The notes below the pieces were generated by a model. That model was given only the letters and a program-made list of their open reading frames with translations, searched no databases and was not told where the DNA came from. Positions 1 through 64,000 of a stretch of 64,000 nucleotides of DNA are shown here, in pieces. Numbering within the stretch: the first letter of the stretch is position 1; each line of letters opens with the position of its first letter. Position numbers and translations under genes: made by a program. Source of the stretch: Diplocarpon mali (taxonomy: Eukaryota; Ascomycota; Leotiomycetes; Helotiales; Drepanopezizaceae); NCBI GenBank assembly GCA_024741835.1, contig JAENRP010000206.1, positions 1 to 64,000 of the forward strand, in the 5' to 3' direction.

Positions 1-612
1 AGGCTAGAGTAGAGCACGTGGGCACTAGTGCAGGGGGATAAAACTCACAGCTGTACCATACCTAATACAACAACCTTTTTCCCCTTTTCTGAGGTATTAC
101 CACACCTACGTTTGCAATACCTGCCTATATGCTTATTAGCCTCAAAACGCCACCGCATGCGCTCCCGTCCTCTGCAAGGGGTGACAACACTCAGCGGTCT
201 GAAAGATACGCCGAGTGGTAAAAACACTAAGAAAGAGAAACCCCGAAGTCCAATCCATAGTGAAATAATAAGCGCGACGCCGCATTCCCCGGTCAGGCTT
301 AGAGTTTGACATCGCCGACCAAACCAAGCCAAGCCCGGCAAAGACGCGGAGCCACGCAGAGCGCACGCAGTTTAGCGACGCCAGAAACGCGACAAAGGAT
401 TCAGATGGATAAGGGTGTGTTGAGCCTCGGAACTGATAAGGCAGCTTTCTTTCTACTCTACATAACCATCTCCTGAACAGCTGCTACCTTGATCCTGCAT
501 TGTCTTGCACTCTCCGCTGTTTACTCCGCTTGCACCACCTTCTAGCTTCGCGTATTGGTATGTGCCAGGCTCCAATACAAGTGTCGCAAAGCACATAAGA
601 GAAAGCAACATC
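1..612. other. upstream region of the YeeE-type gene, no gene supported
   Basis: Ordinary base composition, with normal CA/TG content. Short open frames exist on both strands but overlap each other and none shows a recognisable domain. The last 180 bases before the start codon contain pyrimidine-rich stretches (around 446-460 and 505-540), which is common in front of ascomycete genes, so this is the likely promoter and 5' leader. No specific factor site can be supported. Confidence 0.4.
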
Positions 613-1681
613 ATGGCGACGACAATAAAGTCTATTCTGTCAGGCGCAACCTTCGGAGCAGCCTTGATCGCAGCGGGTGTCTACTCTCCCTCTGTCATCA
701 TAGGCCAGATGCGGCTGAGTGACTTCCACATGCTGAAGACTTTCCTAGCAGCAAGTGCCAGCAGCGCGTAGGTATTTTTCCTGAGCTCAGAACGCCAGAG
801 GTGGACTCGGAACCTGTAACAGTGCTGATCTTTACAGAATCGCCATAATCCTCACAAACAAATACAACATCTCGTCTTGTAAAGCCCGCACCCCTGCGAC
901 GGTCAACCTCTTCAGCCCCTTCGACGGTAACATCCTCGGCGGCGCGGCCCTTGGCTTTGGAATGGCGCTCACCGGCGCGTGTCCGGGCACCTTGATCCCG
1001 CAGCTCGTCGCAGGCGTCAGGTCCGGGCCCCCCGTTCTCCTCGGTGGGCTCCTCGGCGGCATCCTGTTCTCGAAGTTCGGCAAGCCGCTCCTAGCAAAGG
1101 TCCGGAATAGAGACCTGGTGGACAAGCCGACCGTCTTCCAGAGCCTGGAGATGACGCAGGGAGACGCGACGGCTATCTACGAAGCGCTCTGTATCGCAGT
1201 CATCGGCAGCCTGGCGCGCTTCTTCCCCGACGGCGAAGGTCTCCTGGTGCCGAGCGTTGTCGGAGGCATGCTGATTGGCGTGAGCCAGGGAGCGAGCTTA
1301 CTGCTCACCGGTGGTACGCTGGGAATCTCCGGGGCTTACGAGCAGCTCGGGGACCTGTTCTGGTGGGCTGCGCAGTCTGCCGTCGAGGGGGGGAAGAAGC
1401 CCAGACCGAGCATCAGAGCGACATCCTTCGCCTTGGGCACAGTTCTCGGAAGCTGGGGGCTTTTCGAGTACCTGGGCCTCACGATCCCCTCATCCGAGCT
1501 TGAGATCGGTCCCTTCAGAGCTGTGTTGGGCGGGATCCTACTCACTTTCGGATCGCGGATCGCAGGTGGGTGTACAAGTGGGCATGGAATCAGCGGCATG
1601 TCACAACTCTCTGTTGCCAGCATCGTCACCGTCACCTCGATATTTGGAGGGGGGATCGCGTTGGCTGCCTTGATAGGATAG
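613..1681 (+). CDS. YeeE/YedE-family sulphur-transport-domain membrane protein (two exons)
   Basis: Spliced gene with exons 613-767 and 838-1681, giving 332 residues. The reading phase carries cleanly across the join (codon GC|A). The start at 613 has A at -3 and G at +4. The protein is a polytopic membrane protein rich in Gly, Leu and Ile. It shows the two paired signature loops of the family: GFGMALTGACPG at residues 91-102 with Cys100, and RIAGGCTSGHG with Cys297 and the GHG turn. Bacterial relatives (YeeE/TsuA) are inner-membrane importers of thiosulfate that use conserved Cys residues in such loops. A sulphur-compound transport role here is inferred from the family, not shown. No partner gene is visible in the window. 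The frame is intact, composition is normal and there are no RIP stops, in contrast with everything right of 3.9 kb. It is the last intact gene before the repeat block. Family assignment is firm; substrate is not. Confidence 0.9.
768..837 (+). other. intron of the YeeE-type gene
   Basis: A 70-bp intron with donor GTAGGT at 768 and acceptor TTTACAG ending at 837. Removing it joins exon 1 (phase 2) to the frame that runs to the stop at 1679-1681. Without splicing, exon 1 ends at an in-frame TAG at 769-771. An alternative GT at 772 would not keep the frame, which supports the 768 donor. Confidence 0.85.
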
Positions 1682-2647
1682 GGTAGCAAGGTATCGTGGG
1701 TCAGCTCTGGGGATACTTCACTTCTGGTAAATTCTTCGAGATACCCACTTTGACGTGAGCATGCAGCACGTTGGATACCCTTCCCCTTTCAGATCTACAG
1801 TGCTCTGCAAGGGCCTACTCTGAAGGTTATGTAGAATACTGGCCAGCTCTTGTGCCGGCTGCAACTTTGTCGTTGGCCCAAGGAAGCTAAGCGAGCTTGT
1901 TGTCAGAGCTCGTGGGACCTTGCACTTCTCTACAAGTTTCATGATAAGTTCACAAAAGCAAGAGTAAAACCGCACGTCCAGCATCTGGCAGAAAGTTTTG
2001 TTTCCCATCGTTATCGTTGCGATGTTTCGTTTGCATTGGATCGGCCATAATTTCCTATGCCTGACAGCAACATCCGCTAGCCGCGACTCGCCAACCTCCG
2101 ACCCAGTTCCACAAAAATAGACCTTCCCTGACTTATTGATAACATACATCCTTTAGCCTCTGATACCTTCTCCCAACAGCAAACTGCTTTGCAAAAGTAC
2201 ATGGTAGATATTACTATTTCTACTATCAGCTACATGATTTCAAGCTTCTTAATCAAATATAATATATTCTTATGCTAGTAGTGAAGAATACAGTCACGTA
2301 TATTCCATCGTCTGTGTTATGCCGGTGAAAGCCGTGCTCAACTATGCAGCATCAACTTGCTTGGCTATACAATATTTAAACTAAGCTCAGGTTATACCCT
2401 TGCTAAATTCTGGCAATTACTCAAACCGTTCTACATTTGTGTACAATGATTTCAGTAATATCGCAAAAAAGCTCAAGCGATCAGGGCCATGATTCAGGGT
2501 AAAACGGCGGTTAAGTCAAATCCGTTGCGAGTGGCTCAGTCGTCGTCAGCCAGGTTGACCTCGGGAGTGTAATTGCTCACCGGGATCGAATAGCCGACTT
2601 TGTGGAGCAGTTCACGATATGATGGATTGGAAGTGCAAAATAGATCC
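1682..2647. other. downstream intergenic region, weak antisense ORF only
   Basis: A 143-codon frame reads on the minus strand at 1718-2149, converging on the transporter gene. It has no recognisable domain, no membrane or signal pattern and unremarkable composition, so I treat it as a possible but unsupported gene. The rest (2150-2647) is mildly AT-rich without visible features. The 3' untranslated region of the transporter gene must lie at its left end. Confidence 0.3.
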
Positions 2648-2811
2648 TGTTGCGCCATGAGGAGCCTGAGGCTCTAAGGACTGGTTTATGTAATCAGCCC
2701 CTGAAGTGGCCAAGGAGCAATCCTATTTAACGAGCTCAGATATTTAGCTATATTAGAATTTTACAAGCCTCTGCTCACCACTAAGAAAGATCGCTATTCT
2801 CAAGCACGACA
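2648..2811 (+). repeat. diverged solo LTR related to Copia-E
   Basis: A 164-bp segment starting TGTTGCG and ending CACGACA. It aligns along its length with the reverse complement of the two Copia-E LTRs (44523-44694 and 51543-51714), including the shared blocks around GCGCCATGAGGAGCC, CCCCTGAAGTGGCCA and AGAATTTTACAAGC. The flanks are GATCC and GATAC, a 4 of 5 match that could be a worn target duplication. It has small indels relative to Copia-E and still contains many CA/TG, so it is old but largely free of RIP. No internal element sequence is attached. Confidence 0.75.
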
Positions 2812-3635
2812 GATACCCAACTCATTTTCACCTCTCTCTGGTACAATCTCCTCAACACATCTCGCGACAACCACCCTCTGCCCCTTCATCTGGACATCAC
2901 CTAGCCCTCCATCATGCGGCACACATCGCCTCGAACCACCCTACGACCCTAATTCCCCTCTGGAATTAATCCGTCTAGGCTTGCTGGACTGAGTTGTCAA
3001 GCACCTGCTATAGCCAACACCGACCGTGAGATGCCGCGCTCTTTGAGCAACGTCTGGTGTGGTTCTTGCACAGGAGCTCAAGGTTCATCTCATCTTCCAA
3101 ACTAAGCTTTCAGCCTTCCTCGATCGAGCTGCGTTTGCGAAATCAAATAGTCTCCGACAGGTCGGCGCTGCGACACAGTAGTCGCGGGGTCTGTGAGCAT
3201 ATACTGTGCGTCCGAGCTGTCACTACCAGCTCGGTGCTGGAGCTTATCCGCATGTCTCTCACACAGGCCCCCGTTAAGGTTTACCAACAGCTCGGTGCAT
3301 GGGAGTAAGCCGTGGTACTCGGTGCAGCAGGGCGATTTGCATCTCTGCATGTACCTCTGTGCTGTTTTCTGCTGCCCGCAGCAGCTGGACGTTTGCCTCG
3401 GCTGCCGTCCGGGTTTCTTTAACTGTTCGCAGCGACAGTGCGTGGTGTTTCTCGGGTTTGCTTGCCGTATTGTCGGTGGCAGAGGTTGCCATAGCTACGT
3501 CTAAATTAACTTGTCAACGCGTGCACTAAAAATCACACTAGCAAGACTTAAGATCCCTAATTTTTAGATTCAGTTCTCTAGTGGCAGCGAATTGGAGCAG
3601 ACTGTCCTCGACAGCGGGCCAACTGATCCCCGCCC
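2812..3635. other. intergenic region with weak minus-strand ORFs
   Basis: Normal-composition DNA. Two minus-strand frames adjoin in different phases: 3274-3492 (72 codons, starts MATSATDNTASKPEKHH) and 3102-3350 (82 codons, polar, with a run of Asp/Ser/Gln/Arg). They could be one small decayed or spliced gene, but I found no convincing intron joining them and no domain. Plus-strand frames over the same stretch are their shadows. Function unknown. Confidence 0.2.
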
Positions 3636-3904
3636 TGTAACTATGTTTCTAGGTTTCTTCAGGAGGAAGGGTGGTGGGGAGGATAGGTTTCTCTTTTATT
3701 TTCCCTCCCTCTTTTTTCTTCTTCTATCTCTTCTTCTTCTCATTGACTCATACCTTTTGAAGCACAGATCATCATATGGCCGCGGTGCTGTGGAACGAAA
3801 CGAAGCTACCCCAGCAGAACGATGGAGGTATCAAATAACTGGAGTGACAGGGAGTTGTATTAGACTCGGAGGAGTAACCTCCGAGGGAAGATATTTATAG
3901 TACA
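3636..3904 (-). repeat. possible LTR at the edge of the repeat block (tentative)
   Basis: The segment begins TGTAAC and ends AGTACA, so it has TG...CA termini, and it sits exactly where normal composition gives way to RIP-mutated Gypsy-A. It could be the 3' LTR of the minus-strand Gypsy-A. Against this, it still holds many CA/TG while the neighbouring internal sequence has few, and no second copy of it occurs in the window. It contains the pyrimidine tract at 3688-3741. Offered only as a candidate. Confidence 0.25.
3688..3741 (+). repeat. polypyrimidine tract
   Basis: About 54 bases of almost pure T and C, with TTC and TCT repeats, ending just before CATTGACTCA. A low-complexity tract; on the other strand it is a polypurine run, but it does not abut an LTR in the way a priming tract would. 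Confidence 0.6.
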
Positions 3905-4299
3905 TCTAGGTGCCTAAGGCACCCCATAGGCTGACTAATAATACCCTTTCCATTCAAGAAGGTGTTTACTCCCTATGGCACATACGAAGCCCCTTGAGTA
4001 GTATAGTGCCAGATATCCTACTAATCTAATAAGAAGATAGCTATATAATAAAATAAGTAAAGGCTATTAGACTGATTATAACCTACGCTCTACTTTAGAC
4101 TAGGTATATCAGAGTTTTAGCTTAAGTAATACGTAGTATAGAAAACGAATAAGAAAGCCGCTTATAATACCTATTTATCTCTTACTTATAAAACGCTATA
4201 TAGATAGTATAGCCTTAGAAACTCCCCTAGTGCTACCAACTGACGATTAATAATTTAGAGCAATAGGCAAAGAACGCATATATTGCGGCTAATTAATAT

Positions 4300-5740
4300 C
4301 GACTAGCTTATAAGAATTAAAGAAGATATAATAAATGCCCTTGAAGTTGGAATGTCTAAAGATCTTATATGCTATAAGTACTAGTAATTGTTCATACTGC
4401 CTTTGGCAGCTTAAAAGCCGCATTACTAAGTCGGATATTCTGGAAAATAGGAAGCTCTTGTTTAGCGGTTGTAATTAAGTGGCCTTCGCGCAATCTGAAA
4501 GCCTTTAAGTAGTCGCTATAAAAGTGATCATATATAGTAGTACCATCGATTTGATAGAGAGTATAAGACCTCCCTATCTTACTAGTATAGCCGATAATAA
4601 TAAAGGGACTACGCTATGCTAGCTATAACTTCTTGCCTAATTGCCTCTTATTGAATAATATAACTAATTGACTAGGAATCAGAGCTTTATTTAAGTGAAC
4701 TCCTAGATCATAGCGTTCTTTTGTGCGCTAGCGAGTATAATCGGATCTAATATCGACGATTCCTCAGATCTCCTATCTTCTAACTATATAGTCGATCATA
4801 AGGTCGGTATAGTCGTTGCTATTCGGAAGCGCAGCTTTTAATTCGCCTTTCGGACTATTGATAAGCGCAGCTAGTAATTGATAATAAAATGCTAGGAACT
4901 ATTGATTAACTATATTAAAGCTATTAAAACTAAGCAAGATTTCGAATAGGCTATAGCTAAGGTAGGCGATATAGCGATTATTAAAGTTATAAAGTGCTCG
5001 ATTAAGCCATTTTAGCCAGAGTTAAGGCGCAGGGTACGTTTTCTTTAGTACTTACTAGAATATATCTACTGCTTTCTCGATTATTCCAATAGCCTTCTTA
5101 GCTCTAAAGGGAGATATGGTCCAGATTGCGCCTTATTCTTTTGCCTAATTGACCACTTCTATACCGAAATAAGGGCTTGGATTAGTATAAATACCAACTA
5201 GTATACTATATACGCTAAAGATATCAGATAGGAAATCAATAATAGCAGCCGAATTATTAGCATCGAATGCCTAAGTTTATATATAGCGAGAAAAGTAGTC
5301 GATAACTAGCAAGATCTAGCGAACTTTATTTGGCTAATTAAAATCAGGGAAAGGTCTAATCCAATCAGTACTAAGTAACTCTATAATACTAGAAACTATG
5401 ACCTTAATAAGAGTCTAGGTCCATCGAGCGGTACTATGCTAAGTATAGCGCAAATAGCTAAGTATATAGTCTTTTGTATCTTTTGCCATACTAGGCCAGA
5501 AAACATCAGATAGCTTTTAAATAGTAATAGCGGTCCAAAAGTGGCCTCCTTTGTTATAGGTAGTATATAGAATGGCTGACACTTTGCTAGGCAATATATA
5601 ACGCTTGATCGCCCTTCGGATTTGGATATATAAGTTGCCTTAGCTATTAGTGCTATGCCAGTCTACCTTCTTATAGAAAGCGGTTTATTAAGTCTTAGTA
5701 ATATACTAATTTAGGTATTTAGCTGAAATAAGAAAGCTAA
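4300..5740 (-). pseudogene. Gypsy-A integrase remnant
   Basis: Downstream of RNase H on the minus strand the frame shows a decayed His-His-Cys-Cys zinc region (KGGHFWTAITI, then YILSYLRYTQHSTAR with one Cys read as Tyr), then the core segment ELLSTDWIRPFPDF, which holds the first catalytic Asp. Further on there is KKAIGIIEKAVDIF with the Glu helix of the D,D-E enzyme. Together this is a typical fungal Gypsy integrase. Stops interrupt it throughout. The last ~400 bases to 3905 have no recognisable domain. Confidence 0.7.
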
Positions 5741-6129
5741 CTACTTTGGAGTATTAGTCGCAATTATAGTATTTAATTCGCAGTAGATGATTTCGTTAGA
5801 TACCTTCTAAAGCGAATAATCGTAAGATAATTAAAAGGTACTTAGACTTCGATCGTTCGATATATATAGGGTTGGTATATTATAATTTAACTACAAATGA
5901 TAATACTCTTAATAAAACTATTAAGAACTTCCTTAGTATTATATAGCGTAACTCCTTATTATAAAGTAGATTGCCGACTTATTTTATCAGTTCTTTATAG
6001 CCACCCTTCCTATCTCTTTAAACCTACTCTAGTTTAGCATTAGATAGATCAAAGTGGCTAAAATTGTTAAGGTAGTCGGAATCTCTGTTTAAATTAAGGA
6101 AGATAATTCTAAAGAGGGCGTTGGCGATC

Positions 6130-7460
6130 TTATTCCTTAAACCTAGGATCTAGCGTATTTCGATATTCAACTAGCGTAGCTTAGATGCCCACCTTGCGTA
6201 AATGCCCTTAATGCTAGATGACTTTAAGAAGTAAGTTAAAGGCTAATAGTTAGTAAAGATAGTTGCTATAATCGGCCCTTTAAATATATAGTCGAACTTG
6301 CGATTAAACTCTACAATCGCATATAACTCGCGTTTATACATTCTATAATTATATTATAACCTTAAGAATATAAAAGCGTTGTATAAGATTGCCACTTCAG
6401 TCCCTCCTTGCTGCTAGGTAATGTAATAACCAGCTCCTTATTTGCTTGCATTAGAATAGAAGTAGACCGCAGATCTTCTACCGTCCTAGCTATATATATT
6501 AAGGATATCTAAACACTTCTAGCGTAGTATCTTAAAAGACACTTATTCAGCCTTCCTTTAACGCTAATCAATATTACCAATTAGCTATAATAGTAGCAAC
6601 TTGATCTCTGCGAAGTTCTTTATAAATCGTCGGGTAATACTAATAGCGCTAATGAACTTATAAACTTAGGTAGCAGATTTAAGAACTGGCTATACCTAAA
6701 TCTTATTCAGTCGCTCTAGTTTAATCGAGATCAGACCTCTTAACTTATAAGTGATACTAAGCGCAATAACCTTATCTATAAATAATTCTATCTTTTTAAA
6801 GGAAAGCTACATTTGCGCTTATACTATCCTTAGAAATAATTCATCTACTATAAATCGGTAGCCCTTCTTAAAATCCTAATAACCCCTAAAGATATTATCA
6901 ATATAGAAGCCATATATAGGAAGAGAGTTCTCGTCTAGAGCAACAATCACTAATAGTTGGCCAGCAAAGTCACCATAGCCTGGTTCATTAAGTAGTATCT
7001 GGCCTAATATAATATACATTAGTTTAATCATACTATAGCTAGAAGTCATTAATCCCTGCGGCATTCTAGTCTATTAGAGCTGCTTAATACCAGATATTAT
7101 AAAGGCGAAGTAATAGCGATCTGCTAAATAAACTAGCATATACTAATATGCGTTCTTAAGGTCGAATTTGAGAAACAGCTTATACAAGGGATAACCTAGG
7201 TAATTATACAGCTTTATAGACAGTTCTATATAACAACTAAGCATTCTCTTAACTACGTTGCAGTAGTTAAAGGTAATTTAGGGTTTGTCCTATAGTTGCG
7301 AGTTCTCTACCTTATCGACAACAACAGCTTGCGTATTCCAATTAGACAACTGGCTATTCGCTACTATTATGCGTTTATAGAAACCGCAGCTTAGTCCCTT
7401 ATTAATATATTATTAAAGCTAATACTCCTTTGCAGCTAGCTAACGCTTTTGCCAAGCTAT
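6130..7460 (-). pseudogene. Gypsy-A reverse transcriptase and RNase H remnant
   Basis: At 6876-7064 (minus) a 62-codon open piece begins MPQGLMTSS and ends GFYIDNIFRGY. This matches the family's MP-x-GL motif and the catalytic Tyr-x-Asp-Asp box, here YIDN, the second Asp read as Asn after a G-to-A change. Further left, around 6130-6330, the RNase H C-terminal pattern appears: TNYQPLTYFLKSSS, then NIEIRQILGLRNKIANAL, equivalent to the usual tether and ADALSR end. It would make cDNA of the element in particles; it is dead here through many TAA/TAG stops and the altered catalytic Asp. Confidence 0.8.
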
Positions 7461-8429
7461 CGAATATGGCTTAATTCCCTCCTTCAATCGGACTCTATAA
7501 GTATATAGGTCGGTTAGTAGTAAGTTCTGCAACTCCTTCGCATTTAGATCCTAATATATATATAGTAGCCTTTTCAGCCGACTTTTCTATTCGTTAGTTA
7601 AGTTTCCTATTTTAGTTCTAAGGGTCTTAAACCATTTATTAATAATCAGATCTAATTTATTCGATAGCGGTTGTTAGCATAGGCGTCGATAGGTTAGGTA
7701 TAGTATTACTACCTAGTTCGGATGTGATTCTATCTTACCATCCGACTCCTTATAGCGTAGCGACTTCCTTTAGTATAACGACTCTCTTAAGTCTATTATT
7801 ATACTAATATCTGAACTCAATCCTTCTAATCTAGCACTTAGGCCTAGTAGACTACGAACTTATTATCCTACTACCTTGCTACGGTTCTTCTTTATTAATC
7901 GCAAGGCGATAGATTCCTTATAGTCGCATATTCCCTTTATATATACCTGCAGAGCTTCGAATATTAGTCTTATAGGTTAGTCTCGACTATATATAGCATT
8001 TATCGCAGTTCTCCCTTTAGGGTATTAGGGAGTGTGTTTTTCTTCTATATATAGTATACTAGTCAGTCTAGTTATTGCTTTAATTGACTATATACTATTA
8101 ATACTTTTATTAACGATCTTAAGTTAACTATTTCCATTTAGTTTTTTAAATTTGTAAATGAATCTATTTTATTACTCTCGCTTCTGCTTTTATTAAAGCT
8201 ATCTCCTGGCTCATTTTACTAACTAGATTTCCTAGTAGTTAGTCTTCCTAAAGTTATTAAGCCTAGGTCTGGCATACTAATTGGGTATAGAAATAGCTTA
8301 TAGTGCTTAAATAGTACGAATTTAAGACCCTCGATAATTACCTTCTTTTCACCATTTGCTAAATCGCCTATTATAGTTCGTAAGTTGCGAATATTAATAG
8401 TACCATTAACCTTCTATAATTATAGCAGA

Positions 8430-8770
8430 CTAAGTAGTAGATGCAGGTCGTTACTAAAGGGTCGTATAAACGCCTTATCCTTACGCCAGATCTTATATAT
8501 GCCAACTTCGAATTTAACTTAATATATAAGCTTAGCTTCGCCACTATCCGCGGTATTTATAGTAAGGCCACTAAAGCCCCTTTTTAATAACAGAATTAGC
8601 TTCAATTTCAACTTCTTAACTAAAATATAAGATATGACGTTTATATTAAAGCCCTAATCAACCTAAGTAAAGTAGGTTGGTAAAGCTACCTCTACTTAGC
8701 TTCCATTCTTACTTAGCATCTTAATAAAACAATTAATTTAGAAAGCCTTTTTCTTAGCTAATAGGAAGGG
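8430..8770 (-). pseudogene. Gypsy-A retropepsin-like protease remnant
   Basis: The region corresponds to the sequence DQGSNINIISYAL at 21774 and following in the plus-strand copy, which matches the Asp-Ser-Gly-x-x-x-x-x-Ile pattern of retropepsins with a changed active-site neighbourhood. After the stretch KRGFSGLTINT the minus copy continues into the second half of the protease, where the plus copy is interrupted by Copia-D. The enzyme would cleave Gag-Pol; here it is broken by stops. Confidence 0.55.
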
Positions 8771-9264
8771 GATAACTTTAGCTATTCCTAATGTATTTTA
8801 AGCATTATTTGAAACTTTCACTTTAATAGAGAAGTATACCAACTTACTTAACTTGAGTTTTATCGACTTATAATTCTTATAGGTTAATAGGCGTCGGAAC
8901 TCCTTACTACCTTCGGGTAATACCTAGAAGAACTCGGTCAGGCTTAGTAGTACTTTAATTCTATCTGCCAATTCCTAATAGTCTATTAGGCCTATCCCTT
9001 TATAAGCAACAATCTCTCTAAGGTAATAGACTGCACGCTTCCCTTTCTTATAAGCCACCTTTTCTACCTTAGTAGTATTACTATTATTAGTAGCTTTATT
9101 AGCTTTTCTATTAGTAGACTTATTAGGCTTAGTTATTAATATTAGCATTAGTTCGTTATTATTAGAATTTATTAACTCTTCAATCGATATGCGTAATCGC
9201 TTCTTAAGATAACCGGCCATCTTCGAATCTAAAGATAAAGCGCCTAAGGAATAGCTATTAGATG

Positions 9265-10640
9265 CTAGTACCTTAATATAATCATCAAATAATACTTAAT
9301 TGCTAGTAGTTTTATTCCTCTAACTCGAAGATAATAAGGATAATTCTTTATTGCTCTTTTTAAATATTGCAATAGGACTCTGGCTATACTTGCTAGAACT
9401 AGTAATATTAGCGAGGTATAAACCGATATTGCCTCCCTAGATGGCTTATTATAAGTATGCCTTTTCCTATACAGCAAGCTTACTACTAGTATATTCAATG
9501 GCCCTATGGCCGAAGTCACTATAACGTACGCATAGGACGCCATCCTTCTTAGAATTATATATCTAGGAGCTATTAATAATAGGATAGAGCGACTATAAAT
9601 AAGGCGGGATAGCATAGGCTTTTGTATTTTAATAAGCCTACTAATTAGGGTTGGTCTTCGCAAGCTAGATATTCTATATATTATTAGTTTCTTATAGAGT
9701 ATTGCGACCGTTCTAGTTACCGTTTTAACTACTGCTCCAGTTAGTAGTTATAAGGTATAAGGGTGTATTTCCATATAGCTCGATCAGAGGAGTCGATCTT
9801 AGCGAATAAGTTGATGGCTTCTAGTTGACTAGGACTATAGGCTTCCTTGCGTTTAATAGTAATAGAACCGCGGAAGTTGATATGCTGTACTACTTATAGT
9901 ATAGCTATTGCAGTTGTTTAATCTTAAGCCTCTCTTACCGGTATTGCTCTATTTCATAGGTTGTATTTAATATATTCTGAGCATCCTTAACAATATCTAA
10001 GGCCTTCTATAGTGCACTAGTTGACAAAGCCGACTTTAAGAGTATAGCTATATATAGCTTATTATTATAAATGCCTTCGATAAAAGCTGCGATGATACTA
10101 TCTAAGACGACCTGCTCAATTGAACTAAGTGCTAGACTAGTTATCAATCGACCAGCATCCTTACTATATATATAATAAAGTAAGTAGGTAGTCCTTTAGT
10201 AATATGCCGCAAGTGACTTATTAGGATTTTAGGCAAGGTTCTTAATATTGTACTAGATATTATTCTTAGTATGGTCAGCCACCTTAGTAGGATATTCAGC
10301 CTTTAGCGCTTGCTTGAAGTTGGTAATATAGTTAATAATAGCATTCTCCTTTTTATTAATAATAGCTTGGAATTTAATGCTAGAATCTAACTATTCTGCT
10401 GCCTAGCCTTCAAATAGGATATTAATAGCTTTAAAGAATATCTTAGGATCTAGCGTTATATACCCTGCACTTTTAAAGTCATACTGCAAACAGTTAAGCC
10501 ACCTAGAAGCATTGCCTTCAGCTCTAGTGAACCTTTTAGACAGTTTATACTTAAGAAGGGTAGTACCTATTTGTGGTACAAGGGGTTTATTAAGAGCTAT
10601 AATATCGAACTCGAGCTGTCTCAAATGAGCCAACGTTAGT
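9265..10640 (-). pseudogene. Gypsy-A gag remnant with CCHC knuckle
   Basis: Nucleocapsid/capsid region of Gypsy-A, minus strand. The piece at 10403-10633 is open for 76 codons and reads NASRWLNCLQYDFKSAGY; the same block recurs in the plus-strand copy near 19915-19985. Around 9490-9545 a frame encodes a decayed zinc knuckle of the pattern Cys-x2-Cys-x3-Gly-His-x4-Cys; the second Cys reads Tyr and the last reads Tyr, both consistent with TGY to TAY RIP changes. The open frame at 9265-9663 in another phase is a shadow of this region. Gag would package element RNA in virus-like particles; this copy cannot be translated intact. Confidence 0.7.
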
Positions 10641-10854
10641 GCTATAGACGCGTCTTCGATTGAAAGTGCTCTCTAGAGCTTTAAACTCAATAATTTGCTA
10701 GTATTAGTTAATAATACAAGTGAACTAGTTGATAATAGCAACAATTAATCTATTAGATAATCTAATAAGGTGCTAGACGACGCTAGTATATATGGCACGC
10801 AGGTATAAGGTTCTAAAATAGGTAGCACCTTACAATCGTCTTTAAAGACCTCGG

Positions 10855-11169
10855 TATAACGGCTGCACCCCCAACTGGTGCAATTACCTAGGAGTACGGC
10901 ATTATAGCGTTTTAAGGTTTTGCAATCTCGATTCGATATAGGGTTATTTCGAATCGACCCCAAAGGTGCAAAAGGATATTCTTATATAATATTATATAAA
11001 TAGGCAAAGAGCCTTAAGCTGCTAATATATATAAGGGAGAAGGGCTCTCCTATAGGGAAGGCTCTTTAACTTCTTTATTTCCTTTATATTAGACTTATAG
11101 AATACGCCTTTTGCACTACTTCTTACTCTTATACTTGATCTCGCATTTTAATAGTTCTATATTATTATA
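10855..11169 (+). repeat. Gypsy-B 5' LTR (LTR1)
   Basis: 315 bp, beginning TATAACGG (TGTAACGG before RIP) and ending ATTATTATA (GTCGTTACA in other copies), so the ends are a TGTAACG/CGTTACA inverted pair. It is 8 bp longer than the other three copies because of a small extra block in the segment near 10895-10910. It cuts into the 5' end of Gypsy-A copy 1. Confidence 0.8.
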
Positions 11170-13650
11170 TTAAATAAAGAAGTTCTTTTTTACTAAGGAC
11201 AGCTTTTAATAATATCCTACCCCCTTTGAAAATCAATTCGCGGTTGTTTCGACTTTTGATAGAGTCAGGATCTTAAAGATCTCTTAGATAAACTAGGAGC
11301 TTAAGTATAGCTTATTAATCAGTATAATTAAGGAACGCTTTTATTAGCCGGATTTTCTCAATTACTCCTTTTATAGAAGTGCTATAGGTAGAAGTTAGGA
11401 GAGTATTATACTATTAGAACCCTTTTTCTATAGAACCCCTTTTTGACCGAATCACTATTGAAACTAAAATCGGTAAAATGAATTCCCTATTAGCTGGAAG
11501 TTAGCAAATATAGAATATACCTAGTTCGTTTAGGAAAGCAGCTTCTATAAGGAGTACCCTTACCTTAGCCCTTAGGGCCGGACCTTCCTCTACTACTAAG
11601 GGTAAGAGATAATAATACTATAGCTAAGCCAATTGAGATAAATAAGACTTTTCGAACTTAAATATCTTATAAGGAATAGTCTTAGGTTTAAAGGAATCCT
11701 TATAATGCTAAGATTAATCTAATCGATAATTGTAAAGTAAGATTAGTAGGATTGCTTAGGCTATCTTTAGCTTAAAGACCTTAGCTTATTAAAGCTAAGA
11801 GATAGCTTAGCGCATATATTAGATAACTAAGCGAGAATCTACCTACCTTTAATAAAGCAAGACCTAGCCTCCTTTAGAAGTCGATATAAATATAAAATAG
11901 ATAAAAATTCAGCTAATTAAAAAGATCACCCCCTTTAATAATAGGACCTCTTTAATATATAAGTAGTAGTTAGCTTTAGTCTAAGACCGATTGCAAATCA
12001 ATACTGACCTATATCCGAATAAGCGAGCTTGCTAAGCCCTTATTTAGGGATCTACTATAGGATAAGCCTAAATATACCTTGAACCTTAGTACCTTTTAGA
12101 GACTAACCCCTTTCGAAACTATTAAGAAATAGTAGAACTGCTAAGTAGTTACTTTTTAATTAGCTAAGAGGTAGACCTATTTCGATCCACTTTCTACTAC
12201 CTTTATATAAGAGAAGCCGGTTATTTTAAGGAAACCTTCCTTTAGTTTCAAGCCTGATTTTAATCTACTATAATCTAAGGAGAGGTCTTAAGATCTGAGT
12301 AGTTCTTCTTTATATAAAATAAGATTACTCTTTAGCTTAAAGCTACTTACGCCTTAGCTAAGGCCTTTTAAGGGAAGGATTATACTATTATAGTTAACTA
12401 ATTAAATACCCTTAATGCTAAACGCTAAAGCAATCAACTTCTTAACCCTTCGACTAAAAGTAAGGCAACTTTAGTATTATATCAAAAGACATTCGGTTCG
12501 CTCTTTAATAAGACCGCTTGCGGTCTAAGCGCTAGAAGTACTACTTGAGTTTTTAAGACGCTAGCCCTAAAGCCGACTACCCCTTTTTGCTAAGATACGC
12601 TAGCTAAGGCTAGTTTACCTACTATACCTTTTAAGTAAGCTACCTACTAAACCTATAGTAAAACTAGTTACTATAAGACTAAGTGTCCTTTTATAAGTAA
12701 AATCAATGCCTTAAAAGAGGCAAAGGAAGCTGATCCGACTCTAGACTTAACTAAGAATAGGATTGAAATAGAAGAAGATTAGGAAAATGAAGAGGCCTAG
12801 GAAAAGACTCTTACTTAAGCTTGCAAAAGTGCGACTTATTAAAGCTAGATCTTAACTCTTTAATAAAAGGAAAGCAATTCTTAACCTCTTATACTATTAG
12901 TATAAATGGACTTAGAGTATTATTATTAGCTTTAGTAAATACTAAAGCCCTTAGTTACTTATTTTTAAATCGTTCCCTTTCTATATGTCTTTTAAAAGCG
13001 ATTAGCTTTAAAATTCTTCCTCTTCTAGCCCTTATTCCTATCTATAGATTTTAAAATACCATCTATATATAAGCTATGCACTATATGCGCTTTTATTTGA
13101 TAATTGATAAAAGGCGTATCTATAACTGCCCTTAGGTTATTCTTAACCTTAGCTAGTATAATGCTATTATTAGAGTTAAATAGATGCGCTAATTCTAATT
13201 TAAACTTAATCTAAAGGAAAACCGATTCATATAGCCTTTATATTACCCCCTATCCTCCTAATTTGCAAAGGAAATCGTCATTCGTCTTTTCCCTTTTAAA
13301 GGACTTTAGATTCGATCTGATTATTAAGCTAATATTAATTGTAAAGAATAGGAAATAGCTATAGATAAAGCTTAATAGATTAATAAAAGATAGTCTTATA
13401 TTAATTTAATAGTCTTAGCTAAGCGCGAGATCCCTATTGCTATTACTAGGCTAGCGCTCCTACTTATAATTAAGCTAGATCTAGGAAAACAGTCTAATAC
13501 AAATCGACTATATTCTAATCCTATTTGCAAATGCCCCAAAGCTGCAGTTCCTATTTACAAAATTAGTACTAATACCTTTTATTATAATATAAAGTATAAG
13601 GAGACTAAGTTCTTTTAAACTAGTATTTATAAAGTGGATAGGATTCTAAA
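11170..13650 (+). pseudogene. Gypsy-B gag and protease region (heavily decayed)
   Basis: By position this holds the primer site, gag and protease of Gypsy-B. I could not pick out a convincing zinc knuckle or protease triad because stops are dense and many codons have changed. The stretch is AT-rich with very few CA/TG dinucleotides. A short open frame at 12821-13054 shows no domain. The assignment rests on its place between the 5' LTR and RT. Confidence 0.4.
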
Positions 13651-13659
13651 GGAAAGATA

Positions 13660-15100
13660 TAAGCCTAAGAATCCTAATATTGAAAAGCTAATTAACAATC
13701 GACTCTTAAAATAGTACTAATCGCTAAGACAAGCCTTCTTAAAAAGGGATACAGATACCCTCTCTCCCTATTAGTACTATAATTATAAGATATAGCTAAA
13801 AGGGCCCTTGCTTAATGCCTATTTGCCCCTTTACCATTAATCTATTAAGAAGCTTAAGGTTATAAAAGAGTACTTACTTAAGAATTTAAATAAAGGCTTT
13901 ATTAAGATAAGTACTAGCCCCTTTGCTTCGCTAGTACTATTTGTAAAGAAGGCCGATAGTAGCTTCCAATTTTGTATAAACTACCGGAAGCTAAACGCAC
14001 TAACTCAAAAGGACGCTTACCTAATCCTAAGGATAGATAAGCTTTTAGGGTAAGTATCTAAAGTTAAGATTTTTATAAAACTGGATATTCAGGCCGCTTT
14101 CAATCGAATATAAATAGACCCCGAATCAGAGGAATATACTACCTTTCGAATAAGGTACAGATCCTATAAATATAAGGTTCTCTTATTTAGCCTTTGCAAT
14201 AGACTTAGTACTTACTAGCAGTATATAAATAATATTCTTTTAAATTACTTAAATGATTTTTATATAGTATATTTAAACAATATTTTAATTTACTTTAAGA
14301 ATGTTAAAGAGCACTAGGGTTATATCGAAAAGGTATTAAAACAACTCTTAAAGGCTAGCCTTTAAGTAGATATTAAGAAGTACGAGTTCTATATTACTTA
14401 AACTTAATATCTTAAATATATTCTAATAATAACTAGGATCGAACTAGACTTTAAAAAGGTCGAACTACTATATAATTAAAAGTACTCGAAAACTATTATT
14501 AAAGTAAAGTCCTACTTAAGATTTTATAGGTTTTACTAATAATTCATTTATAACTTTAGGCTAATCGCCAAACCCCTCTCTATTCTAACCTAACCGACGG
14601 TACCTTAGGATTAGATAGAAGAGTGCCGAATCGCTTTTAAAAAGCTTTATAAGCAATTGCTCTCAATTTAGCGAATTTACCATTTTAACCTTAACTTACT
14701 TATAAAACTGGAAACTGATGCTTCTAATAGCGTCGTTGCTAGAGTACTTTCTTAGCAATACTCTAATAAGCAATAGTACCTAATTAGCTTCTATTCGCAT
14801 ATACTATCTAGCTACGAACCTAATTAGGAAATATATAATAAGGAACTCTTTACTATTATTAAATCCTACTATAAATAGAGACCTAAGCTTATATTACTTA
14901 AAGAGCGAGTTGATATTTACTTAGATTACCGCTCCCTTAAGTACTTTATAATTACTAAGGTTCTGACTGCGAAATAGTACTAATAGATGGAATTTCTATT
15001 TAACTTTAATTTTCGAATTATATATACTTTTAATAAAGACAATTAAAAGGCTGATATTCTTAGCTGCTAAAAGTAGGATATGCCGGTTTATAAATAAGCG
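13660..15100 (+). pseudogene. Gypsy-B reverse transcriptase and RNase H
   Basis: Clear Ty3-type RT: SPFASLVLFVKKADSSFQFC, then NYRKLNALTQKDAY (about 13912-14020), then FIKLDIQAAFNRI, and the catalytic box YLNNILIYFKN near 14265-14295, where the usual YLDDI has lost an Asp through a G-to-A change. RNase H follows, with the first acidic site in ETDASNSVVARV near 14705-14740 and the DYRSLKYF segment near 14925. It would copy the element RNA to DNA and remove the RNA strand. More than a dozen TAA/TAG stops make it a pseudogene. Confidence 0.85.
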
Positions 15101-15349
15101 AAGCTAGATAGCCGATCCTAGGTTCTGATTTTCCTAGCCTAATTGGACCCTTGAATTAATATTGAATTAGCTAAAAAGTTTCTTAATAAATCTGCTAAAG
15201 GCACCTTAGCCCTAATATCAACTGATACTCTTAATTTGAACCTAAATCAACTTAAGGATTCCTTTAATTTAATTAAGAAGCTCTATTAAGATAATCGCAA
15301 ATTCTTTTAAGAAATTCGCACTAACCTCTTTAAAAACTACTCTTTAAAA

Positions 15350-16300
15350 GATAGATTGCTTTGCTTTAAGGAGCGTCTTTATATACGCTGCAATACTCCC
15401 TTATACACTTATCTAATTTAAGAAGCTTATAACTAACCTTTAAGCGCGCACCTTAATAGCTTAAAGACCTATTAGCTACTTACTCTTAAGTACTATTAAG
15501 TTAGGATAGGTTTAGATTATAAAAGATTTATTGCAAACTGCAGACTTTATTAATTCTCGTATTTAAAGACAATTAAATAATAAGGCCTTTTGCAGTCCCT
15601 CCCTATTCCTAACTATCCTATATAGTACTTATATATAGATTTTAAGGATTTCCCTTTTAATAAGCACGGTTTTGATTAAATCCTGGTTTTTATAGACCGA
15701 CTTAGTAAAAGCGCTATTATAATTCCTTATTAAAAAGATATCGACACTTAAGGAACTGCCTGATTATTTATTCAATAGATTTATTAATTCGGCTATACCT
15801 TAGAGATAATTATCTTTGACTAAGGTCTCTAATTCGTTTCCTCATTTTAAAAAGAGTTCTACTATATTATTAATATTAAGATTAAACTCTCTATAGCGTA
15901 CTATAAGGAGACTGATAGTTAAACAGAGATTATAAATAAGTATATTAATTTAAGGCTATAGCCTTTTATTAATTACTATTAAGATAATTAAAGTAAACTA
16001 ATTCTATTAATAGATCGTGCGCAATCGACTCTCCTTTATACTTCAATTAGTATAATCCTATATTAGCTTAAGTATAGAGTTGCGCCTTAGATAAGTTAGG
16101 ACTAGATCTCTTTAAAACCGTCTAATCTATAGGAGAGATTGAACTAAGCAGAGGCTAGGCTAGTAGCAAAGAGGATGCACTTAGCTTAAGAAGTAGCAAA
16201 AGGCAATATAAAACGCACTTAAGAGAAAATACGTAAGTTTATAAATTAATATTAAAAGGAGATTAATTAAAAACCTAAAGATATAGTCTACCTTTTGATA
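15350..16300 (+). pseudogene. Gypsy-B integrase
   Basis: D,D-E recombinase region. The first Asp lies in LYIDFKDFPFNKHGFD (about 15625-15680), the second in IIFDQGLQFVSSF (about 15810-15850, Gln codons now TAA/TAG), and the Glu in YKETDSQTEIINKYI (about 15900-15945). An N-terminal zinc-binding part precedes it near 15400-15560 but its His/Cys are hard to place. It is followed without a gap by the chromodomain, the classical chromovirus arrangement. Confidence 0.8.
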
Positions 16301-16499
16301 AAAAATCTTAAGAACTACCGCTTTAATAGGAAACTGGCCAATTAATAGGATAGTCCTTTTAAGGTTCTTAAGAAGGTAGGCAATTTATATCAGATTAAGC
16401 TGCCTATAGGTTTTATAATATATAATATCTTTACGCTAAAGCTACTATTTAAGGATTTATAGAACCCTTTGCCAAGTTAGGAATAACCCCAGCCTACTA

Positions 16500-16690
16500 T
16501 AGAAAAGATCGCTAAGTAAGAAGAGTATAAGGTATCTAAGATACTAAGTGTACGCCTATCTTAAGGGAACTTAAAGTACTAGGTCAAATAGACTAGTTAT
16601 AACCCTAATCCTAATTAGTATTATACCTTAAATTTTATAAGATCCCTATATAAGATTCGCGACTTTTATTAGGCCAATCCTATAAAGCTA
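16500..16690 (+). pseudogene. Gypsy-B chromodomain at the integrase C-terminus
   Basis: After integrase the frame reads EEYKVSKILSVRL, then GNLKYQVKQTSYNPNPNQY, with the remaining aromatic cage and the VKW-GY signature recognisable once Trp-to-stop and Gly-to-Ser RIP changes are allowed for. Chromodomains bind methylated histone H3 and direct such elements to heterochromatin. The truncated minus-strand copy carries the same domain at about 29864-29975. Confidence 0.75.
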
Positions 16691-16809
16691 AGACTACTTT
16701 AAAACCTATAAGCTTGGCTAAAGGCTTAGGAAAGCGGTATAAATGATTATAATCACTTAGAAGATAATAGGCTAGATGCGAAATAGGTTGGTAAATAAAT
16801 CTAAAAATA

Positions 16810-18110
16810 TAAATAAAAAAAAAAAAAAAGGAGAAAAATAATAAAAAATATAAAAATAATAATACTAGGCCTATTGCCTCCTCCCTTTATAACTCCTCTA
16901 ACCCTTCCTCTTCCGCGCTTAAGGAGATAAGCTCTAACTCTATTCCAAAGCTAGAGCTCGCCTCTTATCTACGCCCCTGCCTAGAATGACCCTAACCTCC
17001 TTTTGCTACTACTAGCGCCGCCCTATTAGCCACTGCGCCTAACGCTACCCTTATTACTACAAGCCCCTCTCCCCTTATAAGAGATTCTGCTACTATAGCG
17101 GTCCGCTCTATTAACGCGGCAATAGACCCTAAGAGGCTTAGTATAGTTCGGCTAAATTGCTTTAACCTTGCTAGCTAAGACTTAATAAAGTCGCCGCACT
17201 TCTATTAGAAAGTCAGTGATTAATTTAATACTAATTTAGGTTGAACTTATAGCAACCGTCACCTAGACCCCTTCTAGCTAGCTTGCTATAGCCTTAGCTA
17301 TAAAGCAGAGCTTCGCAAAGCTAGCATACTCCAGTTGGAAGCGACTAATCGGAGCCTTTATACTAGCTATTAGCAGGAGGTTAATAAGAATCCGGGCGCG
17401 CTAGACTGCCTCTTAATAGAGCATCTTGCAATTCCTTATTAAAACCGCCTGCGCATTATCGTTATTGCTACTATTATCCTCCTCTTATTACTAAGCAGCC
17501 TCCCTTTGCCACTCCTTAAGGGCTGCGGATAGCGCTGCGAACTCCTTCCTAATATAGGAAGGAAGCTATAAGGTATTAGTATAAGTAGAACTCTAAAGTC
17601 GATTTAAGGTACTTATAAAGATATACTCTGCCTTCTGCTTCTAATACTAGTAGCACTTCTTACTACGCTCTAACTCAAATTCGCACTTATGCGCGATATC
17701 GCACATAAGGCGCTATACGCACTAGTAGCAATAAACGCAGTAGGCCACTACAAGGGCGCCCGATAGCAAGGGAATTAGCACTACGCGTATTAGACGCGAT
17801 TCGACCTTAGACTAGGGCAAACTTACTTATAGTAGTTAGTAGTAGTAGTAGTAATTATTTCTACTACTATACATTAGCCCTGCGCTATAGTAGTAGGAGT
17901 AGGGGACTTATGCGGTTGTATATAGTTATTATACTAAGGAAGGAAGATCCTATAAGAGGGAAAAACAAATTTAAGTGTATAACGCGACTAGCGCTAAACT
18001 AAATACGGAATAGTACTATTTGTATAATAACGCGCTAAGTACATTACTGTACGAAAATCATTACAACTTATAAACGCTTATAAGCAAGCGTTCTCAAAGG
18101 GGGGAGGTAG
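16810..18110 (-). other. Gypsy-B 3' region with a possible antisense frame
   Basis: About 1.3 kb lies between the end of pol and the 3' LTR, starting after a run of A near 16816. It is more GC-rich than pol. On the minus strand one frame stays free of TGA over several hundred codons and reads like protein (segments RNCKMLY, LLLIASIKAPISRFQLE, SKVKAIQPNYTKPLRVY). The same frame can be followed on the plus strand of the inverted copy at about 28690-29640, including RDNNNNNKD and RIL/QILINLLLIAS. Its stops are TAA/TAG only. It could be an antisense gene of the element or an accident of composition; I do not recognise it. Confidence 0.35.
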
Positions 18111-18417
18111 TATAATAGTTATACCTCTACTTAGCGCAATTACCTAAGAGTATAGCGTTTTAAGGTTTTACAATCTCGATTCGATATAGGGTTATTTCGA
18201 ATCGACCCTAAAGGTGCAAAAGGATATTCTTATATAATATTATATAAACAGATAAAGAGCCTTAAGCTGCTTATATATATAAGGAAGAAGGGCTCTCCCT
18301 TAAGGAGGGCTCTCTAACTTCTTCGTTTCCTTTGTATTAGACCTATAGAATACGCCTTTTGCACCACTTCTTGCTCTTATACTTGATCTCGCACTTCGGC
18401 GGTTCTATGTCGTTACA
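18111..18417 (+). repeat. Gypsy-B LTR2
   Basis: 307 bp, starting TATAATAG after the purine tract GGGGGGAGG and ending GTCGTTACA. It is the 3' LTR of the element that starts at 10855. Immediately after it the sequence jumps back to a point inside the element's own 3' region (GCTATTAG, matching 17366). Confidence 0.85.
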
Positions 18418-19160
18418 GCTATTAGTAAAAGGTTAATAAGGATCTGGGCATACTAAACTGCCTTTTAATAAAGCATCTTGCGATTCCTTGCTAAAACCGT
18501 ACGCGCATCCTTATTATTATTATTATCGTCCTCCTTTTACTATTAAAGAGCCTCCCCCTGCTACTCCTTAAGGGCCGCAAATAGCGCTGCGAACTCCTTA
18601 CTAATATAAGAGGGAAGCTATAAATAAGTATTAGCTTAAATAAAACTCTAAAGTCGATTTAAGGTACTTATAAGAATATACTCTACCTTTTGCTCTTAGT
18701 ACTAGTAGCACTTCTTATTATGCTTCGATTCAAACTTGCACTTATATACGATATTGCGCATAAGGCGCCGCACGCACCAGCAGTAGCATACGTAGTAGGC
18801 CACCGCAAGGGCGCCTGATAGCAAAGGGATTGGCACTACGTATATTAGATGCGATTCGACCCCAGACTAAGGTAAACTTACTTATAGTAGTAATAATAGT
18901 AGTAATTATTTCTACTACTATGCATTAGCTCTGCGCTATAGTAGTAGGAGTAGGAGACTTATGCGATTATATATAGTTATTATACTAAGGAAGGAAGATC
19001 CTGCGGGAGGAAAAACAAATTTAAATGTATAACGCGACTTGCGCTAAACCAAATATAGAATAGTACTATTTATATAATAATATACTAAGTACATTACTGT
19101 ACGAAAATCGTCACAACCTACTAACGCTTATAGGCAAGCGTTCTTAAAGGGGAAGGGTAG
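18418..19160 (+). repeat. second copy of the Gypsy-B 3' internal region
   Basis: This stretch repeats 17366-18110 at an offset of about 1052 bp, including the tract with CTACTACTA runs, the AACGCTTATA segment and the purine tract GGGGAAGGG before the next LTR. The two differ mostly by transitions and one or two small indels. Together with LTR3 it makes a tandem [3' region + LTR] duplication of about 1.05 kb. Confidence 0.8.
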
Positions 19161-19467
19161 TATAATAGCCGTACCCCTAACTAGTGCAATTACTTAAGAG
19201 TATGGCGTTTTAAGGTTTTACAATCTCGATTCGATATAAGGTTATTTCGAATCGACCTTAAAGGTATAAAAGGATATTCTTATATAATATTGTATAAATA
19301 GGCAAAGAGCCTTAAGCTACTTATATATATAAGGGAGAAGGGCTCTCCTATAGGAAGGGCTCTCTAACTTCTTCGTTTCTTTCGTATAAGACCTATAGAA
19401 TACGCCTTTTGCACCACTTCTTGCTACCATACTTGATCTCGCACTTCGGTGGTTCTATATCGTTACA
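19161..19467 (+). repeat. Gypsy-B LTR3
   Basis: 307 bp, starting TATAATAGCC and ending ATCGTTACA, preceded by GGGGAAGGG. It is colinear with LTR2 without length change. The right flank is ATAAG, followed by the 5' internal part of Gypsy-A copy 2. Confidence 0.85.
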
Positions 19468-19799
19468 ATAAGCTGGCCCTTTAATAGAACCTACCTTTTA
19501 ATAATAGTTTACTGCTAAAAGGAGGAACCATCTCTAATATAACTGCGTCGCTAGCTAACGTCTTTAGAGACGATTATCCACTACTACTGATTCTTAAGCC
19601 TTATACCTATATACCAGATATACAGACGCCTACTAATGCTGTAATAGATCACTTGCCGGACCCTCTTATAAGTTAGCTATTGCTATTATCGTCCTTGTTA
19701 TTAACCTAGTCACTAACTAATACAAGTGAGTCGCTAAGCTTAGAACTTTGTTAAGCACTTTCAATTGAAGCAACTTCTACCGCACTAATATCAGCTTAT

Positions 19800-20960
19800 C
19801 TAAGGTAACTCAAGTTTAATATCATAGCTTCTAACGATCCCCTTGTACTATTAATAGGTACTATAGTCCCTAAGTATAAGTTATTAGGTCGATTCATAGG
19901 TGCTAAAGGCAATGCTTCCAGATGGCTTAACCGCTTGCAATACGACTTTAAGAGTGCTAGTTATGCAACACCAGACCTAGAGATATTCTTTAAGGCTATT
20001 GATATCTTATTCGAAGGCTAGGTAGCTAAGTGGCTAGATTCTAGCATCGAGTTCTAAGCTATTATTAATAAGAAGGAGAATGCTACCGCTGATTATATCG
20101 CTAACTTTAAATAGGCACTTAAGGCCGAGTACCTAATAAAGGTGGCCGATCATATTAAAAATAATATCTAATTTGATATTAAGAACCTTGCCTAGAAATC
20201 TGATGAGTCGCTTGCAGCTTACTACTAGAGAACCACCTACTTGCTTCGTTATACTTATAGCAAGGATACTAGCCGACTGATAATAAGTCTAGCACTTAGT
20301 TCTATTAAGTAGGTCGTCCTAGATAGCATTATTACCGCCTTTATTAAAGGCATTTATAATAATAAGTTACGTATAGCTGCTCTTTCCAAGTTAGCATTAT
20401 CATCTAGTATATTATAAAAGGCCCTAAATATCGTTAAGGACGCTTAAAATACGTTAAATATAACTCGTAAGATAGAGCAACGCTAATAAGAGAAGCTCGA
20501 AACCGAGCAGCTATAATAGTTATACTATAAGCAGTATAGCATATCTGCTTCTACTATCTTATCACTGCTAAATGCTAGGAAGCCTATAGTCCTAGTAAAC
20601 CAAAAGTCGTTACTATATGCACTAAGATCGACCCCTCTAGTCGAGTTGCATAGAAACCTCCCCTTATATTCTATAACGACTAATCGAAATAGTAACTAAA
20701 ACAGTCGCAGTGCTTTGCAAAAGACTAATAATATATAGAACATCTAGTAGGCGAATACCAATCCTGACTAGCGAGCTTATTAAAATACAAAAGCTTATAC
20801 TATCCCCCTCTGATTATAGTCGCTATATCCTATTATTAATAGATCTAAGATATACGATTCTAAGAAGGACGGTATCCTATATATGCGGTATAAGGACTTT
20901 AGTTATAAGGCAATAGAGTGCACTAGAAATGAGCTCGCGGTATAGGAAAAGGCCTACCTA
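19800..20960 (+). pseudogene. Gypsy-A copy 2 gag remnant
   Basis: The frame shows GNASRWLNRLQYDFKSAS near 19910-19970, FFKAIDILFEG to about 20020, and a long helical region to 20520. A decayed zinc knuckle follows near 20866-20935, where Cys codons read as Tyr. It aligns with copy 1 (10403-10633 and 9490-9545). Only RIP-type stops were noticed. The open frame at 20710-20916 in another phase is a shadow of this gag. Confidence 0.65.
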
Positions 20961-21752
20961 TAATAGGCTATCTAAGGCGGTAATATCGGCTTATATCTTA
21001 CTAATATCAATAGCTTTAGAAAATATTTTTAAAGTTCGTTTATAATAACCGATAGAAACTATAAGGAGGCGTCTTTATCAAACTAATTAAAAAAGGCCGC
21101 TAGCAATTAAGTATTATTTGATAACTATATTAGGACGTTAGCCTTTAATAACTGCTCCTTAAGCACATTGTTATTAGACTCGAAGATGGCCGGTCGTCTT
21201 AAGAAGCGACTACGCATATCAATCGAAGAGCTAATCAATTTTAGCAATAACGAACAAATGCTAGTACTAGTAATAAAGCCAGGAGGTAAGGTGCTAAGTA
21301 GACCATCCGATAGAAGAAGCTATAAAGTAGCAAAGGGAAAGGCTAATAATAATAGTAAGGATTAAGGTGCCGATAGAATGGCTTATAAGAAAGGCAAGCG
21401 TACTATCTGATACCTCCGGAAGATAGTCGCTAAGGAAGGAATAGGCCCTATAGATTATTAAGAGCTCGCAGATAGGATTAAGGTACTACTAAGCCTAATT
21501 GAATTCTTTTAAGTATCACCCAAAGGCAGCAAGGAATTCCGACGTTTATTAACTCGCAGAAACTATAAGCAATCGAAGACAAAACTAAAGAAGTCGGTGC
21601 GGTTCTCTACTAAAGCAAATATCTTAAATAATACCTAGAACTCATCGAAGTCGTCTACTATTGTACCTCTATTATCAATTGAGAAAAAGGCTTTCCAAAT
21701 TGACTGCTTTATTAAGATACTAGGTAAAGACAGACGTTTAATTGAAGTAGTA

Positions 21753-21883
21753 TTGCTAACCTATTTAATACAAGTGGACCAAGGTTCTAATATAAATATC
21801 ATATCCTATGCCTTAATGAAGAAATTGAAGCTTAAGCCGATTCTACTATTAAAGAGAGGCTTTAGCAGATTAACTATAAATAC
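21753..21883 (+). pseudogene. Gypsy-A copy 2 protease, interrupted by Copia-D
   Basis: Open for the N-terminal half of the protease: IQVDQGSNINIIS, then KKLKLKPILLLKRGFSRLTI. At NT/A the sequence switches to the Copia-D LTR, whereas copy 1 continues with the rest of the protease. The codons that appear open beyond 21884 come from the LTR and are not protease. Confidence 0.7.
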
Positions 21884-22078
21884 TATTGAGATAGGTGATA
21901 TAGCTATCACTCCGATGTATTATCATATGACCCTACTGCTTAGTCAGTAGGCTATTAATACGTATATAGCTATAGGGAAGAAAGGGGTAACCTTCCTCCC
22001 TTAACTCTTACTAATATATCGACCATCGACCTTTAGAAGTTTCTATTACCTACTGCGCCGACTTATTTAAGCTTAATA
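21884..22078 (+). repeat. Copia-D 5' LTR
   Basis: 195 bp, starting TATTGAG (TGTTGAG in the copy at 53645 read on the other strand) and ending CTTAATA (CTCAACA before RIP). It differs from the 3' LTR by C/T and G/A changes only, without indels. Confidence 0.9.
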
Positions 22079-22189
22079 GGTTATAAGCCTTAGATAGACC
22101 AATAATAGATTATTAACTTCCCTTAGAAAGCACTTGCGCTGCAACTATTAGTAGGAAGTTAAATGAGACTTATAGTAAGAGGCGAGCAA

Positions 22190-22440
22190 TTGGCGAATAG
22201 GAGGTATAATTCCCTATTTAGCTAACCTATATTATAAGAGGTATGATTCCTTATTCTATAACCCCTTTAGTATTGCAAGAGGTATGATTCCTTGCTTTAC
22301 TATGTTTTATAAGAGGTATAATTCCCTGCGTTATAGCCTAAAAATCCTTTTCGATAAGAGGACTTCTTCCCTATTTAATACTTTTATAATACCTGCTATT
22401 TAATTATTTCAACTTTTCAATAGGAGGAGTACCTTTAACT
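22190..22440 (+). repeat. imperfect tandem hairpin repeats in the Copia-D leader
   Basis: At least four units, around 22195, 22235, 22275 and 22310, share the core AAGAGGTATGATTCC, each flanked by short self-complementary arms (for example AATAGG...CCCTATT, GCAAG...CCTTGC). Two looser units follow near 22352 and 22420. Steps are about 35-40 bp. They lie between the 5' LTR and gag, where packaging or dimerisation signals of a retroelement RNA would be expected; that role is inference. Confidence 0.6.
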
Positions 22441-22449
22441 ATTTAATTT

Positions 22450-23600
22450 ATTTGATTTTAAACGCAATTTGATTTGAAATAGCAATAGCTTTCGATTCCG
22501 ATCGAAATACTAAGCTTAAAGACCTCTAACTCTCTTAGAAGAACTAGCAATAATAGTTTGACGATTTAAAGCTTTACTTTAAGAGTAAAGGCATTGAAAT
22601 AGCAATTTAAAAGACACTTATTAAATATATAAGAACAGCCTCCTATACTCCTTCTACTAATTCGTCTACTTCTACTTTAATAGCTAATACAACTGCTAAG
22701 GATTTGCTAAATATATTAAATAAGCTTAGCCTAAGAGCTTTAATAGATAATAACCGAGAATCCTAAAGGCAGATTTTAAATATAAAAAAGGAGAAGGAGT
22801 ATAGGCTGGCCTTAGCCAAATGCAAGCTTAAGATCAATAGAGGTTTAAGTGATAAAGACCGAGATTTTATTTAAATTTATAATAATATAAAGATAAGATA
22901 GGATACTTTAAAGGCAAAATACTCTTAGACAATTGCCTTTAATACTTAGCATCTGCTATAATAGATCACTTCATTTTAATATAGAAAAGACAAAGATAGC
23001 AAGGATATAGATATAAATATAGACTCTACTTAGTCTATATTATATAAAGTAAAAAGGAGAGTAAGAGCCGCAGATCCTAGGATAGCTATAACTTTTAAGG
23101 AAACTTAGCTTTTTAGTTTCCTACTTAATAGCCTCCCTTTTAAGTTTGCTATTGCGAAATAATCTCTTCTTATCTAACCTAACCTTAAGATCTATAAGAA
23201 GATCAACCTCCTTCGAACTATTAAGCAAGACCTCAAAGGACGCTTTAAATCGGCAAATGCCGTATTATAAGGTAATAATAAGCTTAAGAAGAGGAAGGAG
23301 CGTAGGACGAGCCCTTAAGCTTATTAGGGATGCTACTTCTATAATAGTGCTTATAATATTACTAATTGTAAAGTTAAAAGGCAATTGATCGATATAGTCG
23401 CTAGCTTTAATATTAAGAAGTAATTAAAGCAAAAGTTAAAAAGCAAACTGCCCTTATCCTACTAAAAGCTATAACTACTAAGGAAAGGCAAAGGAAAAGG
23501 CTATTTAATTAAAACTTTAGCATATACCTTTAATAATAATAGTAGGTTATTTAAACCTGAATCCACTTTTAATAATTCAAATGATAATTATAATAAAGAT
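22450..23600 (+). pseudogene. Copia-D gag region (decayed)
   Basis: Between the leader and protease. Charged, helix-like stretches are visible near 22770-22830 (lysine/glutamate rich), but I could not identify an intact knuckle. A short open frame at 23146-23388 is probably part of it or a shadow. The inverted copy matches this region up to its interruption at 58454. Assigned mainly by position. Confidence 0.45.
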
Positions 23601-23619
23601 GCTTATATCTTAAAAGCCG

Positions 23620-24000
23620 ATCTTTATAAGATCTTCAAATCCGACTAATATAATAATACTAATTATATAGTATATATAACTAATAAACCCTACTTATTTA
23701 AAGGCCTACTTATTAAAATAAAAAGGCGCTTTATTAAAGTTAATAGTAAAAGGTTATATATAAATTCGATAGGTATAGTAGAGATAAATGTTATTAGCGT
23801 TTCTTTCCTTTTATAAAATATTCTCCTTATACTTAGCCTAAGTATTAATCTTTTATTTAGCTATAAGATCTATATAAAGTTAAATTATATAAGAGTTTTT
23901 AATAATCAATTTATATAGTTTATAAATAATAACTATAAAGTGATCTTTAAAGCTAAAATCAAAGATAGACTTTATATTATCTTAAAGGTAATATTATAGA
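23620..24000 (+). pseudogene. Copia-D protease region (decayed)
   Basis: Precedes the palindrome array. The frame reads INSIGIVEINVISVSFLL and a hydrophobic, beta-like region with KVIFKAKIKDRLYIILK just before the first palindrome. Length and place fit a Copia aspartic protease, but the DSGA motif is not clearly preserved. Broken by RIP stops. Confidence 0.45.
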
Positions 24001-24004
24001 AATT

Positions 24005-24476
24005 GACTCTTAGGCCAGACTTATAAGTGGATTCCTTTAAGGAAAGTGCACTCTTTACTTTAATATAATTAAGTAAGGATAAGGAGAATAGATAGACTCT
24101 TAAGTTAAGATTGCAAGTGAAATTCGCGAAAATAACTCTTAAGCTAAGACTATAGGTAAATTGCAAAGTGTCCTTAAAGATAACTCTTAAGCTAGGATTA
24201 TAAGTAAATTTAATAGAAATGACTCTTAGGCCAAGACCGCAAGTGGATTTTGCAGATTTGCTAATAATAACTCTTAAGCTAGGATTATAAGTGAAATTCG
24301 CAGAAATGACTCCTAGGCTAGGACTATAAGTGAAATTCGCGAATTCGTTAGAAACGACTCCTAAGCTAGGACTATAAGTAGATCTTGCTATTTCTAGGAA
24401 ATCAACTCCTAAGCCAAGACTGCAAGTGGATCTCGCGGTTTTATTAAAAACGACTCCTAAGCCGGGCTTATAATTA
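24005..24476 (+). repeat. array of ten in-frame 25-bp palindromes in Copia-D
   Basis: Ten copies of a 25-bp quasi-palindrome start at 24005, 24095, 24134, 24182, 24221, 24269, 24308, 24356, 24404 and 24452. Each begins (G/A)ACTC and ends near AAGTG. Steps are 90, 39, 48, 39, 48, 39, 48, 48, 48 bp, all divisible by three. The frame that continues into integrase reads each unit as Thr-(Pro/Leu)-(Arg/Lys)-(Pro/Leu)-x-Leu-Gln(stop)-Val. The spacers are 14 or 23 bp and encode short hydrophobic/charged linkers. The array therefore lengthens the protein between protease and GAG-pre-integrase. The minus-strand open frame over 23972-24487 is the mirror reading of the same array. Confidence 0.9.
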
Positions 24477-24499
24477 GAAAACGGCAAAACCTCAAACTA

Positions 24500-25460
24500 C
24501 TATTACTAGTCCTTTCCAGCTGCCGACGACGAAGTATCGACTAATAATAGGCTACTAAAGCTATTAAAAGCCGAAAGCCTATTAAAGTATTAGCTAATAT
24601 ATAAAAGATTCGCGCATTTAAGGCTAGAGAAATTAAAGGGCTTATATAAGGTCTCGACTTTAAAACGGAAGATCTAAGTACCAAAGGATCGCCTAGTATG
24701 CCGAATTTACAAGCTAATAAAACTTTGAAATTAGACGCAAACTAAGCTTAGTCTATAAAAAGATTTAATACTAGTACTAATATCTATTAATACTACTAGA
24801 CTATTTACAACCTTAATTAAAGGAAATAACTAGTTTTCTTAAATAGTAGATAACTTTATTTAATAGATATAGACTATTTGTATTAAAACTAAATCTAAGC
24901 TTATAGAAAAGCTAAAAACTTAGAAAGTAATAAAGGAACGCCAGACTTAATTAAAGCTAATAGCTATTAGGTCTAATAATATATTAAAGATTAAGGCAAA
25001 GCTTAATAAATAGGCAAAATAAGGAGTTTATTATAAATTAACTATAATATATAAAGGTTCCTATAAGAATAGCATTACTAAGCGAAGCATCTAATAAGCA
25101 AAGACTGACTATTGCGCTTTATTATAAGATACTAACCTACTACTGGAATTCTAAGACCTTATAGTTAAGGTAAATGTATACTTATAAAATAGAATAGGTA
25201 GTAGATTAATAGTTAATAGCATTTAAATATCGCTATATAAGGCATATTTCGGATAGAAACTAAGCTTAGACTATATCTGCGTCTTTAAAAGCGTCTGCTA
25301 CTTCTATATTAGCCTAAAGTCCTAGCCTATAGGTATAAAGAGCAAGAAGCTAATAGACTAAGGTAGAGAGTATATATTTATTAAGTATATTAAATAGATA
25401 ATAAAGCAATAGATAGAATATACGCTAGATCTAAAGCGAGTAATTATATCTTTAATAGTT
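24500..25460 (+). pseudogene. Copia-D GAG-pre-integrase and integrase
   Basis: Just after the array the frame reads RFAHLRLEKLKGLYKVSTLK (about 24610-24670), the usual zinc-binding pre-integrase segment, and then the integrase core with IRSNNILKIKAKL near 24970-25010, the position of the second Asp (now Asn). Stops at Gln/Trp positions are frequent. It would join element cDNA to the chromosome. Confidence 0.7.
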
Positions 25461-26079
25461 AAGTTTAATAAATCTTAAAATAAAAAGGAGCTATCCTTAA
25501 AGTTCTATATACTTAGAGATTCGCAAGGTATATCACTCGATAGTAATACTATTAAGCCGAACTAATAACCCTTTTCTTTAAGCTCAGGTATATTAAGCGC
25601 ACCTACTAATCGACGACCTACTAGTCGCCTAAAGGCCGAATAGACTATTCCTATTATCCGCAAATTGCTTAAAGTATAAAACAACTTTAATATTATTATC
25701 CCTTTAATTAAAGTACCTATAGTAAAGGATATTCTTAAAATAGGTATAAGTAATAATAAGCCTCTACTATTAGAAAGCGGTTCCTTAGATGATAAGCCTA
25801 TAGAACCTATAGTTGAACCTACGCCTTTAAAGAGGAATAGAGACCTAGAACCGGAAGACGCCTTAGACGAACGCGAGTTTAAGCGTATCTAGGCTATAAT
25901 AGCGTATAAGATCTACAAGCTCGAACTTTAATAGAGCTTTAATAAAGATAATGCGTTCCTAGCCGCTAAGGGGATAATGAAAATCTCTCTTCTAAAGATA
26001 TATAATAAAGCTATTAATAACCTAGAGAATAGAGTAGTATAAAATAAGGCAATCTAAGAAGAGATAAGCTCTCTTATTG

Positions 26080-27565
26080 CAAATAGTATATAAATAAAGG
26101 AACTGATGCTAAAAGATATAAACCTAATTTTAATAAAGTAGGTCTTTATAATTAAGATATATATAAATAGGACCCTAGAACGTTATAAGGCAAGGCTTAT
26201 AGCTAAAGGCTTCTTGCAATAGTATAGAGAAGACTACTTCGATACGTTCGCGCTAATAGTTCGTATAAATACCCTTTGCATATTTATAGTAATAGTAGCT
26301 ACTAAGGACCTTAAATGCAGATAGTATAATATTAAAAATGCATTTACTAAAGCGATTATAAAAGAACGGATTTTTCTCTCTTAACCTAATAGTATTCTTA
26401 TATACGCTAGCCACTTTCTCTATATACTCTATAGCATCTATAGGCTTAAATAATCAGCTTATAATTAAAACCTCTTATATAGCTTTGCTTTAGTAGAAAT
26501 AGGATTCGTTCAAAGCCTAGCTAACCCTTATCTATTTACCTATACTAAGCGTAGAATTAAGTTACTACTATATATCGATAATATTACTATAGCTGCGAAA
26601 ACAACTATTCAATTAGATTGGTTCTTTATGACTATTCGGAAACGTTTTAATACTAAGGATCTAAGGGGAATTCATAAGATCCTTAGCATCTGCGTTATAA
26701 AGAACCGCTTTACTTAAGAACTCTAATTAGATTAAAAGTAGTATATTAAGAAGATCCTAGACCAAATGGGACTTTCTACTTATACTCCTAACTTTAAGCT
26801 AAAGCGTACTCCAATCGAAGGAAAGTATAATAAGTTAGAGCCTACTAATAAAAATAAGTAAAGAGAAGATCTAAAGAAGTACTAATAGGATATTAGAGCA
26901 ATTATATATACTATAATATATATAAGACTAGATATCGCCTTTATTATTAAGCAACTTAGTTAGAACCTAAAGGATCCGACGATTCGATATAAGAATGCAG
27001 TCAAGCGACTTAAAAGGTACCTTCGATCGATAATCATATAGAAGGTAAGATACAGACTAACGAAATATATAAGCGCAAAGCTTAAAGTATATACCGATTC
27101 CGACTAAGTAAATATAAAAGGTTGGAAAAGTATATTTAGAAGTGTAGTAGTACTATATAGCAGACCTATATTATAAAGAAGTAAGAAGCAGAAATCAGTA
27201 GCTATCGCAAGCACTAAGGCCGAATATATATCAATATTATTAAATTGCAAGTAAGGATTATAGATTGCCTAAGTTCTAAAAGATATAGGTTTTGCTAAGT
27301 ATATTAAACGAGATAAGAACTATATTAATCTTTAAGTAGATAATATAAAGGCGATTGCACTTATAAAGAATCTATACTTATATAAGCAATTGAAATATAT
27401 TAATATCGCCTACCACTTTATCCGCGACCTTATTATAAAGAATAAGTTATCAATTACTTATATCCTAATTGATTAAATAGTAGTAGATGGATTTATAAAG
27501 CTACTAAAGATGGTTGCAAAGTTTAAAGCATTTAAAGATATACTAGGGTTGCAAAAGATAATAAG
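26080..27565 (+). pseudogene. Copia-D reverse transcriptase and RNase H
   Basis: Ty1/Copia RT. The start ERYKARLIAKGFLQ (about 26185-26220), NIKNAFTKAIIKERIFL (about 26320-26370; one Asp changed) and the catalytic box LLLYIDNITIAA at 26562-26597 (YVDD in active enzymes) are readable. RNase H follows with VYTDSDQVNIKGWKS near 27090-27130 and KSVAIASTKAEY near 27197-27235, ending in DGFIKLL and a tail near 27560. Many TAA/TAG stops. Confidence 0.85.
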
Positions 27566-27585
27566 GGCTTAATAGGCTTAAGGAT

Positions 27586-27610
27586 AACTCCTAGGCCCGC
27601 CTTGCGAGTT
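27586..27610 (+). repeat. 25-bp palindrome copy, Copia-D 3' region
   Basis: First of three copies after the end of pol. The next is 61 bp on, so these are not kept in one frame and probably lie in the 3' untranslated part. Confidence 0.8.
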
Positions 27611-27646
27611 AAGTCATATAGTTTTATAAAGGAAAGTTTTTAGATC

Positions 27647-27671
27647 GACTCCTAGGCCTAGACCGCGAGTT
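27647..27671 (+). repeat. 25-bp palindrome copy, Copia-D 3' region
   Basis: Second of the three trailing copies, flanked on both sides by the related sequence TATAxTxTTATAAAGGAA, so the trailing copies form a loose tandem of about 61-65 bp. Confidence 0.8.
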
Positions 27672-27711
27672 AAGTTATATAATCTTATAAAGGAACGCTT
27701 TTAGGAAATTT

Positions 27712-27736
27712 AACTCCTAGTCCTACCTTGCAAGTA
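27712..27736 (+). repeat. 25-bp palindrome copy, Copia-D 3' region
   Basis: Third trailing copy, more diverged in its centre. Its counterpart in the inverted element is 53977-54001. Confidence 0.7.
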
Positions 27737-27873
27737 GGATTAGTAATTTCAATAGAGGTTACTATTAATTAATTATTTTTAATTTAAAGAGATACTTAAG
27801 AGTTAGATTAGCGCAAAAGGATAGTTATTGTTTTCCTAATTGCAAATCAATTAGAGTAAAGTCTAAGTAGAGG

Positions 27874-28068
27874 TATTAAGATAAGTGATATAGCTATTAC
27901 TTTAATGTATTATTATATAACCTTACTGCTTAGTTAATAGGCTATTAATATATATATAGCTATAAGGAAGAAAGGGGTAACCTTCCTCCCCTAACTCTTA
28001 CTAATATATCGACCATCGACCTCTAGAAGTTTCCATTACCTACTGCGCCGACTCATTTAAGCTTAATA
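27874..28068 (+). repeat. Copia-D 3' LTR
   Basis: 195 bp, colinear with 21884-22078. Ends CTTAATA and is followed by AACAC, the target duplication. Confidence 0.9.
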
Positions 28069-28080
28069 AACACTACTAAT

Positions 28081-28387
28081 TGTAATAATACAGAACCACC
28101 GAAGTGCGAGATCAAGTATGGTAGCAAGAAGTGGTGCAAAAGGCGTATTCTATAGGTCTAATACGAAAGAAACGAAGAAGTTAAAGAACCCTCCTTATAG
28201 GAGAGCCCTTTTCCCTTATATATATAAGTAGCTTAAGGCTCTTTGCCCATTTATATAATATTATATAAGAATATCCTTTTGCACTTTTAAGGTCGATTCG
28301 AAATAATCCTATATCGAATTGCGATTCTAAAACCTTAAAACGCTATACTCTTAGGTAATTGCACTAAGTGGAGGAGTAGCCGTTATA
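28081..28387 (-). repeat. Gypsy-B LTR4
   Basis: 307 bp in reverse orientation, TGTAATAATACAG on the left and CCGTTATA on the right. It abuts a 12-base remnant of Gypsy-A copy 2 left after the Copia-D insertion, so it was inserted into or recombined with that copy. Confidence 0.85.
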
Positions 28388-30407
28388 CTACCTCCCCCCT
28401 TTAAGAACGCTTGCTTATAAGCGTTAGTAGGTTATAACGATTTTTTATATAGTAACGTACTTAGCGCGTTATTATGCAAACGGTACCGTTCTATATTTGA
28501 TTTAGCGCAAGTTGCGTTATATACTTAAATTTGTTTTTCCTTCTTATAGGATCTTCCTTCCTTAGTATAATAATTATATATAATCGCATAAGTCCTTTAC
28601 TCCTACTATTATAACATAGGGCTAATATATAGTAGTAGAAACTATTACTATTACTATTACTAACTATTATAAGTAAGTTTATTTTAGTCTAAGGTCGAAT
28701 CGCATCTAATGCGTATAATGCTAATTCCTTTGCCGTTAGGCGCCCTTACAGTGGCTTACTATATATACTACTACTAGTACGTGCGGCGCCTTATGTATAA
28801 TATCGCATATAAGTGCAAGTTTAAATTAAAGCGTAGTAAGAAGTGCTACTAGTACTAAGAGCAAAAGGCAAAGTATATCCTTATAAGTACCTTAAATCGA
28901 CTTTAGAGTTTTATTTAAGCTAATACTTATTTATAGCTTCCCTTTTATATCAATAAGGAGTTTACGGCGCTATCTGCGGCCTTTAAGGAGTAGTAGGAAG
29001 AGGCTCCTTAGTAATAAGAGAGGGATAATAACAATAATAATAAGGATACGCGTACGGTTTTGGCAAGGAATCGCAAGATACTCTATTAAAAGGCGGTCTA
29101 GCGCGCCCAGATCCTTATCAACCTTTTGCTAATAGCTAGTGCAAAGGCTTTAATTAGCCGCTTTTAACTTAAGCGTGCTAACCTCGCAGAGCTCCGCTCT
29201 ATAGCTAAGGCTATAGTAAGCTAGCTAAAAGGGGTCTAGGCAATAGTTACTATAAGTTAAACTTAAAATAGTATTAAATCGATCGCTGAATTTCTATTAG
29301 GAGCGCAGCGACTTTATTAAGTCCTGGCTAGCGAGGTTAACGCAATCCAGCTAAATTATACTAGGCCTCTTAAGGTTTATTACCGCATTAGTAAAGCAAA
29401 CTACTATAGCAGTAGAGTCTCTTATAAGGGGTAGGAGGCTTGCGATAGTAAGGGTAGCATTAGGCGCAGCAGCTAGTAGGGCAGTACTAGCGGCGGCAAA
29501 AGGAGGTCGGGGTCGTTTTAAGCAGGGGTATAGACAGGAGCTAAGCTTTAGCTTTAAAACGGAGTTGGAGCTCGTCTCTTTAAGCGCAAAGGAGGAGGGA
29601 TCGGAGGAGTTATAAGGAAGAGGGGGCAGTAGGCCTAGTATTATTGTTTTTTATTTTTAGATTTATTTACTAATCTATTTTGCGTCTGGCCTATTATCTT
29701 CTAAGTGACTATAATCATTTATACTATCTTTTTAAGCCTTTAGCTAAGCTTATAGGTTTTAAGGTAGTCCTAGCTTAATAGGATTAGCCTAATAAAAGTC
29801 GCGAATCTTATATAAGGATCTTATAAAATTTAAAGCGCGATACTAACTTAAATCAAGGTTATAACTAGTCCATTTGACTTAGTACTTTAAATTCCTTTAA
29901 AATAAGCGTATACCTAGTATTTTAAATACTTTATACTCTTCTTATTTAGCGATCTTTTCTATAGTAGGCTAGGGTTATTCCTAACTTAGCAAAGGGTTTT
30001 ACAGATCTTTAAATAGTAGTTCTAATATAAAGATATTATATATTATAGAACCTATAAGTAGCTTAATCTAATATAAATTGCCTACCTTCTTAAGAACCTT
30101 AAAGGGGCTATCCTATTAATTGGCCAGTTTCCTACTAAGGCAGTAGTTCTTAAGATTTTTTATCAAAAGGTAGACTATATCTTTAAGTTTCTAATTAATC
30201 TCCTTTTAATATTAATTTATAAACTTACGCATTTTCTCTTAAGCGCGTTTTATATTGCCTTTTGCTACTTTTTAAATTAAGTACATCCTCTCTACTATTA
30301 GCCTAGCCTTTGCTTAGTTTAATCTCTCCTATAGGCTTGATATATTCGGAAAGATCTAGTCCTAACTTATCTAAGGTGCAACTCTATACTTAAGCTAATA
30401 TAGGATT
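28081..30407 (-). mobile_element. Gypsy-B copy 2, 3' part (minus strand, truncated)
   Basis: Inverted relative of 16050-18417: LTR at 28081-28387, purine tract (as CCTCCCCCC on the plus strand) next to it, the 3' region to about 29640, chromodomain at about 29864-29975 and the integrase C-terminus to 30407. There the match stops abruptly and another sequence begins with TGTTATGC. The rest of pol and the 5' LTR are not in the window at this place. RIP is comparable with copy 1. Confidence 0.85.
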
Positions 30408-30554
30408 TGTTATGCATAATACCGCTCGGCCAAAATGTGAATCCACCCCTTAAGGCGCGTACTAGTATATTTAGCCTATTTTCTGTATAATACACCCCCT
30501 AGGTCGTCGGAAGAATAGTTTTTCCAGCGGCCTAAGTACTAGCCCAGTCTATAG
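30408..30554 (-). mobile_element. Copia-type 3' end fragment (Copia-F, tentative)
   Basis: Interrupts Gypsy-B copy 2. On the minus strand it reads as a short coding-like tail, a purine tract CCTAGGGGGTG, and then a TG...CA segment of about 87 bp (30494 back to 30408). The same CCTAGGGGGTG tract precedes the 3' LTR of Copia-E at 44695-44705, which is why I call it the 3' end of a Copia element. Gypsy-G is inserted in it; its continuation is probably 53526-53644. Confidence 0.45.
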
Positions 30555-30802
30555 TATAAAACTGAAGGGAGACAACACAAGAATAGGCCTAAGGGAAGAC
30601 CCAAAAACAAGAGGAGGAAGCACCATAAGCAGGCTCTCTTAGATAAGATGTTAGGAACAAGTCCCAAGTATAGGGTATATTCAGTACTATAGCGACGCGC
30701 GCTTATCTCTATATATAGAAGAGGCCCCTTTTTATCCTCCTATCGGCCCTGTCCTATTATATGACTTTTATTATATAATTCATCTATACCTAAGTCTTTA
30801 TA
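30555..30802 (-). repeat. Gypsy-G 3' LTR (left)
   Basis: 248 bp from TATAAAAC to TTTATA. It is strongly RIP-mutated at its right end compared with its partner (for example TTTATTATATAATTCATC here against TTTGTCACGTGATTCATC there). The exact left boundary rests on the ATAG flank and could be a few bases off. Confidence 0.75.
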
Positions 30803-30984
30803 TATATCTTAAATAATAAAAGTAGTAGCCTCTACTACTTTTAGTAAAGAATATAAAATAATATAGGTTAAGGTAATAGCATATCAATTATTAGCAAACC
30901 TTAAGTGCGAGAAAACTAATATATTAAAAGGCCTAAATTAAAGCTATATTATTATTAAAGGTAAAAGAAAAAAAGAAGAGGTTT

Positions 30985-31030
30985 NNNNNNNNNNNNNNNN
31001 NNNNNNNNNNNNNNNNNNNNNNNNNNNNNN
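30985..31030. other. assembly gap (46 N)
   Basis: Run of N inside Gypsy-G, downstream of the last long frame. The true length is unknown, and a TAAAAG/AAAAGAAG purine run precedes it. Confidence 0.99.
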
Positions 31031-31040
31031 ATACGCTTTT

Positions 31041-31065
31041 CACCTATAGACCGGGCCTAGGAGTT
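31041..31065 (-). repeat. 25-bp palindrome copy in Gypsy-G (3' of X1)
   Basis: Lies just right of the gap and beyond the TGA that closes frame X1 at 31141-31143, so it is in the untranslated 3' part. Centre GACCGGGCC well preserved. Confidence 0.8.
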
Positions 31066-31464
31066 AGAAAACGAAACTATCAAAATAAACAAATAAGCTA
31101 TAAAATCGTAAAAATAATTAAAATAAAATTAACTTAGGTATCAGTTTTCCTTAGTTCTTTTCAAAGGATAGGGAGACCTATTACTAGATAATACTCTCTT
31201 TATAAAGCGCCTACTTCTTCTTAATAGCTCGCTATTAGTATCAAAGGAACTAGGTCTTAGTATAATAGGCGTCTCCGTGCTTCTTGCTAATACTAGTATA
31301 GTATAATAACTTCTACCAATAGGGAGAGAAACTTATATTATAGTATTATTATTATCTTTGTCTTTATTATTATTATTATCCTTTAGAGATTCGTTAGTAG
31401 TAAAGGAGGAGGTAATAAGTAACTCAATAGATAATACTTCCTTCTCTTTACCCTTAGTCAAATC

Positions 31465-31489
31465 AAATCGTAGGCCAGGCCTAAGAGTC
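31465..31489 (-). repeat. 25-bp palindrome copy in X1
   Basis: In frame; reads TLRPGLRF in an open stretch, one of the few copies without a stop. Confidence 0.85.
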
Positions 31490-32286
31490 GTATCAAGGGT
31501 TATAATATAAGGTTTCTTAGTACTATACTTTTCAAAAAGTATTGTCTTATTAATCATATTATCAGCTTCGATATCGTTATTATTACCTTTCATCTTAATC
31601 CACAATTTATCTCTATATAGCTATAACTCTAGTTGTTAAATCATCTTCCATATATTTGAAAAATCTTTAAAGAGTTCTTGCTTATATCTCTTTAAATATA
31701 TTATTAGTTATATCATATCTTTAGAAAACAATTCCTTTACTATTATTACTACTAATAGATTATTCCACGATCTTCTACCTATAAGGGCCTTTAATAATAG
31801 ACCACCTTTCGTCATACTAAGGGTTGTATAGAACTTTGCAGAAGATTCTCTTACTATACCCTATCTTACTATACTTAGTCTCTTTATATTAAGTGAATCG
31901 ATGAGAAAATCTTCTAAGTTAGTACTATTCTTAAGTGAATCATTGCCAACAACTTCTATATAATTATTACTAATAGTAAGAAAACTTCCTTTTCCAAGCT
32001 CTCTATTAGAGTCCAAGTCTACGAAAGTACCTTATCTTATAAACATAGAGAATAAAGCGGTCTTATTAGAAATATACTCATCTAATAGTATTCTATCCTT
32101 AGTATTTAGTTCTTTCTACTATACTACGCTTTATGCCAGATTAAGTAAGATCTATTAAGCATTCTTAAAGCGGTAGGGTGTAAGACTTAATAATTCATAT
32201 GATTTTTCCTAAACTGCAAATTCTCTAGTAGATTGTTTTACTATAAGAATTATATAATAGTCGATAGTTCTACTATTAAGGGAGCT

Positions 32287-32311
32287 GACCTGCGAGCTAG
32301 GCCTAGGAGTC
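32287..32311 (-). repeat. 25-bp palindrome copy in X1
   Basis: In frame; reads TPRPSSQV. Ends match the Copia-D array units (GACTCCTAGGCC on the minus strand). Confidence 0.85.
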
Positions 32312-33516
32312 AATTTTACAAACCTAGTATTAGTATCAATTTTAGTAGTAACAATTCTCAAATAGTAGTCAATTCCTATAAACTATACAAGTTTAAGATA
32401 AGCTACTAGCTTATATAAAGAATTATAGCAAGTTAGCAAAGCACTAAGATACAATCTATAATGCATCCTTAATATCTATTATATTAAGCTATAAGTCATA
32501 TTATAAAGGAAGGCGGAAGGTAGCGATGATTTCTTATCTAAGGTATAGAAATAGTATCTATACATTTCTACCTCTTCTTATGCTAAAGTCATAAACGAAC
32601 TCTTCCTGCGAATACTATAGCCTTATATGCGTACTATACCTAAGAATATGCAATTAAACAGTTTAAGCATATTTAAAAAGCCTTTGCTATAGAGTAATAT
32701 AAAGTCGTTTGAGGTTAGTATAGACTTATATTAAGCGGGGGTCTAGGAGATATTATAGAACAATTTTAAAGCCTCAAGTGCTACTTTAAATTTCGCAAAA
32801 CCTAATAATACATCTTTCTTAATCTAGTTAGCTATTCTACTACCGGCGGCCACAATTGTATAATTTCTAAGATATAATAAGAACAAAGTCAGGTTAGGTA
32901 TAGTATAGAATTTATATATATTAAAGGAGACTTATTTGTTAGTTAGAGATAATATTACCAATCTATAGTATTATACATATTATCGTTTATAAAGAGTATA
33001 AAATTTTTCGAGATTAGAGTCTTTGAACATTCCTATTATAAATCTACTTAATCGTATCTTTATCTCTAGCGTTACTACAATTTTAAATCTATTACTATGC
33101 TATAGTATCATCTTAATATTAAAGGGGACTTCATAGCACTCCATAAAGATAGTTATTATACTATCGTCTGATTTTTCTTTAAGAATATAGTAATCACCCT
33201 TTAGCTTTTTATACTTAATGAAAAACTGCATAATATTATCGGCAGAAAATCCATCTTCTCAAAGCTTTATAATCTATTTAATAGCTCTTGCAGTCCCTTC
33301 CTATACTAATAAAACTTCTTCTTAGTCTTCCTTTTTCAAACGCTTTATTATAGACTTATAAAATTCTAGTACAAACTTTTGCAAGTCTTTAGGAAAAGTC
33401 TATACAAGGTCAGATATATCTTTCTTACTATTATTAAAAATTTCTAATATATTAGTAGCCGTGCTATCATCTTCATTAGTCAAATCACTATCTGAGTTAA
33501 TAATATTACATATATT

Positions 33517-33541
33517 AACCCGTAGGCCAGGCTCGCGAGTC
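33517..33541 (-). repeat. 25-bp palindrome copy in X1
   Basis: In frame; reads TREPGLRV, with GCGAG arms retained. Confidence 0.85.
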
Positions 33542-33693
33542 GATTTTATTACTATAGGTATTTAAGGGATTTCGAAAGATAGGGAATCAAAGTCGTCTAA
33601 CTTAGATAATTAGCGGTTAGGGTAGTCTATTATTTATACATAAGATATTATAGGCAACTTATGCTTAAAGGCATCTTCATTATATAGGGCTTC

Positions 33694-33718
33694 CACTTAT
33701 AGGCCGGGCCCATAAGTC
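33694..33718 (-). repeat. 25-bp palindrome copy in X1
   Basis: In frame; reads TYGPGL-stop-V. Ten of the twelve symmetric base pairs are complementary around a central G, the clearest palindrome in the window. Confidence 0.9.
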
Positions 33719-34560
33719 AAATTTAGCTTATTAGTTAAATCCGCCAAAGGTAGTAGCATTTTCTAAGCGGTAGGTATAATAAACTCCTATCTTTCCATCT
33801 TATTATCAAAGTAGTTTATAGTATACTTAGCTAGATAGACTATCTTCTCTTTTATAATAAGTAGACTATATTATAACTGCTATAGTCCGAGTGTATCTAA
33901 AACTGTTTAATTAAGAAGCGCCAAGTTGTTATACTATAAGAGGTCATCTTTCATAGTTTAAATAGCAGAGTGCATAATAGTGCTTAAGAACCTAATAAAC
34001 TTCCTACTTCATATATTATTTCCTTTTAGCTTTTTTATACCTTCTTAAATAGTAAAGTGATTCAACACTTATATAGCTTTTGCCACTAATTAATACATCT
34101 TAAAATTTTTGCCAAGCCCTTATAAGGTATTATTAGCAGTAATATCTATTATAAAGTAGGTTTAAAACAATATGCCACAAGTGCTGCTAGTAAACTATAA
34201 TAGTCTTTTAGTAGACTCCTCCTTTTTATCTCTATTCTTCCGAAACAAGTCTATAGAATTAGCATAACCCTAATATTCTTATAAAAACTTCTCCCAATCA
34301 ATACCTTTAGTTTTCAATTCATTTTCAAAGAAGTCATCAAATCTTAAAAACCCTTCTTCTATAGTAGAAATTCTATAGTTCAATACCTCTATAGATAAGT
34401 TCAAGAATACTTACTATTCTATTTCACCTAACGTTCTATAAGTACTTATAATATCTTCTAATGATCTTAAAGTTTTACCATCTTAAGAGAATCCTCCCTC
34501 TAATATTAGTTCATTGCTAAAGGCAGCCAAGGTCTTACTGCCTAATGCGATAACAGCCAT

Positions 34561-35181
34561 ACTCTTCTTAAGTATAGCCTTTTTACTTATACTTAATAGT
34601 GCTATAATGAATTATTTAACAAAAGGGATAAGGTTCAATTAATAGAAGAATAAATCTTCTAAAAAGAATTTATCAAGACTAGAAGCTTTAATTAGAAAAG
34701 ATTAACAACAGAGAGATAATACTAGTAGTATTATTAGTACTAGTACTAGGGTTTAGTAAGGTTATAGAAAAGGTAAAAAAAAGTATGATCTTAATGCAAA
34801 AAGAGGTTTATTTATAAAGATAAGAATCGCATTAGCGCGCAAAGGAAAAGTAGGTATAAAGAGGCTGAAAGTAAGAACAAAAGTAAGGTATAATATATAT
34901 AAGGACCTATAATTGATAAATGATAATTATCAAAGGTAAGGATGATATTTCAAAGGTAAGCGTTAGAGAGTTATATATAAAGGAAATAATCAAAGGATAG
35001 ATTATATAAAGAATAAAGTAGAGTAAAGAATATATATAAAATAGAATAATAAATAGAGAACAATAAGGTGCTAGTATATAAGAAGTAGATAATCCTAAAA
35101 AAAAAGATTTAACTCGAATTCGTAAGTTCTTTAAATAGTATTCTCTAAGGGTAATAGGCTAGATTCTCTAAATTGCTTAAC
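34561..35181 (-). other. spacer between Gypsy-G frames X2 and X1
   Basis: About 620 AT-rich bases between the TGA of X2 (35184-35182) and the ATG of X1 (34560). No domain or repeat found. The absence of a recognisable start signal leaves open how X1 would be expressed. Confidence 0.4.
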
Positions 35182-35358
35182 TCAATTGTCAGTTCTATTA
35201 TCACTTCAAAGTCTTCTTCTCTTATATTAGTTCTTACTTCTTAGCGATTTTTCAGCTTTAAGGGCCTTTCTCAAAGGATCTTCTATTAGTACATCCAGAT
35301 TTAGTAGCCAAAGTTCATCCAAACTATCTTATAGGCTAAAGCTAGCTAAGTCCAACCT

Positions 35359-35383
35359 CACTTGCAGACCGGGCTCGCAAGTC
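35359..35383 (-). repeat. 25-bp palindrome copy in X2
   Basis: In frame, no stop; reads TCEPGLQV. ACTTGC and GCAAGT arms fully complementary. Confidence 0.9.
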
Positions 35384-36243
35384 AGTCTTAGCGTTTCTAA
35401 GCTTAAGAGTAAAAACAGGGAATTGGTTCCCAAATCAGGGTCTAGCACTATGCTAGTATTACAGCTTATCTCTTTTCCGAATTTTCTTATAATAATATCT
35501 TTATTAATCAATGCATCAGGCTCTTAGATAGCATTTATTTTATTATATTATCCCTAAGACTTAAGTCTATAAAGAAGCGACTTAGTATTTATAATATTCG
35601 TCTAAGTATCAATAAGGGTATTAAAGAGTTTCTAATTATATTCTATAAGATAGATTTTCAATTCGTCTTTATTAAGAAGAAATAACTTCTATACTTCAAT
35701 CATAACTAAAGGGTCTATTTAAGAGCATTAACCAATAATAGCTTTAAAGAGGCTATTATAGTTCTTAAGATGAAAAGCTACCTTAAAAGGTATAGTAGTT
35801 CTACTTATATTAATCTATTAAGGTACTAGAGGTTACTTTAAAGTAAAGATTAAAAAGATAAGATTAAAGATTCGAGTCTTATTTTCCAAGGTATTCTTAT
35901 TACAAATAGCTATATAGTTATTACAAAAGGCTATAAAACCACCAATCCTATAAGAATTATCTAAAAGCATTTTAAGAAGATATTCCTATTTTATTATTAC
36001 TATAATTAGATTGCTATTATTAGTAATAAGTCGCAAGATCTCCTTTTATTTCATTTTTATAGTCATTTAAGCTAATTGAGATTTTGAACTAAGTGCTTAA
36101 GAAGTCTATCGACTTATCTTCTTCGCAGATAGAGTAAGTTTCACATTCGATTAAGAGCTAATCTACCTATTAAGGCTTCCTAAAGCAGGGCCTTATCTAA
36201 TTGATAGGATCTAATAATCTAAGACTCACTTACTAGCAAAATT

Positions 36244-36268
36244 GACTCGTAGTCTAAGACTGTAAGTA
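36244..36268 (-). repeat. 25-bp palindrome copy in X2
   Basis: In frame; reads TYSLRLRV. Centre degraded by RIP. Confidence 0.8.
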
Positions 36269-37629
36269 ATAATTGGATTTTCTTTATTAATAGCACTTAT
36301 ATCTCTTTTTATTAAAATAACTTAATTATAAAGACTAAGGCCAATTAATTAAAAAGGTTTAAGATAAGCGACAAGCTAATAGGCCTTTCCACTTTTCGCT
36401 ATCTTAGCTAAAAGGTAGAGTTTATAATATATCCAAAGGACTTATTAAATAAGACTAAATATTATATTATAAAGAAAATAAAAAGGTATAAAGGTCGCAT
36501 TATCTATAAGGCGGAAGTAATAAAAGTATATCTCTACTTCTTATCTTATAATAGAGAGGAATATACTTATAAAAGCACTATTATCAGTAGTAAAATTATC
36601 GGTTAAGAAGCAGTATCTAAAGGGTTTAGGCATCACAATTGACCCTTCTTCTTTTATTTCTTCTTACTATTTATTACTTAATAATATTAAAAAGAAAGAA
36701 TTATTCTATTCAATCGGCTCTAACGCCCTTAAGGCTTTAGGATTAGTCTTAAATTTTATAGCACTTAAAGATGCCTCTATTATTAATAGATTGGATTTGC
36801 GTATCCTTAAAGAGATAAAGAATTAATTATTAAAATAGATTAGAAAAAGATCAATATCTTCTATTATATAAAGAAGTTTAAGGTATTTAATAGTTTTATT
36901 AATATTAAATCCTTTATAATTAAGACTATAGTAAACCAAAAGAGAGCAAATATAAAGGTCGCAAAGTCTTCTCCCTTTGATTCTTATACTAGGAAGATAC
37001 TATCAAAACCGAGTTTTCATTATAAAGGATATTTAAATATCATATTATTCTTTAAGCTTAAGGTTAAGAATAACCGATTAAGGTATATTACTATAATTAC
37101 AAATATCCTAATTAACAAATTCCTCTTCGCATTCTCTTTCTTATAAGATAAAATAATCTTACTTAGCATTTAAGAGACTAGGTTCTTAACTTTTATAATT
37201 ATTAAAGAATTAAATAATATCCATAAGGGCGAATTCGTTTAAAATAAGCTATTAAATCTATCTAATAGCTCTTTTAGTTATCTTTAAAGCAGTAGGAATA
37301 AAGTCTTCCCTTATATTATTATTTCTAAAACAGTTGCATATAAATATAAAGAAATTAAGAACTAGCTCCTTTAAGTTATTAAGGAATAAATCTAAGCAAG
37401 CGCACAATCCTTTAATTTCAAATTGCAAATTAGCTAAGGTAGCTATTAAATGATCTATCCTTCTTAAAGGTCGAACTAAAATAGGTCGTTCAGCTAAAGG
37501 AGAGTCCTTTAAAGATTTCGAAAATTCTAAAGAGGCTATGCTAAGCGTTTAAGCAGTTTGTTTAGCAGCGGTTTCTAAAATCATTTTAATAAGAGGTAGG
37601 TTAGGTTTAGTTTTAAAATTCTTACTTTT

Positions 37630-37654
37630 AACTCTTAGTTTAAGACCGCAAGTC
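37630..37654 (-). repeat. 25-bp palindrome copy in X2
   Basis: In frame; reads TCGLKLRV. Confidence 0.8.
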
Positions 37655-38892
37655 AAATCATATAGTTTAGCACTTATTATATCTTTAGGCTAAGAGGCGA
37701 ATTTCAAAGCAGGCTTGACTATAAATAACCAATTCCCCTCTTTATTATTAAAGAAATCTCGTCTAAACCCTAGTATAAGAGTCCAGTTCTCTTTTAAAAT
37801 AAGCAAATTATAAGCAAAAGCGCAAAGCCTTAGCATATTAATAATAGTACTATTAGGTAAGGTAATATCTGCAGCTTAGTTCGATCTTTTCATAGCTCTA
37901 TTAGCTGCTATAAGTATTATATTAGATAGGCCTATAAATCTGCAACTGCGAATTCGATTGCCTCAGAATTTTACTACTCCTTTTTAAATAATAAAGAAAT
38001 TGAAAATCTAAATAGCTTTAGTAGTAAGAGTATTTTCCTTAAGAATTTTTAATAATACTTGCCTTCTATTATTAGAATCAATATTTATTAAAAAGCGCAA
38101 ATGAAATAGGAGTCCTCTCTTATTAATAGCTAAATTATCCAATTACTAAATAGATTCTTCCCTTTTATTTCAATCTATTTTAAAAGTGTCGGCTAAGGTT
38201 ATATATTAATTTGCGTTAGCTAAGAATTCCTCTTTAAAGATTCCCTTTAGTCTTAATTCTTCAGTTAGGAAGTCGTTAAATTAGAGAATTCCAAAGGCCA
38301 CTTAGGTTAAAAGGTTATTAATGGCATTCGCATAAGCTAAAAGGAGTTTTTATTACTCTATATCTCTTAAGGCTGCGTAGGTCGATTTAAAGCTCTCTAA
38401 TAATATAATAGCTCTGCTATTTTAAAAGAAGTTAGTAACTAATGTTTATTTATCTCTTATTATAGTAAATGAAACCATTTATAGGTTCTTTAAAGGCATA
38501 TTACTTATAAAAGATAAGGAGTATAAATAAGAGAGTTTAATAGAGTATAAGAATTAAAAGGGCATATAAGCTGCAATAGGTTTACTATATATATATTAAG
38601 GAAATTGGACTTTTTATTTATTATTTAAGGAAAGTAATAGGAATGCTATAATTAAAAGCCAATATTAAGAATGTAAAATAAGTTAGAGTAAGTAAGAATT
38701 TAAAGTAATCCTAAAAGATCCATATCTTAAATAATAAAAGAAGCGACCTTGCTAAAAATGTAAAAATAAGAATTAAAGGAAGGTAGGATAATTAATAAGC
38801 TAGGAAATCGTTTAGTATTCCTATTTGCATTCTTTAAATATTTTAAGAATAATAACTTAAGGTCGCAATTAGTTAGGTATTTTAATATTCTT

Positions 38893-38917
38893 TACTCGTA
38901 GGACTGGCTTATAAGTC
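38893..38917 (-). repeat. 25-bp palindrome copy at the C-terminal end of Gypsy-G pol
   Basis: In the phase of pol (and of X2): reads TYKPVLRV after NFKPLDKDQDFSNL. Confidence 0.8.
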
Positions 38918-38919
38918 AA

Positions 38920-40320
38920 ATTGGAAAAATCTTAGTCTTTATCCAAGGGTTTAAAATTGCTTATATTGCCGTCGGTTCTTGCAAAAGATTCGAAGGTTAT
39001 ATCAATTTCTAATTTGTCTTTTAAAGGGAATAAGGTCTAATTGTATTAATAAAAGCGCTTTAGTCGGTTAGCTGCAAAGGTTCCTTTAATATCAACTCTA
39101 TCAAGTTCCTAAAGAGAATAGTATCCTTTTTCTTTCTACTTAGATTTAACCTTAAATGGGCTAAGCTATTAATAGTTAAGTTTAGTATCTATTAATATAT
39201 TAATACTTCTTATAATATTGTAAATTAAAATAAGATTATCTTTTTAAATAGGATAAGTCTTAAGTACTTTAAAAGCAGCTTATGCTTCTTTAGCTTTTTC
39301 CTAATATTGTTTCTTTTATAAGATAATATCTTCTATATCTATATCTTAAAGCTTAAGTTGTTAGTATCTTATTATAAGCAAATTGGAATAGTTTTAAATT
39401 TGACTATAATCGAACAATCTTTAAATAGGCTATCGAGATTTAAAAGGGAGCTATGCCTCTTTACTATAGATAAGGAAGAATAGTATAACTCCAATTGATT
39501 TATAAATTATCATTCAATAAGTAAAGAGTATTTTATAAAAGCGTTTTATCTAATCCTTAAATCCTTTGCAAGTAACTTTAAATAGACTATTAAGAATATT
39601 ATAGTATCCTCGTTCTACTACTCTATTAGCTTTTGAATTATACGCTAAGATTTAAACCCGCTTAATACTATATTTTCGTAAGAAAGCTTTAACTACTCTT
39701 TTATTTTCAAGGCCTCTATTAATAGTTAATCTGCTAAAAAGTCCATAGCAATAGACTATATCTTCCTAAAGGAACTTTGCAATAGATTCAAAGTTAGTAG
39801 ATCTTAAAGGTTATCCTTTAAGCTATCCTAATAGGTCTTCCTTTACTATAATAAAATATATTATCCTATTCTTAATAGTTAATACTTATATAATATTAAG
39901 GCTGACTTTATAAAAAAGGCCTAATGGCTAAGTTAGGAATAAGGGATTTTCCTTATAACTAGGTTTTTATTTCTAATAAGCGACGCAACTCTTTACAAAA
40001 GCTTTATAGTCCTTAAAAGAGCCTTTCTAAAAGAATTTTCTTAAGAGTTAGTAGTAAGTGGACTTAGCTCCTTAATAGCCAGTCTTCTTATAAATATCTT
40101 AAATAGCCTTAGCTTGCAGTTTATTATCATTTAAATAAAGCTATATAAGAAATGAGTTATCGCTTCTTTTAAACAATTGCTATCCTTATATTAGATAAAT
40201 CAGAGCTTTAGCTTTAAACTTTTGAAAATCCTTAAGAGGAACTGTCTTTAGTTATTTAAGCGTAATTAAAAATTTTGCAATTTCCTTAAAGTCACTTAAG
40301 TAGTTAAGTGATAAAATTCT
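38920..40320 (-). pseudogene. Gypsy-G integrase
   Basis: After RNase H on the minus strand: the zinc region with KTGYQGAKSTYYLL and FVKSCVAYQKQKPSY (His-His-Cys-Cys, two residues changed by RIP), a core with LNIMQVLTIKNRI, INRGLENKRVVKAFL (second Asp now Asn) and NRVVERGYYNIL holding the catalytic Glu. This is a regular Gypsy integrase with a long, unrecognised C-terminal part. No chromodomain was found. Confidence 0.75.
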
Positions 40321-40327
40321 CTTACTT

Positions 40328-40352
40328 AACTTGCAAGCTAGGACTACGAGTC
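40328..40352 (-). repeat. 25-bp palindrome copy between RNase H and integrase of Gypsy-G
   Basis: One of the two copies read in a different phase: the pol frame gives RLVVLACK here instead of the usual octapeptide. Confidence 0.8.
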
Positions 40353-40401
40353 GAGTCCCTTTAAGGCAATATATTAATAAATAACTAACTTCGTTCTCTA
40401 C

Positions 40402-42200
40402 TTATTTATTAATATCTATTTTATCTTCTTTAATCAAATTAAAGGGGTAAGGACGAGTTCTTCTTAAAAGGCCATCTGCGGTAGTGTTTTTTATTCTTAG
40501 AATATATTTAACTTTAAAGTCTATTAGTCTTATCCAAGCAATCCATTTTATTAATAAAGCTCTTAATAGGTCGCTTATAGCTCTATTCAATTATTCTACT
40601 AGTACTTTAGTATCGGTTTTAAAGATAAAGTAAGTGCTATAAAGGTTGCTTTTTATCTTTTTTATCACTTTTAGTACGCCTTTATATTCCTATTTAATAG
40701 TATTATACTTTATTTCTACTAGATTCTAAAGACCACTTTTAAAGCAAGCTAAATATCTTTTCTATTAGCTATTAGCTTATTAAAGGATAGTACCCTATTT
40801 GATTAAGCTTGCGTCAACTATTAATATAATTGGCCTAGCGTCAGCTCTATAGTCTATTTTAATCAAATATAGCGCTTTAAGCAATGCTTGCTTTAATTGT
40901 TTCATAGCCTCCATTTAGGATTCCTCCTACTAAAACTCAGCCCCTTTTTAAAATAAGGCGTAAATAAGTGCTGCCTTTTTAGCAAAATCCTTAATCTAAA
41001 TGCGATAGTATACTATAACGCTAATAAACGCGCGAGCTTCTGCTATATTATCATACCTCTTTTATTTATCGATTTTAAGTACTTTAGCCCTCTAAGGACT
41101 TCGGCTATTAGAATTAGTAATAAAACTAATAATTTCTATTAATAGAAGATAGTATTATAACTTCGGACTAACTATTGCTCTTACCCTTTCGAATCGTATA
41201 AGCACTTAGTCTAAGTTCTCAATGTATTCTATTATAAATCATTATATACTAAGAAGAACTTCTTTATAATTATAAAATGATCTTAATCCTTTTACTCCTA
41301 TATTATCTATATAAGAGAGCGTAATATTAAGTATACAATCTACTAGTATCTTATAAATTACTTAAACAAATTAAGCGATCGAATTTATAGCCCTTTAAGG
41401 TAATCTTATTATCTAAAGTAGCCTAAGAGAGGTTTGAATTGCTATTATATCTTTCAATTTAATATTAAGAATAAATTGGTTATATCTAAAGAAGAAGTTA
41501 ATAAAAGAGCTGCAGATTAATCTTACGAATTCATTTAAGAACTCATCTATATTTAAAGGAATATTAGCATCCTTAATAGTTACTCGGTTCATTTCTACTA
41601 CTGCTATTATTAGTCTATAAGTTCCCTTCTCTTTCTTAGTAACTAAGAACTATTTATTCTTATAAGGGCTATTACAAAACTCGAGAATACCTTACTTTAA
41701 CCTATCCTTTAACATTTCGATTACCTTTTCTTAAAAAGCTTTAAGGACTCCGAATGTTTTCTCTTACTAGGCTTTATAAGGTATTATCTTAATCTTAATA
41801 TAAGGCATAACCTCTTCTTAAATCTAGCTAAGTTCCGTCTAATCAAAAGCTAAGGCGTCCTTTTAATTTATTAAGGTTTTATAAAGTAGTTTACATTCTT
41901 ACTCTATTAAGTCATTTCCAATTTTCAATATATTAAAACGTTCTTTTATTAGCCGATATCTAATAGGTTTATTAGAAAATCTACCTATAATAAACTTATC
42001 GAATTTACCACCTAACTTTAGAGGTCGAAGCTTCTTATCTTATTTAAACTAATCATCTAATCCTTTAAGCTTCGAGCTATTAGAGATTCCCTAATTTATT
42101 AATTATACTTTATCAGCTTTACTTTTATATATAGTTCGAATATTAGCTAGTACTATGCTTTTCTACTTCTTTCCTTTTTTATTAAATCCTATAAAATAGT
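40402..42200 (-). pseudogene. Gypsy-G reverse transcriptase and RNase H
   Basis: RT reads right to left: YRLIIAVVEMNRVTIKDANI (about 41560-41620), the segment LPQRAINSIAQFVQV, and the catalytic box LSYIDNIGVKGL at about 41288-41325 (second Asp changed to Asn). RNase H shows ILIVDASLIKQGTIL and ends in the open 62-codon piece 40402-40590, with KVKYILRIKNTTADGLLRRT, the usual C-terminal ADALSR-type signature. This RT type, with the DDIGVKGP motif, belongs to a well-spread fungal Gypsy lineage and differs from Gypsy-A and Gypsy-B here. Confidence 0.85.
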
Positions 42201-42294
42201 CCGAATTTTCCTTTTTAAAAACAAATAAAAGATTTTCTAAGTTGTTAATTTAAAGTATATAAATAGAAATATTATTAGTAATTTTATTATTTTT

Positions 42295-42319
42295 CACTTA
42301 TAGGTCTGGCCTATAAGTG
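42295..42319 (-). repeat. 25-bp palindrome copy between protease and RT of Gypsy-G
   Basis: In the pol phase; reads TYRPDL-stop-V. ACTTATAGG/CCTATAAGT arms well preserved. Confidence 0.85.
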
Positions 42320-42456
42320 GTTTTTAGGTTTTTTAAAATAATTAATAAATTATCGAAATTTATAAAACAAACTCTCTTCTCTACCTTATTTTTCTTTTTT
42401 CTTAATTATTAAGCCGATAAAACGCTAATTGTACTATTCTTTAAAATTCCAGATTT

Positions 42457-42481
42457 GATTCCTAGGCTAAGACCGTAAGTT
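42457..42481 (-). repeat. 25-bp palindrome copy between protease and RT of Gypsy-G
   Basis: In the pol phase; reads TYGLSLGI. Confidence 0.8.
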
Positions 42482-42869
42482 AAATCGCTATTATTCAAAA
42501 TCGGCAAACTCACCTTCCTTTCGCTATAACTCCTTATTAAGTGCCTTCCTTTACTAGCATTAAGCCTAGCCCTTATACTAGCTAATTGTTTCTTAAAACC
42601 TTATTCTAGAATTCGGCTATATCTCTTATAATAACCATTTGTCCTTTTAAAGATCGATCTATATTCTAAAGACTAGCTTTTATAAGACTATTTCTAAGAT
42701 AGTTAAATATTAGCTAAGATTCTAAAATAAAGGGCATTTTTAAAAGAATATTATTTAAAGAATTCTCTATTATTAAAAAGTCAATATAATTAATAATTCC
42801 TTTGACTTTAACCTTTAAGTTTTTTACCTATCTATTAAAATTGTATTTCGATCTAAAGACAGTTAAATA

Positions 42870-43000
42870 AACAAAGAGTCGATTGCTAATAATTATCAAT
42901 TAAGCCATTTTCGCCACTTTTCTAATTATTATATTAACTTCTAAACTACAATCGATCAGAGTCTTTGCTTTAACCGATTCTTCTATTAAATAAATAATAA
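42870..43000 (-). pseudogene. Gypsy-G retropepsin-like protease remnant
   Basis: At 42907-42966 the minus strand reads TLIDCSLEVNIIIRKVA, the LIDCG-x-E-x-N-x-I form of the protease active site seen in this fungal lineage, with Gly changed to Ser by RIP. Boundaries of the domain are uncertain. Confidence 0.6.
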
Positions 43001-44517
43001 TAGGGCTTTTTATTATAACTACTAAACAATTTCGATTAATATTCTAAGATATTAAAGCTATTGCTATAATATTATAATACCTTTAGATTCCTTTGTCTTT
43101 TATAATCTAAAGACATTTAATTAAGGCTAAGTGCTTCTTAGAGTTCTTTTATATTACAATTTCCATTTCCTTATTATTATTCAAATCTTTAAAGGTAATT
43201 AAGATATACTTTCTTAGCACTTTATTAAAGCGTCTAATTAAATTAAATAGATCTTTAAATATAAGGTTAATTTGCTAAGCTATAACATTCTCTATAGCTT
43301 TTTCTATTGTAGTTAAACTAGCGTATTTATTAACGAATTTTTCCTATTTTAATATCTATCTCTTTCGCTTAAAGTCAAGGGTCTATGCAATAACTTTAAC
43401 TTCTTAATCTTTAAGCTTAAAGCTATCTTTATCTATTATATCTTTAATCAATTCGTCTACTATATCGGCTTCATCCTTATCCATTGCGGTTCCAGACTAT
43501 TAGGTGTCTTTTAGCGTTTAGACTCTATATTAAGATTCCTAAGTTGTATATGCTAATTTCTAGACTTTAGCTAGTTTTATTAATATTAATAAAGTAGAAG
43601 ATCTAAAAGGACGCCGAGAATTCCAAGGGTTCTTAAATATAAAAGCAGTATTAATATCAGCTGAAACATTATTATTAACCTATCTTAAGATAGAAATGCC
43701 TCTAACTTCTATAACTATTTAATTAAAAGCTAAGTCCTTAAGAACTCCCTTAGGTAGATTGCTAGTTAGACCTATATATATATAAGTTGGAATTTTAATA
43801 TTCATATCTATAATACACTATCGTTCGACCAAATTTTCATCCTATTTTATACTATATATTATTATTCAAACAGTCTATAACTATAAGCGATTTTAGTACT
43901 TTTTAATAAGGATAGCTTTTAGCCTAGGATCTTTAATATAAAGCATCTCATACTTATTAATATATATAACCCTTATATTAATAAAACGTTAGAAAAGAGG
44001 ACATTTATTATAATACTTATATAAAGGGTAATTAGGTTCCTTATTACTACAAAAGTTGCAAATTAGTCTTCTTCTATTACTATTTCCTTAATACCTTATA
44101 ATATTAATATTGGCAGAGTGCTAATTAGGATTAATTTCTCTTTCTTCAATTAACTATTGCATTTTTATATTAGCTAGTTATTCCGAATGATAAGAAGTAG
44201 AAGTCTAATAATAAGAACTACTAGGTTAGCTTATAATAGCTAAGTTTTGCCTATTACTAAATTAAGGAATATACTATTTTTCTTATAAGAGATCATTAAT
44301 CCTAATTTCTAAGCTTTAGATTTAGAGTTTTGTAAATTAGATCTTAAGTTCTTTAATTCTAAAGTTGGATCTTACTCCTAAGTCAGGCCTATAAATAAAA
44401 GGTATAACTACTAGGTTCTTCTTTACCTCCTCTATAACTTCTAAAGCCTTTGAATATTCTTAGACTAGGCTCTTAAGGTCTTTAGTATAAGAGGGAGTAA
44501 GGGCTTTTTCCTACTTT
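43000..44517 (-). pseudogene. Gypsy-G gag, C-terminal part and gag-pol linker
   Basis: Continues the gag frame after the Copia-E insertion: KALTPSYTKDLKSLV, a long Glu/Lys/Gln-rich, coiled-coil-like stretch, and near 44000-44110 a Cys-x2-Cys region (CNFCSNKEPN) that may be a zinc knuckle. The reading phase differs from that of RT, so a frame change between gag and pol is implied, as in many Gypsy elements. Confidence 0.55.
44373..44397 (-). repeat. 25-bp palindrome copy in Gypsy-G gag
   Basis: In the gag phase; reads IYRPDLGV. Confidence 0.8.
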
Positions 44518-44522
44518 ATAGT

Positions 44523-44694
44523 TGTCGTGCTGTATTTAGAGGTGGATTCTCAGTGGTGGCAGAAGCTTATAAAATTCTACTCTAACTATATACCTGAGCT
44601 CCCTTTATAGAAGTGCTCCGTGGCCACTTCAGGGGTATATTACATAAGCCAGTCCTCAGATGCCTCAGTGCCTAAGGCTCCTTATAGCGCAACA
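44523..44694 (-). repeat. Copia-E 3' LTR (left)
   Basis: 172 bp, TGTCGTG to CGCAACA. It keeps its original TG at the left end. The central stretch, about 44582-44680, is identical to the other LTR and still rich in CA/TG. Confidence 0.92.
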
Positions 44695-46000
44695 CACCCC
44701 CTAGGTGAAAAGCAGCTCCCAAGCTAGGCTCAGCTATAACTAGCGCTAGATCTAGTATACAAGACTCCTTTATTATACTCCCTAGCTTCTAGAATAATGA
44801 AAATTGCTTGACAAAGCTATAATAAATAAAAGAGGGAGCGCGTTCTAAGTGCTTCCTCTATAAAATAAAAGCTAAATCAAGTGACAAAGGAAAGTTAACA
44901 AAGGCAGCGCGCCTATAAAAGTACGCGTTTTTCCCCTATAAAGCTTTCCTTCCTTATACTTCTTTAAATAATCACTTTAAAATAGAGAATAGCAATAACA
45001 ACTCTAAGGAGCGCCCTAGTAGGGCTACTACTATAAGCTTCCTAATCGTACTCCCTTACTCCTGCTAAAGACTTATAGCGAAGTCGTTATGCTCGAATAT
45101 AGCTTGGAGCTTCTCAGCGCGGCAGACAGCAGGAGGATAATAACGCGCCTAAGACGTTCGACGTAGTAACACCCCCGAGAGGAAGCGCGCCTCCCCTCCC
45201 TGCCACCCCCTAGGCCGTAGTTCCTAGAACACCAGCGGTCCCCTCTGCAGCTCCCTCCTCCCATCGTAAGCCAGAGCAAGGGCTAATAAGGAATATACTA
45301 TATAAGGGGTGCGTTCGGAGCTTCCTAGCTAGGAAGTCAGCTAGCGTATGCTTTAATAGCACAATAGGAGTACGCTGCTTTCGTTATGCAAAGGGAGGCC
45401 ACGCGTACCAGGAGCTTCCCGTCAGCGCCTTAAAGGCGTAGGAAGATTATATATTCTTATTAGAGGAGAACGACAGTGACTCCGCAGTACATTCTCAAGC
45501 TCCCTCTAAGTGGTTTGCCACTAATAAGCAGTTCAAGGCCTTGCCGCCACTAAGAGGAAGGTGAGAGAGGAGCTTCAGAAAGCGCGCCAGAGAGAGACAA
45601 AGGAGGTAGTATCATCAAAGGGTACATTAATCATAAGCTTTCTCATACCGTAGCTAATAGCTTCCTAGAACCAATCGGTTAAGAGCTCCCGCCGCCGCCG
45701 ATTATAGCACCTCTTAGCCTTATCGCCCGCCTCGCAGAGGCTTTTAAGGCTCCTACGGCTACTCCTATTATTGCTCCCGGCGTTGCTCCCCAGGCGGCTC
45801 CTAGGGCTATGCCACCAAAGGAGTCGGTTGCTTCTCAACAAGGACGCGCCCTTATATTATTCGCAGAGCTATTAAAGGTTCTGATTATCTAAGGGAGTTA
45901 GTTTTAAGCCTCCCTATATATTAGTATAAAGAAAATTGAAACCTGTCTTGCGCTTCCTTCCCACTCGCTATTACAAAGGAGATATAAAAGGATTATAAAG
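44695..46000 (-). other. Copia-E 3' region between pol and LTR
   Basis: About 1.3 kb, GC-richer than the surroundings, after the pol end (DIYADGLIKNLL near 46075-46110). An open frame at 45073-45279 (minus, 68 codons, Gly/Arg/Ser/Leu-rich) has no domain and I regard it as chance. No further gene supported. Confidence 0.4.
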
Positions 46001-47700
46001 CATTTAAAATGCTAGCTTCTCGACTAGACCTCTTGCATCTTAGAGGTTCAAAAGCTTAATAAAGCTCTCGAACTTTTGTCGAAGAAGGTTTTTAATAAGG
46101 CCATCTGCGTATATATCCTTAGTAGGGAGATAGGCCACTTGAAAGCTCCCTTTTTAATGCTCCTATTATAGCCATATATTATGTATATCAACGTGTCGGA
46201 GCTTTATAGAAATCCTTTAAGAGTCTCCTATAATAAGCCGTATTATCTATTGATTATCGCAAAATATGGACTATAGAGCTTCCACCTCAAGCTCTATTTC
46301 CTTAAAGAACCTCTTTAAAGCCATCATCTCCTTCGCTATATGCGCTACTCCTAGGAGCTCAGCCTCTATAGTAGAAGTAGTAACTGTCGGTTGCTTCGAG
46401 GCTTTCCAAATGATTGCTCCTCCAAATAGGAATATAATAAAACCGTAAGAGGAGCGCCTTATCTCTGGATCATCTGCGAAGGAAGCATCTAACGATACTA
46501 TTAAGTTATTTAATCTGCTAAATCGACTATAAGTGATTCCTAAGAAGCGTATACTAAAAAGGTAGCGAATTATCCAATTGATAGCTTTAAGGTGTTCAGA
46601 GCTTAGGTTTATATAGAAATGAAATAGCTAGGTGACTGCAAAAGCTATATCTAAGCGCAGTATAATAGCTATATATAAGGCGGAGCCTACTTTTTCCTAG
46701 AACTCCTTAATTCTCAAGTAGGGAGCTGTTTCGTAGTTCTTTTTAAGTTCGAAGTAGGAGAGCGGCATACTAAGGAAACGCCTTATATTAAGGCTAAACC
46801 TCTTCGCTATCTTCTCGATATAGGCATTATAGAGCAGAGTAATTGTACCCTACTTCCTATCTCAAAAGACTCTCACCCCTAAGAACCACTCAACATCTCC
46901 TATAGCTATCAATTCGTATACTTCACGCAGTCCCTCTATAGTCTTTTAAGCTTCTTCTACATAAGAGGAGTGGTACATTACTTATATATTATCAATGTAG
47001 AAGGCTATAAACACAGTCCTATCCTTATTAACAAATATGCAAGGCTCCTTACTAAGAGGGGTAAGCTTCAAAGACTTAAGAGTACTAGTAAAATCCCTAT
47101 ACTAAAGCGCTAGGGAGTCTCGAAGGCCGTATAAGGCGCGATCGAGCTCTACTACCTTATCTTTCTACTTCCAACCATCTAATAAAAAGCAAACAACTGG
47201 CGCGCTCCAAGGGTCTCTCTTAGCATTTATAAAGGCGTTGATAACGTCGAACTATTAGAGCTCTATATCGAATTTAGCGGCGATCGCCATTATAACCCTA
47301 AAAGATCTCAATACAAGCGTCGCAGCGTAGGTAGAGAAAATAGAAGCTTCCTCCTGAAGATCTCCCCTTACTACTATTCTTGACCTAAAGCGGCTAATCT
47401 CCCTAGAGGAGTTTAGCTTATAGTTAAAGACCTACTTTAGTAGTATAAGCCTTATAGTAGCCTCGCTTCTATCGATCACTCTCTAGCAATTGCGCGCTTC
47501 CAGGTTCTTGATCTCAGTTCTGGCTCCCTCTTTAAATTGCTCTCCGAAAGGGTGATTTGCAAGCTCCTTCTAATGAGTTAGCGCTTTAGGAAGCTTATCT
47601 TAAGGTAGAATTGGAAGGGTAGAGTTTCCTCTAGAGCTTCCAGATTAAGTCGCTGCGGCAATAACGTAGTATACCGCTTTATACTCTTCTCCATCAGTTC
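46000..47700 (-). pseudogene. Copia-E reverse transcriptase and RNase H
   Basis: FDVINAFINA (about 47225-47256) and the catalytic box FYIDNIQVMYH (about 46985-47025; YVDD in active relatives) mark RT. RNase H shows SLDASFADDPEIRRSS (about 46445-46495), IIWKASKQPTVTTSTIEAEL (about 46345-46420) and the C-terminal DIYADGLIKNLL. Order and spacing are typical of Ty1/Copia. Truncated by RIP stops. Confidence 0.85.
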
Positions 47701-48649
47701 TCGCAGGCTCCTAACTTAACCAAAAAGTCGATATAAAGCTGTTTACCTGCTCCAACTAATATGTTTTAAGTTCTTCGAGGGCCAGCAGGAGATCCCTAAC
47801 GCATATTGCGTATATAGCATTCCCACTCCCTCTTCTCCTTTTTAACCTGCAGAGCAGTACAAGTACCATTTCCTACTCCTTATCAGGCTTCTTGCGTTTT
47901 CGGAAGGCCCTTATATTAAGTACTTTAGGCTAAGCTTCTATTAGTTTCAAAGAGCTCCCTCTTTCAGTATTACCCTTAAGAGCTTCCATATCCTGGCGTA
48001 GCTCCCGATCGATCGGTGCTTCTAATAAGAGCTGGCGTGCTTCTTTACCAATTGCCTATAGTAGAGCTTCTAGTAATTGAAGGGCCTGCTCCTGCCCTTG
48101 CGATTGCTTAGTCCGTATAGCAACTAGAGGCCCGGTATTGCGCTCCCTAGCAGAACTGGCATTTATAATATCGCTTTCGACGCTCCTCCCAACTATTAAT
48201 AGTTGTCTTAGAGCGTCTAACCCTTTGCTACTAGGCAGCTGCTCTTAAGTAGCTAGAGTAGAAACGCTATAAGTAGCCTCATAGGGGACGAGAGCCCTCG
48301 ATAGATCTGAGCTCAGAGCTTCTATTAGTAAAAGATTAATAGGCTCACCCCCTACTAGGTTATCCGCAGGCTGCTCGTCCAGAGCTCCCTCCACGTTCTC
48401 GACAATTAACTCAGCGTCCTAAGCTTCCTCCTCCTCCTTTTCAATCATTTGCACAATCTCCTTAATAATTAAGAGCAAGTGGCCAGCCACCTTTTCGTAC
48501 TCCTTAGAGTAGAATTTAGACTCGTCGAATTCGACGTTTCAAGAGATTATAACCTTTCAGAGCTTAAGCACCTAGATCTTATATATATTAGTAGCGCAGT
48601 AACCAACTAGGTATCTAATATGCCCTTATAGCATAGTTTTAAAAGCTCT

Positions 48650-50080
48650 CTTATTCTTTAGAGCTTCCCTCTCCTTTGCCAATAGGTACGCGCGCGCTCC
48701 ATACGCTTTTATACCCCCCCATTCTAGTCTTAAATCGGTGGTAAGCTTCATAGTAATCTACAGATCATACCACTTAAAGTATTATCTAAACTAAAGCTAG
48801 AGCACCTCATTTGGACTCTTCCATCCCCTGCGCTTCAATAGGCCGATATTATAGAGGTATATTACGGCTAGTACGGCTTTAGGCCATAAGTGCTCTAGGA
48901 GGTTAGCAGAGATTAGCATAGTAAGTGCCTTTTTAATAATCTCTGCTCCCGCTCTCTCAAAAGCTCCATTTGGTTTATAAGTATAGGATAGAGTGACTTC
49001 TACCTCTATGCCTTTAGCTTCGCACCACTCTCTATATTTTAATGCTCCTTATAAGGGGAACACCGAGGTATCGTTATCGCTCCTTAGAATACATAAGGAG
49101 AGGCTATAACAGCGCTTCACCTATACTTTAAAAGATTAAAGAGCTCCTAAAACTAGCGTTAGGGACTTATAAAGCAGAGTATATCCAAATAACTTCCTAC
49201 TAAATTTATCCTTAATCAAGAGAAGCCAGCTTTCTAAGGAGAGGCTCAACGTGCTATAGTCAAATAGGTCCTAGGAGCACCTAAAGAACGGTCTTAAAGC
49301 CTTAAAATCTGACTCTCTCCTAAAAGGCTTTTGCTTAGCTTTTGCCTAAGCGCAAGCTTCACAATTGATTTATAGCTTCCCCTTAATCTTCACCCCCCTT
49401 ACGTTTAGCACAAGCTTCTCAAGCGCCTTAGCTCTTAAATAGCCTGATCGAAGGTGCCAAATATCTGCCGAATCATTCCTAGCTCTTAAGAATACGCTGC
49501 TCCTTAAGGGTTTATATTAGCTTCGCAAATGCTATTATAAAGTAGGAAAAGCTAGGCAAGTTGGTTAAGCATAGCATAGCGAGTTAGGAGCGTTGTAAAA
49601 GTTGATAGGCTTATATTTAAACACTATGACATTCGACCTACGCTCTAGCTACTTTACAACTATATTATTATCTACTATACCCCTTTAGAGCGTCGCGTCT
49701 AGGCCTATATACTATACCCTAGCCTTCTTTAAAAGAGGCTCTAAGATAATATTAATATTAAACCCATCTACAAGCGCTATATTCCTAAGCTCTAAGTCTC
49801 CTCCATCAGCGAGAACCCCTTTCATCAGACGTATACCCTTCCCCCTTATTAGCAGACTCGAGCTCCCCGCCTCTATACAGTCCTAGGGATATGCGATTTT
49901 CAATGATCTAAGAACTAGAAGCTCCTCTCAATTAACAAGGTGCGTCGCAGCGCAGTTATCAAGTAGGGTTATATTCAAGAGAGCGTAGGGAGCTCCAAGG
50001 GTAGAGTATATTCCTAAGGTAAAGTCTTCAAAAAGAGTTGGATCCAAGAGGGCGGCTATGATCTTAGATTTGCCGCTCCC
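48650..50080 (-). pseudogene. Copia-E protease, GAG-pre-integrase and integrase
   Basis: Right to left: a protease remnant with NCAATHLV (about 49945-49970), GAG-pre-integrase IWHLRSGYLRAKALEKLV (about 49415-49470), the zinc pair around CEACAQAKAKQKPF, and the integrase core with LRSDNDTSVFPL (49050-49090) carrying the second Asp and KPNGAFERAGAEII (about 48945-48985) carrying the Glu. A long acidic, Ser/Glu/Leu-rich linker to RT spans about 47900-48650. Confidence 0.8.
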
Positions 50081-51500
50081 TGAAGCTTCGGCAGATATTC
50101 TTTCCTTAAATTAATCCATAGGAGCGTATTTGAAATAGGAGAGCTTAGCTCAAAGCTCTTTCTATTCCAAGGAAGCAAGGTTTTCACGCGTTCTTTTAAC
50201 CTCATCATAGCTAGGGAGGTTTCGAAGCGTACCTTCCTTAGCGCTAGTTAAGGCATATTTCAACCTATTACACTCCTCTAGGTTCCAGAAGTGATTTTTG
50301 ACCTAAGGGCAAGGGCACTTTTTAACGCTCCCCTCGAGAGTCTTCTTCGCCTTGCCTTTACTCAGTGCTCCTAGATTAGTATAATCGCCTACTCCTCCGA
50401 GCGAGGCGTATACTCCAAGGGTTGCCTTTAATAAGGAGCTTGCAAGGCTTCGCTCTATTAAGCTTAAGAACCAATTAATATAGTAGACTATATCTTTTCC
50501 GTGCTCCAGACCTAGCTTATTATCTCTAATAAGCTCTGCCTAGATCTGCTAAGACTAAGTGAAAGCCTAGCGGTGAACCGACTATAGAAACTTCGTAATC
50601 GCAAAGGAGCCTTAAACCTTTAGGATTCTATACATTCGTACTTCCCAATAGATCTCCCTAAAGCTAGTAAGCCAGGTCTTCGGTTCCACTTTGCTACTCC
50701 TTATTTCAAAGAGCTTATTATTATAGTCTTCCCGAATTGACTCTATTATACTAACCTCAAAGGGGGCTAGTTCCTTGCGCAAGTGCTCTACGATCCATTA
50801 AATTAACAGTTTCCCCGCTTCCTTACAATTATATTATACTGCTCAAAGCAACGTAAGGTATACTATCTTAATAATCCAACAATATAACTAAGTATAAGAG
50901 CTCCTATTCCTTTTCCACGTTTCTACTATAAGATTATATTACATTACCGCCATTTTATACTCCAGCTCTACGTCTTTAGCTATTGTCTTCGCAGGTAGTA
51001 GTAGAGCTAGCATTTATTAATCAGTAGCTTCCTACTATTAGTACAACTCGTAATAGCTTTGCAATACTCTCTAGTCCCGTCCTTCCACAATTTTTTCAAG
51101 CTGCAGCGGTTCTATTTCTAAATCCAGCAGATATAGAGCTTCGTTCTCATAAAGCAAAGCTTAGTTTCCCATCTCTATAGCATATAGTTTAAAGTTATTA
51201 ACCTATCTTAGCTTCTCTATATGCTTCTAAAGGCGCAGAAATTCAGCTTGAAACTCTAGCTTAGCGTACCAAATACGCTATGACTTCCTATCCTAAAGCA
51301 TAACTCCACTAGAGCTAAGCTCCTAAGCTTCTTTTTACTAGTACTCGCTTATATTAACTAGGTTAGTAAGGAGTATAGGTCTATTAGTTAACTAGGAGCA
51401 TTAGAACGTCGAGTCAAGTCGTATAATGCGTATAAGCAAGAGAGAATAGATGAAAAATAGTAGTAAAACCTCTCTAAGAAGTCTTTAAATACAATAGATT
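50080..51500 (-). pseudogene. Copia-E gag region
   Basis: By position the capsid/nucleocapsid part, between the 5' LTR and protease. The frame is decayed; a Cys/His-rich patch around 50270-50340 could be the knuckle. Not recognised beyond its place. Confidence 0.45.
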
Positions 51501-51542
51501 TTTAATCGTTTGCTCCTAAGAGTCGCGAATAGTGCTAATAAC

Positions 51543-51714
51543 TATTATACTATATTTAGAGGTAGATTCTCAGTAGTAGCAAAAGCTTGTAAAATTCTAC
51601 TCTAACTATATACCTGAGCTCCCTTTATAGAAGTGCTCCGTGGCCACTTCAGGGGTATATTACATAAGCCAGTCCTCAGATGCCTCAGTGCCTGAGGCTC
51701 CTCATGGCGCAACA
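51543..51714 (-). repeat. Copia-E 5' LTR (right)
   Basis: 172 bp, colinear with the left LTR. Its first 60 bases carry G-to-A and C-to-T changes (TATTATA instead of TGTCGTG); the rest is nearly unmutated and retains the CGCAACA end. The open frame at 51640-51900 is chance. Confidence 0.92.
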
Positions 51715-51719
51715 ATAGT

Positions 51720-53277
51720 ATTAATAGTTCTCTTACTAAGATCTGATTTCAAAGCAAAGGCCGAGAATTCCTTAAATAAGGTAAAGGTTATAAAGTCTTG
51801 CTTATTAATCCTAAAATGCTTAATAATCTTATTTCAAAGGCTAATAGGTAATCTAAGTAAGAAAAGGCGGCCTCTTTCAACTTCGCTTAGTATTTTCTAG
51901 CTAATTAAAGTATTTAATATATAAGTAAAAGTCCAATAGTAGTTCTTAAGTTCCTTAAGAGTCTAAGTGACTAAAACAAATTCCTTTAAGAAAGCCAAAG
52001 TGTTGCAAATCTACTATCTATCAAATTCTTAGAATTCAGATTTAAAAGCCTTAATAAGGAGTTCTTATAAACCATACGTTTTCCATTTAAGGAGGGATTT
52101 GATAATATCTTTGCTTATATAATTATAGTAGCAAGGGAGCTAAGAAATCATATCTACTTATAAAATACCAAAATCGTAACAAGTTTCTTTATATTACTTA
52201 AGGAAATTAGTAATATTAGCTCTTATAAAGTAAAGAGCATTAGGAGAACTAAGAAAGGGAAAGTGGCTAGTAATAGCCTTAAATGCGGCCATTATTATTT
52301 TATATTAACCGTCCGAATTAATAGAATCTATAAGGGGTAAAGCAAAAGCTTTAATATTATAAGATTAGTCGCTAAAAGGAGTACTTCGAAATTCAAAAGG
52401 GCTTAACAAACGTTTAGAATCCAAGTTAATCTTAAAATAACTAGGACAAGTTTAAAAAGATTTAAATAAAGGGTTAGTAAAAAGTTTAAAATTATTATTA
52501 TTTTTAATATTTTCAAGCATTAATATTAAAAAAGTAAGTAGTAGTCTTAAGTTATTTAAGGATGTCTTTTTATCCTCCTACTTATAAGCTAAGCCTAAGA
52601 GTAGAATTCCAGATTCTATTAAAAGTTTAATCTAAGTTTGCTAAGAGATTCTAAGTAGGTATTAAATAGCTAATAAAAGCGTTATAACTAATTGCAATAA
52701 GATAAGGTTTACTTAATCTAAGACCAATTTCTAAGATAAAGTTTATATATAAGATTCTTCTTAGCCTTTAGGCCAATTCCTATTAGTCCTTAGAATAAAG
52801 GGGTCTTTAGAGACGATTTTAAGGCAGTTTTTAAAGTTCTATCGAACTAAGGCGGCTGAATTATTAAATTCGGATTTCTAAAGATTTTAAAGAGGCACTT
52901 CTAATTAGAGTTTGCGCTTAATATTACTTAAGTACTTAAAACCACTACTATTTAAGATTACTTTTATAAGGTTTGCTAAACTTTTTATACTAAGAAGCTG
53001 AAAATTCCGAAAATCTCAAAGTTAAGAAAGAAAATAAGGGTTTTTAAAGCAAAGCTAAAAAGGGAAAATCTAAGGTTATTAATAGTTGTTAAACAAAAAT
53101 CGATAGTTCTAAGTAATTAAGCGATTAAAGATAAGGTTTTTAAAGTTGATCAAAATGCTATAAGTGTTTCGAAGATGTATTTTTTAAAAGGCCAGTCTCT
53201 TATCTATAAATAAAAAGATTGATAAAGTCGTATAAGGACGGAAATCTTAAGAAATCGGTCCTTGTATAAGTCACTAA
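51720..53277 (-). pseudogene. Gypsy-G gag, N-terminal part
   Basis: Leader and gag upstream of the Copia-E insertion. Open stretches read MAAFKAITSHFPFLSSPNAL (from 52292), then YFIRANITNFL and KEFVLVTQTLKELKNYYWTF; the frame runs into the insertion site at SKRTINT. It would form the particle core. One palindrome (52579) lies upstream. RIP stops prevent translation. Confidence 0.6.
52579..52603 (-). repeat. 25-bp palindrome copy near the start of Gypsy-G gag
   Basis: Second copy out of the usual phase: the gag frame, if it extends here, reads LLLGLAYK. Confidence 0.75.
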
Positions 53278-53525
53278 TATAAAACTAAAGAGAGATAATA
53301 TAAGAATAGGCCTAAGGGAAGACCTAAAAATAAGAGGAGGAAGCACCATAAGCGGGCTCTCTTAAATAAGATGTTAAGAACAAGTCCTAAGTATAGGATA
53401 TATTTAGTACTATAGCGACGCGCGCTTATCTCTATATATAGAAGAGGCCCCTTTTTATCCTCCTATCGGCCCTGCCCTATCATATGACTTTTGTCACGTG
53501 ATTCATCCATACCCAGGTCTCCACA
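53278..53525 (-). repeat. Gypsy-G 5' LTR (right)
   Basis: 248 bp from TATAAAAC to CCACA, without indels relative to 30555-30802. Its right end is little mutated and contains CACGTG; its left part is more mutated than in the partner. The mutations of the two LTRs are thus complementary. Confidence 0.8.
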
Positions 53526-53644
53526 ATAGTAGCGTAGATATAGCGCATAGACCGCTAAGCTAGTAGAAATAGGTAGTCGGAAGGCCGGAATGCATTTTTC
53601 TTCGGCCATATATCAGAGGTCGTTTTACTCGAATCTATCGAAAC
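53526..53644. other. fragment between Gypsy-G and Copia-D copy 2
   Basis: 119 bp beginning with the ATAG flank. On the minus strand it could be the continuation of the Copia-F fragment split by Gypsy-G. It retains more CA/TG than its neighbours. Nothing else recognised. Confidence 0.35.
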
Positions 53645-53839
53645 TGTTGAGCTTAAGTAAGTCGGCGCAGTAGGTTAAGGAAACTTCTAGAGGTCGATGG
53701 TCGATATATTAGTAAGAGTTAAAGAAGGAAGGTTACCCCTTTTTTCTCTATAGCTATATATATATCAATATCCTACTAACTAAGTAGTAGGGTTATATAA
53801 TAATATATTAAAGTGATAGCTATATCACCTATCTTAATA
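53645..53839 (-). repeat. Copia-D copy 2 3' LTR
   Basis: 195 bp, TGTTGAG to CTTAATA. Same length as both LTRs of copy 1; it preserves the unmutated TGTTGAG terminus. Confidence 0.9.
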
Positions 53840-53976
53840 CCCTTACTTAGACCTTACTCTAATTGACCTATAGTTGGGAAAATAATAACTATCCTTTTGC
53901 GCTAATCCAATTCCTAAGTATCTTTCTAAATTAAAAATAATTAATTAATAGCAACCTCTATTGAAATCACTAACCC

Positions 53977-54127
53977 CTCTCGTAAGGTAGAACCAAAAGT
54001 CAAATTTCCTAAAAGCGTTCCTTTATAAGACTATATGACTTGACTTATAATCTAGGCCTAGGAGTCGATTTAAAAACTTTCCTCTATAAGACTATATAAC
54101 CTAACTCGCAAGGCGGGCTTAGGAGTC
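53977..54127 (-). repeat. three 25-bp palindromes in the Copia-D copy 2 3' region
   Basis: Copies at 53977-54001 (diverged), 54042-54066 and 54103-54127, steps of 65 and 61 bp, mirroring 27586-27736 in copy 1. Confidence 0.8.
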
Positions 54128-54129
54128 GT

Positions 54130-55620
54130 CCTTAAGCCTATTAAGCCCCTACTATCTTTTATAACCTTAGTATATCTTTAAATGCTTTGAACTTTATAAC
54201 TGTCTTTAGTAGCTTTATAAATCCATCTGCTACTATTCGATTAGTTAGGATATAAGTAATCGATAACTTATTCTTTATAATAAGGTCGCAGATAAAGTGG
54301 TAAGTAATATTAATATATTTTAATCGCTTATATAAGTATAGATTCTTTACAAATGCAATCACTCTTATATTATCTACTTAAAGATTAATATAATTCTTAT
54401 CTTATCTAATATACTTAGCAAAACCTATATCTTTTAAAACTTAGGCGATCTATAATCCTTGCTTACAATTTGATAATATTAATATATATTCGGCTTTAAT
54501 ACTTACAATAGCTACTGATTTTTACTTCCTACTTCCTTATAATATAGGTCTACTATATAATACTACTACGCTTCTAAATATACTTTTCCAACCTTTTATA
54601 TTTGCCTAGTTAGAATCGGTATATACCTTAAGCTTTACGCTTATATATTTCATTAGTCTATATCTTACCTTTTATATAATTATCAATCGAAGGTACCTTT
54701 TAAGTCGCTTAACTATATTCTTATATCGAATTATCAGATCCTTTAAATTCTAATTAAGTTGCTTAATGATAAAGGCGATATCTAATCTTATATATACTAT
54801 AGTATATATAATCGCTCTAATATCCTATTAGTACTTCTTCAGATCTCCTTTTTACTTATTTTTATTAATAGGCTTTAACTTATTATACTTTCCTTCGATT
54901 AGAGTACACTTTAGCTTAAAGTTAGGAGTATAAGTAAAGAGTCCTATTCAGTTTAGGATCTTCTTAATATACTACTCTTAATTTAACTAGAGTCCTTAAG
55001 TAGAGCAGTTCCTTATAACGTAGATGCTAAGGATCTTATAAATTCCCCTTAGATCCTTAGTATTAAAATATTTCCAAATAGTTATAAAGAACTAATCCAA
55101 TTAAGTAGTTGTTTTTATAGCTATAGTAATATCGTCGATATATAGTAGTAACTTGATTCTATACTTAGTATAGGTAAATAGATAAGGGTTAGCTAGGCTT
55201 TAAACGAATCCCATTTCTACTAGAGTAGAACTATATAAGAGGTTCTAATCATAGGCTAATTGCTTAAGCTTATAAATACTATAGAGTATATAGAGAGAGT
55301 GGCTAGCGTATATAGGAATACCATTAGGTTAAGAGAGAAAAATCCGTTCCTTTATAGTTGCTTTAGTAAATGCATTTTTAATATTATACTATTTGCATTT
55401 AAGGTCCTTAGCAGCTACTATTGCTATAAATATGCAAAGGGTATTTATATAAACTATCGGCGCAAATGTATTGAAGTAGTCTTTTCTATACTATTAGAAG
55501 AAGCCCTTAGCTATAAGCCTTGCCTTATAACGTTTTAGGGTCCTATCTATATATATCTTAATTATAAAGACCCACTTTATTAAAACTAGGTTTATATCCT
55601 TTAGTATCAGTTCCTCTATC
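54130..55620 (-). pseudogene. Copia-D copy 2 reverse transcriptase and RNase H
   Basis: The open piece 54159-54362 reads LSITYILTNRIVADGFIKLL, the usual C-terminal tail of Copia RNase H. Further right, the KSVAI segment near 54510 and the RT box region near 55120-55160 match copy 1. Plus-strand openings such as 55260-55538 are shadows. Same decay pattern as copy 1. Confidence 0.8.
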
Positions 55621-56249
55621 TATATACCATTTATAATAAAAGAGCTTATCTCCTTTTAGATTGCCTTATTCTATACTGCTCTATTCTCTAAGTTATTAAT
55701 AGCTTTATTATATATCTTTAAAAGAGAGATTTTCATTATCCCTTTAGCGGCTAAAAACGCATTATTTTTATTAAAGCTCTATTAAAGTTTAAGCTTATAG
55801 ATCTTATATACTATTATAGCCTAGATATGCTTAAACTCGCGTTTATCTAAGGCGTCTTCCAGTTTTAAGTCTCTATTCCTTTTCAAAGGCGTAGGTTCAA
55901 CTATAGGTTCTATAGGCTTATTATCTAAGGAACCGCTTTCTAGTAGTAGAGGCTTATTATTACTTATACCTATTTTAGGAATATCCTTTACTATAAGTAC
56001 TTTAATTAAAGGGATAATGATATTAAAGTTGTTCTATACTTTAAGCAGTTCGCAGATAATAGGAATAGTCTATTTAGCCTTTAGGCGATTAGTAGGTCGT
56101 CGATCAGCAGGTGCACTTAATATACTTAAGCTTAGAGAAAAGGGTTATTAGTTCGGCTTAATAGTATTACTATTAAGTAGTATACCTTGCGAATCTTTAA
56201 GTATATAAAGCTTTAAAGATAGCTCCCTCCTATTTCGAGATTTATTAAA

Positions 56250-57220
56250 CTCAATTACTAAGGATATAATTACTTACCCTAGATCTAGCGTATATATTAT
56301 CTATTGCTTTATTATCTATTTAATATACCTAATAAATATATACTCTTTACCTTAATCTATTAGCTTTTTACTCTTTATACCCGCGGGCTAGGACTTTAGG
56401 CTAATATAAGAGTAGTAGACGCTTTTAAAGATGCAGATATAGTCTAGGCTCGGTTTCTATTTGAAATATGCCTTATATAGTTATATTCAAGTGCTATTAA
56501 CTATTAGTCTATCACTTATTCTATTTCATAAGTATATATCTGCCTTAACTGCAAGGTCCTAGAATTCTAGTAGTAGGTTAGCATCTTATAATAGAGCGCG
56601 ATAATCAGTCTTTACTTACTAGATGCTTTGCTTAGCGATACTATTCTAATAAGAACCTTTATATATTATAATTAGTTTATAATAAACTCCTTATTTTACC
56701 TATTTATTAAGCTTTGCCTTAATCTCTAATGCGTTATTAGACCTAATAGCTATTAGCTTTAATTAGGTCTAGCGTTCCTTTATTACTTTCTAAGTTTCTA
56801 GCTTTTCTATAAGCTTAGATTTAGTCTTAGCGCAAATGGTCTATATCTGCCGAGTAGAGTTATTTACTATTTAAGAAAACCAGTTATTTCCTTTAATTAA
56901 AGTTATAAATAATCTAGTAGTATTAATAGATATTAGTGCTAGTATCGAATCTTTCTATAGATTAAGCTTAATTTGTATCTGATTTCAAAGTTTTATTAGC
57001 TTGCAAATTCAGTATATTAAGCGATCCTTTAATACTTAAATCTTCTATTTTAAGGTTAAGACCTTATATAAGCCCTTTAATTTCTTTAGCCTTAAATACG
57101 CAAATCTTTTATATATTAGCTAGTACTTTAATAGGCTTTTAGCTTTTAATAGCTTTAATAGCCTATTATTAATTGATACTTTATTATTAGCAGCTAGAAA
57201 GGACTAGTAATAGCAGTTCG
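56250..57220 (-). pseudogene. Copia-D copy 2 integrase and GAG-pre-integrase
   Basis: Mirror of 24500-25460, ending at the palindrome array. Assigned by colinearity with copy 1; catalytic residues are partly lost to RIP. Confidence 0.65.
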
Positions 57221-57236
57221 AGGTTTTACTATTTTC

Positions 57237-57708
57237 CAATTGCAAGCCCGGCTTAGGAGTCGTTTTTAATAAAACCGCAAGATCTACTTGCGGTCTTGGC
57301 TTAGGAGTCGATTTCCTAGAAATAGCAAGATTTACTTATAGTCTTAGCTTAAGAGTTATTTCTAATAAATTCGCGAATTTTACTTACAGTCCTAGCCTAA
57401 GAGTCATTTCTGCGAATTTTACTTATAATCCTAGCCTAAGAGTTATTATTAGTAAATCTGCAGAATCCACTTACAGTCCTAGCCTAAGAGTCATTTCTAT
57501 TAAATTCACTTATAATCCTAGCTTAAGAGTCATCTTTAAAGATATATTGCATTCTACTTATAGTCCTAGCTTAAGAGTCATTTTTACGAATTTCACTTGC
57601 GATCCTAGCTTAAGAGTCTATCTATTCTCCTTATCTTTACTTAATTATATTAGGGCAAAGAGTGCACTTTCCTTAAAGGAATCTACTTATAAGTTTGGCC
57701 TAAGAGTC
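57237..57708 (-). repeat. array of ten 25-bp palindromes in Copia-D copy 2
   Basis: Copies start at 57237, 57285, 57333, 57381, 57420, 57468, 57507, 57555, 57594 and 57684 (steps 48, 48, 48, 39, 48, 39, 48, 39, 90). This is the exact mirror of the array in copy 1, so the array predates the two insertions and is a fixed part of this Copia family. The open frame at 57547-57741 reads it on the non-coding strand (TYSPSLRV, TCDPSLRV). Confidence 0.9.
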
Positions 57709-58454
57709 AATTCCTATAATATTACCTTTAAGATAATATAAAGTCTATCTTTAATTTTTACTTTAAAGATTACTTTATAGTTATTATTTATAAACTATAT
57801 AAATTAATTATTCAAAACTCTTATATAATTCAACTTTATATAGATCTTATAGCTAGATAAAAGATTAATACTTAAGCTAAGTATAAGGAGAACATTTTAC
57901 AAAAGGAAAGAAATACTAGTAATATTTATCTCTACTATACCTATTAAATCTATATATAACCTTTTACTACTAACCTTAATAAAGCGCCTTTTTATTTTAG
58001 TAAGCGGGCCTTTAAATAGGTAGGGTTTGTTAGTTATATATACTATATAATTAGTATTACTATATTAATTGGATTCAAGGATCTTATAGAGATCGGCTTT
58101 TAAGATATAGGCATTTTTATTATAATTATCATTTGAATTATTAAAAGTAGATTTAGGTTTAAATAACCTACAATTATTATTAAAGGTATCTGCTAAAGTT
58201 TTAGCTAAATAGCCTTTTCCTTTGCCTTTCCTTAGTAGTTGCGGCCTTTGGTAGGATAAGGGCAGTTTGCTTCTTAACTTCTACTTCAATTGCTTCTTTA
58301 TATTAAAGCTAGCGACTATATCAATTAGTTGCCTTTTAACTTTATAATTAGTAATATTATAAGTACTATTATAGAAGTAGCATCCCCAATAAGCTTAAGG
58401 GCTTGTCCTACGCTCCTTCCTCTTCTTAAGCTTATTATTACCTTATAATGCAGC
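57709..58454 (-). pseudogene. Copia-D copy 2 protease and gag remnant
   Basis: Colinear with 23270-24004 of copy 1. No intact motif. Ends at the Copia-C insertion point. Confidence 0.6.
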
Positions 58455-58750
58455 TGTTATGCAGAATGGGCGGAGTCTCCACTTATTCTGGAGACCCTCC
58501 GCGTGACTCTGCTTAGTCATAGACTCTCCCTTTTCTTTCCGAAGTCTCCTTACTATATATACATTAGATAATAATATAATTAATTATCTTTATCTATATT
58601 AGCAAGCCTCTTAAGCGACCTAATAAAGGCCCTTTAGCCGATTGTACTATAGTTATAAGCCCTATAAGTACTTTAATATGCTTTCTCTTTGCATATAACC
58701 GGCTAAAGGGCCCTTTAAGCTCCTAACCGACTTTTCGAGTATTTATAACA
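58455..58750 (+). repeat. Copia-C 5' LTR
   Basis: About 296 bp from TGTTATGC to TTATAACA; the ends are an inverted pair (TGTTATG/CATAACA with one RIP change). The first 100 bases are little mutated (GGGCGGAGTCTCC, GGAGACCCTCCGC, which can also pair with each other as a hairpin). The partner LTR is outside the window, so the right boundary is inferred. Confidence 0.6.
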
Positions 58751-58979
58751 ATTCGAAGGACCTTCATTTTCAATTAATAAATCTCTAATTTCCAATCGAA
58801 CCTTATTTGCAAACTCTATTTATATACTTAACCTTTTTCACTAAACTCTATTTAATATGTCTAATGCTTTAAGCATCTTTAAGCCTTGCCTTAATACCTC
58901 TACCTCTTAGGTGAAGTAGTTTAGTAAATATATATTCTTTACTAAGCTCTATAATATTACCATTTTTACCAATCTGAGA

Positions 58980-60050
58980 CTCCTATTTAAGTCAATTATA
59001 AAGACCGAGCCTTAAGCTCCCTTTATATAAGAGCTTAAGGAACTAGAAACGGCTAACCTCTATATAGTATATATAAGGTCTTATAAAGAGTATATAGCGA
59101 CTCTATCTAAATAGATTTACGCCTGCTTTCCCTTAGGAGACCTATCAAAGGCTCCTCTTTTATAGGCTTTTTATAAGGATATTAAGGATGAATATAAAAT
59201 CCTAATAAAGGAGCACCACTTGCGTAAGGAAACTTAAAAGACCTAATGCAAATACTATAAACTACTCTTAGAATAGGTCTTTAAGACTGTCGATAGAACG
59301 CTCCTAGCTTCTGCAATAGCTTAAGTATAAATCTAAGTTAAGAAGCTCTCCTCTTTAATACCTAATAAAGACACTCTTATAAGTAGAACTACTATTAACA
59401 ACCTATATACCAATTTAGTAAACTAGCAACTCTTACTCTAAGGCCTAGTATCCATTTTAAAGCGTGATATTACGCCTTCTGATAAGGCTATTCAGTCTCA
59501 GATAAGGCTTTAATACTGCGACGTACTATACTAAGGCAAGACTAAGAGAATTAATACTTAGCAGTAGATCTAGGAGTAGTAGGAGGCGTATTGCTTAATA
59601 GAGCAATATAGTCTTCCTAAGATTAAAGGGAGACTAGGAGTTATTAACTTTTTAGACTCAATTGTAATAAAGATCAATCTAAGTTAGGCGACTTACTTAA
59701 AGGAGGAAATCATTATTAATAAACAAATAGGAACCTTATACAAGTACGACCTAATGCAGCTAAGCCGCGCCTTAGCGGGCATTGAATCTAATAGAGCGAT
59801 CGATAATAAAGGGCTAGCAGTTTTTACTACTCGAGAGTCTTTCTTAAATGCTGAAACCCCTTCGCAAGCTTTAGCAAGCAGCTTCTAAAATCGCTCTATA
59901 AGCTCTAAAAGGGAGATCAGGCCTAAGTGCCCTTATAGAAGCTTTAAAAATCACTATTAAAAGCCCTAGGACTATTGGAAACTATTATATACTATAGATA
60001 GGCGTAAGGAAAACATAAAGGTTCTCCCTTTGCGAGAGGAGGTCCTATAA
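58980..60050 (+). pseudogene. Copia-C gag
   Basis: A long helical, Lys/Glu-rich frame with INKQIGTLYKYDLMQLSRAL (about 59720-59780) and a decayed knuckle KCPYRSFKNHY near 59918-59955, the Cys-x2-Cys-x3-Gly-His-x4-Cys pattern with RIP changes. Stops are RIP type. Confidence 0.6.
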
Positions 60051-60099
60051 ATATAAAAGGCATTAAACGCAGAAGACTAGTTCAAAGGTCTTTAAGCAT

Positions 60100-61560
60100 A
60101 GCTTAAGGAGAATAATATTATAGTAATAGCGATTGATAAATTCAAGGGAAAGGCTTTAGCCTTTAGGAAGGATAGTATAAGTAGCAAAAGGGAGAACTTA
60201 CTAATCTTTATAATAATAGATCCCTTTGCCTTTAACGCTTTTAAAGAATCGTTTAACGTCTACTACCTCTTTAAGCTAGAACGCTACCTGCTCTCTTTAA
60301 GTACGCTCCTTAATAATTGCGCAGCTACTTATATCATTAATTCGAAGGATTTACTTATCGCAGGCACCTTTAAGCCTTTTAGCGACTTATAGTAATATAT
60401 TAAAGTAGGTACCTCAAGACTCCTAATCATTAGGAGAGGTAATAGATATATAGCAGACTCTCTTCTATAGTATAACGGCTCTCCTATAGGGATAATGCTA
60501 TATAATATTGCTATTATAGAAGAGTTTATTACTAATATTATCTTAGAGAGGCTCCTTATAGATAAGGGTTTTTAATACTTTAGGATAGACCTTACTTTGC
60601 GCTCTAAGAGCATTAGAGACTCTATAAAGCAAGCTTAATTAAAGCGTTGCTATAATCTCGTTTTCTTTAAATATAAGCCTATTAACTATTTAAATCTTTT
60701 AAATATTCTTTAATATGACTTCTCTACCTTAATAGCATTTCCTATAGCTAAGATAACGCTTTATAATAGGTTCCAGTCTAGCTATATACCTACTAAGGTA
60801 TAGGATAATAACGCGTATACTTAGTACTTTCGCGCTAGCTACCTAGGCGCAAAGGCTCTTTAAGCGCTAGTCAAATGCGCTAAGGGAGTAAAGATCAGGG
60901 GAATATAAAGGCTAAAGTGCCCTATATGCGCAGTAGCGTCTACTAGGTAAGTTATTTCTTATGCTACCTTTAAGAACCGATCTCTAAGGCCCTTCTTTAA
61001 GATCTCCTAAGATCTTTTTAACTTTTTAAATAACTTATATAATAGTTGCTTATAGGTTCTTTTAATTAAAGACAAATATAGTAGTATACTTTAGACGTTC
61101 CTACTAAGATCGAAGGGCAGAGATATAGTTATAAAGGTCCTCTAAGCCTTTAAAGTATAAGTAAAACGCTAATATAGGCTTTCCATTTATAAGATTAGGC
61201 AAGATAATAATACTTTAGTAATCTCCTTAAAGGAAGACTCTCTTATAAAGTACTAGAGATAGGTAAAAGAGAAGGGAATTGATTTAGAGCTTACTCCTAC
61301 TTATATATACCAACCTAATAAAGGCGCGAAGCAAGTAAAAAGGGAGTTGATTAAACGCTCTATTAAAATAAGGATCTACGCTAGACTTCTAGCGAGCCTT
61401 TAGCCAAAGGTTATAAAGGCTGCTATATACCTTTATAATATCTCTCCACTTATTAAGAAGAAGATGATCTTATTAAGTAAGGCTCTTTATAGTTAGTTTA
61501 AGTAGTATTTTCGATTTTATAAGCCGCTGCTTATTAAGCAAATAATAGCGAGCTTAAAGC
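60100..61560 (+). pseudogene. Copia-C protease, GAG-pre-integrase and integrase
   Basis: Protease remnant NNCAATYIINSKDLLIAGTF (about 60310-60372), pre-integrase zinc part LKCPICAVAS (about 60915-60945), integrase core with IRQDNNTLVISL (about 61190-61225; second Asp region) and QPNKGAKQVKRELIKRS (about 61312-61362; Glu region). Typical Copia order. Confidence 0.75.
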
Positions 61561-62900
61561 CCGACTAGAGTCGCATTTATATATATAGCGCTTGCGCATA
61601 CCCTTTAATTAGGGAGAGGGAGGTAGGGAGGGACCGCCGAACCTTTAAAATTAAATTATAAGGGCACTTAGGTTACTTAGTTAGATATATTACCTCTAAT
61701 GTTTATAGAATCTAGGTTCCTATGCTTTAGCAAGTAATAACAACTTATAATATCGAATTCGATAAGTCTCTCTTCTATAGTCCAGAAGCTAAGCGCGCAA
61801 ACCTTATATTGCGCTAAGAACTTAAGACGACCTTTTAATTAATCGGAAAGGGAAAGGGAACTTAGGACGCTAAGTTTAAAGGCATTTTTAAAGAATTAAA
61901 GCTTATTGCAAGGCCGAATGCAATTGCTATAGAAGAAGCCGCTATATAGGAAGAGCCTATATTATAGACTAATGCTACTTTATAGCCTTTAACTAATAAT
62001 ATAAAAGGCTTTAACTTAAATCCAAATTCTCTAAGAGACTTACTTAAAAACTTAAAGGTAGAAGTAAGCGAACTAAAAGCTACTTCACCAGTCTTTAAGA
62101 AGGCAAATAGCAATTAAAGCTTAAGGGTGATAATTCCCTATAGAGGCCCTATTAAAGAAGGAACTATAGACGACTCTAAAGGAGTCTTTAAAGATGAGTT
62201 CTATAAGGCGATCGGCAGATCTTTAGCTGCTATTCTATATAAGAATAGAGATAGCTTAAAGGCTTTAAAATAGAGTCTTCAATTATAAAGGCAGGCCTTA
62301 GTAAACTCTAGTAAAAAGCTAAAAGTACTATTGCCAAGATCTAGGAGAAGCTCTAATAGTCTTATAAAAAGCGACCTAGTAAAAGGAGTAGGCCTTAATA
62401 ATATAATACCTTAAGTTATAATACTAGCTCAAAGACTATAAGCTTAAGAGATAGAGCCACTTAGACTTTTAAAAGAACCTCTAATAATAATAAAAATAGA
62501 GGAAAAGACTTATAGAGAAAAGCGTAAAGAGGAACTCCCTCTTCTTAGGCAAAAGAGGATAAGATGCTTAAGCATTAAGTAATAAGAGACTTTAAAAGTA
62601 TATGCTACCGCTTTAGAGCATATACTCTCTTAAAGTAATATTAATTTACCTTACTCCTTATATGCGTAAGAGTTTATATCGACTTTTTAAGTGAATAAAT
62701 AAATAAGAGAGGATAAGAAGGACTATTTAACAGTTTATATAATTATTAAAGCTATAGTTGATAGTTAGGCAAAGGATAGAGTATAGTCTCCTAACCGCCT
62801 ATAGTACTAAGGCTCTTTACTAAAGCCTCTAAAAGGATGGCTAGACTTAGAGAAGCACCCTTTTAGCAAACGATTTAAGGAAGAAGGGCGCTAGGAGATC
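61560..62900 (+). pseudogene. Copia-C integrase C-terminus and linker to RT
   Basis: Polar, Lys/Glu/Ser-rich sequence without a recognisable fold. The small minus-strand opening at 61862-62113 is a shadow of it. Assigned by position between integrase and RT. Confidence 0.45.
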
Positions 62901-64000
62901 AGGAATTTAGAATCTCAAAGTTGCTAGAGAATTATGCAAAAGGATTACTTAAAGCCCTTGCCAATACTATTAAAATAGGTTTTTACTTATAAGGTTAATA
63001 GCTTTAGTAAGCTTTTAAAGTGCTAATTATAGCTAGTTATACAAAAGGATCTCTAAGATAAAGCTTTAATTTTCTCAACCTACGCAGCTACGATTATAGC
63101 AAGGTCTTTTAAGGTACTAATAGCGCTTGCTACGTACTTTAATATAGAAGTAAAGCAGTTCGATATTATTAACGCATTTATTAACGCTTTTAAAGACCTA
63201 AGGAGTACTCTAGTTATATACTTCCTATTAGATGGCTTTAAGCGCCTTAGTATAATAGTAGAACTGGACCGCGCGCTCTATAGGCTAAAAGACTCTTTAG
63301 CGCTATAGTATAGGAACTTCGTAGGAACGCTTAAGGGCCTTTAACTTAAGCTACTAAGCGAGGAGCCTTGTATTTTTATAATAAAGGATCGCATAGTCTT
63401 TATAGCGTTTTATATTAATAATATTCAAGTATTATATAAGGCCTCTAACTTAGATTAGGCGATTCATTTGATTAAAGACCTAAAGAGGGCGTATAAGCTT
63501 ACTATTATAAGAGATATCTTTTAGTTTTTTAAAGTAAGGATTATTTAAAATAGAAAGGTAAAGAGGATCTTCTTAGTTTATAATACCTATATTAAGAAGA
63601 TCGCTTAAAAGTTTAAAGCTAATATAGGAAAAGTGCCTAATACTCTACTATTAAAAAAGGAGTTTATTAAAAACTTAAGGCAAGCTTTCTTAAAAAAGGT
63701 AAAGGAGTACTAAAAGAAAATAGGCTCTATTCTTTATATAGCAATTATAATATGCTTAGATATTGCGTTTATAGCCTCTTAACTATCTTTCTTCTTAACT
63801 AATCTAAGCTTTAAGTACCTTTTAGCTGCAGATTAAACGCTTTAATACCTATATAATATGCGCTTCTTAAGAATTACCTATAGCTTTAAGGCTAAGGAAT
63901 ACCAATTGGTCGCATCTTTAGATGCTTCTTTTGAAGATGACTAAAAGACCTGCAGATCCTCTTAAGGATACGTCTTCTTCTTATTTAAAGGACCAATTAT
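62900..64000 (+). pseudogene. Copia-C reverse transcriptase and start of RNase H
   Basis: RT motifs: KQFDIINAFINAFKDL (about 63150-63200), LDRALYRLKDSLALQYRNF (about 63258-63315), catalytic box AFYINNIQVLY (about 63405-63440, both Asp after Tyr now Asn). RNase H begins near 63720 and shows SLDASFEDDQKTCRSSQGY at about 63915-63970. Cut by the window end. Confidence 0.8.

What the first reader, a model, noticed from the sequence alone, without database searches (positions are those of the whole stretch)
24005..57708. A 25-bp palindrome dispersed about 40 times in two unrelated retrotransposon families
By reading I count 13 copies in each Copia-D element and 14 in Gypsy-G. Copia and Gypsy pol genes are not homologous at these sites, so the motif was not simply inherited with one element. 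Arms are ACT-x-x-x-(A/G)G(G/C)CC and their complement, around a central base. I noticed none in Gypsy-A, Gypsy-B, Copia-C or Copia-E. This looks like a tiny mobile or gene-converted element living inside transposon ORFs. Rickettsia palindromic elements are the closest known parallel (established knowledge); a fungal nuclear counterpart would be new to me.
Basis: partly seen in the sequence, partly recalled or inferred. Interest (0 to 1): 0.9.

Follow-up and report, generated by a model that had tools for sequence, protein, structure and literature searches.

The report
Palindromic repeat spread among fungal retrotransposons
A 23-letter palindromic DNA word is repeated about ten thousand times in one fungal genome; wherever it was looked at it lies in retrotransposon-rich DNA, often between encoded protein domains and in one reading frame, and how it spread is still unknown.

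Summary
A 23-bp palindromic core (weakly extended to about 35 bp) occurs at 37 places in the stated interval and at 10,072 genome-wide, against 22 for the reversed-pattern control; the less mutated form ACTCSCGRGCCNGGCYCGSGAGT has 192 against 0. It lies in at least four LTR-retrotransposon families (Copia-D, an L007-type Copia, Gypsy-G, Gypsy-H) and two unclassified hosts, not just two. Of 20 sampled 10-kb stretches, its 32 matches fell in AT-rich parts of four. Arrays vary mostly by in-frame lengths (36 of 37). Intact Diplocarpon coronariae proteins translate it as TPGPGPRV; 18 of 19 coding sites share one frame, yet third codon positions are near fixed too and some copies are 3' of pol. Asymmetric arms are in excess (P=0.009), favouring copying from one ancestor. 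Best reading: a short palindromic repeat living inside LTR retrotransposons, duplicated in tandem and dispersed to domain linkers and UTRs, loosely like Rickettsia palindromic elements. No clean empty/filled pair was found; the dispersal engine is unproven, and a selected protein-binding or RNA element remains possible.

The parts
24006..24475 (+). Copia-D copy 1: array of 10 palindrome copies (24006, 24096, 24135, 24183, 24222, 24270, 24309, 24357, 24405, 24453), spacing mostly 39 or 48 bp, upstream of the integrase/RT part, in the pol reading frame
   Evidence: intact relative P0136 translates a similar array
27587..27735 (+). Copia-D copy 1: three copies (27587, 27648, 27713) after the apparent end of pol and before the 3' LTR (about 27874-28068), in mixed frames
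31042..31064 (-). Gypsy-G, 3'-most copy; frame 2, probably outside the ORF
31466..31488 (-). Gypsy-G copy, frame 0 if the ORF continues to here
32288..32310 (-). Gypsy-G copy, coding, frame 0
33518..33540 (-). Gypsy-G copy, coding, frame 0
33695..33717 (-). Gypsy-G copy, coding, frame 0
35360..35382 (-). Gypsy-G copy, frame 0
36245..36267 (-). Gypsy-G copy, frame 0 (4 mismatches)
37631..37653 (-). Gypsy-G, decayed copy recognised through L031:3961, frame 0
38894..38916 (-). Gypsy-G copy, downstream of the integrase zinc-binding match, frame 0
40329..40351 (-). Gypsy-G copy between the RNase H and H2C2 matches; the one coding copy not in frame 0 (frame 1)
42296..42318 (-). Gypsy-G copy upstream of RNase H, frame 0
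42458..42480 (-). Gypsy-G, decayed copy recognised through L031:8788, frame 0
44374..44396 (-). copy at the 5' end of Gypsy-G, frame 2, coding status unknown
52580..52602 (+). copy in a fragment that matches L023 (upstream of Gypsy-H gag) and L014
54043..54126 (-). Copia-D copy 2: 3' copies (54043, 54104)
57238..57707 (-). Copia-D copy 2: array of 10 copies (57238, 57286, 57334, 57382, 57421, 57469, 57508, 57556, 57595, 57685)
39958..40917 (-). Gypsy-G RNase H (about 40917-40539) and integrase H2C2 (about 40128-39958; below its curated cut-off) matches on either side of the linker copy
   Evidence: coordinates converted by hand

Best explanation
A short dispersed palindromic repeat that lives inside LTR retrotransposons of Diplocarpon-type fungi. 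SHOWN: its less mutated form reads ACTCSCGRGCCNGGCYCGSGAGT, often with asymmetric arms (one CCC, one CGC); it occurs in Copia and Gypsy families, in polyprotein linkers and also 3' of pol; arrays differ between copies by in-frame lengths in units holding the palindrome plus flank; intact relatives translate it, nearly always as T[PR][GE]PGP[RG]V-like peptides. INFERRED: most copies were amplified with their transposons; all copies descend from one ancestral word and reached new sites and new families by occasional local copying (most simply strand transfer during reverse transcription, or gene conversion); only insertions that keep the frame in flexible linkers, or lie outside ORFs, survived. 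RIP-like C-to-T mutation of dead transposons then produced the degenerate versions in the window.
For: 10,072 vs 22 control; 192 vs 0 for the less mutated form. Copia and Gypsy hosts by Pfam. Different linkers and positions 3' of pol. Between protease and RT, Gypsy-H has four units in L023 and two in L049 where P0003, whose pol is 76% identical to D. coronariae P0001, has none; P0013 has STREPGPRV further down that linker, where L023 and L049 have none. 36 of 37 near-full-length matches to that array region differ from the query by multiples of 3 bp, with groups at 0/+3, -42/-45 and -87/-90. Third codon positions near fixed. Asymmetric-arm excess: 19 of 28 sites, 12.6 expected, P=0.009. No match in the GC-rich parts of 20 sampled stretches; 8 of 8 hand-picked sites lie in sequence matching other motif-bearing loci.
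Against: No clean empty/filled allele pair, no target-site duplication, no mobility machinery found. 18 of 19 coding sites in one frame means strong selection or a phase-linked process. Gypsy-G sites look fixed across its copies. P0003 keeps a similar peptide (TREPGARV) at nearly the same place in the RNase H-integrase linker as P0001, so part of the distribution is plain inheritance. Position 9/15 shows no asymmetry excess. The whole-genome copies were mostly not inspected.
Confidence: 0.5

Rival explanations
1. A functional cis-element: the palindrome is a dimeric protein-binding site (activator, insulator or anti-silencing factor) or an RNA hairpin that retrotransposons need, so copies accumulate by selection, as with Su(Hw) sites in gypsy (recalled) or the motifs bound by VANC proteins in VANDAL elements (search listing and abstract starts).
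For: Near-fixed third codon positions; arrays and positions outside ORFs; pooled transversion rates inside sites below outside for the 75-80% Gypsy-G comparisons (2 of 322 against 1024 of 16143) and for Copia-D (0 of 1015 against 93 of 15830); both arms vary at the same positions, 5 and 9; two of four examples fold clearly better than shuffles (z -3.3 for L046, -2.1 for window 33680-33730).
Against: In the 85%-identical Gypsy-G comparisons there is no depletion (2 of 161 against 165 of 10911) and transitions are higher inside. The pooled pairs are not independent; a sliding-window test is weak (P=0.02 for 3 sites, 0.10 for the 2 not used to pick loci). The asymmetric-arm excess suggests descent rather than independent half-site evolution. 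Many copies sit inside pol. The two imperfect examples fold little or no better than shuffles (z -0.3, -1.4).
Confidence: 0.3
2. A protein-level repeat: T[PR]GPGPRV is a useful flexible linker or cleavage-related peptide, and the DNA palindrome is a by-product.
For: 18 of 19 coding sites in one frame (and hand arithmetic); intact proteins carry the peptide in several linkers.
Against: In the matches listed, third positions 3 and 21 do not vary and 6, 9, 15 and 18 each use two bases; copies 3' of pol in Copia-D and in the L006 group; one coding copy off frame (40329). Caveat: recent shared ancestry of those matches could also keep third positions alike.
Confidence: 0.1
3. Simple inheritance plus recombination: the word was present in an old element and passed between families once or twice by recombination, the rest being tandem duplication; no mobile behaviour.
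For: Sites are shared across copies and subfamilies; the RNase H-integrase linker carries a related peptide or copy in P0003, Gypsy-H and Gypsy-G; units include flank.
Against: Flanks of different sites are unrelated apart from a few bases (37 flank clusters); Gypsy-G alone has about ten separate sites.
Confidence: 0.1

Closest known systems
Rickettsia palindromic elements (RPE)
   Same: Short palindromic repeat in many copies, inside ORFs in frame and also outside them (in-frame insertion recalled; the two passages of PMC2694212 that I saw only show RPEs as annotated repeat families).
   Different: RPEs are longer (about 100-150 bp, recalled), bacterial, and enter host genes (recalled); here 23-35 bp, nuclear, seen in LTR retrotransposons, often in tandem arrays.
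Short palindromic repeats of Volvox carteri (PMC2670323, passages read)
   Same: Short selfish-looking palindromes in very many copies; spreading mechanism left open by the authors.
   Different: Mainly organellar, intergenic and intronic; nuclear copies there are called inert. Here nuclear, many in coding linkers of transposons.
VANC target motifs of VANDAL transposons (PMC5735166, PMC10398659; search listing and abstract start only)
   Same: A short motif accumulated in transposons.
   Different: Those are bound by transposon-encoded anti-silencing proteins; no binding protein is known here, and the hosts are two LTR superfamilies with many coding copies. Further details of VANDAL are recalled.
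CHSeq1 palindrome of fungal GalEa Copia elements (PMC5445492, passages read)
   Same: A conserved palindrome in fungal Copia elements.
   Different: A 9-bp sequence beside the 5' LTR, discussed in connection with the primer binding site; unrelated sequence and position.

Membership tests
Rickettsia palindromic element-like repeat | palindromic short repeat far above chance | tested here: met
   10,072 vs 22; 192 vs 0
Rickettsia palindromic element-like repeat | inserted in frame in ORFs and also present in noncoding DNA | tested here: met
   noncoding status of the 3' copies judged by eye
Rickettsia palindromic element-like repeat | enters host genes unrelated to mobile DNA (recalled) | tested here: not met
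   no match in the GC-rich parts of 20 sampled 10-kb stretches; 8 of 8 chosen sites match other motif-bearing loci; most of the 10,072 sites were not inspected
Rickettsia palindromic element-like repeat | filled/empty orthologous sites | tested here: inconclusive
   present/absent between related elements in a length-variable linker; no precise allele pair; P0012 has a gap there that may be a gene-model artefact
Rickettsia palindromic element-like repeat | length about 100-150 bp (recalled) | tested here: not met
   23-bp core, about 35 bp with flanks
transposon-borne protein-binding motif (VANC/Su(Hw) type) | bound by a specific protein with effect on transposon expression | not testable with these tools
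   needs binding or ChIP experiments
transposon-borne protein-binding motif (VANC/Su(Hw) type) | conserved above neighbouring sequence | tested here: inconclusive
   depleted in two of the comparison sets, not in the 85% Gypsy-G set; weak
MITE | terminal inverted repeats with target-site duplication | tested here: inconclusive
   50 sites printed with flanks (one row misprinted), no consistent duplication by eye; no systematic test
mitochondrial GC cluster origin | copies in the mitochondrial genome | tested here: inconclusive
   no COX1 match in the assembly, so no mitochondrial contig to test

The most novel reading that the evidence does not exclude
A hyperparasite of retrotransposons: a palindrome of about 23-35 bp without genes of its own that hops between sites and between Copia and Gypsy elements during reverse transcription, confined to retrotransposons because it moves only in their replication cycle, and tolerated because in the surviving frame it adds a flexible proline/glycine peptide to domain linkers.
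Probability: 0.25. Interest if true: 0.87.

Novelty: new variant of a known kind. Interest (0 to 1): 0.62.

Why it matters
In-ORF palindromic repeats are known to me mainly from bacteria (recalled); a nuclear fungal case carried by both Copia and Gypsy elements would show that sequence words pass between unrelated retrotransposons and become translated linkers. With about ten thousand copies in one genome and a less mutated set of 192 it gives a testable system for how such palindromes spread. If instead it is a binding site, it points to an unknown factor on which several fungal retrotransposon families depend.

Tried and rejected
Adapter or assembly artefact: rejected, since the word varies, lies in frame in intact database proteins of D. 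coronariae and has site-specific flanks. Chance in AT-rich DNA: rejected. Other palindromes: a scan of five sequences (window, L023, L028, L031, L033) found 18 hits away from the motif and 13 at it; none of the 18 looked recurrent by eye. Strict purifying selection: the pooled contrast for the 75-80% Gypsy-G pairs (Fisher 5e-07) counts dependent pairs and is overstated; the 85% pairs show none; the sliding-window version is weak. Hairpin pairing as sole constraint: arms at positions 5/19 are mismatched more often than expected. Other hosts: 0 exact matches in viral contigs for two patterns and in prokaryote contigs; these collections hold few or no fungi and may leave out near genomes. Gypsy-G protein search: 15 remote homologues (20-25% identity), so its linkers could not be compared. 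P0137, a Copia relative, lacks the part where the array would lie. A search for unit number in the RNase H-integrase linker scored the 40 best of 215 candidates, all with the query's span, so it does not sample other unit numbers. Pfam gave nothing in 31031-37701 and 28001-30900. Papers searched; in the listed titles and abstract starts I saw no such repeat in a fungal nucleus; most subscription papers are not held. Printed frame labels 1 and 2 are swapped by a script slip; one search gives the right ones.
Full report
WHAT WAS CHECKED. The window lies in an unnamed fungal assembly (49,369,952 bases, 676 contigs). Best protein hits of the mutated transposon frames are to Diplocarpon coronariae (70-74% for Gypsy-H; 57% for Copia-D), which suggests that species or a relative; the identity is inference. 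Its transposons are AT-rich and full of TAA/TAG, with transitions far above transversions, as expected after repeat-induced point mutation (established knowledge; no RIP index was computed).

THE MOTIF. A consensus scan finds 34 sites at the chosen score; simulations of the 36.5-kb region give none. At <=4 mismatches 38 sites, 37 in the stated interval. The core is 23 bp; symmetrised frequencies over 37 flank clusters show a further pyrimidine at -2 (98%) and a weaker A/T-rich extension out to -6. Genome-wide 10,072 against 22 for the reversed control; the less mutated form 192 against 0 at <=1 mismatch. Twenty 10-kb stretches were taken at positions chosen without regard to matches, but on 14 contigs that one search lists. 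Their 32 matches fell in four (L023 8, L024 1, L028 17, L031 6), all in AT-rich parts; GC-rich stretches had none, nor had L025 and L033, which are partly or mostly AT-rich. Eight further sites picked by hand all match other motif-bearing loci.

FAMILIES AND PLACES. Pfam on X-masked frames: Copia-D (RVT_2) and Gypsy-G (RNase H; H2C2 below cut-off); Gypsy-H in L003, L011, L023 (RVT_1, RNase H; in L011 also rve, SH3, H2C2 and Chromo below their cut-offs) and a Copia-type element in L007 (Retrotran_gag_2, SH3). Two hosts stay unclassified: the L006/L009/L024/L046/L052/L053 group, where by eye the palindrome follows what reads like the end of a Copia pol, and which shares no sequence with L007, so it may or may not be another family; and a 2.0-kb insert in a Gypsy-H pol (L014 about 553-2593) with repeated ends, perhaps a nonautonomous LTR element, carrying three sites. 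Places: an array upstream of the integrase/RT part and three copies 3' of pol in Copia-D; between gag and SH3, and after SH3, in L007; in Gypsy-H gag, protease-RT linker, RNase H-integrase linker and upstream of gag; 11 coding sites (two decayed) along Gypsy-G. Motif-free elements exist: outside the stated interval the window has only one site at <=4 mismatches (19651), although one search finds other Gypsy and Copia pol parts there; L033, with a Copia RT, has none.

TANDEM UNITS. In Gypsy-H the RNase H-integrase linker has one copy (L003, L011) or two (L004, L012, L015, L023); three hits 45 bp apart at C45:189744/189789/189834 are presumably the same linker, not read. Over the protease-RT array, 37 near-full-length matches differ from the 4-unit query by -90 (2), -87 (1), -45 (9), -42 (4), -30 (1), -12 (8), -1 (1), 0 (4, the query itself included), +3 (3), +18 (3) or +63 (1) bp; 36 of 37 are multiples of 3 (40 of 190 candidates scored; five shorter rows of the 42 left out). 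Read as 45-bp units this suggests two to five units; two (L049) and four (L023) were read. In the L007 group the two copies are 25, 31 or 43 bp apart and share right-hand flank. So units duplicate with their flank.

TRANSLATION. Intact D. coronariae proteins read DSTPGPGPRVTLAQIDSTRGPGPRV in the RNase H-integrase linker (P0001), DFTPGPGPRVDSRN in gag (P0012) and, by eye, eight T-P-G-P-like units in Copia (P0136; four by the search expression). Of the 165 proteins listed by the three protein searches (524, 15 and 30 hits; only 120 of the 524 listed), the frame-0 expression hit six: P0001, P0002, P0003, P0012, P0013, P0136; the frame-1 expression hit P0006 in a stretch conserved in P0001 too, so probably chance; the frame-2 expression hit none. 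Frames: transversions favour one codon position through 32.2-34.6 kb, not at 34.6-35.2 kb. In that frame, which is also the RNase H frame, 10 of 11 Gypsy-G coding sites are frame 0 (42458, 42296, 38894, 37631, 36245, 35360, 33695, 33518, 32288, 31466) and 40329 is not; 31042 and 44374, also off frame, are left out as probably outside the ORF. Upstream of 36.5 kb there are too few transversions to confirm the frame independently. With Gypsy-H (3 of 3), Copia-D (2 of 2, the array counted once) and L007 (3 of 3), hand arithmetic gives 18 of 19, about 3e-08 under random phase if sites were independent, which is not certain.

DNA OR PROTEIN. The peptide TPGPGPRV with third positions free has 108 matches in the genome, control 0. 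In the listed ones third positions 3 and 21 are T and A throughout, 6 is C/T, 9 G/T, 15 C/A, 18 G/A, and 12 is free (by eye). With the copies 3' of pol this points to a DNA-level word, though recent shared ancestry of these matches would have the same effect. In 28 hand-compiled sites with arrays collapsed, position-5 arms are C/G in 19, G/G in 9, C/C in 0 (12.6 mixed expected; P=0.009); position 9 shows no excess. Sites of one element are not fully independent. Types by family: Gypsy-G 7 of 13 G/G, the rest mixed; Copia-D 5 of 5 and Gypsy-H 4 of 4 mixed, but the second unit of P0001 (TRGPGPRV) implies a G/G copy in Gypsy-H.

MOBILE OR NOT. For: many unrelated flanks in several families; Gypsy-H has the protease-RT array where P0003-P0007, P0010, P0011, P0014 and P0016 (those aligned) do not, while P0013 has STREPGPRV further down the same linker and P0003 a faint TTREPVPPV there. 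Against: that linker varies in length, so no exact empty site can be drawn; P0012 has a longer gap there, perhaps a gene-model artefact, and was not used; P0003 has TREPGARV close to the P0001 copies in the other linker; Gypsy-G sites 33518/33695 seem present in all 40 copies scored of 246 (span differences -3 to +10 bp). Conservation inside sites is suggestive in two comparison sets and absent in a third, weak in the stricter test. RNA folding: two of four examples clearly better than shuffles.

VERDICT. A real, abundant and, to my searches, undescribed palindromic repeat carried by retrotransposons. Copying from a common ancestor is the better supported origin; the engine is a guess. Function as a bound site is the main rival. 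Papers: PMC5445492, PMC2694212, PMC2670323, PMC11527701 and PMC5628827 were seen as passages found by terms; PMC5735166 and PMC10398659 only as listing and abstract start. In the main text of the two Diplocarpon genome papers the term palindrom does not occur.

Noticed in passing
window 31144-42780, minus strand: Gypsy-G appears to carry one very long frame: TGA-free runs in the same frame follow each other for about 11.6 kb, with codon periodicity at 32.2-34.6 kb but not at 34.6-35.2 kb; no Pfam match in 31031-37701.
   Followed up: partly
L014, about 553-2593: A 2.0-kb insert inside a Gypsy-H pol with similar stretches near both ends (574-777 and 2290-2486 match the same window piece) and three palindromes: perhaps a nonautonomous LTR element.
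   Followed up: partly
L006:850, L024:1358, L046:235, L052, L053: Several AAGGGGTGATTTTTTTT-like tandem units stand just before the palindrome in the 3' region of a Copia-type group.
   Followed up: no
window 30546-30797 and 53269-53520: Two 252-bp copies (90% alike) that match parts of L014 and L023, probably LTR or leader pieces.
   Followed up: no
P0003, P0013: Gypsy polyproteins without organism names with TREPGARV / STREPGPRV in linkers, suggesting the same word in other fungi.
   Followed up: partly
window 785-1681: Open frame in the GC-rich left end, looks like a YeeE/YedE-type membrane transporter (by eye, no search).
   Followed up: no
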